Below, in pieces: positions 1 to 64,000 of a DNA stretch of 64,000 nucleotides (within the stretch, counting starts at the first letter, position 1; each line of letters starts with the position of its first letter). Under the pieces are notes generated by a model. It worked only from the letters and a program-made list of their open reading frames with translations. It was not told the origin of the DNA and made no database searches. The stretch is taken from NCBI GenBank assembly GCA_916610825.1, contig OU744449.1:5893243-5957242 (forward strand), read 5' to 3'. Origin of the DNA: Haliclystus octoradiatus. Lineage: Eukaryota > Cnidaria > Staurozoa > Stauromedusae > Haliclystidae. The translations under genes were made by a program, and so were the position numbers.

Positions 1-1847
1 TTAATCAGGATTGTTCTCTTGCCTGAATGCCAGTGGCCAGCTATTCCATGATTTTACACAACACAAACCTCCCAATATCTGACAATAAGAGGCATCACGT
101 TTCTCTTTTACTACGGTATAAACATAACACAGATATCTCAAACCAACTTTTGAAATCGAGGTATCTTTGAGTGATGTAGAAACGTTCCTGAACCCTCAAG
201 ACATTCTAGAACGTAGGAGAACCTACATGATTCCTATAATGACAATACATGCTCTAGAAGTTTCTATCTTTTTACTTAAAAAAAGCTATAAATACAGTAA
301 ATATAGAATGTAAATTAATTATCTTTAAGCTAACTTACTATATTAACATATCAACTTGGAAATATTATTATTATTTGTAAGAAGAAATATACAAATCAAT
401 TCAACCTACGTTGCTATTCTTGTTTCTTCAACATATTATTCTACAGTTCTTACCCGGGAGTTTTCATCAGTGCTGACTTTGGTATAAGATAAGCAGGAAT
501 CTACATGAACCAGTGATCTTGCGACAATCAAAATAATATGCTTTCAATTTATAATTCTTCTCTTATTTAAAGTAGATTTGACGCACATCTTCGCAAACCT
601 CCTGGGAAAACCTATGTCAACTTTACATTCGAACAGAGATGGATTATTGATTCACAATATGTCTTGTTTATCATTAATTTTAACAGATAAATGCCTGGAA
701 AAGTTTCTAAACTAGCTACAAAGACCATGCCTTTAATAATATGCCACACACTATATTTATCCGTTGTCATGTGTAACGTTTGTGTGTAATTAAAAAGGGC
801 GGGGCAGTTTTGAGGGGTGACAAAATACCAATACCGGATTAAGATCTCAGTTATCCTATTTCCAAATTTTATAGTTTCCATTGATGACGTTAGGCAAAAG
901 CAGCATGCGTTCAAATTTTTTAATCTCAGATTTTCAATTTCATCACTCAGCAAATATCCACATGGGTATATAAATAAATGCCGGAGGGGTTCTTTCCTCA
1001 ATCAGCTATAGGGGCGGGGACATACCATTTTTCTAGGTTCTTCAAAAATGTTACAATTTCAAATTTGAAAACATTAAACAAAATTAAAAAAAATTCTTAG
1101 GCCAAAATCATTGAAATGTTATAGAAGTTTTACCGTTGGTCAATTTTGCAAGACGAAATGGCCATTTGCATTTGCATATTTGTGAGCTTCAGTGCACAAT
1201 TCTTTCCAAATTTCTCTATTTTGCGATTTGTCGTCTAAAACTTGCCCGAAAAATGAATCAAACATTTTTATTGTAGATGGGGGGGTGTCCGATACCCCCA
1301 CAATGCCCACACCCTCAGGATTTACCGCCGTGTAGTTTTGTAGTGTAAGATCCTGCTCGTGGCCTAACCCTCTCTTTAACGAGAATTCCAGAATACCGAA
1401 TATAGTGTCTTAAGAATTTCTGACAATCGTCCAGTAATTAAGGAACTTATAGCTGAATTTCTCAATCATATAATAATATTTTAGAATGAAGGATAGCGAC
1501 GCTAAAATGTTTTATAAGAAAACTTTTAATCGACATATTTAATAATAATAATATACGGTGAAAGAGTCAAAAAGTACACATTCTTTACTGTTACTCAAGT
1601 TTCGACGCATTTCACTGCGATCGTCAGATAGTTTTTTTACTCAATTGAGTAATAGTTGACTCTTTCATCATATATTATTATTATTTACCGCTCTGTCAAA
1701 TGAAAACACAGACCACTATATTATCTTCCATTAGATAAACATAAATTTTATATAATAATAATAATAATAATGCTAATAATAATATATTAATATTAACCAG
1801 GTATTTATATAATGCATATTCTTGATGTCTTATATCTTCTTGTGTAG
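1..1847. other. Region upstream of the first recognised exon
   Basis: No exon with a convincing domain, signal peptide or splice pair was found here. Candidate donors between 1 and 1,800 were checked for an upstream ATG in phase 1 and none fitted. The stretch is AT-rich; it holds a foldback repeat at its 3' end and short G-rich patches near 790-820, 1,010 and 1,280 that resemble the dispersed G-run repeat described elsewhere. The signal-peptide exon of the CUB/tectonin gene presumably lies further upstream. Confidence 0.5.
1541..1700. repeat. Foldback element, copy 1
   Basis: Inverted arms (aataataataatatacggtgaaagagtcaa on the left in part, gttgactctttcatcatatattattatt on the right in part) enclose the family core GTTACTCAAGTTTCGACG and TCGTCAGA. 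A CGCTCTG-like end follows, as in other copies. Confidence 0.6.
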
Positions 1848-1880
1848 GTAATTGTGCAATCACAGATGGAGAAAGCACAG
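1848..1880 (+). CDS. Candidate 33-nt phase 1-1 microexon upstream of CUB1
   Basis: A pyrimidine-rich acceptor (tcttcttgtgtag) and a consensus donor (cag|gtaagt) bound 33 nt that read NCAITDGEST in the same phase 1-1 register as every downstream exon. Its size and Ser/Thr content resemble the other hinge microexons of this gene, although it contains a cysteine. It could be an N-terminal hinge between a missing signal-peptide exon and CUB1. It has no domain to support it, so a chance splice-site pair cannot be excluded. Confidence 0.5.
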
Positions 1881-4800
1881 GTAAGTGAATCATGGAGATT
1901 ATCATTATACTTTGGAAATCTATCGGTTGGATTTCCACTGGTTTGAATACTCCGTTACAGGGTCTGATAAAAAATTTTGCCTTCCGAAATCCAAAGATTT
2001 TCGAAGTGAAACCTTCGGATTTTTTTCCCGACATATAATTAGAAAATTGGTCTGCTATTGATTTCATTGCCAATGCTCCATCCAGTTTAGATGTGAACTT
2101 GTAAAGAAATATTTCAGACCTTGCTTTATATGTAAACAAACACTGATAATCGATTGCTGAATGTACAAATAAGCTTCAAAAATCCAAAGGTTATAAGTTT
2201 TTCTTAATTTTTAGTAGAAATCTTATTAAAAAAGTTGATCATTATCTGCCTGCGGATTTCAGCTCAGCCTTCCGCAATCTAGGATCGCAGGATCACAACT
2301 TTTATCAAACCCTGCTTTGTTATCACAATGCGAAGGAGAGACGGTTTGACGATAATGTCTACCCTTGATCATGTCTTTTCATTTATTAAATATGATGATG
2401 CGTTGAATATTCTACATTCCACAAACAACATGCCTTTCCAAAGGTTGATGCCCGTAAATCATGCATTAGTCAGTCGAAAGCCCTTGCTCACACTCGGGTT
2501 GGCTGGATGTTAGATTTAAACATAAGAATTGTATTGGCATGCCATGTAGACTATGGTGGCCTATGGCCTGTCCTGTAATGCGATCACAATCATGCAGTCA
2601 CAAACTGAGACAATCTGGGAACATGGTACCAGAAAAGCCAGTTTGTCAGTAAACTGATTTCTTATTTGAATTATTATTACTGTATTAGAAACTTATATTA
2701 TTTTAAAAATGCGTTAACTTTCATATTTCTAGACTAACATTTACATTTCTTCTCTTATGAATTTTAAAAACAAGAATGACTTTAGTATAGTGAAAATCAA
2801 AATCCCTTCTCTCGGATGTCTATCCGGTATAATAGAATCCCAGCATTAGCCAAACGAGTGAGAATGTTTACAACATTCTCAGAACAACTGAATTGCTCAA
2901 ATATGATGCTCATTTGGCCTGGACTTTATAGTGTCTCTCAACTGCATCAAAAACGTTAATATTGACTAGATGTTTTGTGGTCATGTCCTTTCTAACTGTT
3001 TTCGGATAAACTTGTGCAAATTCGGTTAAATGCAATGGAAATCGTTGGTAGTTTTGTCTTGCATTCAAAATGGATTACTTTCTATTATATTAATGTTTAT
3101 ATGTTAATAGAACGTCACAGATCACGAGTTTATTCCGTTACTCTGAGTTTCGAGTAAAAACTCTCTTCAGACGGTTTATTGAAAGAAAAATTATTTATAA
3201 ACTAAAGAGCGTTTCTATGCGAAATTCAGAGTACGGCATAAACTCGTGAACTTTCTGAATGCGAGAGTGCTCAATGCCTTACAACAGAGCGTGTAATATA
3301 ATTATGATATAAATCTATATGTTATTTATAATAATAATAATGAGAATGCCAAGAAAGACACATTCTTTGGTTGTAACTCCAAGTTTCACGTTATTATCAG
3401 ACAACAAATACTAACAAATGTTTTTTTTTACTTTCTCATTATTATTATTATTTGTGCTCTGCTATTCACTAGCATTGAGCACTATCTAATCACCAATATC
3501 AAGTTTTAATATTTGCAATATTATTACTATATATATTTATATTATATTTATGTTATTTATATTTAGGTTGTGGTGGTATCTTCAAAGCAGACAGTGGCTC
3601 AATCACATCACCAAATTATCCGGATGTGTATCCTGATGGCAAATTATGTACCTGGGTTATAGTTGTAAATGACCAATCACGACTTGAATTACAATTTCAA
3701 GATTTAGATGTTGAAGGCCCTGAACCATGTCGTTACGATTCTGTTACAATTCGTGATGGTCCAGATGATAACTCCTATTTACTAGCAAAATATTGCGGTT
3801 TTCAGATACCTAAGAAAGTAGCTTCATCTAGTAATGTACTTATGGTGCAATTCAGTTCTGACAGTGCGTTTTCGTCACGCGGATTTAATGCAACGTGGAC
3901 ATCGGTGCCTAAAGTATCAATTAATACTGGGACAGGTTTGTAGTTTTTAATGGTACATATAGGCTATTTGAAATCAGGACCAATAACAACAATAGCATCA
4001 TCATTGTTCAGTAATCTCGCGTAAGTTCTCACATAAACTTATTTACAGGGGAGCTGACACATAGCATAGTAAGTTATTCTTATTCAGATACACAAGTGAT
4101 TTAGCACCTAATGAGGTTAATTTATTTTTTTACATGAAGACTTCGTGATTCTTCAGCACATTTAGTATGCAAGAAGTCCAATATAGGTCTATGCAATCTT
4201 TATTTTTGATCGGCTTAAGCAAATATTGAAAATTTTACCCCGTAATCTTTTTGGTGGAATATATTACAGTTTAAAACTGGCCTGTGTTCACTCTTTACCT
4301 TCGTTGGTTAACAATAATCGGCTGTAGAACGAATAAAATGATAGACATATCATGTTTTTCTGTTCTCCATTATTAATAATTCTAATAAATGGTGACACCC
4401 AGAATCGACGAGGTAAGTCTATACAATCTGTAAAGTAATATATATATATAATTATATAAAGTAAAGGAAATGTGTGGGCAAAACATCAATTTGAGTGCTC
4501 AATGCTAAAGCAGAGCAATATAAATAGTAGATCAAAGATCACGAGTTTATTCCGTTACTCTGAGTTTCACGTAAAGACGCTCTTCAGACGGCTTTATTAA
4601 AATAATTTTAATAAAACCGTCTGAAGAGCGTCTTTACGCGAAACTCAGAGTAACGGAATAAACTCGTGATCTTTGATCTACTATTTATATAACTATATAT
4701 ATATGGTCCCATTGAAAAAACAACCAATTGCCAAAAATTTTACAAAAAGAGCCTTCTTGCGATGTACATTTTGAAACTTTTTTGAACCCAATTTTAGGTC

Positions 4801-7800
4801 TACATAGTGGTACACTCTCTAATATCTATCTATAGGTAGTTTCTTCCCTTGATTGGTTGCATAATTTATCAATGAGAGGATACTACTACACAGATTGTAG
4901 ATTACGAATTGACCCGGACAAGAGTTTTCCTTAGTATAGTGATAAGCCTAAGATCAGAAACAATCTGCTGGAATGAAATCAATCAAAAATCGGATAATAC
5001 TAAATAATTTGATTACCAAGATATCATTCCAATGACCCTCTTCTTCCGTTTCACAGTAGCAGATAATCATCACTAATGATATTATTCCATTTTAGGACCA
5101 TCTCTCTACGGACCATGGAGTTTATTAGCAGTTCCAACTGATATTGTTACAATGGATACTGGACTAAGTAACGTTATATGGGCAATTGATGATGGGGATA
5201 TAGTTTATGTTTTATCTAATGGAAAATGGCGTTTAGTTGAACGAAGATTAAGTGACGTCACTACAGGAGATTCTGGAACATTCGGTTTGGATAAAAATGG
5301 TCAAGTGTTTTTTAGAGAAGGGGTATCATTGGCAAAACCTGAAGGAACAAATTGGATAGATTTATCATCAACAGAGAAAACACCAAATTTACGAAAAATT
5401 GATTCAGGAATGTTTAATTTTGTATTAGCAGTTGATGGAAGTGGTAGATTATATTACAGAGAGGGTATAACACGGTCTAACCCTAAAGGTCAATCATGGA
5501 AAGTGTTATTAGATAATGATGGCATTAGGGATGTATCTTGCGGGACATATTCTTGCTGGGCTATCCGTTATAATAATGAGATCATAGCATCACAATATCC
5601 AATGTCATTACAACCAAAAGATATGAAATGGACTATTATGGGTACACAGATTAGTAGTGTCTCTGCGGGATTTGGGGGCAAGGTTTTTGTTCTTAATTCT
5701 GACGGAGAAGTTTTTAAAAGGGATGGTATTACCGGGGCCAATCCTTTAGGGAATGCTTTTGTTAAAGTTCAAGGGAGAATGTTATCAGTAATTACAAGTG
5801 GATTACCTGGAACAATTGGTGTTCTTAAAGATGGACGTGGTATCAAACACGAAGGTAAGGCTATAATGGAGTTAACGAAGTCTTCATATATGTATAGCAT
5901 TAAAGTACCATATTTTACCAGATGGGATGGCTAAAAAAGGAATTGTATTAGAAAATGCTGCGGCATATGGCTGCCTGTCGTTAATGATGTTCAAATTCAG
6001 CTGTATAGCATTGCACCTGCCTAGCAAGATCAGTTAATAGGTATTTACAATCAAAAACATTGTCCGGTTTGTTGATGCTACAATAATAAAAATATTGTAA
6101 TGCCACTTACGTTTTATCTGTTCTTTTCCCGGGGTGATTCCCCTGATTGTGTTTTCTTTTCTTGTTCGATGTATACTCTTTGATAGGGCTTTATATTATA
6201 GAAACATATACGAAGCCACTCTCATAGCAAAGCATTAAAATATGGCAAGGTTTCAAATTTTATATTAAACGTTTGTTTCTTCAGATTCCTATATAATGCA
6301 ACCATAAATTATTTATTATATTCATTATGTTCTTAAACAACTAATATATTTTTATTTTCAAATAGATATCGAATGTGGTGGCGTTTTAAGTTCAGAATCA
6401 GGCACATTTTCAACACCAAATTACCCTAAAGAATATCCACCAAATGTTCATTGTTTATGGATTTTCAGAAATCGTACAAGTAGAACTATTAAATTAGATT
6501 TTCAATCTGACGTTGATATTGATCATCGTGAACCATGTCGTGATTATATATTAACATACGCTACTGGCACTTATCCATCGCCCACTGGTGTTACATGTTC
6601 TAGAAATACTGGTGCATCAACTTTTACAAATCAAGAAATATGGATTGAATTTCAATCTGATGATACGATTGAAAAATCTGGATTTAAAGCTACTTACAAT
6701 ATTTACAATGAAGTACCAATTACTCTACCTCCTACGACAACTTCTGCGACGACTAGGAAGACAATTGTGACAACTAAAAGAGTAACAACACCAACTGTTC
6801 CAACAACGCCCAAACAAACAACAGAAAAATCAACAACAGGTATGTTAATGTGTATAAATTATCGCTAATATAAATTAATTATTATACATTAATAAATTAA
6901 CTAGAATAGACACGTTACACGGAGTTTCACGCGTTTACTTTGCGTTCACCAGACTGTTTACTAAACTTTTTGCTCAACTTTTTTTAAACTGCTTTTGCCT
7001 CATCTTTGTGTCTATTCTATATTATGCTCTGTCTTAACAAACATTGAGCACTCTCACATACATGTGTTCACCTCATATTATATTTATAATATTAATAAAT
7101 TAATTATAAATTATGCTGTTTTGCCTCAATACATTTATAATTATAATGCATTTATTTTAATTGATGCTAATATATGTATATATAGATATGATATCTTTAT
7201 TGATGGCAAAACATCAATGGAGTGCTTGATTCAAATATGCAGAGCAGTATAAAAATGAAATCAGACATTAGACGTTGTATCCGCTAGTCCGTTACTCAGA
7301 GTTTCACGCGATATCGCTCATCAGACAGTTATTATTAAGAGGTTCAAAGTTAGTCTGACGAGCCCTATCGCAAAACTCTAAGTAACGGTGACAACATCTA
7401 GATAATCTTTGACTTTATTTCTAAATATTCTTATAAATATGTAACATATAGTTCAAATCTATGGTTCCTATGGGGGTGTCATCCTAGAATCACGGATCCA
7501 ATTTTTTCCAAATTCATGTCTCTGCACCCATTTTTGTGTAATTTTTAAACAAGACGACCATGAATCTAGACTGAAACAAGCAGAATAAACTGAGCGTCTG
7601 AGTGTTTGCATGAAGCAGAAAGCAAATTTCCTGTTAATATAAATAATCATTATAATACAATAGAACCATTAGAAAACGTCACTCATCTCGAAATCAATTA
7701 TCATTCTTTCTTTCGAAATTATGTTCATTATAGCGATTCCATTTCCATCTGATTGGTCCATTCTTAAATTGGAGAATAATTACAAGTATGTCATTCCAAA

Positions 7801-10800
7801 TACGCACTCGTCATGGTGGGGTGTTATGCCTGATGGTAGAGTTTCCATTTACGATGGAAAATCATGGCGTTTTCTAGATGACAACACCCGCATTCGTTAT
7901 ATCTCTATTGGCGAATCTGGTAAATGGGCCGCTACGAAAGACGGACGAATTGTCTATCGTGAAGGAGTGTCTGATAAAAATCCAGATGGTTATACATGGC
8001 TCACAATTACACTTGAGGGTCTGAAAGATGTAGTTTCTGGTCCGTATGGTCTTGTTTTTGGTCTAAGAAACGATGGCCAAGTTGTATATCGATATGGTAT
8101 TACTGAATTAGTACCTTATGGCACACAGTGGCAAACAGTCCCTGGAAATATGAAAAATATAACTGTTGGTACTTATGGGCTATGGGCTCTTGATGATTCG
8201 GGTAATACGTATTTTGGTTCTGTAAGAAGGAATCCAAGTACAACTGATATCACGGTGTCATGGGACCTAGTTCCTGGTATCTTTAGTACTTTACAGACTG
8301 GAGAAGACGGAAGTGTATGGGCGATTGATATTGATGGTAATGTGTTTACAAGAGAAGGTGTCAATGCACTCAATTCAAAAGGTTCACGTTGGATAAAAAT
8401 TGATTATATATCTGGCAAAGAAATTAGCTCTGGTTATGGTAATGTATTAGTTGTCGATGGCAATGGGAATTTAATTGTTAAACAAAGTAAGTATAGGCTA
8501 CATTTTATTTGTTTTGCTGGACCTAATATAAATATATCGCACGTTTGACTCCGGCTCGACGGACCATAGTTGAGTGACATATGAAGTCACATTTACTTGA
8601 TTCATATAACTATTGTAGGCAGGATGGTCAAAACGCCACACACGGATAGTCCCGCAGAAATGATTTAACTTGAGATCCTCACAGCAATAGGTCCCACCCA
8701 GCCAATAAAAATTATTTGCATTATTTCTGGAATTGCCTTGCATTCGATAAAAAAGACAACTTAAGACAACTATTCATTTAATTAAACTCATCTTGTGATG
8801 TATACATTATATGTGATAAATGCGTGTAAAAATCAAGAAACGAACAGCACATTTATTAGATTTCTTTGCATCTTTGCATACATCTTGCTGGAATACATTC
8901 CATGAAAGTAGCTGACTTTCTTTCGAAGTCTTTCATGAATTTACTAATTTAAACTACATAGTGCTACTACTACGACAGCATTGTTTAAGCCAGGAATTTT
9001 GATTTAAGGTCAATTGTTGTTATGAATGTTACACCTATGACGTAATCTACTTTTTATATTCATGATATGAATTATGTATTTCAGAACCTTATTGTGGTGG
9101 TATTTTAACTGACAAGGAAGGATCATTTTCAACACCAAATTATCCACTCAGCTATCCGTCATCAACAAAATGCATATGGGTTATTCGTGTACCATACGCC
9201 AAACGAATTGATGTTCAATTCATGAGTTTTAATCTAGAAAGTTCTCCACGATGTTCTAAAGATCGAATTGTTACATTTCCTTCTGGAATGTATTTTAGTA
9301 ATGACCAACCTGTTGTCGAATGTGGAAGTTTGATTGCTGATAAGGTTGTTAATGGTAACGAATTTTGGATTGAATTCAATTCAGATGATTATATCAATTC
9401 AAAAGGATTTCTTGTTAAATATAAATCATATGATGAATTACCCCAACTCGTAACCACACCAACTATACCAGCAGCAACAACAACAACAACCAAACCACTA
9501 AGTAAGTAGACAAATCATCGTGTAAATAATCGGCTATCTGAAACCTGAGGAGTTGAATAAAGCTCTCTATCTATTTATGTAGGCTACTATATCACATCAA
9601 AATAGACATTAATTCTGTTACACACACTTGTTGGATTGATCCCGGGGAGTAACTTCCATTGCGCTTCGAATTCAATTATTTGAAAAATGTGTAGACGATA
9701 AATGATGGATTTCATTCGATCTGTCCTACCTGATTCAAATCGTGTCCCTTTTTTCTCTGATATTTTATTAATCTGCGTTTCAACCAAACTTTTTGTTCGA
9801 CTTTATTTATACGAACAAAGACGACTTTCTACGTAAAATTGCGTCCGAAACTGTGTTTGATATATTTGGTTCGATGTATGATGTACGCAGCAATATCCTA
9901 ATTAAATTGTCTATAGACACCTGTACTTATTAGTCATGTCGGGCCATCCGTATTTAAAGGCATAAAGTTGACCATCGTACCTTGCGTGCTCAAAGTTTGA
10001 AATCAATGCCATTTTTCAAGTCAATCAGTGCATCACACAACAAATCAGAAGATCAAATGCAAAGGCTGCCGGTCAATTTTATGCCTTTGAGATGCCATGC
10101 AACAGAAATCGTTAGTTCTCGAATCAGCCTATAATCGTCGGGTAGCTATTGGGTAATATTTGAACTCAACAATACTCAAATGAATATAGTTGCATCTGAC
10201 AGTTCAGATTAACCTGCATCACAGTCGTCACAGATCAAAAACATGTCGATAACATTAGACAAGGACAAGGACAAGGGTAGTGGTCCCAAATTTATTGAAC
10301 CCTGCCATTAGATACTCGTTATATACCATAGTACTAGTGTTATCAGATGTTGTTTTTTTCTGTTACCCCGGGGAGAAGGGGACTTCGATATTTTTGACAG
10401 GGCTATGCCATTTTCAAAAATCGTAGAGGTCATGTCACATCAAGAATAATTTGAGATTTCAAGCTGGTACCACCAGAACAAAGGAAAAGTTCAAAATTTC
10501 GATAATACTCAAAATTGATCCCATTAAATTTACGAAGATCTGTAAGAAGGTAGCCCCTCAAAAACAGAGCACGTCTCATACAGCCAATCTATAAAAGTAC
10601 CCCCCCTAGTCTGTTATTGCGTATGCTAATATTGTCAAGATTAGGCGGGAATCCTTCACAACTCGCTTGCTCTTTTATCGCGCATCTTTTGGAAACGGTC
10701 ACATTAGAAGAAATCCTTGATCAATTGTGATAGTTATTTATCATCAAATTAATTCAATTATATGTTTATTTGCTTGAAAAGTGTAACTAATTGTCGGTGA

Positions 10801-13800
10801 TATTAATTTCTGTTGGAATCCGAAAAAAGGCGGTGCCGTCATGTTTTGGGAATTAAATGCTTTGCATGGTCGATGCGGTCTATATTTGATAACAAGATCT
10901 AAATTTTAAGTTTTATTTTTGTAAAGTGACACCGGATAAGTTTTCAAACTATACATGCACTAGCCCCGGAAAGTAATAATAGGTGATATGCATTCATTAC
11001 TATCGTATCCAATTGTGTACGTAATTATTATAAGATTATTTTATATTTCAGCTACACCCGATACTAGAGAACCATTCCCTGGAGATTGGATACGTTCATC
11101 TGAAAATCGTTTAGTAAAAATTGATTCTGGTACATCATCACAATTTTGGGGTATAGACAGTCAAAATAATGTTTATGTTCGTACAATTGATCGTGACTTA
11201 TGGCTTTTAGTTGATGATGTCAAATTATTACATGTTACAAGTGGTGAATCTGGTGTTTGGGGTGTTACAAAAGATGGTGAAGTTGTTTATAGAGAAGGTA
11301 TAACAAATAACAAACCCGATGGTATAGCATGGACATCTATTTCTGGTAACAGATTACGTGAAATTGAATCTGGTGCATTTGGTATTGTATATGCACTTAC
11401 AGATGGTAGTAGTTTGTATTACCGTACTGGTATAACAAAAGGAAATCCAATTGGTAATGGTTGGGAAAATATCCCAGGAAGTTATAGACAAATATCAAGT
11501 AGTAGTTTTGGTAATTGGATTATTAGTAATAATGGTAATGTATATTTTGCAAGAGGTTCAACTAGTAATCCATCTTTACTTACAAATTTGAAACCTGTCG
11601 AAGGTAATTTTAAAAAAGTGGCAGCTGGTCATGGTAGTAATGTATGGGCTTTGGGTCAAGATGGTCTTGTTTATAGACGAATGGGTGTTAGTATGTCACA
11701 ACCTGAAGGTATTAGTTGGTTACGTGTTAAAGGGTTAAAATTAAAAGAAATTGCTGCTGGTTTACCTGGTGCTTATGGTATTCAAATTGATAATACTCTT
11801 GTGTTTAAACCAGGTATGTGACACTATCTGTATTTTGGTTGTTAGGTATCACTTTTATGTAAACAATATCAACATTGTTATTGGGTACATGATTCTTTAT
11901 TTCATGATGTATCCATGTACATTTCATGTATATTTCATGGGGCATATATTTCCTATTTAAATAACCGGTGATTACTCTTTCCCGTGAAAACACGAATTTG
12001 ATCCAATTTTACCAGACATGGGCTATATAACCTATTTTCTTCGTACCGACATACTATAGACGAAACAATGCAAATAGCTGGAGTCTACGTCTGGAGTCAG
12101 AGTCTAAAGCATGGTCAAATTTCATCAAACCCCCAGCCATTACAAACCCTCTAATTCCCAGAAATAGAGCACTTCTCGACAAATCCCCGTATTAAATCAA
12201 ACAAGATATCAATTATTTGTTTTACTCTTCATGAACTTTCTGAAACCAAAACATATCACCTTGAAAACTACACTTGAAACTACATCAAGCCTGGATTCGT
12301 AATTCCCATATTAGATGCGAATCATCGTGAGCAAGAGTCCGGGATTCTAAGTCCTGGATGACTATAGAGAGCAAATCCAGAGAAAAGTTGACATTTTTTG
12401 ATTTATAGTCCAAACCTCAACAAAAAATCCAGAAAAAACATCGTAAGCTAGCTGTAGACGTAATATCAAATAAAATATAGGAACCTACTTCAGACTATTT
12501 GACGCTTTATTCTCACATGATTAAAGGCCATTAGAAGGACGAGAGTAGACTTATTTACTTGTAAGTTAAATATAGACCACCCTCATAAACCTTGTCTACA
12601 TCTAATGTTTTTCAATGCAATGACAAGTGTAGGTCAGTCACACACAATAGGTCAACTTGAAAATACAACATACAGGGAGGATGGGGTTCAACCTTATTTA
12701 GCTGTCGGGCCTGGTTGGTATTTGGTTTCAGATGCCGTCCCAAGGATTCCATACATGAATTCACACCTGATGAAAGCGTTCAGAACGCCTCAACAATGTC
12801 AACATGGTCCTTGAAGACGTAATTAGTCGTTTCAGACGCCGTTCTGAAGCCGATCTTGATTTTTTTGTTAAGAGCATCTGGACTGGATCATACGCCGTTC
12901 TTTATATATGCCGATCTTATTGTGCTCTAATGAAGAATCAAATCTACACTCCAGAACGTCATATGCAACGGAATACGAACGCCTTTGCAATTGTATCGTG
13001 TTCAGTCGTTCGAACGCTTTCTATCCCGTACGGAACGACTCAATTAGATGTGAATTCATGCTTGAAATTCCTAGAAAAGCGTCTGAATCCAAATTATTCA
13101 TGTAGTTGATCTGAAGGCGTTCTCAACAGGAATATGATTGACACATGTAAAGAACAGCGTATGAGTCAGGCCTTGGGATCGCCACATGCACAGTAATAAT
13201 ATTCTAGTATTCAAATTTGCCAATGTTCAAAATGTTCAAACTTGCAGGTCTTGCAGCTTTCTCGTATGATTGAGGATCAATATATGTAGAGATGATATTT
13301 CACGCCTCATTCGATAATGACCCTAAACTCCTCCTCATCGAAGTGTCTGCATGGAGTTAATGGCCGTTGTGGAATGAGGCTAGAAACTATTCACATTTTC
13401 TTTAGTGCTCAGTAGTCTTTGAAACAAACCCATATTATTACAAAATGTGTGATATGATGAGATATTGTATAGCAAATCTATTAATTTTTTAATTACTGCT
13501 CAGTTTTCTTTTATACGAATTTTCTGTATATGCTAGACCCCTGGTCGGGGGAGTTACTTCCTTTTCAAGTAAATCCTGCTGCCTCCTCTGCTTCCAAATA
13601 CCTATAACAAGCTACACCCAGTAATTGGTTTTCCAATAAATTGTTGATTCATTTTATTTTCAGCCTCAGACTGTGGTGGAATTGTTTCATCTGAAAGAGG
13701 TTCAATCAGAAGTCCAAATTACCCTCGACGATATCCATCACTAGTTAATTGTTTATGGAATATAAGGGTACCTGGGGCTAATGAAATCAAAATAACATTA

Positions 13801-16800
13801 CGAAATATTGATATACAAACAACAGATAATTGTGTGAATGATTGGATAGCAATAACAGATTCATATCCGGTCTTATCTGGTATTAAAAGAATATGCACAA
13901 CAACTTCATCAAATCAAATAATTGAACGTATTTATGATTCAGATAATGTGTTAGTGGAATTTGTTACTGATGATGTCATCGAAGGGAATGGATTTTTACT
14001 TTCTTATGAAGCTATTTTTAAGACAACATTACCAGTCACGTTACCTACAAGTAAGAATGAATTACAATGTCTTCTTTAAATGTTCTTTTCATTCTGTTTT
14101 ATAGAGCCCGATAGGCTGATATCGATTGTGGACAGGAGGTAGCACCGAGAGATTCTGGAACAGTCGCAAGTAATCGATCGCAGACCGCTGCGATTACTCA
14201 TGATGCATCCGAGTCCGATCCATTAGCATTAGTTGTGGTTTAGCTCAGCTCAGATAACAAATTATTCAAATTTCAGAACCGATTGTCTGTGATTTAAATC
14301 CTCCAAGGACAATTCAGCCTTGACGTTATCTAAGGCGAATATAAATTTTCATTTGGCCACAATCACAAGTCACAATCAAACTTGCCCAAATCGCACTTCC
14401 CACTTTAACAATTTAAATATGTTGCATAATAACTGACACGTTCGAACTCGTCGAAATGCATCATATCAAAATAAATGGGACTTGGATCAGTCAACAATGT
14501 TAGCGTTAGTAATATTGTCTGTTGAAATTCACTCTGAAGAGATCTGGAGACATTAAAAAACTTCACAAACATCGTGAATGTTCTCTTGTTCTCGACGTTG
14601 TAAACGAAGTAACAATCTGATGACTTTTCGATTTTCGCCAACCTCAGTGAAATGGATGAAATTATTAGCTTTCTTCTGATTCGTCGACAATGACGTAGCT
14701 CGGCTCTTGATTGACTAGTTGATTGACGGGATTGATCTTGATTGTCTAAAGTCATCAACCCTCAAATTTTTACTGATGTTGGCGAAAATGAGAAAAATAT
14801 ACTTCTCCGATGTTGGCAAATAATTTAAAAGTTTCTTTTGGTCACCAACCACGATGTTGATAAAAAAATAAAATTTCATTTGATTTACTGTTTAATCCAG
14901 ATCTAAAAGGGCATTATTGCAAAAAGATCAGTTTTATTGCTATTCAAATTCGGTACAGAGAAATTATAGAAATAATGGCTTGGAAATAAATCGATTACAT
15001 ATCTTCAGGATGGCACTTCAGTCACCCATCATTACTAGCATTTACCAAGTCCATTTTATTTTTCTTCCATAGCAACTAAACCAATCACATTATCAACAGC
15101 TCCTTATGATGGTAAGTTAACTGAATACATTTACTATATAAACGTCGATGTATCTCTGTTTGTATTAACTGTATTCGAGATTCACCTGGTAAACGTATCA
15201 AATCTATACTTTCCGTTGGGTATCTTATATTTTTTACGGCAACATAGACCATGTTTTATGTTCATATCTTTATATTCCTGCAATTGACGGCTCGAAGCGT
15301 ATTTTTTAGTAGGATTTCTCTTGCGGTTCCATAGAAAGAACGAATTACATTCTCATGTTCGTCACGCAATATCTTTCGCACCCGACTGAAGGTTTTCAGT
15401 TCTATTGTTTATTTATCACTTGGGCTAGCTTCTAGCAATTAAATTTTCTATATTTTTATTTTCAAATTTCACCCAGCGGAGCGGGTTCACTTCACTAGTT
15501 CTTAATAATTACTGTTTATTTGACATACAGTGTTACCCGCTTATTGTCAATTCGGATAAGTGAAATTCCCGCTTATCTGCAACCTGGCTTTGAAGCCTGT
15601 TGAACAATATTCTGGTCAAGTCCTTGGTAAACAATTTCGGATAACTGCAAATTCGGATAAATGCAATGAAAACCCGTTGGCAATCTTGACTTGCTAAGCG
15701 GGTTAGACTGTATAATATTACGTTGATTAGGAAGTCTTGGAAGCATTTGAATTAAACCCGTCCCTTAGCGAAATTAATAATGAGATATTTGAATTGAGAT
15801 GTGGCGTGCCAATAACAATGAGTCTTGACTAATGAAGTTGAGGCTCTATTTATTTAAACTTGTATAAACCCTTTTTGGGGGACATTCAGCAAATAGCATC
15901 CTCTCTATATATAAGACCGCTATTGAGAGGCAATTTACATAAATAACGATTTTCAATGGGCGAATATTTTGTACCACGAATATTTTTTAACATGTGCTGA
16001 TTTTTCATTAGCGTAATATTCTGAGTAAAAAGTCAACTGTGAAATACAGTAAAAAGTTCCTGGCTGTTCCTGGCTCCTAGTTAGGGCCTTCCAAAAGATT
16101 TTTCCTTCTTGAATACTATATGGAACATTATAACATTTTCTTCAAAGTTTGTTCGGTCTATTACTGGTAAAAATCTTTTTCTTCTGGGTTTGTTCCAACT
16201 TTTTTGAATTCAGGATTGCAGGATTCTAACTTTTGTGCGGATTTACGGATTCCGTCACAATTGATCTTCTAAGAAGAAAATTTGCTAGGCATGACTTCAA
16301 AAACGTTTGTAAAAAATTATGTAATTTAGGAACTAACAATAGTACTAACATTTTGTGCCAGTTGGTAATTTTTACAAGTTTATTTATAGAATGTGGTGGT
16401 AATTTTAATGCTGAAAGTGGAGAGTTTGTCTCTCCTAGTTTTCCTAGAAAATATTCATCATTTTCAAAGTGTTCATGGGTGATAACAGCTCCTTCTGGAA
16501 AAGTCGTCAAAATCGTAGTTAAATCAACCGATATCGAGGAAGACATATCGTGTCGATATGATTATTTACTCATTAAAGATGGCATTACAATTAGTTCACC
16601 TATTATAAAGAGATTGTGTGGATCACAAACTGAATCTCAAACTTTTCAATCATCTGGTCGTGCAATGTTACTCTATTTTGAAGCTGATGGTACAAAAGAA
16701 GGAAAGGGATTTGAGATATCGTGGGAGGTGACCGATTATAAACCAACATCTCAACCGATAACAACACAATCGACAACTGTTATAACTAAACGTAAGTTAT

Positions 16801-19800
16801 TGGAATTCCAACACAATTTATTTTATCGCATATTTTTTAGAGCGATTCTTGGTATAATTTAACTCTTAAAAATATGCTACGGTATCGATGCCTTCAAATA
16901 ATTAACTAAAGTATACTGATCGCAGTGACCAAGATTGCCGGAAGTCAGCTGGTCATCTTGGAAAATTTGCTGGAAATGAATTAAATATTTTCTCAAATAT
17001 AGAAATATAGATAGCCATCAGACATCAGTGAAATATTTGTTTATATGTAAAATTATAGATACCAATTTTGTAACGATTTTCATGGCCTTATTCGACTTTC
17101 TTCTATTGTGAAATTGTTTAACAAAGGCTTGACCACAAGATAGATTCAAAATTATACTGAAACAAAATGTAATGCACGAGCATTATAGCCCGAAAATCGA
17201 CGGGATTTTACATAAGATTATTTGTATTGTACAGTCAAACCTGTTATAACGGTGACCTCTATACAGCGGCCACCTGTCTAGAGTGGTCACTCTTGCAATG
17301 TCTAAATAGTATTTTCTATTGAATCAAATCTGTATATAAAGGCCACCCTATAGTGGTCAATTTATCTACCTCTCGTAGGTGGCTGTTATATACAGGTTTC
17401 ACTGTATTGATTTTCTCGTATCAATTCTAGCTAATCCAGTCACAGCACCAGTTCCAAATGGTTGGGAAGTATTACTAAGCAACAAAGATTACTTCTATGT
17501 TGATACAGGACTGACAAGAAATCCATGGGTGCTTGATTCAAGAGGAATACCATATGTCAATGTCTTGGGGGTTTGGACACCAGTTAATGATATTGAACTT
17601 ACACACGTGACATCCGGTGGATCAGGTGTATGGGGTATTGATAGAAATAGTAAAATTGTTTATCGGGATGGTGTAACTATTAATAATCCTTTGGGAATAT
17701 CATGGATAAGAATTGATGGACCTACGTTTTTTACGGTTGATTCTGGATCAAATGGGTTCGTTGTTGCGGTTACTGCATCAGGAGATACACGTTATAGATA
17801 TGGTATTTCTAATGATAGACCCTATGGTACAGCATGGCAATCACTTAATAGACAATTTGATTATGTCACTGTTGGGTCACACAGTATTTGGGGTGTTGAT
17901 TCTGCTGGTTATGTTTATGCAACACAACGTCCCGGTGATCTATCGTCATCCCAATTACCATGGATGCTTGTTTCTGGGCCTTCAATGGCTTCAATTGAAG
18001 CTGGCCCAGGTGGTCATGTATGGGCTATTGCTGTTAATGGTGAGGTATTTAAACGTATCGGTGTTTCTATTAATCAACCATTTGGTACTCAATGGGTTAC
18101 ACAAGGTTTTAAGTTACGTTCAGTTTCAAGTGGAGTGGAATTTGTTTATGGAATTGATTTGTATGGAAGGCTATTGAAGACATTGAGAGGTAAGCAAGTT
18201 TGACAAAGTTATGAGTTGAATGAAATGCACACTTTGCCATTGATTAAAATGTGATTGTTCAATTAATTCTTTATTAGGGCATCAATGTGGTGGGCTACTA
18301 ACAGAAGAACAAGGTACATTCAAAACACCAAATTTCCCTGGTAATTATGATGATAATCAAATGTGTCTATGGGTTATTAAAGTACCAGATGCAAAACAGA
18401 TTTCAATCCGATTCAGTTCATTCAGATTAGAACAGTCAGATAAATGTCAAAAAGATTATTTATTAACATACAAAAGTGGTGTCTATAGTGGCGAAGATAA
18501 GCGTGTTTTCGAATGTGGTAATGTTGTTGACGATAAAATCATTAATGGTAATGAAGCTTGGATTGAATTTGCAAGTGATAATTCGATAACAAGAACTGGG
18601 TTTGCTGGTGAATATAGAGCATTTAAAGTGACACCGCCAACACAGCCTACACTACGTGAGTAAAATATATAATATCTTCTTATTGAAATACGCAAATCCG
18701 TGATCTCTAATACGGTAATAAAGTTTATAATGATCATCTTAGCCGCTCTATCGGTGTCGACTTGATTGGTGCCTATGACGCCTTGCTTTGGCATGAACTG
18801 GAATCACATTGGCCCATCGTATGTTGCCAACCAACCAACTTGAAAGGCTTTTACCCTTTTGCACTCTGAGTCAGAAATCACAAATCAGATGTCCTTTTGA
18901 GGCTACTTTGAGAGAACGAAAATGTTTGCTCCATCACCACTAGACATGTGCCAGTGCCCCAGTACTCCACTTTACCAACGGCCGTTTCGTATAGGAATGT
19001 AGAGTGGCGGAATAATGGGCTTTGTGGAGCTTGGCTACACCACCACTGCACAAAATACTTCATTGGCCACCAAAGTAGAAATTTCGTCTCGGACAATGTT
19101 TTCCTTTTTACTTTATGTCATTCCACTTTTAATTATTCCACTTTATGTCTATATGATTTATTGCTTTCTATGGGACTACAGTAAGATTCGGCAATAACGG
19201 TATTCTGTCAGCAAAAAAAGTCCGATACTGATTAATTTACGGTTATAATTTGCTAAATATTCCTCTTAAATAGTGGGTTTCCGACAAAGCGGGTGAAATA
19301 GTTTGTCTCCTTGAGATACCATTATTGCCGAATTCAACTGTATATTACTATACTACTGTATACATAATACGCATTGCAGACTTACGTTACTTACGTTATA
19401 TATTATCTGTTTATTTTCAGCATGTAGCCGTACATATACATCTCCTTCAGGAACGATTTCAAGCTCAAACTTTCCTAACGAATATCCCACTAATCAAAAT
19501 TGTCAATATGTTATCACTGTTGATAGAGATAGTACATTGAAAGCTCGTTTTGAATTCTTTAATCTTGAAGACAGTCAAGGATGCAATGCTGATCATGTGA
19601 CCATTGGTACTAGCCAATCATCACAAGATATTGGAAAGTATTGTGGTAATAATATCCCACCTGTAATCAAGACAACGGGAAATCGTATATATATCACATT
19701 TAAAAGTGATTCGAGTGTTTCTAAAAATGGATTTTTATTACGATGGGCTGAAGTTAAACCTGTTGTTACTACTTCTGCATCTACTACAACACCAAGCACA

Positions 19801-22800
19801 ACAAAGGTTATCGTTACAACTCCAAGTGAGTAATTATACAAAATATAAACAGTTATTGGTCAAATGCGAAATGAATATCGGTTGTTGATGATGATCGAGG
19901 TCCGCCAATATTTTTTATTATATTATTGGCCTCCAACCCTTGTATTAAAAAGATATCGATTCGATCAATCTGATTGGTTTAGAATTATGACGCCAAATCA
20001 CCATAGCAAAACTATGTTCGAAAACACAATCGATCTTACAATTCGAACTGGCATCACGAATCAAACTTTCCAATTTAAGGCTTTTTCAAATACATTTTAT
20101 GAGGAAATAGGTCATTTAAATGTTTGTAAAATGTTATGTAAGTCAACTTAAGGGCAAGCATCACTACCGCGGTGGCTCGTGATTTTCTGATGCCTTCTCG
20201 TTTTCTCCTGACGTGCCCTCTCGTGCGCCAAATATCAATAGCTCGTAGAAAACTGTGCTTAATATTATTTTTAATCAGTGATTGACTATAGTAAACTGTA
20301 TGACAAATAACTTGTATCATTAATTTGAAATTATTCCATGTTTCCTCAAAATTCCTTTTAAACGATTTCTATTTACTTACCAGCTTCAAGTCAATTGCAA
20401 TGGGAGGATATTGGTTTTTTCGATGGTGCATTTTTACAAGTTGATACAGGCATAACACAAGCTGTATGGGCTATTAATACAGAAGGGAAAGCATTCACTT
20501 ATATCAAAGAAGAAAATCGATGGAAACAAGTGGGTAGCTTACTGCTAAAGCAAATCACATCAGGTGAAGGTGGCGTTTGGGCTGTTGATACAAATGGAAG
20601 AGCACTTAGGAGAGTTGGTGTAGCACCTTTGTCTCAAGAAGGCTCATTTTGGGCTGAAGTATCAAGCCCAAGATTACAACAAATTGAGTCTGGGGCTAAT
20701 GGTTTAATTATGTCTATTGACTTAACTGGTAATCTTTATTATAGAAGTGGTATTACTAAAAGTCGTCCTGCAGGTAGTCGATGGCAATTAATCAAGACTC
20801 AAGTATTAGATGTATCGGTAGGAACACATGGTGCATGGATTGTTGATAAAAATTATGATGTGTATTTTGGTGTTGTTGAACGTGGTCAAGGAGATAGTTT
20901 ACGCATGCGTTGGTTACGTGTTGAAGGTACAATGAATCGAATAGATGCAGGATTTGGTGGGTCTGTATGGGCAATTGGTATTAATGGTGAATTATATCGA
21001 CGTATTGGTATTAGCTATAATAATAGAATGGGTTTAGGTTGGTTAAGAATTAATAGCAATGACGAATACTCATCTGTTGGAACTGGACTAAGTGGAACAT
21101 ATGTTGTTGTCAAGGATACAGGAATTATCAAACAAACTAAAGGTAACAATACTTTTATAAAAACAATAGTCCTATGGTATATCATATCGATTTAAATTAT
21201 CATCAAAAATATAAAGGGGCTCAGGTTTGGAGGAATTTCCTGGTATCCAAGATTGGGATGGGATGCAGAAATGATGATATTGAAGTTAAAGTTTCAATTA
21301 AAAATTGTGTTGCCCGGACCTATTTGCGGGCTTTTACTCAGACAAACAAACAACAAATTTCCCCACACTTAAAGCTCTAACATCATATATATTTATGCAT
21401 AGAATTGGTACAAAGATGAAGCAAAAGCTTTATCCGTTACTCGGAGTTTCACGCGTTCATTTTGTATGCGTGAAACTCTGAGAAACGGATAAAGATTTGC
21501 CTCATCTTTGTACCAATTCTATATAATTCAACAAACATTAAGCACTCTCACATACATGTGTTCACCTCATATTATATCATATATTCATATATAAATCATT
21601 ATTAGATATACAGCTTGATCTTTCCAATGTAATCGAAAGGAAACTTTTTACTGTCTACTATACTCTGTTGGATGCTGTAACTAAGACCCTGAAATGTTTC
21701 ACTCCGGGAAAAATAGTTCAAATCATGTGCAATCAGAACAAAGAAAGAGTTGACGATGCAGTTGAAAACTTTAAATGGGCCCAGGGTCCATTTTCGGCAA
21801 TGGTGAAATGGAAATAAAAATTGCAAAACGTATTTATAGCAGTTCACATAATTATTAGAACAGTTTCCAATAAACACCTTCGGACTCTAAAAGTTTTAAT
21901 GTTCTGTAGTGGGCCCAGGGGGGACTTCCATACATCGGCTGTACGGGGACGTGCCATTTTTAAAAGGTGCACTTTCCAGATTCTTGTGAAATTTTACGGT
22001 GTCAATTTAGAGATTTTCCCAAAATTTTCAGCACTTTTCCTTTGTTTTGCTCGTAAAAACACGACATTCTAGGGTCCTCATTCTCATTTGGTGTGACATT
22101 TTATGGTTTTCCACTATTTTGAAAATGGTTGCCACACAGCCCTATAAAAAATTAGCGAAATGCCCCTCTCCCCGGATAGTGGGATAAATAAAGTACCTTC
22201 AACCGAATTATCCCACATTATTTCCTGGGACTGATATTAACAGTGAGAAATGTGAAACTGACAAGAAACTTCGAAAAGGCGTAATTTTGTACTTCTTCAT
22301 TTATTTCTAATTTTTAGACTATGTTTGTGGTGGAATTCTAACATCTTTATCAGGTCGTTTTACATCTCCTAATTACCCTCGTTCTTATAACCGTCATTTG
22401 TCTTGCTTATGGCAAATTAAATCACCAAGAGCAGAAGAAATAAGTTTACGATTTACTTCCATGAATGTTGAACAGTCAGCACTTTGTACTAAAGATGCCG
22501 TGATTGTATCACGTCTTGATATTACTACTGGTTCTTCAAGTGGCTCGCCTACTATTATATGTGGTCGTTCCAAACGTAACCTATTGTATGATGGTACACA
22601 ACTCGTTGCTATTGAATTTGTCACTGATGGTAGTAATGAAGAGACTGGATTTATTGTTGATTTTAATGTCTCTGAAAAGCCTACTGTTGTTACCACACCT
22701 AAGACGATTCGTAAGTATATATGTTTCTCTTATATATGTGTAATCTATGGTTTTTTTGGATGCGTTGGATAACTACCTGAGAGTAGTTGCGATCATTCTA

Positions 22801-25800
22801 TCTTGTCGAATAATCTCGGCTCGTCCAACACGAAGACAGGGCTATATAGATGAAAATTAACGGGGTCAACATTTTTTTAAATTTCGATGGAAGCTATATT
22901 ATGTGGAGATTTTTGAATCACTTTCAAGAACACAAATGATTACAACTTTGATGTTAACTAACTATGTAATATAATCTTGATTATGATAATAAATTATATA
23001 TACTCTAATAAGTAGGTGCCGCTTACCTAATTTTCAGTGTCTGCAAGGTATACTCTTTCCATTCTGCAACCTCTGTCTATAAAGAATATTGATTCTATAA
23101 AGCTTGTATAAAGTTCAGGGGGAAATTGCCTGCTCATTGCACTTTCGTCAAAGATGCACTCAATTTGATGGCCAATCGCAGTTCCACAGAATCTACATCC
23201 ATCTAATTTAGCGATGGCTATTTATGCTAAAGCTTATCATGTCTATTTATATATTGTTTGTTTATGGTTTGATATTATGCCTTATTTTCTAGCAACAACT
23301 ACACCGACAACAAAACAACCAACAACAGCACGTACTTGTATGTCCAAAATCTCTTTTTATTTTTACTATGAACACATGTAATATATCCATTCTATGCATC
23401 TATTTTTGCCCCATTAAAAGAGAGCTTTTTTCACATTAACCTTGTTGGTGTGACATTTATAGCATAACAATACATCCCGAGGTCACGGTTACAAAATACA
23501 CTACCAGGGTTATCAATATTTTCTTTAAATAATTCATGAGGGATTCATATTGGGAACCTGTGAAAAAGCTCTATACAACAAAAAATCTCCCGGAAAATGT
23601 AGGTACAGACGAACTCGGTTAATGTCCCATCTTGCTTAATATCCCGATGTAAATCTGATTTCTATTTTCTATTCTCTATACAAACTCTCATATTCCAATC
23701 TCGCTTAATACCCCACCTTGATAAATGTCCCACTCTTCATCCGTACCAGAGAGGGGATATTTAGCAAGTTCAACTGCTGTACTCCCTAAAAAGGAATATC
23801 TATTTGTCTATTCTATCACATTTATAATGCTATAGTCTAGATGGTTCACTGCAGGATAGCAAACTTATAGTATCCGTTTCTGGATTGGAGAACATTGGAA
23901 GATGCCAGAAACACTCGGAGATGATGTCAAAAGCTATTGTTCTGAATGAATGCAGCTTGATGTAGCCGCCGGAACTGATTCTTTCAGTTAGATGGGGATT
24001 CCACTCTGACATACCGGATTACTTTCGTATGGTTTAATTCGAATTCCTAACCTGTACGAAAGTCACTACGCTTGGATGGCTATCCAGTATAGTGGAATCG
24101 CAGCCTTATAGTACTAGTACACTAGGCGCTCCAACGTTCGTAGTTGTACCCTTACATCCAACGCCCTGACCAGCCATAGTTTCCTTCTTCATCCCAGAGA
24201 CCCTGATGTTTCCTAAAATAATATCAACCCATTGTTAACGATCAGGGTCCCGCGAAAGGTTCAGCCTTCAGGAATTCTCAAGGAGGCATTTCAACAACAT
24301 TTTCCTCTGAATTTTTTTTGTTGAAGTTTGACCAAGAAATCATAAAAATATCAATGTTCTTCTGAATTTGCTTTTACCTTACGGAATCTGGGATTCCAGG
24401 ATTCCTACTTTTGTCGGACACTGCTAACGGTCGTCGTGGCTGTGTTTTAAATTTTCAACTTTTTCTTTTAGCTTGCCGTGCTTTACTTACTGATCAATCT
24501 GGAACTCTATCACATCCAAATTATCCTGGAAAATATTTACCATCTTCAAATTGTGAATGGATCATTGTTGCCCCTAGTAACTATAATGTTATCTTTGAAG
24601 TGGCCTCACTTGACATAGAAAAATCATCAAATTGTGAATGGGATTATTTAGAAGTCAGTAATGGTGGACGAAATCAACCAATATCAAGAATTGGAAAATA
24701 TTGTGGAACTCAAAAACCAAGTGTTATTGTATCACAGCAAAATGAACTACGTATTGTTTTCAAATCTGATGAAAATAATGAGAGACCAGGTTTTCTGGCT
24801 TCTTGGCGTTTCCAACGGCAACCAATAACAAGTGATCCCGTTCAGCCTACAACTCGCCCAAGTCAAAGTAAGTTAGTTCAAGGAATCCGCTTACTTTTTG
24901 AAATATTAATTTATTGCATTCCATGTTTAGCAGTTTGATTCTGATTATTATCCCGAATATTATATAACTATTGACTTGTTTCATTGGCTTTGATCGATGC
25001 CTACAAAACTCATTCTTCTTTCTCGATTCATCTAATCAGTGCAATTCAATATATATGTTATGCATGCTCGTATAGTATGTTCCACTATTGAATGCAATGG
25101 GTCAATGGTACTACTGATTCAAGAATGGCCTGCCTTATGCATATTACAATTCACCAAGCGCGGTCACGCGAGCCAAATGTCAAGCACAGCTTGACGCAAG
25201 CGGCAAGCTCTCAATCTGTTCCATACAAACACTTGCTATTTCTTATACACTGTTATGACGCTCAAGACCTCATTTCGGTTGATTCCGGAAAAATTTTAAT
25301 AAATTTAGATTCCTAATTTTTTTTACCGTAGCATCATATCAAGTTGATAGTGTAAATTATATTCCTGTCCGATTCTATATGCTTTTCAAGTAAGAAGAGT
25401 TTGACCACAAATTTCGAAGCCTTCCCGTCTGCTTCAAGCTGTGATCTCACATTCCACGTAGGGAGAACAATAGCAGCGCTTGGTGAATAGTACAATTGGT
25501 ACATCTTTGATTTTTATCCTTTCATAATTCGATAAACATTTATGTTAAAATAATCTACATTTTGGTATAGAGTAAAATTTAGGCTAATTCTTGAGATATG
25601 CATACGACAACTTGGTTTGTTCTTGTTTTGAATAAAATTGTGTATTTTCATAAAAGGTGTCTCTTTCCCCGGGTGTCTATTTTAAAATGAGGATTTCCTT
25701 TAATTAATGAATGATCGATCTGTAGATTGGTGCGATACACGCTGAAAAATGCTTAAATAATTCAACGCTTGCTTGTCAATATCATTTCTTGATTTGATAT

Positions 25801-28800
25801 TTTAGGCTGCTTCACTACATTACGGAAAGATCGAGGTACACTTAGACACCCTGGATACCCATCTCGATATTCGTCTGGTATTGATTGCACTTGGACAATA
25901 ATCGTGAAAGATGGAGGAAGAGTACGATTATCGGTTGATAGATTATCACTTAATAGTGATGACCAATGTCGTTACGATATTTTAGAATTCTTTGATGGCA
26001 GTGATACGAATGCCCGATCTCTTGGTTCATTCTGTGGTAAACGTTCTTCATTTGGTTTACTTGGCAGTGGGACTACATTAACTATACGATTTAAATCTAG
26101 TAATCTACCTCCTCAAGAAGGATTCAGTATTCGATGGCAAAGATATGCTACTGTAACTCAACCACCAACTACACCTCCTCTCATTACAGGTAAGCAGGTA
26201 GCCTGCGCGCAGACCTACTGTTTTCCTTCGTAAACGTAGGGCCTGCGAAGCGCTGGCAGAATCTTAGTTTATGCTCCTGTTACTTAACAAAAAACTGAGA
26301 AGACCAATCAGCTTCAATCGAATCGAACTCCCTCTATTAACTCAATCGATTATCCTTGGTCACAAAGGACGGTGCCTTGGTTACGTTTGGAACTGCAATA
26401 TCATCCTGAATTGAGATTCTGCCAGCGCTTTGCAGACCCTACGCTCGACGAAGGATGACAATAGGTCTGCACGCAGGCTAGAAAGCAGGTGGAAACACCT
26501 TGATTAGAAAACGATTAATACGAATACGATATGTCATTTTCGAATAATGACTGATCGGCTTTAATTGTGTCACTGCGTACCAAGGCCTATTTCATCATCT
26601 ACACGATTGCAGTGTGTATACTGTCACCTTGACTAGGGTGCTAAAGGATGGGGGTGATAGGGATTATTTGAAACAAGAAGATTTAGTTTCTGAAATTTGA
26701 AAGGAATATTACAAATTCAAAATTGTGAGAGGAAACAAATGCTGTGGTTCAGTTTTCGAAATTTGAACAAAGTCCACGAAAAGAATATCATGAACTCGAA
26801 AAACTTTTTGTTCAAAAGTAGAACCTCGTTTTCAATGGAACGAAAATGACGAATTCCAAGCCTCAAAACTTGCGTGTCCCAATTCTCATAAGTAGATGTC
26901 TCTGGGTAAAGTCCTTTGAGGCATTTGAAAATCAAAACGGAGATCTCTTGGATGACAGTAAATGTATAATCTATTCCTTGATGTGTAAAAGAGGGGGTAT
27001 TCCACGGATGTTCAACATGGAATTGTTTTATTATTATTGACTTTCATTCCTCGCAAAAACAACGTAGATTCGTAAAGTAATTTCCAGTGATTACTGTGGC
27101 AGGTTGCCCGAATAAGTTTTTGAAAATCGATCTTTATTGTTCTGAACAATCACAGCAGTGGTAATTAAAACAATTGCACTCAAAGCTGATGTTCAACGAT
27201 ACTAATAATCGCAAAGAATGCTACAGTCTATAGTTTTACGACTCGTGATACTGTTTTGTCCGGGAAATGACGTCACGAATCATTTTTACGACCGTCACGT
27301 TGTGCCATATTCTTGGATTTGGAAATCGAATTTAAATAATTTGACATTTGTTTTGTATTTTTATTGAACTCTGCGTGTTTAATACATCTGAAACAGTTTT
27401 CAATCTACTATGTGCTTTAATTTTTGAATCTGTTTATCTTTTTATGTAGATTGTTCACTTTCATATTCTGGTTCTGATGGTATTATTTCACATCCATCTT
27501 ATCCTTATCCTTATCGTAATAATTTGGATTGTGTTTATCGGATTACTGTTCCTCGAAATCGAAGAGTTCAATTAGACTTTGAAGTGTTTGCGTTAGAAGA
27601 TAATCAACCATGCAATAAAGATTTCATAGAAATTCGTAATGGTCTGTTAGCATCATCACGATTAATCGGCCGATATTGTGGTTCCTCTTCACCTCGAAAC
27701 ATCGTTTCAGAAGATAATGAGCTTTACATCCGATTTAAAACAGATTTATCAAATGGTGGACGTGGATTTCTGTTCCGCTGGTTTGCTATTGACGGAGTAC
27801 AAACTACCCCACGACAAGCGACAACAAGTTAGTATTAATATGATGTATCTAAATAACAGTTAGACACCTCATTTTTATTTTCTTCTACCTGATAGTTAAC
27901 GACAATTAGGTCTAACAATTGACTCTTATCCCGGGTCCGACAAAAATAGGAATCCTTGAATCCTAGATTCCGCAATGTTAGAGCGAATTCAGAAGAAATT
28001 TATATTTTTATAATCTATTTGTCAAACTTGAACAAAACAATTCGTTGGAATGCCTCTAAAATTCCAGAATGCTGAACCTTTTGTCAAACCCTTCTCTTAT
28101 CGACGCTAGACAATCGTGTGAGGTGTCTCATTGTTCTAGTAGAGTTCAATTAGTATGGTATAAATTGTGACTAATATATTTGAGGGTAAAATACGTGAAC
28201 AGGTGTCCGTTGTCCGTGTTAGACAGTGCCTGCTTGAGTCCCCCCTTTTGTCAAACCCTGCTCTTGTCGACGCTAGACAATCGTGTGAGGTGTCTGATTG
28301 TTTTGGTAGAATTCAATTAGTATGGTATAAACTTTGACTAACATATTTGAGGGTAAAATACGTGAACAGATGTCCGTTGTCCGTGTTAAACAGTGCCCGT
28401 TTCAGTCCTCCCTCTGGGAGAAATCCTAAATGTTGTGGAAAACTTGTTGTAACGTATCAACACCATGTATCTTATCTTATTATGTCTCATTATTGCAGCG
28501 CAATCGACTCCTTCTCCTTCAAGTGATGGTAAGTAGATTTTCCCTTGAATTACAATTTATTGCTTGTAGCATAATGCATATGAACCTATCCGTCATGTAA
28601 ATTAAGCAATTGAATGACCGTTATCGAAAGGTGACCGTTATTGCAGGATGGCGTTATGGTGGGTTTCTTTATGTTATTTGAATGTATGAGACTAACAATA
28701 GTTTAGTGTTTAGTAATAATAGTGTTTAGCGATATACTTTACTTCCATTGAAACCACTCACTGTATCCGTAAGAAAACACATACAAGCACACCCACATGT

Positions 28801-31800
28801 TACGTAGTTGACAACTATGTCGAGTTAAACAGTATTGACAGTTATACGAAATATATATTATTTGTCAAATGCATATTACGAGTCTATGCATAAAAACATG
28901 TGAGGAACAAAAAAAGTAATATTAGATATGTGCATTCAGGTCTGTTGTAAATTATAAATTATGCATGGCTGTTACTTTCTTCCCCTTTTTACTTTATTGG
29001 GCCGTGGGCATTTCTCACAAGGTGGCACGCCCGTCGACGTATTTTACGAAGTCACCCCCCCCCCTTGCAGCAGTTACTAGAAAAATCATGGACAGTAATT
29101 ATATTGACTTAATGTCTTTCCTATAGGTATATGTAATCTTGGTACCATTGTTAACGGTCGATATGGACGCATCACATCGCCAGGATATCCATCCGATTAT
29201 CCAGTCAAACGATCATGTCAAGTATTAATCAATGCACCATCAGGATATTATATCGAGTTTAATGTACGATCAATCGATATCGAAAATGATGAATCGTGCC
29301 GATATGATCGGTTGGTATTCTATAACGGAGATGATTCAAGATCGCCTAAAATAAAACAGATTTGCGGTTCTTCATTACCTGGATCATTTTCGAGTAATAG
29401 CAATAGAGTTTTGGTACAATTTGTATCTGATAATAGTCGTACCGGGAAAGGATTTGAATTTATCTGGCAAACAAAACCCATTTTGGATTTTACAACTCAA
29501 GCGACAACAGTTGAAGTCACAACTGCACCAACAGTTGCAACAACAACAGCTTTCTACACAGGGCAACGTAAGTCTAGCTTAACTGACATTGGAATAATTC
29601 AGACATTCATGGTAATTTTAGACTTTTAGCAGATTTCAGACTATTTTCCCCCACAAGTGGTAAAAGTCTATTTATTACATTTTCCCATCAAAATCCGTGA
29701 ACATTTATATCTAGATTGCAGACTATTTTCAAGTTTTGAATTCTCACTTCTGATCATTACCAGGGTATCGCTTCTGTGCTCAAATCATACTGGAAAGTTG
29801 TTATATAGAAGGATATCTGGAATAGAAGGAAAATGTACTCAACTGTATGTACTCAAATGTATTGTACAGGTTGAGTAATCAAATGTATTCAAAATGTACT
29901 CTTCTATATATGTTGCTATAGAAGGAAACTGTACTCAACTGCACCTATCTATGCGAATACAATATCTTTCAAGCTGTGACCCAAGTCTTTATTATTACCC
30001 TTATAGGGTCGTAGAGAAAGCTGGATAATTTTCAAGGGGCTCTGTCAATGTAAGAAGCCTGTGAAGTTCTCATTTTTACAGTTTAATTGGGTGTATAAGG
30101 TTAAATTTGTGAGATAATAACCGTAAAAGAAATTTCAGGGACATATTAACAAAAATCATGCGTACTTTCCATTTATGAATGGAAACAGAAGACCACCCTA
30201 ATTGTATCAGCTTTTGCTTTGCCTGTCTGCGTATGTTTTTCAAAGATATCCCACAACCACGGTCGTATAGCTACTTGCTTCTGATCGGGGGTATTTGTCA
30301 ATTTTTCCAGACGAAATGGGGTGATCTATTCATCAGTGTAAATTATATTGTTATGATTATTCAGCTCCTGTGTGTGGTGGCCGTCTTTATGGATCACGTG
30401 GGTCCATCACTCAACCAACCATCGAACAAAGATTACCTCTTAATGTAACATGCGTTTGGATTATTGAAACGGGAACAGAATCAACGTTATCGTTAGATTT
30501 CACCGATCTCCGTTTAGACGATTCCGACTGTGAAACATCTTACATTGTTATTCATGACGGTATGACATCGGATGCACCTGAACTTGGACGGTTTTGTCGT
30601 AACCGCCTACCAACAGTAATAGAAACGTCTGGAAATATGGCTCATGTTGAATATCGTTCTGATATGAGTAGAGATAGAATTTTCTTTCGATTGGATTGGA
30701 ATGAAAAATCAAAAGCATCATCACGTAAGTTAGACAAATTATTATCAAATATATTAACAAAGCTGACTATAGGCCTACTGTTTCAACGAGTTTATATTTT
30801 ACCGTTAGTCTGCATGCGAGCAAGCTAAGAATTCCTTGGAATAGCTCATACCCTCATTCTCTGTATCCTCAACCCTCTAAAATACTAACTCTTATCTTTG
30901 ACAAAGTGAAGTAATTTATCTGGAATTGGTGGTTCTCAGAATCCTCAAAAGTCTCAAAATTCATATTAGAAGACTATATTTTTCGTGACATATGTTTTCA
31001 CACAACTGATATGCATCACCCGCATTGCTGTATAACTTCTTTCATTTTTGGGTTGTCAAAGATATTCTGCTTTAATATATGCACAATGTAACGATCATTC
31101 ATTTTTTATCTTTTTTTGTAAAATTGTCCATTTATTTGGGCTACGTTATGATGTTCGAAATGAGCCGCATAAATCTTATAAATAAACATTATCATCAAAG
31201 CTGCGTGCGTGGAAGTAGCCCATTGCTATCACTGTAATTAAACACTGCATTCTTTTTCAATACGTAATTGAGAAATTTTGGATACAGAAATCGGACCAAG
31301 AGCAAAGTACAGTTGAATCCGGCATGCTAGGGAGACAAACTATTTTACCGGTTTTGGCAGAATCCGTTGTTAGCGGTAAATATTTCGTAAAGTTTGACCG
31401 TAAATTACTCGGCTTTGGATATTTTATCATTTTTGGCTTACACTGTTATTGACAGAATACCGTTAAAGTCGGAACCGTTATTGCCGGATTTTACTGTATC
31501 TTTATCCTGAACAAGACTAGAATAGAAACTCAAAATTTTGAAACTATGAACTTTTTTTTACCTAAAAACACAATTCGAACAGAATAGCATATTAAATTGA
31601 CAATTTTCCTTTCTTTCAGAATTTGCATGTGGTGGAATATCAACCAGTGTTTCTGGTACGATTACATCTCCAGGATTTCCACTTGCATATAATAACAACG
31701 AATATTGTATGTGGGTATTAATGGCAAGATCAAAGAGAAAACTAATCTTAAAAATAGATTTTATGGATCTTGAAGACGGTAATTCATGTCAATCGGATTA

Positions 31801-34800
31801 TCTGATTGTAAGAGATGGCGATTCATCCATAAGTCCACTCCTAACTAAAGTATGTGGTCAACAAAGAGGACTTACATATACATCAACTGGTAATGCAATG
31901 TGGATTGAATTTAAATCCGATTGTAAAACTAAAGGTCGTGGATTTAGAGCAACTTGGGAAACACAAACATTAAGTGGAACACCAGACCGTGCTGTTAGAG
32001 AACTCGATGATTTGATTGACATTGAAAGTACACATATTCCTACAACTTTACCTATAAAAACCATGTCTATTCTCAACGGTGGGAACAGTGAAGGTGGCTT
32101 TATAAGTGGTCTTTCAGGGGTGATTGAATCTCCAAGATTTCCAGCGAATTATCCATCTAAAACAACAATACGTTGGCATTTACAAGGTCCGTTAGACAGT
32201 AAAATTCATTTGAAATTTCATTCATTCAATCTTGAATCCGATCAAGAATGTCGTTATGATTTTGTTAAACTTCAAGATGGCGCATTGAGTGAACCGGTAA
32301 CGGCGCGATATTGTGGACGTACTTTTCCTGCTGAATTTATATCTAGTAGTAATAATATGGTGGTTACATTTGTTTCTGATCGTGATGTTGAAGAAAGTGG
32401 ATTTCAAGCAAGCTGGATGTGGCTAGATAATAATATGGAGAAAGATGTCGCAGTAGCATCTGGAGCTACAGGTAATTTTACTCTTGCTCCTATCCATCTT
32501 GCCTTGAAAATAATTTACGACGGAGGAGGGGAGGGGGGTGCCAATTCAATTTCAGAAATTTGCCCTCCAAAATTTTGTTTTTGCCAAATTGATACCTTGC
32601 ATGAATATTTTTTCAGAGCAAAGTGTACACCCCAAATATTTTTTATCGATTCATATTGAAAATTACAGCTTCATGGGTTTACATCAACCCTTTTTGCTCT
32701 TTGAAAAACGATGCCTAAAGTTATTTGTAAATTCTGAAATAGATACCCCCAAAATGTTCAAAGACCGTGCAAAAGATACCTTCAATAATTGGCACTTCTC
32801 CGTATACCAACCATTTGAAGTTACCCCCGCTCCAGGCCTACAGTCTAGCTCGCATAGTATCCCTTTTTAAATGCCCCACCTTGCTTTGTATCCCTAAAAA
32901 AATTTCATGTTCCTTCAATGCTCAATATCCCACCTTGTTTGTATCAGTAGTTTTCTAATATTTGTTTTACTAATAGAATAACAAGCAATCACAAAAATCA
33001 GCAGGTGTTCTATACAGTGTAGCCTGCAGTAGTTAGATGTATTATTTGTATTATGAAAAGTGATCGCATTAGTCAGGTTTCTCCATATTACAGGTTATTC
33101 GTATTCAACAATACTATCAAGCAATGTGACCAAGGTGTCTACTACTAGAGGTTGTATTTGCTGAATTCAACGTGTTTACAATGTCTCCAAACAGCCATGT
33201 ATGCATGTACTAGAACTGTAACGCTAACAATGTCTCAGTAATGCCACTCAGCCATCTTTAAAACACTAATTTTATTTACTGTTGTTTATTCTTAAAGGTT
33301 GTGGTGGAACTTTAACTGGTGAAAATGGTGTCATAAAATCACCATTGTTTCCCAGTAACTATCCATCCGAACAGGATTGTACATGGATTATACCAGCGAA
33401 GAAAGATGAAACAATTATATTATCGTTTTCTTCATTTGACTTAGAAGCAAGTTTATCATGTTCCTTTGATTATGTAGAGGCAAGTATTTTATTTACATAA
33501 TCTTGTAATTTTACTCCATACTCAATGTGATGTATATATACGGTGTGTACACGCAGATAATAACGATGCAGGCATTCCACACTCGCTAACTTTATTGTCA
33601 TCATTGTGTTTGAAAAGATTTTTGTGCTGCAGGCCTTCTTGGACAGAGTCTGCTACTTCAAGAAAATTTTTCTTGGCCACCCTGAAGCTATCATGAAGGC
33701 CTTCTGTGATGTTGTGATGAAAGCGAGAGAACAAATTTTTGTTGTTGATATAGACTTGGATAACTGTATGCATAAAAGTTAGCTTACTTCAAAAAAAAAC
33801 ATTCGTGTTGATAGCTGGTATACATTTTTGACATGTATAGGGGCATTATAAGAGGTAGAGCTTACATTTCACATTGCTTGAAAATTAGCCTCTTGAACAT
33901 TTTATCAGAACTCTAAATACATGTGCGAACCGGAATGTATGCCCCAACCCCGTTTATCTAACAAATAATGCAAGTAGAAGCAGTCATATTGTAAGATTTC
34001 TCTCATATAACCCATTTGAAAACTCAGAACAGATCCCTCGGAATGTTTTTAATCGGATACTCCTTAAAATTTGCACGTTGCTACTTACAATTACTACAGC
34101 TACGTCTGGGAGTCTCTCAGGCTAAGCTTACATCAAACTTTGTTACCATTCTAGGTTAGGGATGGAACATCAAAGACTGGTCCTGTTGTTGGTAAATTCT
34201 GTGGTCCTTATTTACCGTCCAATGTGGTATTACGCAAAGAGGGTGCTAGAATCACTTTCAAGAGTGATTCAGTTACATCAAGGAAAGGATTTACGATTTA
34301 TTGGCAAATTAATAAAATAAATAACCAAAGAAAGAAAAGAGGACACTCTAATAATAGTAAGAGAATTTTATCCGGTTATTATTATTGTATGAATTACTCT
34401 ATTAGTGTTTAATTTAATTTAAACGATCTCAAGATCTCGTCAAGACCATTAGACATGCTTTCTAAAAGCCCGGCCAAATAACTTTTTATTTCACCAACAT
34501 TGGTAAGATTTTGCCAAATCCTAGCAGTTGTTGAATGAGCTTCACTACCTATATGTGTCCTCCTCTGCCTTATTCACTATGGCGTGTAGCTTATCAGAGG
34601 TGTACGGTGTCAGAATTTTCAGACTCTGAATCCGAAAAAGTCGTAAGTCTTGCTTCGAAAATTTGAGAGAAGTAGACTCCGGGTCAAAATGTTTGAAACA
34701 AACTCATGGAAAAAGTCTAAACATTCTTCCGACAGTTCCGACGGTCCTGCTTGTTTGACATTTCATTATCGCACAGCTCTATCTGAAATGTGGATACTCC

Positions 34801-35793
34801 TCCCGGAGTCCCGGAATTGGAGTTTGACTCCTACTCCAATACACTTCTGATACTTATATAGCTTTCCAGGGTGTAAATGCACATGGTTATCGATAGACTG
34901 TATTTTGCAACCGCAAATGTATTTCCACTATTTTCATGATCTTAATTGATTATATACTCTGAAAACTAAGGGTACACATGGTGTACCGATCGATCTACCC
35001 TTACATAGATCCCCAGGGTACTTCTTGGGTACCGATTCAGATGATATTCTGTACCCTTTAAAAATGGTACCCCAAAAACTGCTTTCTTAACGGAAGCTTC
35101 ATCTAGATAGTAAATTTTCAAATGTATGAACAATATTCTGACAAACCGTGAGTCAAATTCAAATATTGCAAATGTGTTTTCATTCCAATATTCTTCTTGA
35201 AATTTTTGTAGAATGCGGTGGTAAACTTCATGGATTTTCTGGTACCTTAAACCTGCCATCAACAGAAGACAGTGGACAACTCTGTAAATGGATTATCAAA
35301 GCACCAAAAGCAAAACATATCAATTTAAGAATCAGAAAACTTCCTTTTGATATTAATGCCTCTTGCGATAGAAATAAATTACAAGTTTATCAAGTAAATC
35401 GTACAGGGGAATTCAAGAAAATTACACTATGCCCAAAGGATGTTGTTGGTTTGAATTTTGAAGAAACATCTTTGTTGTTTGACGGTCATAAAATTGGTGT
35501 ATTTTTAATATCTGAAAAACCTGTGAAAGTGGATTCATTTAAAATGGGTTGGATTGCAACTAAACGGAGACACCTTTTTAACGTTTTAGGTAAGTCAAGT
35601 GTTTACTTAATACTGCATGAGTGGAACATAATTTGAAAATGTTTATTCTAACAATTGAAACATTATTAATAACAAGCAATAAGGTTCCTGCGTTGCTGGG
35701 TTACTTTAAGCAGAGTTAAAATTACTTTTTTTTATTAATATATTTATTTCTTAAGATATTTTTTCAGTCTTGTGCATGATCAATCATGCATAG
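1848..35793 (+). CDS. Giant CUB/tectonin multidomain protein gene (5' end not found; span covers the exons listed below)
   Basis: Twenty-six coding exons can be joined on splice sites and reading frame into at least 3,577 residues: 17 CUB domains, five tectonin propellers and short Thr/Ser/Pro hinges. Almost every exon starts and ends in phase 1, so each module is a self-contained cassette. The modules are extracellular types with the usual CUB disulfide cysteines, so the product should be secreted or surface-anchored. No transmembrane segment is visible in the exons found, and no signal-peptide exon was found in the first 1.8 kb. Tectonin propellers in Limulus L-6 lectin, fish egg lectins and Physarum tectonin bind bacterial or cell-surface glycans; CUB domains mediate Ca-dependent protein contacts. 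The inferred role is multivalent recognition of surfaces, perhaps immune or egg-coat related. Introns not described separately hold AT-rich sequence in which I recognise nothing beyond the repeats listed. I know no named family with this architecture. Confidence 0.85.
3115..3292. repeat. Foldback element, copy 2
   Basis: The left arm holds ATCACGAGTTTATTCCGTTACTCTGAGTTTCG and CTCTTCAGACGG (key parts); the right arm holds the complementary motifs (AATTCAGAGTACGGCATAAACTCGTGA in part). GAGTGCTCAATG and ACAGAGCG follow as the shared end. Confidence 0.65.
3328..3486. repeat. Foldback element, copy 3
   Basis: Arms with TAATAATAATGAGAA and TTCTCATTATTATTA surround a degenerate core (GTAACTCCAAGTTTCACG, ATCAGAC). 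The end TGCTCTGC and CATTGAGCACT is shared with other copies. It directly follows copy 2 and ends 80 nt before the CUB 1 acceptor. Confidence 0.6.
3567..3935 (+). CDS. CUB domain 1 (gene 1 exon)
   Basis: This phase 1-1 exon of 123 codons is one complete CUB domain. It starts at CGG and contains SPNYP, the second cysteine in LCTW, the third in CRYDSVTIRDG, the fourth in KYCG, and ends with GFNATW. All four cysteines of the two CUB disulfides are present. The Glu (VEG), Asp (YDS) and Asp (SSD) of a Ca-binding CUB are in the expected spacing, Glu eight residues before Asp. It belongs to the classical DxxxxRDG subtype. Acceptor is atatttag and donor acag|gtttgt. The next exon is tectonin 1. Confidence 0.93.
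4518..4690. repeat. Foldback element, copy 4: 173-bp near-perfect palindrome
   Basis: The two arms of about 86 nt differ at only about two positions. Each arm carries AAAGATCACGAGTTTATTCC, GTTACTCTGAGTTTC and GCTCTTCAGACGG. The flank to the left has GAGTGCTCAATG and AGCAGAGCAATATA. The near identity of the arms implies recent formation or conversion between arms. Confidence 0.85.
5096..5854 (+). CDS. Tectonin beta-propeller 1 (gene 1 exon)
   Basis: One phase 1-1 exon of 253 codons encodes six tectonin-type repeats, at about residues 16-49, 50-92, 98-139, 142-183, 186-228 and 229-252. The repeat signature is DSG..(V/W).(A/G)(I/V)D..G.(V/L)(Y/F).R.G(I/V)T..NP.G..W, seen for instance as GRLYYREGITRSNPKGQSW. 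The N-terminal strand GPWSLL probably closes the last blade (velcro closure). Unlike the other four propellers it has two close cysteines (SCGTYSC, blade 4). The family binds LPS or glycans. The donor gaag|gtaagg is at 5,855; the open frame simply runs on to a stop in the intron. Confidence 0.92.
6366..6839 (+). CDS. CUB domain 2, tectonin-following subtype, with long Thr-rich hinge (gene 1 exon)
   Basis: This 158-codon phase 1-1 exon has a CUB domain (IECGGVLSSESGTFSTPNYP, HCLWIF, EPCRDYILTY, VTCSRN, IWIEFQSDD) followed by a hinge of about 45 residues that is very rich in Thr, Pro and Lys, likely mucin-type O-glycosylated. It is the subtype found after every propeller, with ILTY replacing the VRDG strand. 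The third-cysteine segment is CRDY instead of CxxDY, so the Ca-ligand register is shifted and Ca binding is doubtful. Acceptor caaatag; donor acag|gtatgt. Confidence 0.9.
6901..7075. repeat. Foldback element, copy 5
   Basis: Left arm TAGAATAGACACGTTAC with GGAGTTTCACGCG and CACCAGACTG; right arm TGCCTCATCTTTGTGTCTATTCTA. The right end has TATGCTCTGTC, AACATTGAGCACTCTCACAT and GTGTTCACCTCATATTAT, shared with copy 7. Confidence 0.65.
7203..7425. repeat. Foldback element, copy 6
   Basis: Left end GGCAAAACATCAATGGAGTGCTTG and GCAGAGCAGTATA; core GTCCGTTACTCAGAGTTTCACGCG and TCATCAGACAG, with a right arm CTGACGAG, GCAAAACTCTAAGTAACGG. The same GCAAAACATCAAT start precedes copy 4. Confidence 0.65.
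7734..8486 (+). CDS. Tectonin beta-propeller 2 (gene 1 exon)
   Basis: This 251-codon phase 1-1 exon has six tectonin repeats; examples are GRIVYREGVSDKNPDGYTW and GQVVYRYGITELVPYGTQW. The SDWSIL strand at the start is the expected closing strand of blade 6. It has no cysteines, so the propeller is not disulfide-braced. The acceptor is attatag at 7,731-7,733, upstream of no usable start codon, so the apparent ATG in the intron at 7,721 is not the protein start. The donor aaa|gtaagt lies at 8,487. Its role is as for propeller 1, by family. Confidence 0.92.
9085..9501 (+). CDS. CUB domain 3, tectonin-following subtype, Thr-rich hinge (gene 1 exon)
   Basis: A 139-codon phase 1-1 exon with PYCGGILTDKEG, STPNYP, KCIWVIRVP, RCSKDRIVTF, VECGSL and NGNEFWIEFNSDD, then a hinge of Thr and Pro that includes a run of six Thr. 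The four cysteines are intact, and Glu, Asp and Asp of the Ca site are present (LESSPRCSKD, NSDD). It is closest by eye to CUB 6, which also follows a propeller and shares the NGNE.WIEF segment. Confidence 0.92.
11052..11813 (+). CDS. Tectonin beta-propeller 3 (gene 1 exon)
   Basis: A 254-codon phase 1-1 exon with six tectonin repeats, the most regular of the five; typical strands are GEVVYREGITNNKPDGIAW, SLYYRTGITKGNPIGNGW and GLVYRRMGVSMSQPEGISW. Blade 4 is short and irregular (NVYFARGSTSNP), as in the other copies. The first strand GDWIRS is the probable velcro strand. Acceptor tatatttcag; donor ccag|gtatgt. No cysteines. Confidence 0.93.
13664..14050 (+). CDS. CUB domain 4, tectonin-following subtype (gene 1 exon)
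   Basis: A 129-codon phase 1-1 exon. It contains SDCGGIVSSERGSIRSPNYP, NCLWNIRVP, NCVNDWIAITDSYP, RICTTT and VEFVTDD. Four cysteines are present, but the Ca-site Glu is Gln (DIQTTDNC), so Ca binding is probably weakened. It diverges more than CUBs 2, 3 and 6 but is placed directly after propeller 3 like them. A short PVTLPT tail leads into the hinge microexon. Confidence 0.9.
15073..15111 (+). CDS. 39-nt hinge microexon (Thr/Pro)
   Basis: Thirteen codons in phase 1-1, TKPITLSTAPYD, between a pyrimidine-rich acceptor (ttcttccatag) and a strong donor (gatg|gtaagt). It only lengthens the O-glycosylatable hinge between CUB 4 and CUB 5. Because it is symmetric it could be skipped without changing frame. 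Confidence 0.72.
15526..15712. mobile_element. Small TIR element, family TACAGTNTAACCCGCTTA
   Basis: Ends TACAGTGTTACCCGCTTA and TAAGCGGGTTAGACTGTA are inverted repeats around 187 bp; the interior has ATTCGGATAA repeats. No open frame. A truncated relative is at 51,307-51,403 and a fragment near 3,000-3,060. Confidence 0.75.
16390..16791 (+). CDS. CUB domain 5, classical subtype (gene 1 exon)
   Basis: A 134-codon phase 1-1 exon: ECGGNFNAESGEF, SPSFP, KCSWVITAP, SCRYDYLLIKDG, RLCGSQ, FEADGTKEGKGFEISW, then a Thr/Gln hinge (QPITTQSTTVITK). Four cysteines and the Glu-Asp-Asp Ca triad are intact. The RYDYLLIKDG strand marks it as the classical subtype that precedes a propeller, like CUB 1 and CUB 7. 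Acceptor tttatag; donor aac|gtaagt. Confidence 0.92.
17230..17406. mobile_element. Small TIR element, family TACAGT(C/G)AAACCTGT
   Basis: Terminal inverted repeats TACAGTCAAACCTGTTATA and its partner TATATACAGGTTTCACTGTA enclose 177 bp with paired GGCCACC and GTGGTCA motifs. TA at both ends suits a Tc1/mariner-type target. It has no coding capacity, so it is a non-autonomous element. It ends 24 nt before the propeller 4 exon. Further fragments lie at about 40,534-40,628, 40,925-41,001 and 49,176-49,330. Confidence 0.75.
17431..18189 (+). CDS. Tectonin beta-propeller 4 (gene 1 exon)
   Basis: A 253-codon phase 1-1 exon with six tectonin repeats; GVWGIDRNSKIVYRDGV, TRYRYGISNDRPYGTAW and GEVFKRIGVSINQPFGTQW are clear blades. 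NGWEVL is the probable closing strand. The acceptor (tcaattctag) lies only 24 nt past a small inverted-repeat element, so the branch point is probably inside or at the edge of that element. No cysteines. Function as for the other propellers, by family. Confidence 0.92.
18278..18655 (+). CDS. CUB domain 6, tectonin-following subtype (gene 1 exon)
   Basis: A 126-codon phase 1-1 exon only 88 nt downstream of propeller 4, the shortest intron in the gene. Motifs: QCGGLLTEEQGTF, TPNFP, MCLWVIKVP, KCQKDYLLTYKSG, FECGNV, NGNEAWIEFASDN. Four cysteines and the Ca-site Glu, Asp and Asp are kept. It shares the DYLLTYKSG and NGNE.WIEF segments with CUBs 2 and 3. Confidence 0.92.
19177..19342. mobile_element. 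Small TIR element, family TACAGTTNAATCCGGCAATAACGG, copy 1
   Basis: Ends TACAGTAAGATTCGGCAATAACGG and CCATTATTGCCGAATTCAACTGTA are inverted repeats. The interior (TATTCTGTCA, AGTCCGA, GTTTGTCTCC) recurs in the copies at 31,308 and 44,805. Confidence 0.75.
19421..19825 (+). CDS. CUB domain 7, classical subtype, Thr/Ser hinge (gene 1 exon)
   Basis: A 135-codon phase 1-1 exon: CSRTYTSPSGTISSSNFP, NCQYVITV, GCNADHVTIGTS, KYCGNNIPP, TFKSDSSVSKNGFLLRW, then a Thr/Ser-rich hinge of about 25 residues. Four cysteines; Ca-site Glu (LED), Asp (NAD) and Asp (KSD) present. Like CUBs 1 and 5 it precedes a propeller. Confidence 0.91.
20384..21142 (+). CDS. Tectonin beta-propeller 5 (gene 1 exon)
   Basis: A 253-codon phase 1-1 exon, six tectonin repeats. 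Clear strands include GVWAVDTNGRALRRVGV, GNLYYRSGITKSRPAGSRW and GELYRRIGISYNNRMGLGW. LQWEDI is the probable closing strand. Blade 1 has an unusual IKEENRWKQ strand. No cysteines. It is the last propeller; from here to the end of the gene only CUB domains follow. Acceptor acttaccag; donor aaag|gtaaca. Confidence 0.92.
21399..21577. repeat. Foldback element, copy 7
   Basis: Arms ATAGAATTGGTACAAAGATGA and TCATCTTTGTACCAATTCTAT are exact complements; the core is TCCGTTACTCGGAGTTTCACGCG and its inverse. The right end has ACATTAAGCACTCTCACATACATGTGTTCACC in the same order as copy 5. Confidence 0.75.
21904..22183. mobile_element. G-run TIR element, copy
   Basis: The left end GGGGGGACTTCCATAC with CGGGGACGTGCCATTTTTAA and the right end GCCCCTCTCCCCGG are imperfect inverted repeats. 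Related sequence is at 10,365-10,606, 40,280-40,380, 43,226, 50,473 and 56,880. Confidence 0.6.
22318..22710 (+). CDS. CUB domain 8, tectonin-following subtype (gene 1 exon)
   Basis: A 131-codon phase 1-1 exon: YVCGGILTSLSGRFTSPNYP, SCLWQIKSP, LCTKDAVIVSR, IICGRS, VAIEFVTDG, then VVTTPKTI. Four cysteines; Ca-site Glu (VEQ), Asp (TKD) and Asp (VTD) present. An insertion of about six residues follows the third-cysteine strand. It completes the fifth propeller-CUB pair. Confidence 0.9.
23293..23331 (+). CDS. 39-nt hinge microexon (Thr/Pro)
   Basis: Thirteen codons in phase 1-1, TTTPTTKQPTTA, with acceptor ttattttctag and a weaker donor (gcac|gtactt). The composition is that of the neighbouring hinges and it is the same length as the microexon at 15,073. 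It joins CUB 8 to CUB 9. Confidence 0.68.
23604..23781. mobile_element. Small TIR element with ATATCCC repeats
   Basis: TACAGACGAACTCGGTTAATGTCCC and GGATATTTAGCAAGTTCAACTGCTGTA are imperfect inverted ends; the interior repeats TAATATCCC/TACCCCACCTTG. A related fragment lies at about 32,855-32,955. Confidence 0.55.
24235..24419. repeat. Dispersed TCCGACAAAAGTAGGAAT repeat, inverted copy
   Basis: GGATTCCAGGATTCCTACTT and TTGTCGGACA at the right and GGCATTTCAACAAC at the left match the 48,745 repeat in inverse. It ends about 50 nt before the CUB 9 exon. Confidence 0.65.
24472..24867 (+). CDS. CUB domain 9 (gene 1 exon)
   Basis: A 132-codon phase 1-1 exon: CRALLTDQSGTLSHPNYP, NCEWIIVAP, NCEWDYLEVSNG, KYCGTQKP, VFKSDENNERPGFLASW, then a short PVQPTTRPSQ hinge. 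Four cysteines and the Glu-Asp-Asp Ca set are present (IEKSSNCEWD, KSD). The acceptor is ttttcttttag; the ATG-initiated frame that begins 61 nt upstream is intronic. Confidence 0.92.
25806..26189 (+). CDS. CUB domain 10 (gene 1 exon)
   Basis: A 128-codon phase 1-1 exon: CFTTLRKDRGTLRHPGYP, DCTWTIIV, QCRYDILEFFDG, SFCGKRS, RFKSSNLPPQEGFSIRW, TTPP hinge. Four cysteines. The Ca-site Glu is Asn (SLNSDDQC) and the late Asp is Ser (KSS), so Ca binding is likely lost despite an otherwise classical CUB. The donor acag|gtaagc is followed within 10 nt by a long-inverted-repeat element. Confidence 0.91.
26199..26480. mobile_element. TIR element with about 65-bp inverted repeats beside the CUB 10 donor
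   Basis: The left arm AGCCTGCGCGCAGACCTACTG through AGCGCTGGCAGAATC is matched in inverse by GATTCTGCCAGCGCTTTGCAGACC through CAGGCT. The interior has no coding frame. It starts about 10 nt after the exon end, so only the first bases of the intron are native. Confidence 0.8.
26754..26900. repeat. Dispersed repeat (also at 38,459-38,602)
   Basis: CGAAATTTGAACAAAG, AAAACCTCGTTTTCA-like sequence and CTCAAAACTTGCGTGTCCCA occur here and again, in the same order, at 38,459-38,602 next to gene 2. Function unknown. Confidence 0.65.
27450..27827 (+). CDS. CUB domain 11 (gene 1 exon)
   Basis: A 126-codon phase 1-1 exon: CSLSYSGSDGIISHPSYP, DCVYRITVP, PCNKDFIEIRNG, RYCGSSSP, RFKTDLSNGGRGFLFRW, short TTPRQATT hinge. 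Four cysteines; Ca-site Glu (LED), Asp (NKD) and Asp (KTD) are present. Acceptor tttttatgtag; donor acaa|gttagt, which is somewhat non-consensus. Confidence 0.91.
27937..28090. repeat. Dispersed TCCGACAAAAGTAGGAAT repeat, direct copy
   Basis: GGTCCGACAAAAATAGGAAT, CCTAGATTCCG and GGAATGCCTCTAAAATTCC align with the 48,745 copy. It runs into the tandem duplication that follows. Confidence 0.65.
28077..28411. repeat. Tandem duplication, period 167 bp
   Basis: Two copies start CCTTTTGTCAAACCC at 28,077 and 28,244 and share GACGCTAGACAATCGTGTGA, AATTAGTATGGTATAAA and GTCCGTTGTCCGTGTTA. They differ at a modest number of positions, so the duplication is fairly recent. Confidence 0.85.
28499..28528 (+). 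CDS. 30-nt hinge microexon (Ser/Pro)
   Basis: Ten codons in phase 1-1, reading TQSTPSPSSD, between acceptor tcattattgcag and donor gatg|gtaagt. It extends the hinge between CUB 11 and CUB 12 and is similar in size and composition to the microexons at 15,073 and 23,293. Confidence 0.7.
29127..29567 (+). CDS. CUB domain 12 with Thr/Val hinge (gene 1 exon)
   Basis: A 147-codon phase 1-1 exon: ICNLGTIVNGRYGRITSPGYP-type start with a few extra residues, SCQVLINAP, SCRYDRLVFYNG, QICGSSLP, QFVSDNSRTGKGFEFIW, then about 35 residues rich in Thr, Ala and Val. Four cysteines and Glu-Asp-Asp of the Ca site are kept. The usual aromatic after the second cysteine (CxW) is Val here. Confidence 0.91.
30365..30724 (+). 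CDS. CUB domain 13, degenerate Ca site (gene 1 exon)
   Basis: A 120-codon phase 1-1 exon: VCGGRLYGSRGSITQPT, TCVWIIETG, DCETSYIVIHDG, RFCRNRLP, EYRSDMSRDRIFFRLDW. Four cysteines. The SPNYP turn is replaced (QPTIEQ), the conserved Asp after the third cysteine is Ser (ETSY) and the Glu is displaced, so Ca binding is unlikely. There is almost no hinge after it. Confidence 0.88.
31308..31498. mobile_element. Same TIR family, copy 2 (inverted orientation)
   Basis: TACAGTTGAATCCGGCATGCTAGGGAGAC at one end and CCGTTATTGCCGGATTTTACTGTA at the other; the interior runs in the opposite direction to copies 1 and 3. Confidence 0.75.
31620..32471 (+). CDS. CUB domains 14 and 15 fused in one exon; CUB 15 lacks the first disulfide
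   Basis: This 284-codon phase 1-1 exon is the only one holding two CUB domains. CUB 14 (ACGGISTSVSGTITSPGFP, YCMWVLM, SCQSDYLIVRDG, KVCGQQ) has four cysteines plus an extra one next to the Ca-site Asp (KSDCKTKGRGF). An acidic linker (RELDDLIDIE) follows. CUB 15 (GLSGVIESPRFP, TIRWHLQGP, ECRYDFVKLQDG, RYCGRTFP, TFVSDRDVEESGFQASW) keeps the third and fourth cysteines and the Ca residues, but where the first two cysteines belong it has NGGNSEGG and TIRW. Loss of an intron between two formerly separate exons is the simplest origin. Confidence 0.92.
33094..33150 (+). CDS. Possible 57-nt hinge exon before CUB 16
   Basis: Between acceptor atattacag and a weak donor (agag|gttgta) lie 57 nt in phase 1-1 that read YSYSTILSSNVTKVSTTR, a Ser/Thr-rich segment like the other hinges with one N-glycosylation sequon (NVT). 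Skipping it also preserves frame. The weak donor makes it a candidate only; it is not counted in the residue total. Confidence 0.35.
33298..33479 (+). CDS. CUB domain 16, N-terminal half; exon ends at a GC donor
   Basis: This 182-nt exon enters in phase 1 and ends in phase 0: CGGTLTGENGVIKSPLFP, DCTWIIPAK, SCSFDYVE. The frame reads on into a stop within about 20 nt, and the only sensible donor is gag|gcaagt, which matches the known GC-AG donor consensus AG|GCAAGT. The rest of the domain follows in frame at 34,155. Apart from the terminal CUB17 exon this is the only domain in gene 1 interrupted by an intron. Confidence 0.87.
34155..34356 (+). CDS. CUB domain 16, C-terminal half, with basic RKKR tail
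   Basis: A 202-nt exon entering in phase 0 and leaving in phase 1: VRDGTSKTGPVVGKFCGP, FKSDSVTSRKGFTIYW, then NNQRKKRGHSNN. With the previous exon it rebuilds a CUB domain with four cysteines and an intact Glu-Asp-Asp Ca set (LEASLSCSFD, KSD). The QRKKRG tail fits the R-x-K-R rule for furin-type convertases, unlike the Thr-rich hinges upstream. Acceptor attctag; donor aata|gtaaga. Confidence 0.88.
35212..35589 (+). CDS. CUB domain 17, divergent (gene 1 exon)
   Basis: A 126-codon phase 1-1 exon: CGGKLHGFSGTLNLP, LCKWIIKAP, SCDRNKLQVYQVN, TLCPKD, GVFLISEKPVKVDSFKMGW, TKRRHLFNVL. Four cysteines are present, but the Ca-site Asp after the third cysteine is Asn and the late SD is SE. It is Lys-rich and lacks SPNYP, so it is the most divergent CUB of the gene. 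A second basic cluster (TKRR) closes the domain. Donor ttag|gtaagt. Confidence 0.88.
35768..35793 (+). CDS. Candidate terminal exon of gene 1 (stop codon)
   Basis: A strong acceptor (tattttttcag) opens an exon that completes the split codon as Val and then reads LCMINHA and a TAG stop. A second AG 12 nt upstream gives the same frame, with DIFS added. AATAAA follows at 35,903. The rival candidate is at 36,322-36,374. If neither is used, CUB 17 could splice onward into gene 2. Confidence 0.4.
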
Positions 35794-35902
35794 CCGTTGC
35801 TTTGGAAATCGAAAGGGGGAAACCCTTGTTTTTGCTAATTTGCGGTCAGGAGCCGCAAAATGAAGTTCAATGAAAAAAATTTGTTTCATTTCGCTACAAA
35901 AG

Positions 35903-35908
35903 AATAAA
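35903..35908 (+). promoter_or_regulatory. Candidate polyadenylation signal AATAAA
   Basis: The hexamer AATAAA stands 110 nt after the TAG of the candidate terminal exon. In AT-rich DNA the hexamer is common by chance, so it supports that exon only weakly. Confidence 0.3.
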
Positions 35909-36321
35909 TGATAAATCGCAAACAGAAACGAAGCAGATGCGATAACCTAGTTTAATAATCACTTGAAAAAAATCAAGAGTCATGATTGGCGGATTTGTAC
36001 CACATGATGTGCAGTTATGTCAAGACAACCCACGACATCCCATGGCAACCACTAAAAGTATATGGGCTTCCGTGCTATGTCGGGTATAGACCCTTTTTAA
36101 ACATCAGCGGTTCTGATAATACACATATACAAAATATTTGGTTGAAAAATGACGAACTGATGGATGAACAAACGGTTTTGGAAACTCTATTTTATAGGTG
36201 AAGATAATAACAAAAGTAGCCCCATAATTATAAATTATGAAACAAAAAATGAGAACATTAACAATGCGAACAATTTTAAACTATATTTATAATAATCAAT
36301 TGGTTTCTGTTTTAACTTCAG

Positions 36322-36374
36322 CCTCAGTTGAATGGCTTGAAATCATATCAAAATCTGACAGTAGTTTTGCTTAG
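36322..36374 (+). CDS. Alternative terminal exon of gene 1
   Basis: The acceptor ggtttctgttttaacttcag is at least as good as the one at 35,767. In phase 1 the exon reads A-SVEWLEIISKSDSSFA and a TAG stop. It has no recognisable domain. Either this or the upstream candidate could end the protein, possibly as alternative C-termini. Confidence 0.33.
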
Positions 36375-37744
36375 TCAGATAGAAAATGCGATTATGCGAT
36401 CGATCGATCGATCGTTCGGGGATTATTTATACAATCCGATTAAATTCGGATTCATTCCAATACATTGCGGATTCAGTGGCCTTTTTATCGCAGCTTGGAG
36501 TAGTTAAATGTCTTGTGATCATGAAGGAGCATTTGCGATATTTTGATGAAAGCTGGAGAACAAATTCTTACAACATATAACTGTGAAAACATTTATTGCT
36601 ACCAGAAAAGAGTTTGTTTGCGGAAGAATATTGACTAGGCTGTTAAGAGTGCTGAAAATGGCTCAAATGTTTAGAATCATAACAACCAATACCCCCTCCC
36701 CTATGCAGATATTTTCTTTAAATTTCGGTAACCCACAAATTCTAGTAATTTAATCAGTTTAATTATGTCAATCATGTAACATAGATTTTTCTCTCAGAGC
36801 CTCGTTCGTTCTTTAGACATTCTCTCGCAACTCGTGCGTAAAGACCGTACGCGCTCATTTATATACCCGATATAGCTACGGAAACCCATATAATTTCAGT
36901 GGTTGCTATCAAGTGTCGTGGATTGTCATGACAAAACTGGGTATGGATTGGATATCACGTGGTAAAAATCCACCACTCACGACCCATTTGCATTTAGAGC
37001 AGTGATTATTAACCCAATTTATCTATCATCTGACTATTCCGAATAACAGTAGCAGTCAAGAAATGGCAGTAACCTCTGCTTGCAGTAATTTCACAGATTG
37101 TAACTCCTTGTTTCAATAATTCTGCATGATGTCTCTTTATTATCGGATTGATTAAATATATGATCAGAGAGAGCAAATCCATGAATTTGGTATTTTCTGT
37201 CTAGAATTTTACATTTTCTCAGATTTACTAAAATGCTAAGATTTTGTATCGGTACAAATTTCGGATAAAATGCGTACGTAATACGTACGATATATACCTA
37301 TACTAAAAGAGAATGACGTCTGTGTAACAAAACATATCCAAAACTCTACACCTGCTCTCGACTGTTTCAAAATGTCTATTTAAATTCGTAAGTGAAAGGT
37401 CTTCATCGGAAATGAAATATTTGCGTTTGCGGCTTGAAACAGCACTCTTCTACTAAACTTTCGATTCAAGCATGCGGTAAAAACAGTGTTACTAGATGCT
37501 TTGTTACTAGTTGCCGCAGGGCTAGTGAGCGGTTTTACTGAGTCAGTTAGGCGTTGTGGGATCTCTTCCTGTTGATATTCCGTTGGAACTTGGAAGTTAA
37601 TAATTTTCTATTGAGTCGACTATAGATTATTTGTTAGAAATAAATTCCCTGCTGTTGACCGCTACAAACAACGGATATTCAGTTGTATGATTTAGTCTGT
37701 AATAAATCTACAACTATTCAAGACCTGAAATATTTTCTTTAATA

Positions 37745-37811
37745 ATGAAATATTGTAGTATTACTCAAAACATTTTATTAAATTTGTTTATTTTAATGGT
37801 ATTACTTCTTG
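37745..37811 (+). CDS. Signal-peptide exon of gene 2 (start codon)
   Basis: ATG opens a 22-codon frame with a positively charged start (MKYC) and a 13-residue hydrophobic core ([13 protein letters not shown]), ending at a consensus donor (cttg|gtaagt) in phase 1. That is the standard form of a secreted protein's first exon and its phase fits the next CUB exon. No polypyrimidine acceptor in frame precedes it. A clear core promoter is not visible upstream. Confidence 0.65.
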
Positions 37812-40800
37812 GTAAGTATAGAGATGATAACATTATGTTTAAGTGGATCTAATGTACATCATTTGTTGATGGCAGTGTCTATTGAGATAGTACTAAGCTG
37901 AATAACACGGTAGTATACATGGCGATCGCGATGTAGCTTATGACGTCACATTTGATGGAGTTTAATCTATTAATGTGACTCATACAATGTACGTACGATG
38001 TATGTGACGTCATACAATAGTGTTGTTGTTGTTGTTGTTTATCAATATGTTATTGTCATATTGTTATGTTATCATATGTTTTCAACGCATACCATATGAT
38101 ATAGGATTTCACTGAAATATATTTACTCTTTGATAAAGAAAGGTTTCTGATGAGTCCTTTAACAGAGACGAAACACTTGTCAGACAAGCCTCGTCAATTA
38201 TTTAATAAATGTCTGCTTAAAAGGTTTTAGTGAGGCTCATGTGCTCAGATAAATCAGGGTAATCATTATTTATGTGACTATTACCTAGCAATAGACAGAA
38301 AAGCATTTGTTTCTGGCCATTAGGCGTCATCAGTACCAGAGCCATCTATTTACAAGAGTTGGGACACTCTTCCATATGCCGCTCTCAGCGCCCATTAGAC
38401 AGATGCCAGTCACGTGATTTTATGGACGCTGGCACTTTCGCTCCGTCAATCCCAAGCTAGCGAAATTTGAACAAAGCCTGCAAAAATATTATAATGAATT
38501 CGAAAAACTTTATGTTCAAAAGCAAAACCTCGTTTTCATTGGAACAAAAAGGCGATTTTCGAGTCTCAAAACTTGCGTGTCCCAACTCTTATGAATAGAC
38601 GGTTCTGATCAGTACTGCTTAATGAACGAGAAATTAAATTCGCCATAACAGCTAGGTCAAGATAAAATATTCAATTCAATTAAATTAAAATTATTCAATT
38701 AAAAAATTCATCACATGAAAACATCAGGATCATACCTATCGAGTGCTTAAACTATCGATGTATCTATATGTTAGCTACATACTACCTGAAATACTTTGGA
38801 AATGTTTATCGATTTTGTTGATATGACTATTAGTCATTATGATCATTAGGCCTATGCGGCCTATAAATTATCATGATGATACCCAACTCCGTGGATAGTT
38901 TTTGAAGGCCTTTCCCCTTTTTTCATTGAACCTACTCTCGTGCTTAATAACTGTGACTAACGGTAAGAATTTTAAAACTTCTTCTATTTTGAAATATCTA
39001 GGTATGATCAAAGTTGCAATAGCTGGTGTCTTTATAAAAGTTTTATTTATAAGTTTATAAATTTTTAGGAAGAGATATTTCGTAATTGTTATCCCACAGG
39101 TGGTTCTGTAATTCAGGCCTGAGATAGTTCCTCCAATCACCTGATTTCTTCCTTTTCTATGGGTTCAAAACAAAGAAAACACTGATTTTAGAAATTGTTT
39201 TGATAGTTTAACGGCCTTTCCACCTTTTTCATTGAACCTTCTCTCATGCTTAATAATTGTGACTAACGGTATGAATTTTAAAACATTCTCAATTTTGAAA
39301 TTCTAGGTATGATCAAGGTTGCAGCACCATTCACCCTGAAAGGTCGACATAAAGGTAATAACATATTCAAATTCTAATAATAAAATATCTTTATACAGGT
39401 GATATTCTTTAAGGCTCTTCGCAGATGAAAAAATTCTGAAGTGAAGAAAAATCAAACTTATATGACACGTCTGTTCTTCTGTTTCCATTGAATCCATTTG
39501 TAGCATATTTTACACAACATAAGTTTTGCTTCTGCCAGCGGAAAACAAAATTTTTCATTTTTTGTTGTTGACAAATCAAATATGTCATTATAATGATTAT
39601 TTTCTCTAGGTTCTGACAGATTTGCTGATTACGTATTTATTGTTAATGGTCTTAATTTGAAAATATTATTTTTGGGGGAAGGGGGCATTTCCAGGCAAAC
39701 TGTGAGCGTTCACTGGCCTCTTCATTGACAGCAACTCAAATCCTTTCGTGAACGTTTACAGAACGTCCACTGTTTGCCTGGAACCGCCTAGTAACATATC
39801 TTTACATTTTTTTTTAATATGTTAATGTCTTTCTGTAAACGTGGACTCCAGGGTGCATAATGAAACTCACATTACCCCTTCAAGAAAATAAACCATAGTT
39901 ACACCGGGATTACACAGGCAATACCTACCTATTACGCTTTATTTTGTTAATGATTTATTGATTTACTCAGCTAAACAATTGATTATTATGATTTTGATTT
40001 GTAGGTGGTATTACGATAACCAATGAAGAAGGAGTTATACATAGTCCTAATTATCCTAACAACTATCCCACTAGTGCTGCTTGTGTGTGGAAAATTTATC
40101 TCCCAGACCACGCTAAAGTTGTACAGCTCAAATTTTCTGAATTCGATATAGAAGAAGATTCAGATTGTCGCTATGACTACGTTCTTGTTAGAGATGGTGA
40201 TTCTAAAATGGCACCGATCATTGGAAAATTCTGTGGTTCTCAATTGCCTACAGAAATCACGTGAGTAGATTTTAAATTCAAGACCTGGAAGGACTTCCAT
40301 GCATCGACTACACGAGGACGTTCCATTTTTAAGGGGTGGCTTTTCCAGATTCTTGCGACATTTCATTTTTAATCGTAAAAACGTGTAGTTTTGAAGCAGT
40401 CTTCTGCAAGTTTCCGAAAGTCTCTATCCTCACATTCTTGGAAATTTTACCTTCCTCCTAGATTTCTGAAAATGGCACATACCTGTCAAAGATATCGTAC
40501 CGCCCCGAACTTATGTAATCATAAATACTCACAGTACTGTCAAACCTGCTATAACCTTTATGAAGCGGCCACCTGTCTATAATGGCTCTCTTGATATGTG
40601 TAAAATAGTATTTTGTTTCGAATCATGTTTACGAATCATCTTCATGAAACGGATTTATGTTTGTCCATAGATCATCATCTTCACGGCTTTGGATTCGTTT
40701 TTATTCTGATGAATTATTTAATGCCAAAGGTTTTCGTGCATCATTCTCATCTGTTGATAAACCTGCATTACCAACTACACCCAGCCTACCTTTGATGACA

Positions 40801-43800
40801 ACACAAACGATTCCAGGTAAATGATACACGGCCTGTATGTTGTGTTAACCAATAAAAACATCTTAAGTAGCATGCGTGCGTAATAATCGCGAGTGTCTAC
40901 TATCTGTTCCTCGGCTCTTCTTTACATATCTGTATAAAATTTATTGTCTCTTATAGTTGGCTGCTATATACAGGTTCACCTGTATATACAGGTTCACCTG
41001 TACACTGTCGACCAACATAATCTTTGATATATTATCAACAGACATTAGTAACATTCTAGCTGTTTTAACATCTTTATATATAAATCACATATTCAAGTTA
41101 AAAAAAAATCCGAAATACTTTTTGTAAATTGAAATTAATATATTGCTGCAAAGGAATGTAGTTTTTAAAAATAATAACTATGGTAAATAATAACTATGGC
41201 TGATGAGAGTAAGTAAAACAACGTAGGTTTAGGCAAGATTTTCCCACTTACTCCGGTTCGACAGACAAATACCGAGCATTGTGGTCTCCATTAATTAATA
41301 GTTATGTTGACCAATTATAATTAATAATTGCAACGGATGGCTGCAACGTCTATTGACCTGATTAAACTGATGGATGTGAGAAGCTCGTTATTTCTAATTC
41401 TAATTTGAATCAATTTCAGTTGTTTGTGGTGGTGATATCACCGGTCGACACGGGACGATTACATCTCCAGGATATCCTAATGATTATCCATCATCAAGTC
41501 GTTGTGAATGGCGATTCGTGACATCAAGTTCAACCGAAGAGATTGAAATAAGTATGACGTCATTTGATATGGAAGATGGCGGAAGTAAATGTCCATATGA
41601 TTACGTCATGGTCCGTGATGGTTTTGGTCCCCAGTCCAAAATGCTAGGACGCTTCTGTGGTAAAACTATCCCAGGACCATTTAGATCTAAATCTCTCATT
41701 GTTGTTTTGGCTACTGATGCTTCCACTCAAAGTAAAGGATTTTCATTCGATTGGAAAATTGTGCCTAAATTATCCAAACCGAAATCAACTCATGTTGCTC
41801 CTAGTAAGTATATTCCCAATGTTGATTATTTTTCCTTTTTAAAAATAAATTTTATGAGCTGGATTAGCATCATAAGAAGAAAGGGGATACAAGACCCCGT
41901 TAGCTATATTAAGACCCATATCGAGAGGTGGTTCATTGAAATATTTGGTAGTCTCCCCTTATAATGTGCTTTTATCAGGGCTTGTATGCAAAATCATATT
42001 CTCATATTCACCTACCTATTGTCTAGCAAAAAACGTTAACAAAGCCCGAGAAAATAAATGTGTCATGAAAGGGTTTGATTTTTGTGATGATTAATCATTT
42101 AGGATTTAATTGATTTGAAAAGAAATTGACAACTCAGAGGATGATGACCTCCGCAGTGACCCTATATTGTCTCGAGGGTAAATATCAGAGATTTGGTGTA
42201 AAATTGTAAAGTATTTCGTGATTGCAAGTGTGATGCCAATCCTCTTTTCTATCCACAAATATGTTTACTAAATTCTGAAATCTGGTTGGGTATTACATCA
42301 AAAGAAAACACATTTTATTACACTACACCTTTTCCAAGTGGATTTCAGAATTACCAATTCAACTTCAGAAATTTCCAATTCAATTCAATTATTATTTCAG
42401 AAATTACGGAAATAGAGGGAGTTGACGGATAATTGCGATGCATTATTATGAAATATCTAATACCTACGATAGGCGAAAAAATATCTATTATCTGTCTGAA
42501 ATTTAATTGGAATATTTTGAAATTGACTTGGAAATGGCTGAAATTCACTTGGAAATTAAATTTCTGAAATCCACTTGCAAAATGTGTAGTTGCTTTGTAT
42601 CATAAGACTAATTTGCTCACAAAGCCTCGCCTGTTTTTTTTTTCAATATTTTTTTTGATATTAAAGTCGTCGTGAAACGGTCCCTCAGTTTTATGCGTTA
42701 CTATATTTCACAACGGGGCTTGAGATGGCACCAATCTGAGAATCAAAAATTGGAACATGTTAATGATGTTGTTTGTTTTGTTTTGTAGAACGTCAATGCG
42801 GTGGGTTTCAAGAAGGTGCTCTAGGAATATTATGGAGTTCCAATTACCCAGAAGAATATGACAGCAATTCAGATTGTACATGGAAATTACAATCGCCACA
42901 TGGAACAATGATTCAATTAAGTTTTTCTCATTTTGATCTTGAATCTAGTTTTGACTGTACTGTTGATTATGTGTCTGTTTTCAATGGAGATAATATTGAT
43001 GATAGTAATTTACTAGGACATTATTGCGGGAATAAAATACCAGCATTTACTTTAACAACTAGTAATTTCATGACGGTCGTCTTCCATACAGACGAGGCTG
43101 ATACTGCTGGTGGATTTGAGGCATCTTGGACAGCTAAATATGAGGGACAGGTCATGCAATCTGAAAAGACAAAACGAGATTCAAACGGAAAACCAAGTAA
43201 GGATATGCATAATTAATGTTTAGAACCCGGGGGGTAACTCCACTAGAACGGCTATACGGGGACGTGCTACTTTTTTTGGGTCCATATTCCAGCTGAGAAA
43301 AAACTTTTTGGGTGTGAGATTTCAAATTTTGGAGCTTTTGGGTGTCCTATTTCTGAATTTTTCAAAAAAAATTGAAAAAATTTGCATCATTTTTGTATAT
43401 TTACCTAAAATCAATCAACCTGCTAGAACTTTTTGGGTAGCATCAACAGAGTTTTTGGAACTTTTTGGGTACTTCACTTTTTTCCAAAGTGGCACCTCCC
43501 CGTCCCTGAAGAGCTGGAGTTACCCCCCCCCCCCGGGGGGGTTTAGAAATAAGACCATAAAGTTTACTTATTTATCTCACATATGGTAGGTTTACAAAGG
43601 GTAGTTTGATAACTGATATACTGTACTTTAAACCCACATGAGTGTGTATGGACTGTAGCTTTTTATGTACAGCCATTGTGCGGACAAAACCGTAGACCAT
43701 GATCTTCGTAAGAGAATTATCGTAGGAATATTCTGATTAGTGATTTTAGTGTAACTGAAAATTCATACTTCTTTCCTATTTATTATAATTAAATAAATTA

Positions 43801-46800
43801 ATTACATTTCTTAATATAAATTGGATGGGATTTGTAAAACTGATTCAATCTATTGTTTCTTGTTATCACTGTATAAAGTATTCAATTCGATGGTGTTACA
43901 TAATTCCACAACATAGTGAAATTATCTAGAGAATAATCATTCACAGTGGCATGTCCCGTATAGCAATCATGAGGGTGTTACCCCCTGGTGTCTTAAAGGA
44001 CTCTTGTTAACCCTCCTGAGCTAGATCAGGTGCTTCAATCAGTGTTTCTCTCCTATACTATAAATTTCTTGGTACCCCTCCCGAGCTAGATCAGCGTTTC
44101 TTTCCCATATACAATCTTCCGCAATTGTAATGATTTGTAATATTACTTTCGTTTAGGTGGTTGTGGATCTGCTTTGACAGCCTCGTCTGGCTCAATCACA
44201 AGCCCCTCGTTTCCACGTCAATACCCACCCAGTACAGATTGTGTTTGGATTATCAAAGGAGCAGCCAATCAAGTGATCACATTGAATTTTGATAATTTTA
44301 AATTAGAAAGAGACAGTAAATGTAAATATGATTGGGTTTCTATATATGATGGTCCAAGTTCAAGTGATAAATTATTAGGCAAATACTGTGGTAGATCGAT
44401 ACCGAAAACATTAAAAACAACAGGACATACTGCAGCAATTGAATTTCATTCAGATACAACGTCTCAGGATGAAGGGTTTAAACTGAATTGGAAATTTGAA
44501 GATGTTGTCACCAAGCCTAGCTCAGGTATACTAATAACATACTAATATACAAGTAACTTCATTCAAAACGTTGTGTTTTACTACATTAAGATTTTTCTAT
44601 TTTATAGCTATTTCAAAAAACTTAAATTAATTTAATACAAAACTGATGGGACTTCCTTGAATAGTTAAATGGAACCGTAATTATTCACCATAGTAACTTC
44701 GTGTCGAAAATGTGTGTTTCTCCCGAAGTAGAAAAAAGCTACTCATTCTACTGTGTATACTGTATTGGAATTACATTTGATACATACGGAATTGAAATAT
44801 GAAATACAGTAAATTCAGTCAATAACTGTTCCGGATTTAACGGTATTCTGTCAATAACAGTAACCCAAAAATGTCCGAGAATGAATAATCTGCGGTCAAA
44901 CTTTACTAAATATTTACCGCTAGCAACGGATTCGACCAAAACAGGTAAAATAGTTGTCTCCCTAGCGTACCGTTATTGCCGGATTTAACTGTATTTGCAT
45001 TACTGATAGATAGTACTTGGATAGATTAAAAGATGTGAAAGGAGCATTACTAACAGGATGAATGATAGACACTCGTAGTTCACAAGAACTGAAGATTCAA
45101 TAATTTCTTAGGGTGAATCTAACAACTCAGCATCGTACTCATACGCATACGATTTATTAAGTGTATTCCACATAAACCTATTAATAAAATCATAAATATG
45201 TATGTACCAGCTTTCCCATTGGCTGTCCAGGTACATTCGAGAAATATATATAATGATTCTATATTTAATCTATAGGATGTCAAGGAACATTCGAGAAAAG
45301 CTCTGGGACACTTGTATCTCCAAACTATCCAACCGGTAACACAGCAAGAGATATTTGCACTTGGAAAATTATCGTTGCAAATGGTTATAAAGTGAAAGTC
45401 ACTTTCACAGATTTAAATATTCTTAATCATCCAAGTTGTGGTCTTGGATATGTGCAAATGCACGATGGAGCATCTTCAAATTCACCTCAGATTGGTTCTT
45501 TCTGTGGAACGTATCTACCATCGCCGATTATTTCTACAGCAAATGAATTACATGTTGGTTACTTATCTGATGGTTCTTCGCAATCGAGAGGGTTTAAAAT
45601 CACATGGACATCAGTTCAAATTGCACCAACCGGTTCACCGCCAACTGAATCACCAGGTTAGTCGAATATTGCTGTTATTCAGATTGATCCTACTATTCAT
45701 ATATAATTTTTGATTTTGCAATTTCTGACTAATTTCCTTAAATTCCTGTGCTTATCTAACGTTTGAGGAGTAGGGTTTTGTTTGATGCCTTTGTTATACA
45801 CCACCGGATTAGGAATAATTTATTTGCGAGGATATCTCGGAGGAGAAAAATTTCCAACACAAATCTCATTTCTTACTAACGCTCCTGACTCGCATGTTTA
45901 CATGAACCAATGCTGTGGAATGGTTAGATGTTTGCTCCGTATTCATATCGAAGTCAAATCGGTGTCTAGAACACGATGCATCAAGTATAAATGACACCTG
46001 CTTATGGTGGTCGCCGCCTCGGGTCTTGTAGTTCGTCTTTATATAAAGTTGTTGTCTGGGATTGTTGTTGAGTGGGGCTATTACCCCCCCCCCCCGGGGG
46101 TAATAAATGAGACTGAGAAATGTTTAGACCAGCAAAGTTTCCTGCCACATTTTAATTCGAGTTGGTTTGATTTTTTCTTTATCGAAGCAAAAAAAGTCGA
46201 AGGCTATAGTGCAATAATCCCCAGGGCCCGATATTCCTTGATGTCGCTGTACACAGAAATAACATTTGAAAAATTGATGATTATTCATTAGGTCTTGGTT
46301 GTGGAAGAGAATTAACTGCCCAAACAGGACAAGTTAAATTAGACAATGGACGTCAAAGTTGTTCATGGATTATTAAAAGTGATGTAGCAAATATTATCTC
46401 CTTAACATTCTCAAAAGTAAAATTATTATCATCGCCACAATGTGGAAGTGAATATTTAGAAATTAAGAATGGAATTACTGACACAGCAATAACTGTTATG
46501 AAGATATGTGGTGATATTGATGTACGTAAAATTACAGCATTTTCAAATGCAATCAAAGTCAATTATGTTTTAAATACTTTTTCACGGGGTTCAAGTTTTG
46601 AATTGAATTGGAAATATGAAATGCCATCAAGTCTACAAAGTTTAAATGCGGGTAAGAAATAAAAAATTTAATTTTGATACTTTTGTTGTGGCCATTCTGT
46701 GATTACAATTTGACCATTAGCTATGTTGAGACTGCATTATTGTGTTCATTAGACATCATAACCAGAGAATTCAATGATTATAAGATTGAATGTGTATTCT

Positions 46801-48573
46801 TATTGTAATGAAGATAGATACAGTACTGACTACATATACGAATTACTTTAGTTTTATATGCATGATAGAGATGTTGCTACCGAGGTATGACTAATATTTA
46901 ATATATACGAAGTTGAGACTATGCTACTACAGCTACATGTATTCCTCCATTCACTCGAGATAATGATAATGAAAGTTAAGACACTATAGTGATATAGTTA
47001 GATGCCCCCTTGACACTTGACAGGCAACCTGATTTCTTTGAATATCTGTACTTAACATGAATATTCACATCATCCACATCAACGCCTTACATAGCATTTG
47101 GCATCTACTCATGCAGTTGACTATTACGCAGAAAACGGTATCTATTGTTAAATTTTATTTTGTTTCTCCTTATTCTGATGAAGGTACTTGTGGAAAAATC
47201 AAGAACAAATCAGGAACAGGCCCTGGTGCTCTGCCTTGGGTGGGCTCTCTTATCGGGGTTCTCGGCCGAGTCGGTTGTGGTGCAACGATATTAACACAAA
47301 GATGGCTTCTATCTGCTGCGCATTGTTTTGAAAGGTAAGGCCAATGTATATTTTATTATAAGAGATGTTATGAGTATCAGGTAGAACAAACTGTAGAACA
47401 ATTGAATTTTAGGGATTGTTTACATAGTACTGAAGTGGCAGGCATTCATTTCAAGGAGTTAGAATGACACCCCGGTTATTTTGTCCTTGGAGGTACTCCC
47501 TTCACCAGGGAAAATGACATTCCTGCATCTCACAGCGGGTAACAAGCGCCGTCTTCTATCCAATCTACGCAGTGAACACGAATTGAACATTTATACATCA
47601 CGCCAAGTCTTCAGCATACTAACGTAGTTCTCCTGTTTCTGCGATTCTCATTTTCATAGAGTAATCACGAGTTCGAAGCTTTTGCAGTTCAGAATTGTTA
47701 TTTATTGAGTGCATGCAATAAAAATACATACGTCATATGTGTTTTATTTATTGAGATAGTTGTAATGGTTTGCTGCTCGTATGATTTAAAAATAAAAAAT
47801 GTGATGGAATAGAAGTACATGTTAATATAGGAAAGATGTTATCGGCGCTGAGCTGACATTCCTGTAGGTTCTGTATTTAATAGTCAAACTTCGTTTAATT
47901 TACAACATTCGAGCCACATATTTACTAAAAATGATCATTGTATATACTGTAAAACGATTATTAAACACCATTTACTCATTTGCCTCTCTATAGGTTGCCA
48001 TCCCCATACTTCTGGCGCGTCCGTGTTGGTGATTACGATCTTCGATTATCTGAATCATCAGAACAAAATCTATTAGTTGAACGTATTTATATCCACCCAG
48101 AATACAACTCAAAGACACATAATAATGATATTGCTTTGATATACCTTAGTACTAGTATACAATTCAATGACAATGTTAATAGCATATGTTTACCTACTAC
48201 AAATACTGCATTTCAAATTGGTAAAGAATGTTCTACAGCTGGGTGGGGAAGTAAGAAATTCTTAGGGAAACCTTCCCCCCAATTAATTCATGTCAAACCA
48301 TCTATTGTATCAGATACAAAATGCAATGATACAAAATCTTATAATGGACATATTAATAATAATATGATATGTGCTGGTAGAGATGAAGGTGGTATTGATA
48401 GTTGCCAAGGAGATGGTGGTGGGGCATTGGCATGTGATCTTGGAGGGGGAAAATACTATTCAGCTGGTGTTACAAGTTGGGGAACAGCGTGTGCATTACC
48501 AAATAAATATGGTGTCTATACAAAAACATCTAGTTACTTAACATGGATTCGTAGGACTGTTGAAGGATATTAA
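37745..48573 (+). CDS. CUB6-serine protease homologue gene (pseudoprotease); span of the exons below
   Basis: Ten exons join in one continuous frame to 1,033 residues: a signal peptide, six CUB domains and a C-terminal chymotrypsin-fold domain. The exons before the protease are mostly symmetric phase 1-1, matching the gene upstream, so the two genes share a common module pool. The protease domain has lost its catalytic serine, so the product should act by binding, not cleavage. CUB-protease fusions include MASPs, C1r/C1s and ovochymases; this order (six CUBs, then S1) differs from the first three in lacking CCP and EGF domains. Secreted location follows from the signal peptide and cysteines. 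The boundary from gene 1 rests on the signal-peptide exon; one fused gene cannot be ruled out. Confidence 0.82.
38905..39325. repeat. Direct duplication of about 115 bp, spaced about 305 bp
   Basis: GGCCTTTCC, TTTCATTGAACCT, GTGACTAACGGTA and TCTAGGTATGATCAA occur at 38,905-39,020 and 39,211-39,325. Both lie in intron 1 of gene 2. In the second copy TCTAG is followed by a 48-nt phase 1-1 frame with a donor (39,307-39,354), a weak exon candidate. Confidence 0.6.
40005..40260 (+). CDS. Gene 2 CUB domain 1, N-terminal part; first Cys apparently missing
   Basis: This 256-nt exon enters in phase 1 and leaves in phase 2. It reads [50 protein letters not shown]. The Ca-site Glu and Asp are present. 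The first CUB cysteine falls exactly on the split codon: GT here would give Cys if the preceding exon ended in T, but the signal-peptide exon ends in G and gives Gly. So either the first disulfide is lost or a small exon ending in T is missing. Donor cac|gtgagt. Confidence 0.86.
40534..40628. mobile_element. Left half of the AAACCTGT TIR element
   Basis: TACTGTCAAACCTGCTATAAC, GCGGCCACCTGTCTATAATGG and AATAGTATTTTGTTTCGAATCA follow the order of the full copy at 17,230 as far as its middle and then stop. The rest of the order resumes at 40,925, on the far side of the CUB exon. Confidence 0.6.
40671..40816 (+). CDS. Gene 2 CUB domain 1, C-terminal part and hinge
   Basis: A 146-nt exon, phase 2 to phase 1. 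The first base completes Thr, then [25 protein letters not shown] finishes the CUB fold in two strands (written here only as [10 protein letters not shown] and AKGFRASF for the key residues), with a Thr/Pro hinge after. The late Ca-site Asp (YSD) is present. Acceptor tttgtccatag; donor ccag|gtaaat. The exon is bracketed by two halves of a small inverted-repeat element. Confidence 0.86.
40925..41001. mobile_element. Right half of the AAACCTGT TIR element
   Basis: ATCTGTATAAAATTTATTGTCTC, GGCTGCTATATACAGG and TTCACCTGTA match the second half of the copy at 17,230, with the last 16 nt duplicated in tandem. Confidence 0.55.
41420..41803 (+). CDS. Gene 2 CUB domain 2
   Basis: A 128-codon phase 1-1 exon: [66 protein letters not shown], then a Lys/Pro tail. 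Four cysteines. One extra residue sits between the Ca-site Glu and the third cysteine (MEDGGSKC). Acceptor caatttcag; donor ccta|gtaagt. Confidence 0.92.
42789..43196 (+). CDS. Gene 2 CUB domain 3 with KTKR tail
   Basis: A 136-codon phase 1-1 exon: [66 protein letters not shown], then [14 protein letters not shown]. Four cysteines and the Ca-site Glu, Asp and Asp are kept. The EKTKRD segment is a possible basic processing site. The donor ccaa|gtaagg is followed 29 nt later by a G-run inverted-repeat element. Confidence 0.92.
43226..43541. mobile_element. G-run TIR element, best-defined copy
   Basis: CCCGGGGGGTAACTCCAC with GGGGACGTGCTAC at the left is inverted at the right as GTGGCACCTCCCCGTCCC, GGAGTTACCCCCC and a C12G7 tract. 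The inside repeats TTTTTGGGTG. It starts 29 nt after the CUB 3 exon of gene 2. Confidence 0.65.
44157..44525 (+). CDS. Gene 2 CUB domain 4
   Basis: A 123-codon phase 1-1 exon: [65 protein letters not shown]. It is a textbook CUB domain with four cysteines and the full Glu-Asp-Asp Ca set ([13 protein letters not shown]). Acceptor tttcgtttag; donor tcag|gtatac. Confidence 0.92.
44805..44993. mobile_element. Same TIR family, copy 3
   Basis: TACAGTAAATTCAGTCAATAACTG at the left and CGTTATTGCCGGATTTAACTGTA at the right; GGTATTCTGTCAATAACAG and ATTTACCGCTAGCAACGG match copy 2 in inverse order. Confidence 0.75.
45276..45656 (+). CDS. Gene 2 CUB domain 5, Ca site lost
   Basis: A 127-codon phase 1-1 exon: [63 protein letters not shown], then a Pro/Ser/Thr hinge. 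Four cysteines. The Ca-site Glu is replaced (NILNHPSC) and the Asp after the third cysteine is Gly (GLG), so it should not bind Ca in the usual way. Acceptor tctatag; donor ccag|gttagt. Confidence 0.9.
46292..46651 (+). CDS. Gene 2 CUB domain 6, divergent
   Basis: A 120-codon phase 1-1 exon: [56 protein letters not shown]. It keeps four cysteines and the CUB strand order but lacks SPNYP and all three Ca ligands (no Glu, Glu for Asp, no SD). It lies directly before the protease-like domain. Acceptor ttcattag; donor gcgg|gtaaga (spliced as gcg g|gt). Confidence 0.87.
47184..47334 (+). CDS. Serine protease homologue domain, first exon (His57)
   Basis: A 151-nt exon, phase 1 to phase 2. It reads [22 protein letters not shown], with GCGATIL and LLSAAHCFE (key residues only). 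His57 is present in AAHC, with the Cys42-Cys58 pair and the Cys that normally tethers the propeptide. By spacing to the conserved PW, Lys-Ile occupies positions 15-16, but the usual IVGG is IKNK. The frame upstream of the acceptor (ttctgatgaag, weak polypyrimidine tract) is intronic. Confidence 0.88.
47994..48573 (+). CDS. Serine protease homologue domain, second exon (Asp102 kept, Ser195 replaced by Gly; stop)
   Basis: A 580-nt terminal exon entering in phase 2. It has [10 protein letters not shown], the Asp102 motif [44 protein letters not shown] and SWGTAC, ending TVEGY and TAA. The codon at 48,415-48,417 is GGT, so Ser195 of GDSGG is Gly; Asp189 (DSC) and Asp194 remain. With the previous exon all ten cysteines of a five-disulfide trypsin-like domain are present. 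The acceptor is cctctctatag. The fold is therefore intact and catalysis is not, which is the definition of a serine protease homologue. Confidence 0.95.
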
Positions 48574-48744
48574 ACATTTTGTATATCTCATTTTTATTTT
48601 AGTCAATTTATACAAATATACTTTTTTGAGATTATCTTGTAACATATAATGGATGTTTTATATTTATTGTTTTTTATTGTTAAATTAGAATGTTTTTCCT
48701 ATGACTCATCTAGTTTTCTTATATTCTTGTTTACCAATAAGCAG

Positions 48745-49166
48745 GGTTCAACAAAAGTAGGTATTCTGGCATCCTAGATTCCGGAAGGTTAGAGAAATTC
48801 AGAAGAAAATTGATACTTTTATGATTTATTGGTCAAACTTCATTCAGAAGAAAATTTGGAAATGCCTCTAGGATTCCAGAAGGGTGGGCCTTTGTCGGAC
48901 CATGTTTATAAGGACGTACTGAACGTTCAGAAGAAGATTTGGAAATGCCTCTAGGATTCCAGAAGCGTGAGCCTTTTGTCGGACCATGGTTATAAGGACG
49001 TACTGAACGTTCAGAAGAAAATTTGGAAATGCCTCTAGGATTCCAGAAGGGTGGGCCTTTGTCGGACCATGTTCATAAGGACGTACTGAACGTTCAGAAG
49101 AAGATTTGGAAATGCCTCTAGGATTCCAGGAGGGTCGGCCCTTCTCGGACCCTGCTTATAAAAACG
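48745..49166. repeat. TCCGACAAAAGTAGGAAT repeat with four tandem 83-84-bp units
   Basis: The dispersed repeat (GTTCAACAAAAGTAGG, ATCCTAGATTCCGG) is followed by four units that start TTCAGAAGAA at 48,843, 48,926, 49,010 and 49,093, each with GGAAATGCCTCTAGGATTCC and GTCGGACC. Single copies are at 24,235-24,419 (inverted) and 27,937-28,090. Confidence 0.8.
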
Positions 49167-50472
49167 TACGGCAGTAAATTCTGCTTTGAAGGACACCTGT
49201 CTATAGTGGCCACTTGAATGAAATACAGAAAGCATCTCTTAAGTCAATGCTTTATATCAAGACCCTTTTCGATAATGGTCAATGTATTTAGATCTTATTG
49301 GTGACTGTTATCTACTGCATTGATTGATATTTGGTTAAAGGGAGGCCTTGATTGACTGCGTAATTGGAATTTCAATCCTATCAGATCTTGGGTCCTATAT
49401 ACGAGAAACATGTTTCTTCTATGGAACATATATATAAGCTTACACGTCGACATAAATAATAATTTGTGTTCAACAGCGTTTATGGGACATTAAAACACTC
49501 TTCAATTCTATAATCATCACAACGATATTTTTAAGATCATTATCAATCAAAGTATGAGTTAGTTTCTAAGTATTTTTGTTATGGAATAATTTTTGATTTG
49601 ATTTTGATTTGTATGTTTCTCTTGCTTCCTGCTAAAAAATATTTTTATATCCAATTTTCAAATGTAATAGTGGTATTCACTAGCAAAAACTAAAAATTAT
49701 TTTGACAATAGTTTGCTTCGTTCAAGGATTATTTTCCTGTTTTGCGCATTACTTTATCGTGTATCTCCAGCATCCAAGTAATTTAGGTCAAATAACATGT
49801 AATTCCTGCATAAAATTTGGAAATTAAGTTTTCAAATCATGCAAGAAAATAGATGACCATTACAGTCGGACCATGACAACTGTCGTTCTATGTGTAGCAA
49901 ATACATTCATAGAATTATTTCATAACTACCAACTCATCTACACACCTATAGCTGTTATGGTATGGTGAAGTTATTACCCTGAGCAATATTCTAATCCCTA
50001 AAACAAATGCTTGCTTACTGATTGTTCCCGGCATATTTTAAAATATTTTATATTGTTGTTTGTAACAGTTTTTGAGTTTCAGTAATTTTTATCAATTGCA
50101 TAATCTAATAAATGAGATCAATTTATCTAAAAGCATTGCCGACAATCAATGAAAAAATACCTACGTATTAGGCATTGATAGAGACTTTATAGTCAATTGA
50201 GCTCAACTCTTCAACAATATCTTCTATCCTAATCTAGCTATATATAACATAACAAATATCCTGTTTTTAAATATAACGTTTGATCAGTCATTTAGTTATA
50301 TAAATATTTTGTCTTATCAGCTGTTATCAAATCCTGGCCTACCTATCTGATGTCATAATGCATTTTATCAACAACATGCAGAGATTGATAGATATTTAAC
50401 TTGAAACAAGTTGCGATGATGGAGGCGTATACAGAGTCTGGCGTTATTACGCATCTATGAGCTTTGCATATA

Positions 50473-50690
50473 GTCCCGGGGGGGGGGGGGTAACTTCCAT
50501 ACTTTTGGTATAAATTCGGAGACGTTCAAATATTAAAGGGCCACCTTTTTCAAAATCCAGGGGAAAAAAATTAGGGTATGTTTTGTCTTGAACATTTTTT
50601 GAGGTATAGTTTTGAAGCCTTTGGAATTTTTTCATTTTGAAAAACAAGTTTTCCCTATGAAATTGTTTTTTCACTTTATTTTGTTGAATC
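50473..50690. mobile_element. G-run TIR element, partial copy
   Basis: CCCGGGGGGGGGGGGTAACTTCCATAC and GGAGACGTTCAAATATTAAAGGGCC (key parts) match the left half of the family. No right end was recognised. The minus-strand open frame across it is a by-product. Confidence 0.5.
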
Positions 50691-51306
50691 TGTTAATCAT
50701 AAAAAAATATTTGGGGTATCTTTTTCAATGAGTGAAAACGTTCTGAAAATGTATATTGTCATTCTGCCAAAGCTCTATTTAAACAACCCCGTTCGAAGCG
50801 CAATGGAAGCACCACCAGGATATAGTCCCTGCAATGGAATTTTATTGCCTAGTTTTCAAAAATAAACGCCTCATGGATCCTAAGTTTTTAATAATACTGT
50901 ACATAAATTGTATATAATGCGGCATTTCATTATCATTTTATAATTATAGTATATATATATACCACCCATGTTATATCTCAATTAATGATCTTCTTATAAA
51001 AGCCGATAAAAGGGATATAATGGGTTCAAATTTATTTTTTACTTTAGGATAACCGTATCCTGTTGTGCAGGGCTTAAGACTTCATATTCTAGACAGTTTG
51101 TCGGTGATTTTTACCATAGAAGTATTTTGACTGGTTTGAGTAAGACGATCATAATGATTGATTGGTTTGGAGTGTATCTTATCTGCCGCATCAATCCTCG
51201 TTTCCACTAACTTTATGACTATAATTACAATGTCAGAATGTCTAATGTGTCCACTTATTCGACGATAATAGTGTCATCAATTGACTGTACCCATATATAA
51301 ACTATT

Positions 51307-51403
51307 TTCTGGTCAAGTCCTTGGTAAACAATTTCGAATAACTGGGCAAATTCGGATAAATGCAATGACAATTTTGACTTGTACTTAAGCAGGTTACACT
51401 GTA
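51307..51403. mobile_element. Truncated copy of the AACCCGCTTA element
   Basis: TTCTGGTCAAGTCCTTGGTAAACAATTTC-type sequence, AAATTCGGATAAATGCAATG and AAGCAGGTTACACTGTA match the right part of the element at 15,526; the left end is missing. Confidence 0.65.
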
Positions 51404-54400
51404 ATGGATTTAACAGATTCATTCTTCAATTTCTAGAGTAGTGGCTCTTTTCGATTTTAGCAGATAAGCCTTGATTGTCAATGCGCAGTGATACGCCGCA
51501 CATCTACTCATAATGCAATTTCCTCTTGATCACTCCATCCGCTATCACAAGATGGTACTCATTTGATGTATTTTAGATAAAGACAAGTCCGGTCACATTC
51601 TCATCTGTGCTAATCATCCCCTGAACAAAGTTGTATATATGTGCAATATCTAGCAAAATAAAGTGTGATATACAACCGCGTCTATTGTATATAATAACTG
51701 TGCATAATTTTAACTAGCAAGTAATACATCAATTTTAATAAAATCATTATTTTATATCAGTGTTAGCTATCTATAGAGGTTTTTCATATCGGCTATGATT
51801 GTGTAGCATAACAATACATTCAGGGGTCATGGTATTTTTAATCAAAAATACTTCAACATGGCTTCAATCTTTTCTTTGAACAATTCCTATGGGACTCATT
51901 GGGAGCGAGCCTATATGAAAAAGGTCTATTAAAAGTTTTGATTATCATTATTTAAAGTAAATTCCAATTCATTCTGTACATTTTTCTGCATATATTCTAT
52001 GTATATATAGAATGTTATTTTTATCGTGTTGGTAAGAAATTGTTGCAATTTGGTCGAAAGAGTGTACAAGGAATGTTGATGAATTAAGAACTGTTGATAA
52101 CTGTAGAAACAAAAACGGTCCAAGCGAAAAATATAAAACTAATTAAGTTTGATTTGATGTCAAATCTGAAAACTGGGAAGCGTAGGAAGATATAAGAGGT
52201 ACGTCGTTTATATTCATTACAACATTATTGCTAACACATATTCCTCAATTTTGTAATGCAACACAATTACAAGAATGCGATGAAAGGTGGAATATGGGTA
52301 TGATGTAAATTATTCAGGGACCTGTGAGTAGGCTATCGGGTTAATTAGCTCTACACGCATTTCATGCCTTCCTTCGTAAATATTTCAAGACATTTTCAAG
52401 ACAAACAAATTCTCAATTCTGATGTTTTCAATCCCATTTTCGGCCAATAATCCATCTGAGGAAATGAACAAACGTATTTTTTTAAATCTATTGAATTGGT
52501 TAGGTCACACTACAGAAACAAAAAATTTAAAAACTCCAAATCCCAAAATAAAGAAATCATACTCAAAAATAACTCTATTTAGAGATTAGACATTACTAAT
52601 CTGAAACTGTCGGACAAGCAAAATTAGTATTCAAATGAAAATTTATTTGGAGTCATTATGTTGAGAATTCTATATTTCATTCCCTGAAGCGCTAATGGAG
52701 ATAATTTAATTACATACAATTTTGAAGTGACAATTTAAAAATATATTCCTACCTGCCTTCTAACCTAGATAAAACTGTTCCTATATTTAAATTATTCCTA
52801 CTCATATCAGTTGTGTATAATGATAATGAAGATGTATTTATTCTAGACATTTAAAAATACGAGGCAATTATGTTGGATTAGGAGAGGCGACAGATTATTT
52901 CTATTCCAGGTGTTTAATTGATTTTGGAAAGCACGTACATATATACTTATGCAGAAACGAAGGTAACAATGTACTTGGCTGACGTCTATCCAGCTACTGT
53001 CCATATACAATCAATAATTGACAAGAGTAACACTAGAGAGGAGATTAGATCGAGGGACTATATACGGCCTTCTAGGGGGACAAACATTTTGATTGTCGGG
53101 AAAAGTATTGGTGCCTATACGTGATTTTTTTTTAATTTTCTATTGAGAAACCACCTAGTCGGGGGCCTGCACAGCTCGTCCAATCATTGATTATTAGAAC
53201 ATTCTATAGTCATTATTTACATGGCGCTCTTTCTTGGTAGATGGACCCATACAGTTTTTAGATAGCGATGTTTATTAGCTAGGAGTTTTCTTTAAATTTT
53301 TTGCTTAGATTTTCAGATATGAAACAATTTTACTTTTCTATTGTTTTTCGTTTATGTTTTTCATTCATTACTATAGTCTAGCATATTCCCTGCTCACACC
53401 ACCTTTATGCTAAGTCACTATGCTATTATCATATCAAAATCCCCAATAATGTGAACTATGAAATTTTAAGTCAAATTTTCTCAATATTCTTAAATTTCTA
53501 AGATGTTTGGTTTTTGACCGTCAATCTGACTTTTTGAAGTACACCTTAAATATTTAAAATCTAATTTCAGCTGACCAGAATTTGAATGAACAGTGAAATG
53601 TAGCCAAATCGTCCAAATGGTCTGGAAATTCATGTTAAAACAGGACAAAATGGACGCAAAATGGAAGTGAAGAAGATGCATCGGGGGGGGGGGGGGTCGT
53701 GGCACTTTGCTAACGTTACGCCTCATCGTTTTGTCAACAATCGTCCAAAGAACCTGTCTGGATCATTATTTGTGTATTTATCTGCCTTTGAATAGAAGCT
53801 TATTTTTTCTTAGCGCTTTTGGTACATTTTATCATCTGACGGGATATTTTGAAACGTATATAACACCTCATGATAATTAGTATTGGTGATCACTGACGAA
53901 TCGATTATTACTTTGTTTGTGGTAAACATCTTAACCACAATATATATTATTCATTTTATAGATGATCAATACCTCATTAACCATATACGACTAAGATATA
54001 TTCAGGTATATATATATATATGTGTGTGTGAATATAGTAATGTATGTAGATGGTTTCATACACTACATATACCCTATTTCAAATGATAATCAAACTTATA
54101 TTTTTGTAAAATAGCTCGGAAATATGATTTTATGTTAATTTCCTTTCATTCGTATAGGCTTTGTGCTATTATTTCAGTGCATGTCAAAGTTTTGAGTTTA
54201 CAACGGAGTTTACGCCACGATATTAGAGAGAGAAAATATGTTTACAAAGGAGAAACATCACTATAAAAGTTGTTTTTCTTTGAAAAATATTATCAAGTCG
54301 TGAATAAATAATCAGAAACTTTCTTGTGATCTTGCATCCTCTTTAGGCCTCACCCTATAGGGCTATTCATGGAAACACTAAAATTGAAGGTTGTATATAT

Positions 54401-55230
54401 CAGAGGTGTACAGAGCCAGAATTTGTTTACTCCGAATTCGAAAAAATTCCGAGCGTTTGACTCCGAGTTCGGCCCAAAAATTTAAGAACAGTGGACTCCA
54501 ACTCCTGCTCCAAAATAGTTAAAATAAAGTCCTGTACGAAGTCCTAAAATTGATTAATTTGTCAACCCACATTTAAGCAAACATAGAAAGGTACAAAATA
54601 ACTTAACATCATCTGAAATACGTAGCCAATCCTTGAATCCAACCAAAATTTGTTCAATCTCCATCTCAAATTTTATCCCTCTCCCAAAAAATTTTTTTTT
54701 TAAAACTATATCAATATTGAACGAGTATCTTCATATTATTTACAAATTTCTCTGATATGCAAAACGTTGAGTAATTATTTCACTCAGAACTAACTTCAGA
54801 ATTTCAGGAACAAGTAACATTAGCCAGTTAATTTAGTATTTATATTTACAAAAATTTAAAGAGCAGTAGAATATAAAATTATAAAATTTGTTATTTAGTT
54901 ATTGAAGGTTTTATAAAATTTACATAGGTTACATTTTATTTCATTAGTTGTTTGTTAAGTATTAACATTTTGCGCGTTATTTCTTCTTCATTCCGACGGT
55001 GATCCTTATCTAGTAGATTTGCTTTGATATGATATCTCTGATTTCGTGTCCTCTGACTCTGTATACTAACCCAAGTTGAGATGACGTTCAAGCAAATGTA
55101 TGTTATACATATGTACTGCACCAAAGATGTTCCCACTACAGTATTTAATACTCCAATATATGATATCCATCCAATAATAGAACGATGCTTTATATCAATG
55201 AATTAATCAAGAAATGGGGCAATTTAAAAA

Positions 55231-55561
<331 letters not shown>

Positions 55562-56879
55562 TATTACATTCACAACAAAAGCGGCCTACATGAACAATGC
55601 GCTTGACAATAAAACAAATTTACAAATTTACAAATTTAGCTACAAAACAAAGTTTTAAAACTTCACGTATATAGAAGCAATTTAATTGTTGATAGTATAG
55701 ATTTGAATGAGTACAATAAATATTTCGAAGACATCATAACGTATGATTTTTATGAACTTAAAATGGATTTAAATTTAAATAGACAATGATCTATTCTAAA
55801 ACGATCAAAACGCCTCAAACTGTTTATCGTCTTTTTATCTATTGAAGTGATATAAAGGGAAACTATCGGCATTCGATCAAAGACATTATTTTTTAGTCAG
55901 TAAGGTTACGAATAGGAAATCCATCAATTTCCTAATTGATCTTAAAGTCACTTATTCGGCTGAGTAGAGATTATCCTTTTTGTGATTAGTAAAAACAATA
56001 AAATACCATAGTTGTTGACATCCATATCTTTAAATATACAAACAAACACAGACAGGGGCATCCTATATACGGGATGGAAAAATTCAAAAGGTACATTTTT
56101 GAAAGAAATGGAATGCTTAAAATGGAGGTTACACCCTGGAAGGGGGGAAATATTTATTTGTTTCAAATATGTACACTGGAATGTTTGACTCTTTCAAGAT
56201 GATTTGACTTGATTTTAAAATTTATTTTTCTCTTCGAGCTGAAATATACGGTGTCGTTTATGTCGTTAAAATAGCTTTGTAGACTTCAAGTCAAATAATA
56301 TTGTTAAGTTGGACGTAAACGAGAAATTTTGGATTAAAACAATAAAAATGGTTTTTAAATCAAGAAAGTCATTTTTGTGGGAATATATAAGGTTTTTCCT
56401 GCGTATATATTGAGATCTGCATGGATTATAAGATTAAAAATTTATAAATGGGCCAAAGGCCTTGAATTTGAACTACGATAGTACATTCGTGATTGGAAGT
56501 TACATCATGTAATATATGACTTTACAAAAGGCCTTGAATTGAACAGTTCGTGTTTGGATAGAGACTTGATTATGAATACACACATAGAAATTGTTGTATG
56601 AAATATTTTAACAATGTTATAATCATGTGGAGCAAATTAGCAATTGTGAGATCTAGAAGACAGAGTATGTGATTCTATTCAAATCATGTGATATTAAGAT
56701 TATAAATCCTTATAGTTGAAGTCTATGGTTTTTGTTAAAGGTCAAAAATGTCTACGAGGGGGAAATGCAATACTAATAATAAAAACAATATATGTATCTA
56801 TATGGGTTATTATTGATGTACTGTTTATAACTGTTATAATCTCTACGATCTAATGCCTTCGAAATTTAGAATTCCACCG

Positions 56880-57035
56880 GGTGAGGGGGGGGTACCAATT
56901 TATAGATTTCCCAAATATTTAGAACTTTTCCTTCGTTTTGCTTGTGAAAACATGAAATTTTCGGATCTTCATTCTCGTTTGCTGTGAAATTTTACGGTTT
57001 TTCTCTATTTTTGAAAATGCCACACCACCACCGTC
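56880..57035. mobile_element. G-run TIR element, internal fragment
   Basis: GGGGGGGGTACCAATTTATAGATTT, CTTTTCCTTCGTTTTGCTTGTG and AAATTTTACGGTTTTTC match the inside of the copy at 21,904. Confidence 0.5.
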
Positions 57036-60000
57036 AAAAGATAACCGAAGTACCACGAGGAATTCATGGACAAAACATGGTATGAAAAGAGAGAAATATA
57101 ACTCATCCTTTTGTACATTAATAGTATTATTCCAATGGACTCATATATGATATTTTGCTGTAAGTAAGATATTTTAAATCCAGGAAATATATTAAGAATA
57201 TTTTTTTTGCTTCATATTTTGTTCTTTATTTGGAGGCTCCTCCTTCAGCGTGTTTGAAATAAGAAATATTGGTCCAAACGTCGAATGAAATATTTGAGAA
57301 TTTCCACATGATTAAATGCGAAATATTGTCAATTTTGACAATGTGATCTTGTTTATTAATTGTTCTCAGAATTTAAGTTATCTCAAATATAAAAGTCGAT
57401 CACTTCAAATTGTCAATCTTTGGAAAGAAGTATGAAATATTCAAGGTATAGATTTGACTGAAATGTGTTTAATCGAACCCCCCTTATGGAGCCTCATTTG
57501 TTGTTAAATTTTCCACAGCCTGAACCTCCTTGTTCTTTTAAAGTATACGCTTATAAATAAATTGTGTATGTTTTGATAACTGCTAAAATTAAGCCAAGTC
57601 TGCTGTATAAGGATATCTGCCTTGCTATGGCTTTCTCACGCCGCTGTCTTATTGAACTTATATGATGAAGCGACATTACTACTAGTTGATACTATACTAT
57701 ATGGGACTTTATGCAATGTTTACTGAGGCTTGCAGCTAGAGCGTATAGCCGTCTTTTGAATGCATTAGACGTCGTTTGAACGTTTTTAAATCTGGACCAT
57801 GTTTACATATAGGAGTATATACCTCCCACGATTGAGTTGAATATTCTCATAAATATATACAAATAAACCAACATTTTACACTGGACAGCGTCGAAATCAA
57901 GTTTGAAAATTTGGCGATCGTTTGTTGATATAACGGTATCATTGTACTATAAAATCCGTGCGTGCGCTACACACATACATACAGTATAGACGATTTGTCT
58001 TTTCTGATTCGGGACGGGTGGAAACCTTCATTTGATTAAATGGGCGTGGTTCTTACTGAAGGTGCATGCTTGTTGCTTTTTGAATTAGACTTTCGTTCAA
58101 GTAGTTCTATAGTGATTATCATATTGAGATTGATAATGATTTATAGGTCTGTTTTGGGATAATATATTTATATCTTTTGACATTATGATTTAATATTAAA
58201 TGAGCGTTGTTATCATTTTCAACATTTTTGACATTGAATAGGAAATTCCTTAGTTCCGTTATCAAAATCTTCTAACTGAGATTGATCTGTAACACCTTAC
58301 GCAAGGAACGTCATTGAAATGTTAACAAGGTTATTAAGCAAACTATTTATCAATCAATCAATATCATCATGTAAATATTATAAAGAGTTGTATCTTATCA
58401 TACATCGTTAAAATTATCAACTACAAGATAATGTCTGCGGCACCAAAATTATTGTTAAAAGTATAGAACGAGAAAGAAGATAAGAATAATTATTATGTTG
58501 TTTCAAAGATTTCTCAGTGCAAATGATGACATTCTTAGATAGTAATGCGTAATTATCATACAATTACGCATCTTAACAATAAATGATATTTACAAAATAA
58601 AAGGCATTTGAGAGATGAAGACATCTTTCATATAAATGTCTACTCTTCCTGCTGAGCTGTTGTTCATAAGGTTCCATAACCTCATACAGTCGTAATACTA
58701 CCAAGAGGGGAGAGTGGGTTAATTAAATGACTCAGTGTTCTGCAGACTGTTAGACCAATAAAGTTTTCTTGTTGCAAGCTCTTCGTTTATTCTTGTTTAG
58801 GACAATACTTTGATTAAACATTTTGTAAGTTGAACATGCTAATAAAAACCTTTCAAACAGTGTTGACAGTATTCATAATTAGAGTCCAAAATTACTGCCC
58901 GGTGAGACATTACACAAATAGCCATATAGACATTTAAATTGCTATTTATGACTGTATATTCAAACCTTAAATATATTTATAGCTATAGGAGTCTTTTAAT
59001 GAGGAATCCTAAGACGCACAGATGAAATGAAACAACGTCTAGTATCTATTGTTTTTTATTGTTAGTTTAATTAAGAAATGTTATTAATTTAAGTCCAATG
59101 ACACACGTCAAACAAGTTATTTCCAATCTGTATTGCATTACATAAAAATCTACAGTTTATATATAACTTTATATAAAAACAAACATTTGACAGAATTACA
59201 AAATATATATCATCAATTTTAAAGGAGTATTTGATCTTTGATAATATAGAATGAGATTGACGTGATTGCGGGCGTGATTGTACATATGCACATTTATAGA
59301 TTGTTTGTTACAAATGTTTGATCAAGAAAGGTTTTACAACAAGGTGACTAATTTAGCACCTATTGAATATCAGATGTTTAAGCTAATAAACTACTATTGT
59401 AGTTATTCAATAGTATCTATTCTACTATAGAAATTATATTCTAGAAAAAATAGAAATGTCTAACAAAGCAGGTTGCCACACTGTCTCTATTCTAAGCGCC
59501 TTAAAAACAATCTGATCCTTCACATTGAACAATAAACCCGCTGCGATATAGTTAAGAAATAGCAATAATTAATATAAGATATAGGAGAAAAATATGATCT
59601 TATATAGATGAATGTTTACACTTGTGTAAGATACTGAAAATACGATTGGAATTGTCAATTTCATTGCTATAGAAACAAAAAAGAAATACTCTGACTGACA
59701 ATGATAGTGAAGTACATCCAAGAAGGAAGACATTTTATAAGATGTGCCAATTATTTCCCGGGCAGTTCCAAAGGGGTAGGGCAGATATGTAACGGTGACA
59801 TTAATTAGGTAAACCCTAACATATACAGAACCCATGTACATTACGCTCAGTAGATCATCATTGGTTTGTTGTTAATCCCGGGTAGCTTCATTGGCTTGAG
59901 TTTTGGTGGATATTATTCAGCTAGTGTATAGTGTATTATATTGATGTTTCTCTCAAAGCTTTGTAAGATATGACGCGTCATATGTTTGCGGGATCTGTGT

Positions 60001-61024
60001 GAAGGCATTAAACCTACTGAGCAGTCAATTATTAAATTTGTGAACGTTATAGTTCAATGATAGCTTCCTGTCTGGTAGACGGTGTGGCTAGTAAATGATT
60101 ATCCAAAACGTTGACAGCTATAAAGACGTATGTACAAAACCTTATATCAAAATTAATTCAATCATTTTTAAGTATGTAATAATCACCACGAAATATATAA
60201 AATTGATAATAATGTAACATCAAACGTTTATGAAATAAACATATATATATAGTATAGGTTACCTCTGTATAGTGTAGAGAATTATTTCATCAATTTATCG
60301 GGTCTTTTGTCGGCGGATTTTATCGTCGGTAGTTTAGTATTTTAGAGATACCATCAGTGACCGTGTCTATTGACGCTTGAAAAATATCTAGTAACTAATA
60401 TATAAAAGTATATGTTTTGATATCTTTAGAATGCATATGATGTGAATTATGGTATATGGTATAGCTTTCAAAAATATCTTTTCATGTATAGATGGATGTA
60501 GCATGCCTGTATATATTTGATTTTGTATATAATCAAATAAGATTACTTGTTAACTCTATCTCAACATGACAAAACAACTCAGCCCCCACTTGTCGGTTAA
60601 AAAAATGTTTCAAAAGGAACAATCTATTGTATGGATTAGTACTGGAGATCTACATACGACAGAATTACCATGCTTAAATAACAGTGAAAAAGGATTAGTG
60701 TTTGGTGTTAGCAACACGTGTAGCTTGTGAATCAAATATGATTAACAGTAGACACAGCAAGACACATATTAAGAGGTATTGCAGTCTGATCAACTTATGA
60801 CATATGTACTGTCTTAGCTGATCTTATACCGTGTAACTATATACCCGGACGAAAGGGTACAGCATACTGAAAGTGTGCCAACTCAATTATCCATCATCAA
60901 GAAGAACTTCAAAAGAACTGCACAACCAGCAAAGAGAATTTTCTATGCTCAAATAGATTTGGTATTATAAAGCATTATTTCTACAACATCTACGCTCTAC
61001 GTTGAAAATAAAAAATACTTCACG

Positions 61025-61244
61025 ATGAGGTCATGTAAAGATTTCAGTATACAATTTCTATTATCGAAAGATATGAAAATATCACCAAATGAAGTGTCTT
61101 CAATAAATGAAAAAGTTTGTCAACCAGAAGTTATGCAAAGACAATCTCTAAAGTGTCCATCGCAGGATGTTAAATCTGAAGTTCAACCAATTGAACAACA
61201 GATGTCTCCAACCACTGAATCATTAGACTCAACATCATCAATTC
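61025..61244 (+). CDS. Probable first coding exon of a gene continuing past the window; eh1-like motif
   Basis: ATG opens 73 codons that end at a consensus donor (attc|gtaagt) in phase 1. Residues 7-13 read FSIQFLL, which fits the eh1 Groucho-binding consensus FxIxxIL found near the N-terminus of many homeobox, T-box and forkhead proteins. The rest is polar, with Ser, Gln and Glu, like a disordered N-terminal region. A TATAAAG-like sequence lies about 60 nt upstream. No homeodomain or other DNA-binding domain is visible to 64,000, so its next exon must lie further on. Identification as a transcription factor is inference from one short motif. Confidence 0.45.
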
Positions 61245-64000
61245 GTAAGTTGACAGATTGCCTAATTATATAACGTATAATAACAAATATTATATAAGCT
61301 AATATCTGTAGTGATGACAGCTCCAGCCGTTTTCCGTACATTTACATATCATTTTAGTACATTTTATTATCTATCATGGTACGGCTGCTGCAGATTTATG
61401 AACGCTAAATCAATAGAATATCAAGATGAGCTTTAAAATCAATTATCATGATGAAAACCATTAATTACTTCCATTATATTGATAACGTAATTTTCAACCG
61501 TTTCAAATATGGTCCTAAATGTCTATGAGGGGAACGCATAAGTATTACGTATAGTATAGGTATAGATTTACTGGTATAAAAATTCCCCAGTTTTCTTTCA
61601 GGCTTCAAGAAACTATCATTTCATTATTTTATTTTTATCGTAGTGCTGTAAGGCTAATTTAGAACTAGATCTTTATTTATATGCTTAGAGAGGTTTATGC
61701 TTTACCGTGGAACAAATTATTCCAAATTCCAATATTATTCTAGGAGAGCAGGAATTAAAAAGATTTATCCACATAACACTGTCAGAATCTTATTTCGATA
61801 ACTTTCCGTTCATATATCCAAGAATTTGAATTTGGGAGGAGAAAAAAATTTTCCATGATTGAAGGTTCACATCATAAGAATGTTAACTATATACTGTAGA
61901 ATCTAAACCGAAGCGGACATATAGGGCGATTGAATAGGAAATCTAAAAGATTAGAACCATTTGAAGCATTATTTGCAGCAAATCAATTTGAAGGCAGTCG
62001 AAATTTTAAGTTTTTGATCTCAGTTCTCCCAATTTTTAAAATCAATAGTATACTTTCTGATAAGCAGTATATTTTAAACATACCGACGTTTGTTACTAAG
62101 AAAAAACAAACTTTTATAGTTATACCATTGATAAAGTTTTATAATTAAACGATTCGATAAGAGTTGGAGTGCAATATCATGACTTAAACGGCACGTCACC
62201 CGCATTTATCTTACTTATATAGTTCGCAGAGACAATTGGGTTCAATTCAAGTGACAACGTCTATATTCACCAAAAACCTAGAAGTTTCAAAATAGAATAT
62301 TTGCCAGGAAATTTTCCGTTGTCGACATATGTGTACATATTCTGATTTATATTTACATATTCTGATTTGCTGGAGACAGTCTCTTCTATGACTCGAGCGA
62401 AAGGAGGATTTGGATTTGAAATACAAATAGCCATATATACACTGTCGATGCACCAAATTACTTTATCCTCCGAGGTATACTGCTTAATATTTCAATAAAA
62501 TATTGTCAATATTGATGTAAATACAAAATGAATAATGAGCCAAAGGTTTTTGGAAAGATTACGTACAAAAATGTGCTACAAGGTCCACACATAGAATCAT
62601 TGTGTAGAGGTGTAGAGAATTCAAATCATTTTTTATATATCTTCCTGTACTGGATCTTAAAATATCAAATTGTTGTTCTTTCTCTACAATTTGTATTCAT
62701 CTGAAGTTTCTATAAATATAATTTCCTTCAAGATTAAGTTTTTAGTAAAGCTATAAGTTACGGGCGGTAATGTCCATGAAACGTGTCCCAAGTATGACAA
62801 TTCATATGAACATATTTTTCTATTTTAATCTAATTGTTCCATATGTACTTTATATTGATTTTTATTGCTAACTAATCTTCTGATATGACATTTTATACAT
62901 CATAAAAATACATTTTTACAGTTCTATATACTGTAAAAATATTACTGGTGTACTTACAGTTTTTTGTAATAATTCCTTATCAAAATTAATTTGATTTATT
63001 GATAAAACATGCTGTGCTTATAGATAAATGAAGGCATGATGATTGTATAACTAAACTAGTAAAGGATCAACAGGATATTGATGTGAAATATTTTCTACAA
63101 ACTCTAACGAGATGACAATTTATCGATGACATGCATTAGATATAAATATAAATAAACTTTGGACTTATATCATCTACTTGAGAATGTTTTGATACCCAAT
63201 TCCACATATAATAGCAAATTATTGTCATAAGATTTTTATGGCCTGAGTAAATAGTTCTGATATTTATTAGGGTATGAATATGAAACGATGAATTTCAAGA
63301 TAAAAAAAGTAATTCAACGATCAACAAAATGTATTTCTTGATTAGTTTCAATTTCGACAACGATCCTATATATACTGCTCTGGGCGGGACTGCACTCTCG
63401 CCGACCGGCATTATTTGAAAATCGTAAATTTTATTTTGATAAAAGCGGTTCAATTTTAATAAGCATAACAGACAATGATTAAACACTTGAAAATTATATA
63501 TAAAAAAAACAATTTAAAGATAGGAGACATCTGAAGGTCATTTGAGTAAAGCTTGAGAAAACATACCGCCCAATATAATATTAAGAGTTGCTTGAGTTGG
63601 CTAATATTAACAATCATCATCATCATCATCATTACATTCTTCCACGTGACCACTATCAACTGATTATAGTATTAACTATATTAACTTCATATCATTACTG
63701 TATTATAGCTAATATTAAATTAAAACTAAATTAATTATAGTGAGCGTAAACTCAAATATACATATATGTGAAAGTGCTCAATGTTGGTTAAAACAGAGCA
63801 TTATATAATAAGAGACAAAGATGAGGCAGAACCTTTTTCTGTTTATTCGGAGTTTCACGATTTTAATTGGGATCTTCAATATTATACTGTATTGTAGCTA
63901 TGTGATGCCATCTGTTCTCTTATTAGATGTCATCATGCATATGATACCGTAAATATAGTTATTTATGTGTTACATAACATATTATCTGTCATTATTTCAT
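61245..64000. other. Presumed first intron of the eh1-motif gene
   Basis: AT-rich sequence with no open frame resembling a domain. The only structured items seen are a foldback-repeat copy near 63,740 and a short CAT run near 63,614. Confidence 0.35.
63740..63862. repeat. Foldback element, copy 8 (partial, opposite orientation)
   Basis: GTGAAAGTGCTCAATGTTGG, AACAGAGCATTATATAATA, AGAGACAAAGATGAGGCAGA and CGGAGTTTCACGA appear in reverse order relative to the right end of copy 5. The second arm is not complete. Confidence 0.55.

Follow-up and report, generated by a model that had tools for sequence, protein, structure and literature searches.

A stretch of 64,000 nucleotides of the stalked jellyfish Haliclystus octoradiatus (hereafter the window; positions 5893243-5957242 of contig C5) contains a series of exons in which tectonin propellers, CUB domains and a trypsin-like domain follow each other on the + strand. 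With a probability of about one half, we propose that they code for one secreted precursor, processed by a furin-type cut into a multivalent lectin that is stiffened by calcium, carries a non-catalytic protease head and has a probable role in defence. Such a precursor would begin with a signal peptide, continue with a lectin arm of tectonin propellers and interleaved CUBs and with a long CUB arm, and end in a C-terminal trypsin-like domain devoid of its catalytic serine. Its building blocks are all known; their arrangement is new, and we met it in one unnamed homologue, P0009. The whole genome comprises 262 Mb in 33 contigs, in line with the 262 Mb in 33 scaffolds stated in the genome note for this species (PMC9975415).

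Five tectonin exons and 17 CUBs occupy a single frame between positions 3567 and 35589 (+ strand, as are all exons given below). The first part follows the order C-T-C-T-C-T-CC-T-CC-T (C for CUB, T for tectonin propeller): CUB1 (3567-3935), T1 (5096-5854), CUB2 with a Thr/Pro-rich linker (6366-6839), T2 (7734-8486) and CUB3 (9085-9501), all placed by the gene model and Pfam; T3 (11052-11813), which is the reciprocal best hit of propeller 1 of P0009; then CUB4 (13664-14050), CUB5 (16390-16791), T4 (17431-18189), CUB6 (18278-18655), CUB7 (19421-19825) and T5 (20384-21142). Only CUBs come after it: CUB8 (22318-22710), CUB9 (24472-24867), CUB10 (25806-26189), CUB11 (27450-27827), CUB12 (29127-29567), CUB13 (30365-30724), CUB14 and CUB15 within a single exon (31620-32471), CUB16 in two halves (33298-33479 and 34155-34356) and the divergent CUB17 (35212-35589). 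From CUB4 to CUB12, the gene model and Pfam are joined by the alignment with P0009; T4, T5, CUB13, CUB14, CUB15 and CUB17 were also placed in trees. Thus, the alternation of propellers and CUBs that had been claimed for the whole feature is true for the first half of the protein, while the remainder consists of CUBs only.

The exons have phase 1-1 in 21 of the 24 modelled cases, with a frame open to a stop at 36374, so that the initial annotation was right in assigning one frame and one splice phase. The exceptions are the two CUB16 halves, the first with a GC donor (a GC-AG intron lies between them), and a tentative last exon (36322-36374, acceptor and stop only), which would serve as an alternative end if the tectonin part formed a separate, shorter transcript. 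Stop-to-stop frames of at least 120 aa number 31 on the + strand of the whole window versus 0-3 in 10 order-1 simulations, which rules out open frames arising by chance. A division of propellers and CUBs among several small genes was also ruled out, as acceptors and donors are in phase and P0009 is one chain.

No initiator exon was found within the left end of the window in a first scan; one sits to the left of it. This exon (C5:5892867-5892948, 295-376 bases left of the first base of the window) codes for a signal peptide, has a phase-1 donor and is likely the first exon of the gene. A 33-nt micro-exon (1848-1880, NCAITDGEST, phase 1-1) would join it, tentatively, as judged from splice sites and frame with no homology support. 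With 35589 spliced directly to 40005, the exons inside the window add up to 4,551 residues, which include no transmembrane-like stretch; the full precursor, signal peptide included, would reach about 4,580 residues if it is one transcript. The signal-peptide exon, the five tectonin domains and this absence thus support the proposal that the protein is secreted and has up to 30 blades. Within the first introns we observed a near-perfect, MITE-like inverted repeat (4518-4690, two 86-base arms 1 base apart) and a diverged relative of it at 3087-3184. Rfam gave 0 matches at gathering scores.

The five tectonin exons measure 759, 753, 762, 759 and 759 nt, that is, the 251-254 codons first reported, and all five propellers match Pfam Tectonin (PF19193) at 96-123 bits, against a cut-off of 30 (112 for T1, 95.9 for T2 and 123.1 for T3). 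To attribute six repeats to each exon is fair, but the repeats are uneven. We took three blades from every one of the five propellers to build a profile, which located six blade places per propeller except in T4, where it located five; the three blades used score 57-71 bits, and the remaining ones are weak, from 13 bits to below 0, so that three of six are weak by this profile. An AlphaFold2 model of T5, with the five propellers as alignment, reached a pLDDT of 91 and a pTM of 0.88 and has 23 strands, near the number expected from six four-stranded blades. Among solved chains, those closest to the propellers by sequence profile are tectonin 2 (5fsb, E 2.8e-22), which we take to be a Laccaria protein, and fish-egg lectin (4ruq, E 6.3e-21). 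The propellers are thus related to both by profile, and the strand pattern of the T5 model is propeller-like; in contrast, tectonin 2 and fish-egg lectin are single propellers of 227 and 238 residues, whereas the Haliclystus protein links five of them to CUBs and to a protease homologue.

Across the whole genome, tectonin matches amount to 16 rows, which correspond to this locus and three others; none of the three has a CUB match nearby in our CUB list, the CUB count being a lower bound. At one of them (L028, C11:77000-86500), a frame that we take by motif to be a CAP/SCP domain lies at 3414-5487, directly upstream of the tectonin exons and on the same strand; either this is another unusual fusion with tectonin, or two genes lie side by side. 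Another (L029, C6:27346500-27356000) has a hydrophobic leader-like stretch, and the third (L030, C4:24886000-24895999) is presumably TECPR2-like.

The gene probably does not stop at 35589, an end that had been set too early. Past it we found CUB18 in two parts (40005-40260, by Pfam and frame, and 40671-40816, by frame), CUB19 (41420-41803), CUB20 (42789-43196), CUB21 (44157-44525, by Pfam), CUB22 (45276-45656) and CUB23 (46292-46651), the other four supported by Pfam and tree, and two exons of a trypsin-type domain (47184-47334 and 47994-48573) with a stop at 48573. With a likely first exon outside the window, the feature is thus longer at both ends. On the sequence evidence, CUB18 to the protease domain are likely in one transcript with the upstream part. 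The direct splice from 35589 to 40005 is in phase, and both halves occur in one chain in P0009, in which no hydrophobic stretch was seen by eye at that joint. Both observations speak against two adjacent genes, namely one with tectonins and CUBs that ends at 36374 and another, with six CUBs and the serine-protease homologue, that starts from a signal peptide at 37745, P0009 then being a merged model. Such a split would draw on a signal-peptide-like exon of 22 residues (37745-37811), single-copy and with a strong phase-1 donor, which also splices in phase to CUB18 and could be an alternative start or the start of a second gene. It would also draw on the stop-bearing exon with an acceptor at 36322-36374, on the gap of 4.4 kb between CUB17 and CUB18, and on the second part alone, which gives a 1,034-letter frame complete with start and stop. 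CUB18 itself lacks its first cysteine and keeps the second. The junction codon reads Cys only if the upstream exon ends in T, and the cysteine is missing with either upstream exon considered because both end in G; the sole candidate for a linker exon within 35590-40000 also ends in G. Still, a gene ending at 36374 would have a furin-type site just before CUB17 that released one CUB only, and two other signal-peptide-like exons occur in introns with no suspected gene boundary. We regard two genes as unlikely.

These additional exons raise a further reading, which fits one gene as well as two: several internal starts could produce nested isoforms, lectin-bearing and lectin-free, of one protein with a dead protease. 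All three (4352-4412, 28465-28528 and 37745-37811) lie inside introns on the + strand, have phase-1 donors and are single-copy, a genome search having returned no second copy of any. None was found in 20 simulated windows, although the simulations do not have the patchiness of real DNA, nor on the opposite strand of the window, and 153,570 bases of other sequence from the same genome, both strands counted, gave only the true first exon; the thresholds, however, were chosen after the hits had been seen. Since the three are single-copy and absent from the controls, we keep nested isoforms as a live, if rather improbable, reading, and alternative first exons as a possible role for the three.

Evidence for a single chain comes from P0009 (EukProt gene3627-4141_t, unnamed, 3,926 residues), which has T-CC-T-CC-T, 17 CUBs and a serine-protease homologue in one chain. 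It was retrieved with the 3,557-residue model ending at 36374 as query, scored on propeller 5; a query of this size limited the search to proteins of about 1,960-6,220 residues, and from 1,161 candidates it gave P0009 (E 2e-112) and one bacterial protein. Two earlier searches had returned 3 proteins of 7,994 scored candidates, a search that was probably crowded by CUB words, and 5 of 2,003. Given that the query did not contain CUB18 and later domains, the matching CUB run and protease end of P0009 were not put in by it. Pfam finds in P0009 three tectonins, 21 CUBs and one trypsin domain; at E 0.001 its table has 10 families, including CUB and CUB-like, tectonin, a Hyd_WA propeller, trypsin and a sub-threshold CRF-BP_N.

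We aligned the two proteins domain by domain; the match runs from T3 to the protease domain and pairs, in order, 24 of the 29 units of the window with 24 of the 25 units of P0009. The colinearity score is 1546, compared with 1043 +/- 52 after the CUBs and propellers of P0009 had been permuted over their positions, and none of 2,000 permutations did as well. Reciprocal best hits exist for 13 of 29 units and not for the other 16; 12 of the 13 keep the order and 11 coincide with pairs of the alignment path, the exceptions being CUB6-C5, out of order, and CUB11-C7, in order yet not the pair of the path. The trees are less uniform: T4 and T5 pair with their P0009 partners, propellers 2 and 3 (2 of 3), while the pairing of T3 with propeller 1 is not resolved, and 9 of the 20 path CUB pairs come together (6 of them starred) and 11 do not, in a CUB tree whose bootstrap is not settled. 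Identity of each window unit to its best match in P0009 is about 29-53%. The two proteins share a signal-peptide-like start, T-CC-T-CC-T, the CUB run, a GDGGG homologue and a furin-type site at the matching joint; they differ in that P0009 is without the N-terminal C-T-C-T-C extension of the Haliclystus protein and has one extra CUB midway. P0009 is a gene model and could be a false merge.

All 23 CUBs exceed the curated Pfam cut-off (PF00431), and with them the 17 CUBs originally counted between 3567 and 35589, the weakest being CUB17 (26.4 bits versus 21.4, covering only positions 1-66 of 110). CUBs of complement proteins are known from their structures to hold calcium through a Glu-Asp-Asp triad. 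We found this triad in 16 of 23 CUBs here and in 15 of 21 in P0009, with 7 and 6 lacking it, so that, judged by the triad, most but not all CUBs here are putatively of the calcium-binding type. Five of the losses (CUB4, 13, 17, 22 and 23) fall on partner domains in both proteins. The triad is also missing in CUB10 and in C3 of P0009, the partners of which keep it, and in CUB2, which has no partner in P0009. In the CUB tree, all CUBs placed immediately behind a propeller, eight over the two proteins, fall into one group (support 95/84), and therefore a propeller and the next CUB were probably copied as a unit; the lectin arm probably grew by copies of this propeller-plus-CUB cassette.

The trypsin-like domain keeps its His, in the first exon, and its Asp; its catalytic Ser is replaced by Gly (GDGGGA instead of GDSGGP, in the second exon), and there is no IVGG-type activation motif. 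P0009 likewise keeps His and Asp and has GDGGGP, also without an IVGG-type site. Belonging to the trypsin family (Pfam Trypsin, 170.5 bits, second exon) and having lost a catalytic residue, the domain is a serine-protease homologue, and an active MASP-like protease was ruled out, the serine being lost both here and in P0009. Its best solved matches are enteropeptidases, among the best 60 of 556 at E up to 0.001. We fetched four other trypsin-like loci of this genome, and in the two where the GD-x-GG motif was caught it reads GDSGG.

Motifs of the furin type (RX[KR]R) occur four times in the protein, three of them inside CUB cores and the fourth, RKKR, at the end of CUB16 (second half). The single RX[KR]R in the 3,926 residues of P0009 lies between its CUB14 and CUB15, which is the same joint. 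Shuffled sequence yields on average 1.1 such motifs here and 1.7 in P0009, so that the observed 4 and 1 are no strong departure, and therefore only the shared place counts in favour of a furin cut.

On these grounds, we suggest how the precursor may work. A furin-like protease would cut between CUB16 and CUB17, leaving a lectin chain of 5 propellers and 16 CUBs and a seven-CUB chain with the dead protease. From their relatedness to solved lectins and from the confident model, we infer that the propellers may bind glycans or LPS, and on microbial surfaces they could do so with high avidity. The calcium-holding CUBs would stiffen the chain and dock partners, and the inactive protease domain, with no cutting of its own, might hold proteases of a cascade resembling complement or MASP, or compete for them. 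Peptides of human tectonin are reported to bind LPS, and its tectonin domains to bind M-ficolin (PMC2707011), which by analogy makes defence our leading guess; a loose form of the LPS pattern in that paper is present in 2 of the 5 propellers. Were the nested starts used, they would give lectin-armed and lectin-free giant CUB proteins with a dead protease head, and the furin-like cut would separate microbe-binding from cascade-regulating chains, a one-gene counterpart of a lectin plus a MASP; we consider this elaboration quite improbable.

The protein could instead be a structural part of the glue, mucus or body coat of stalked jellyfish, its propellers binding glycans of the animal or of its substrate and its CUB arm serving as a calcium-stiffened spacer. 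Stalked jellyfish are sessile, attach themselves and need glue and mucus; the very long repetitive arm with Thr/Pro-rich linkers and conserved domain order would also suit this use. Against it, recognition is a better fit for a protein whose protease head is dead and whose propellers are related to defence lectins; the literature match listed for Staurozoa, adhesives and lectins is, by its title, on digestive systems, and we met nothing in it for or against a structural role. We hold a structural role to be possible, if somewhat doubtful. If a recognition protein is the right reading, a non-bilaterian animal would have coupled microbe binding and a protease cascade in a single polypeptide; in either case stalked jellyfish, a little-studied class, gain a protein whose possible part in defence or attachment is testable by expressing its pieces.

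The claim that no named family has this layout still stands after one length-limited protein search and a literature search, the unnamed P0009 being the protein with the same order. Among the literature matches listed, which for tectonin and CUB largely deal with autophagy and for Hyd_WA have unrelated titles, we found no described protein in which a single chain combines tectonin propellers, an array of CUBs and a dead serine protease. The word tectonin appears 0 times in the main text of the Calvadosia genome paper (PMC6599738), and PMC2880987 was rejected as a paper on tectonin, CUB and serine protease, since "CUB" in it is a journal code in a reference. An uncharacterized protein of Branchiostoma lanceolatum (P0008) is likewise multi-domain, with tectonin and one CUB. 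It differs in its order and in its F5/8 type C, C-type lectin, EGF, SUEL lectin and pentaxin-like domains, and its Pfam table has neither a CUB run nor trypsin. MASP, C1r and C1s have the order CUB-EGF-CUB-CCP-CCP-SP. They resemble the Haliclystus protein in placing CUBs ahead of a trypsin-type domain and in the calcium triads that most CUBs here possess; here, however, the catalytic serine and the activation site are lost, there are 23 CUBs instead of two, and neither EGF nor CCP is found in the Pfam table of P0009 or in the part of the window exons that was scanned. Cubilin-type proteins, which are long CUB arrays, share the long CUB run but not the tectonins and the protease homologue. A second large CUB cluster with no tectonin match lies on the same chromosome (C5:8831076-8895848, - strand) and is likelier as the cubilin candidate.

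As for the surroundings, an 83-base minisatellite (48843-49169) follows the gene closely, and an array at 55233-55566 consists of 112 (TAT)n copies. On the left, a putative INSIG-like frame ~12 kb outside the window (L010) marks the neighbouring gene. Elsewhere in the genome, contig C33 has mitochondrial features that fit a medusozoan: COX1 has an in-frame TGA, and AGA at the Arg of the motif TDRNFN; a COX2-like frame lies beside it on the opposite strand.
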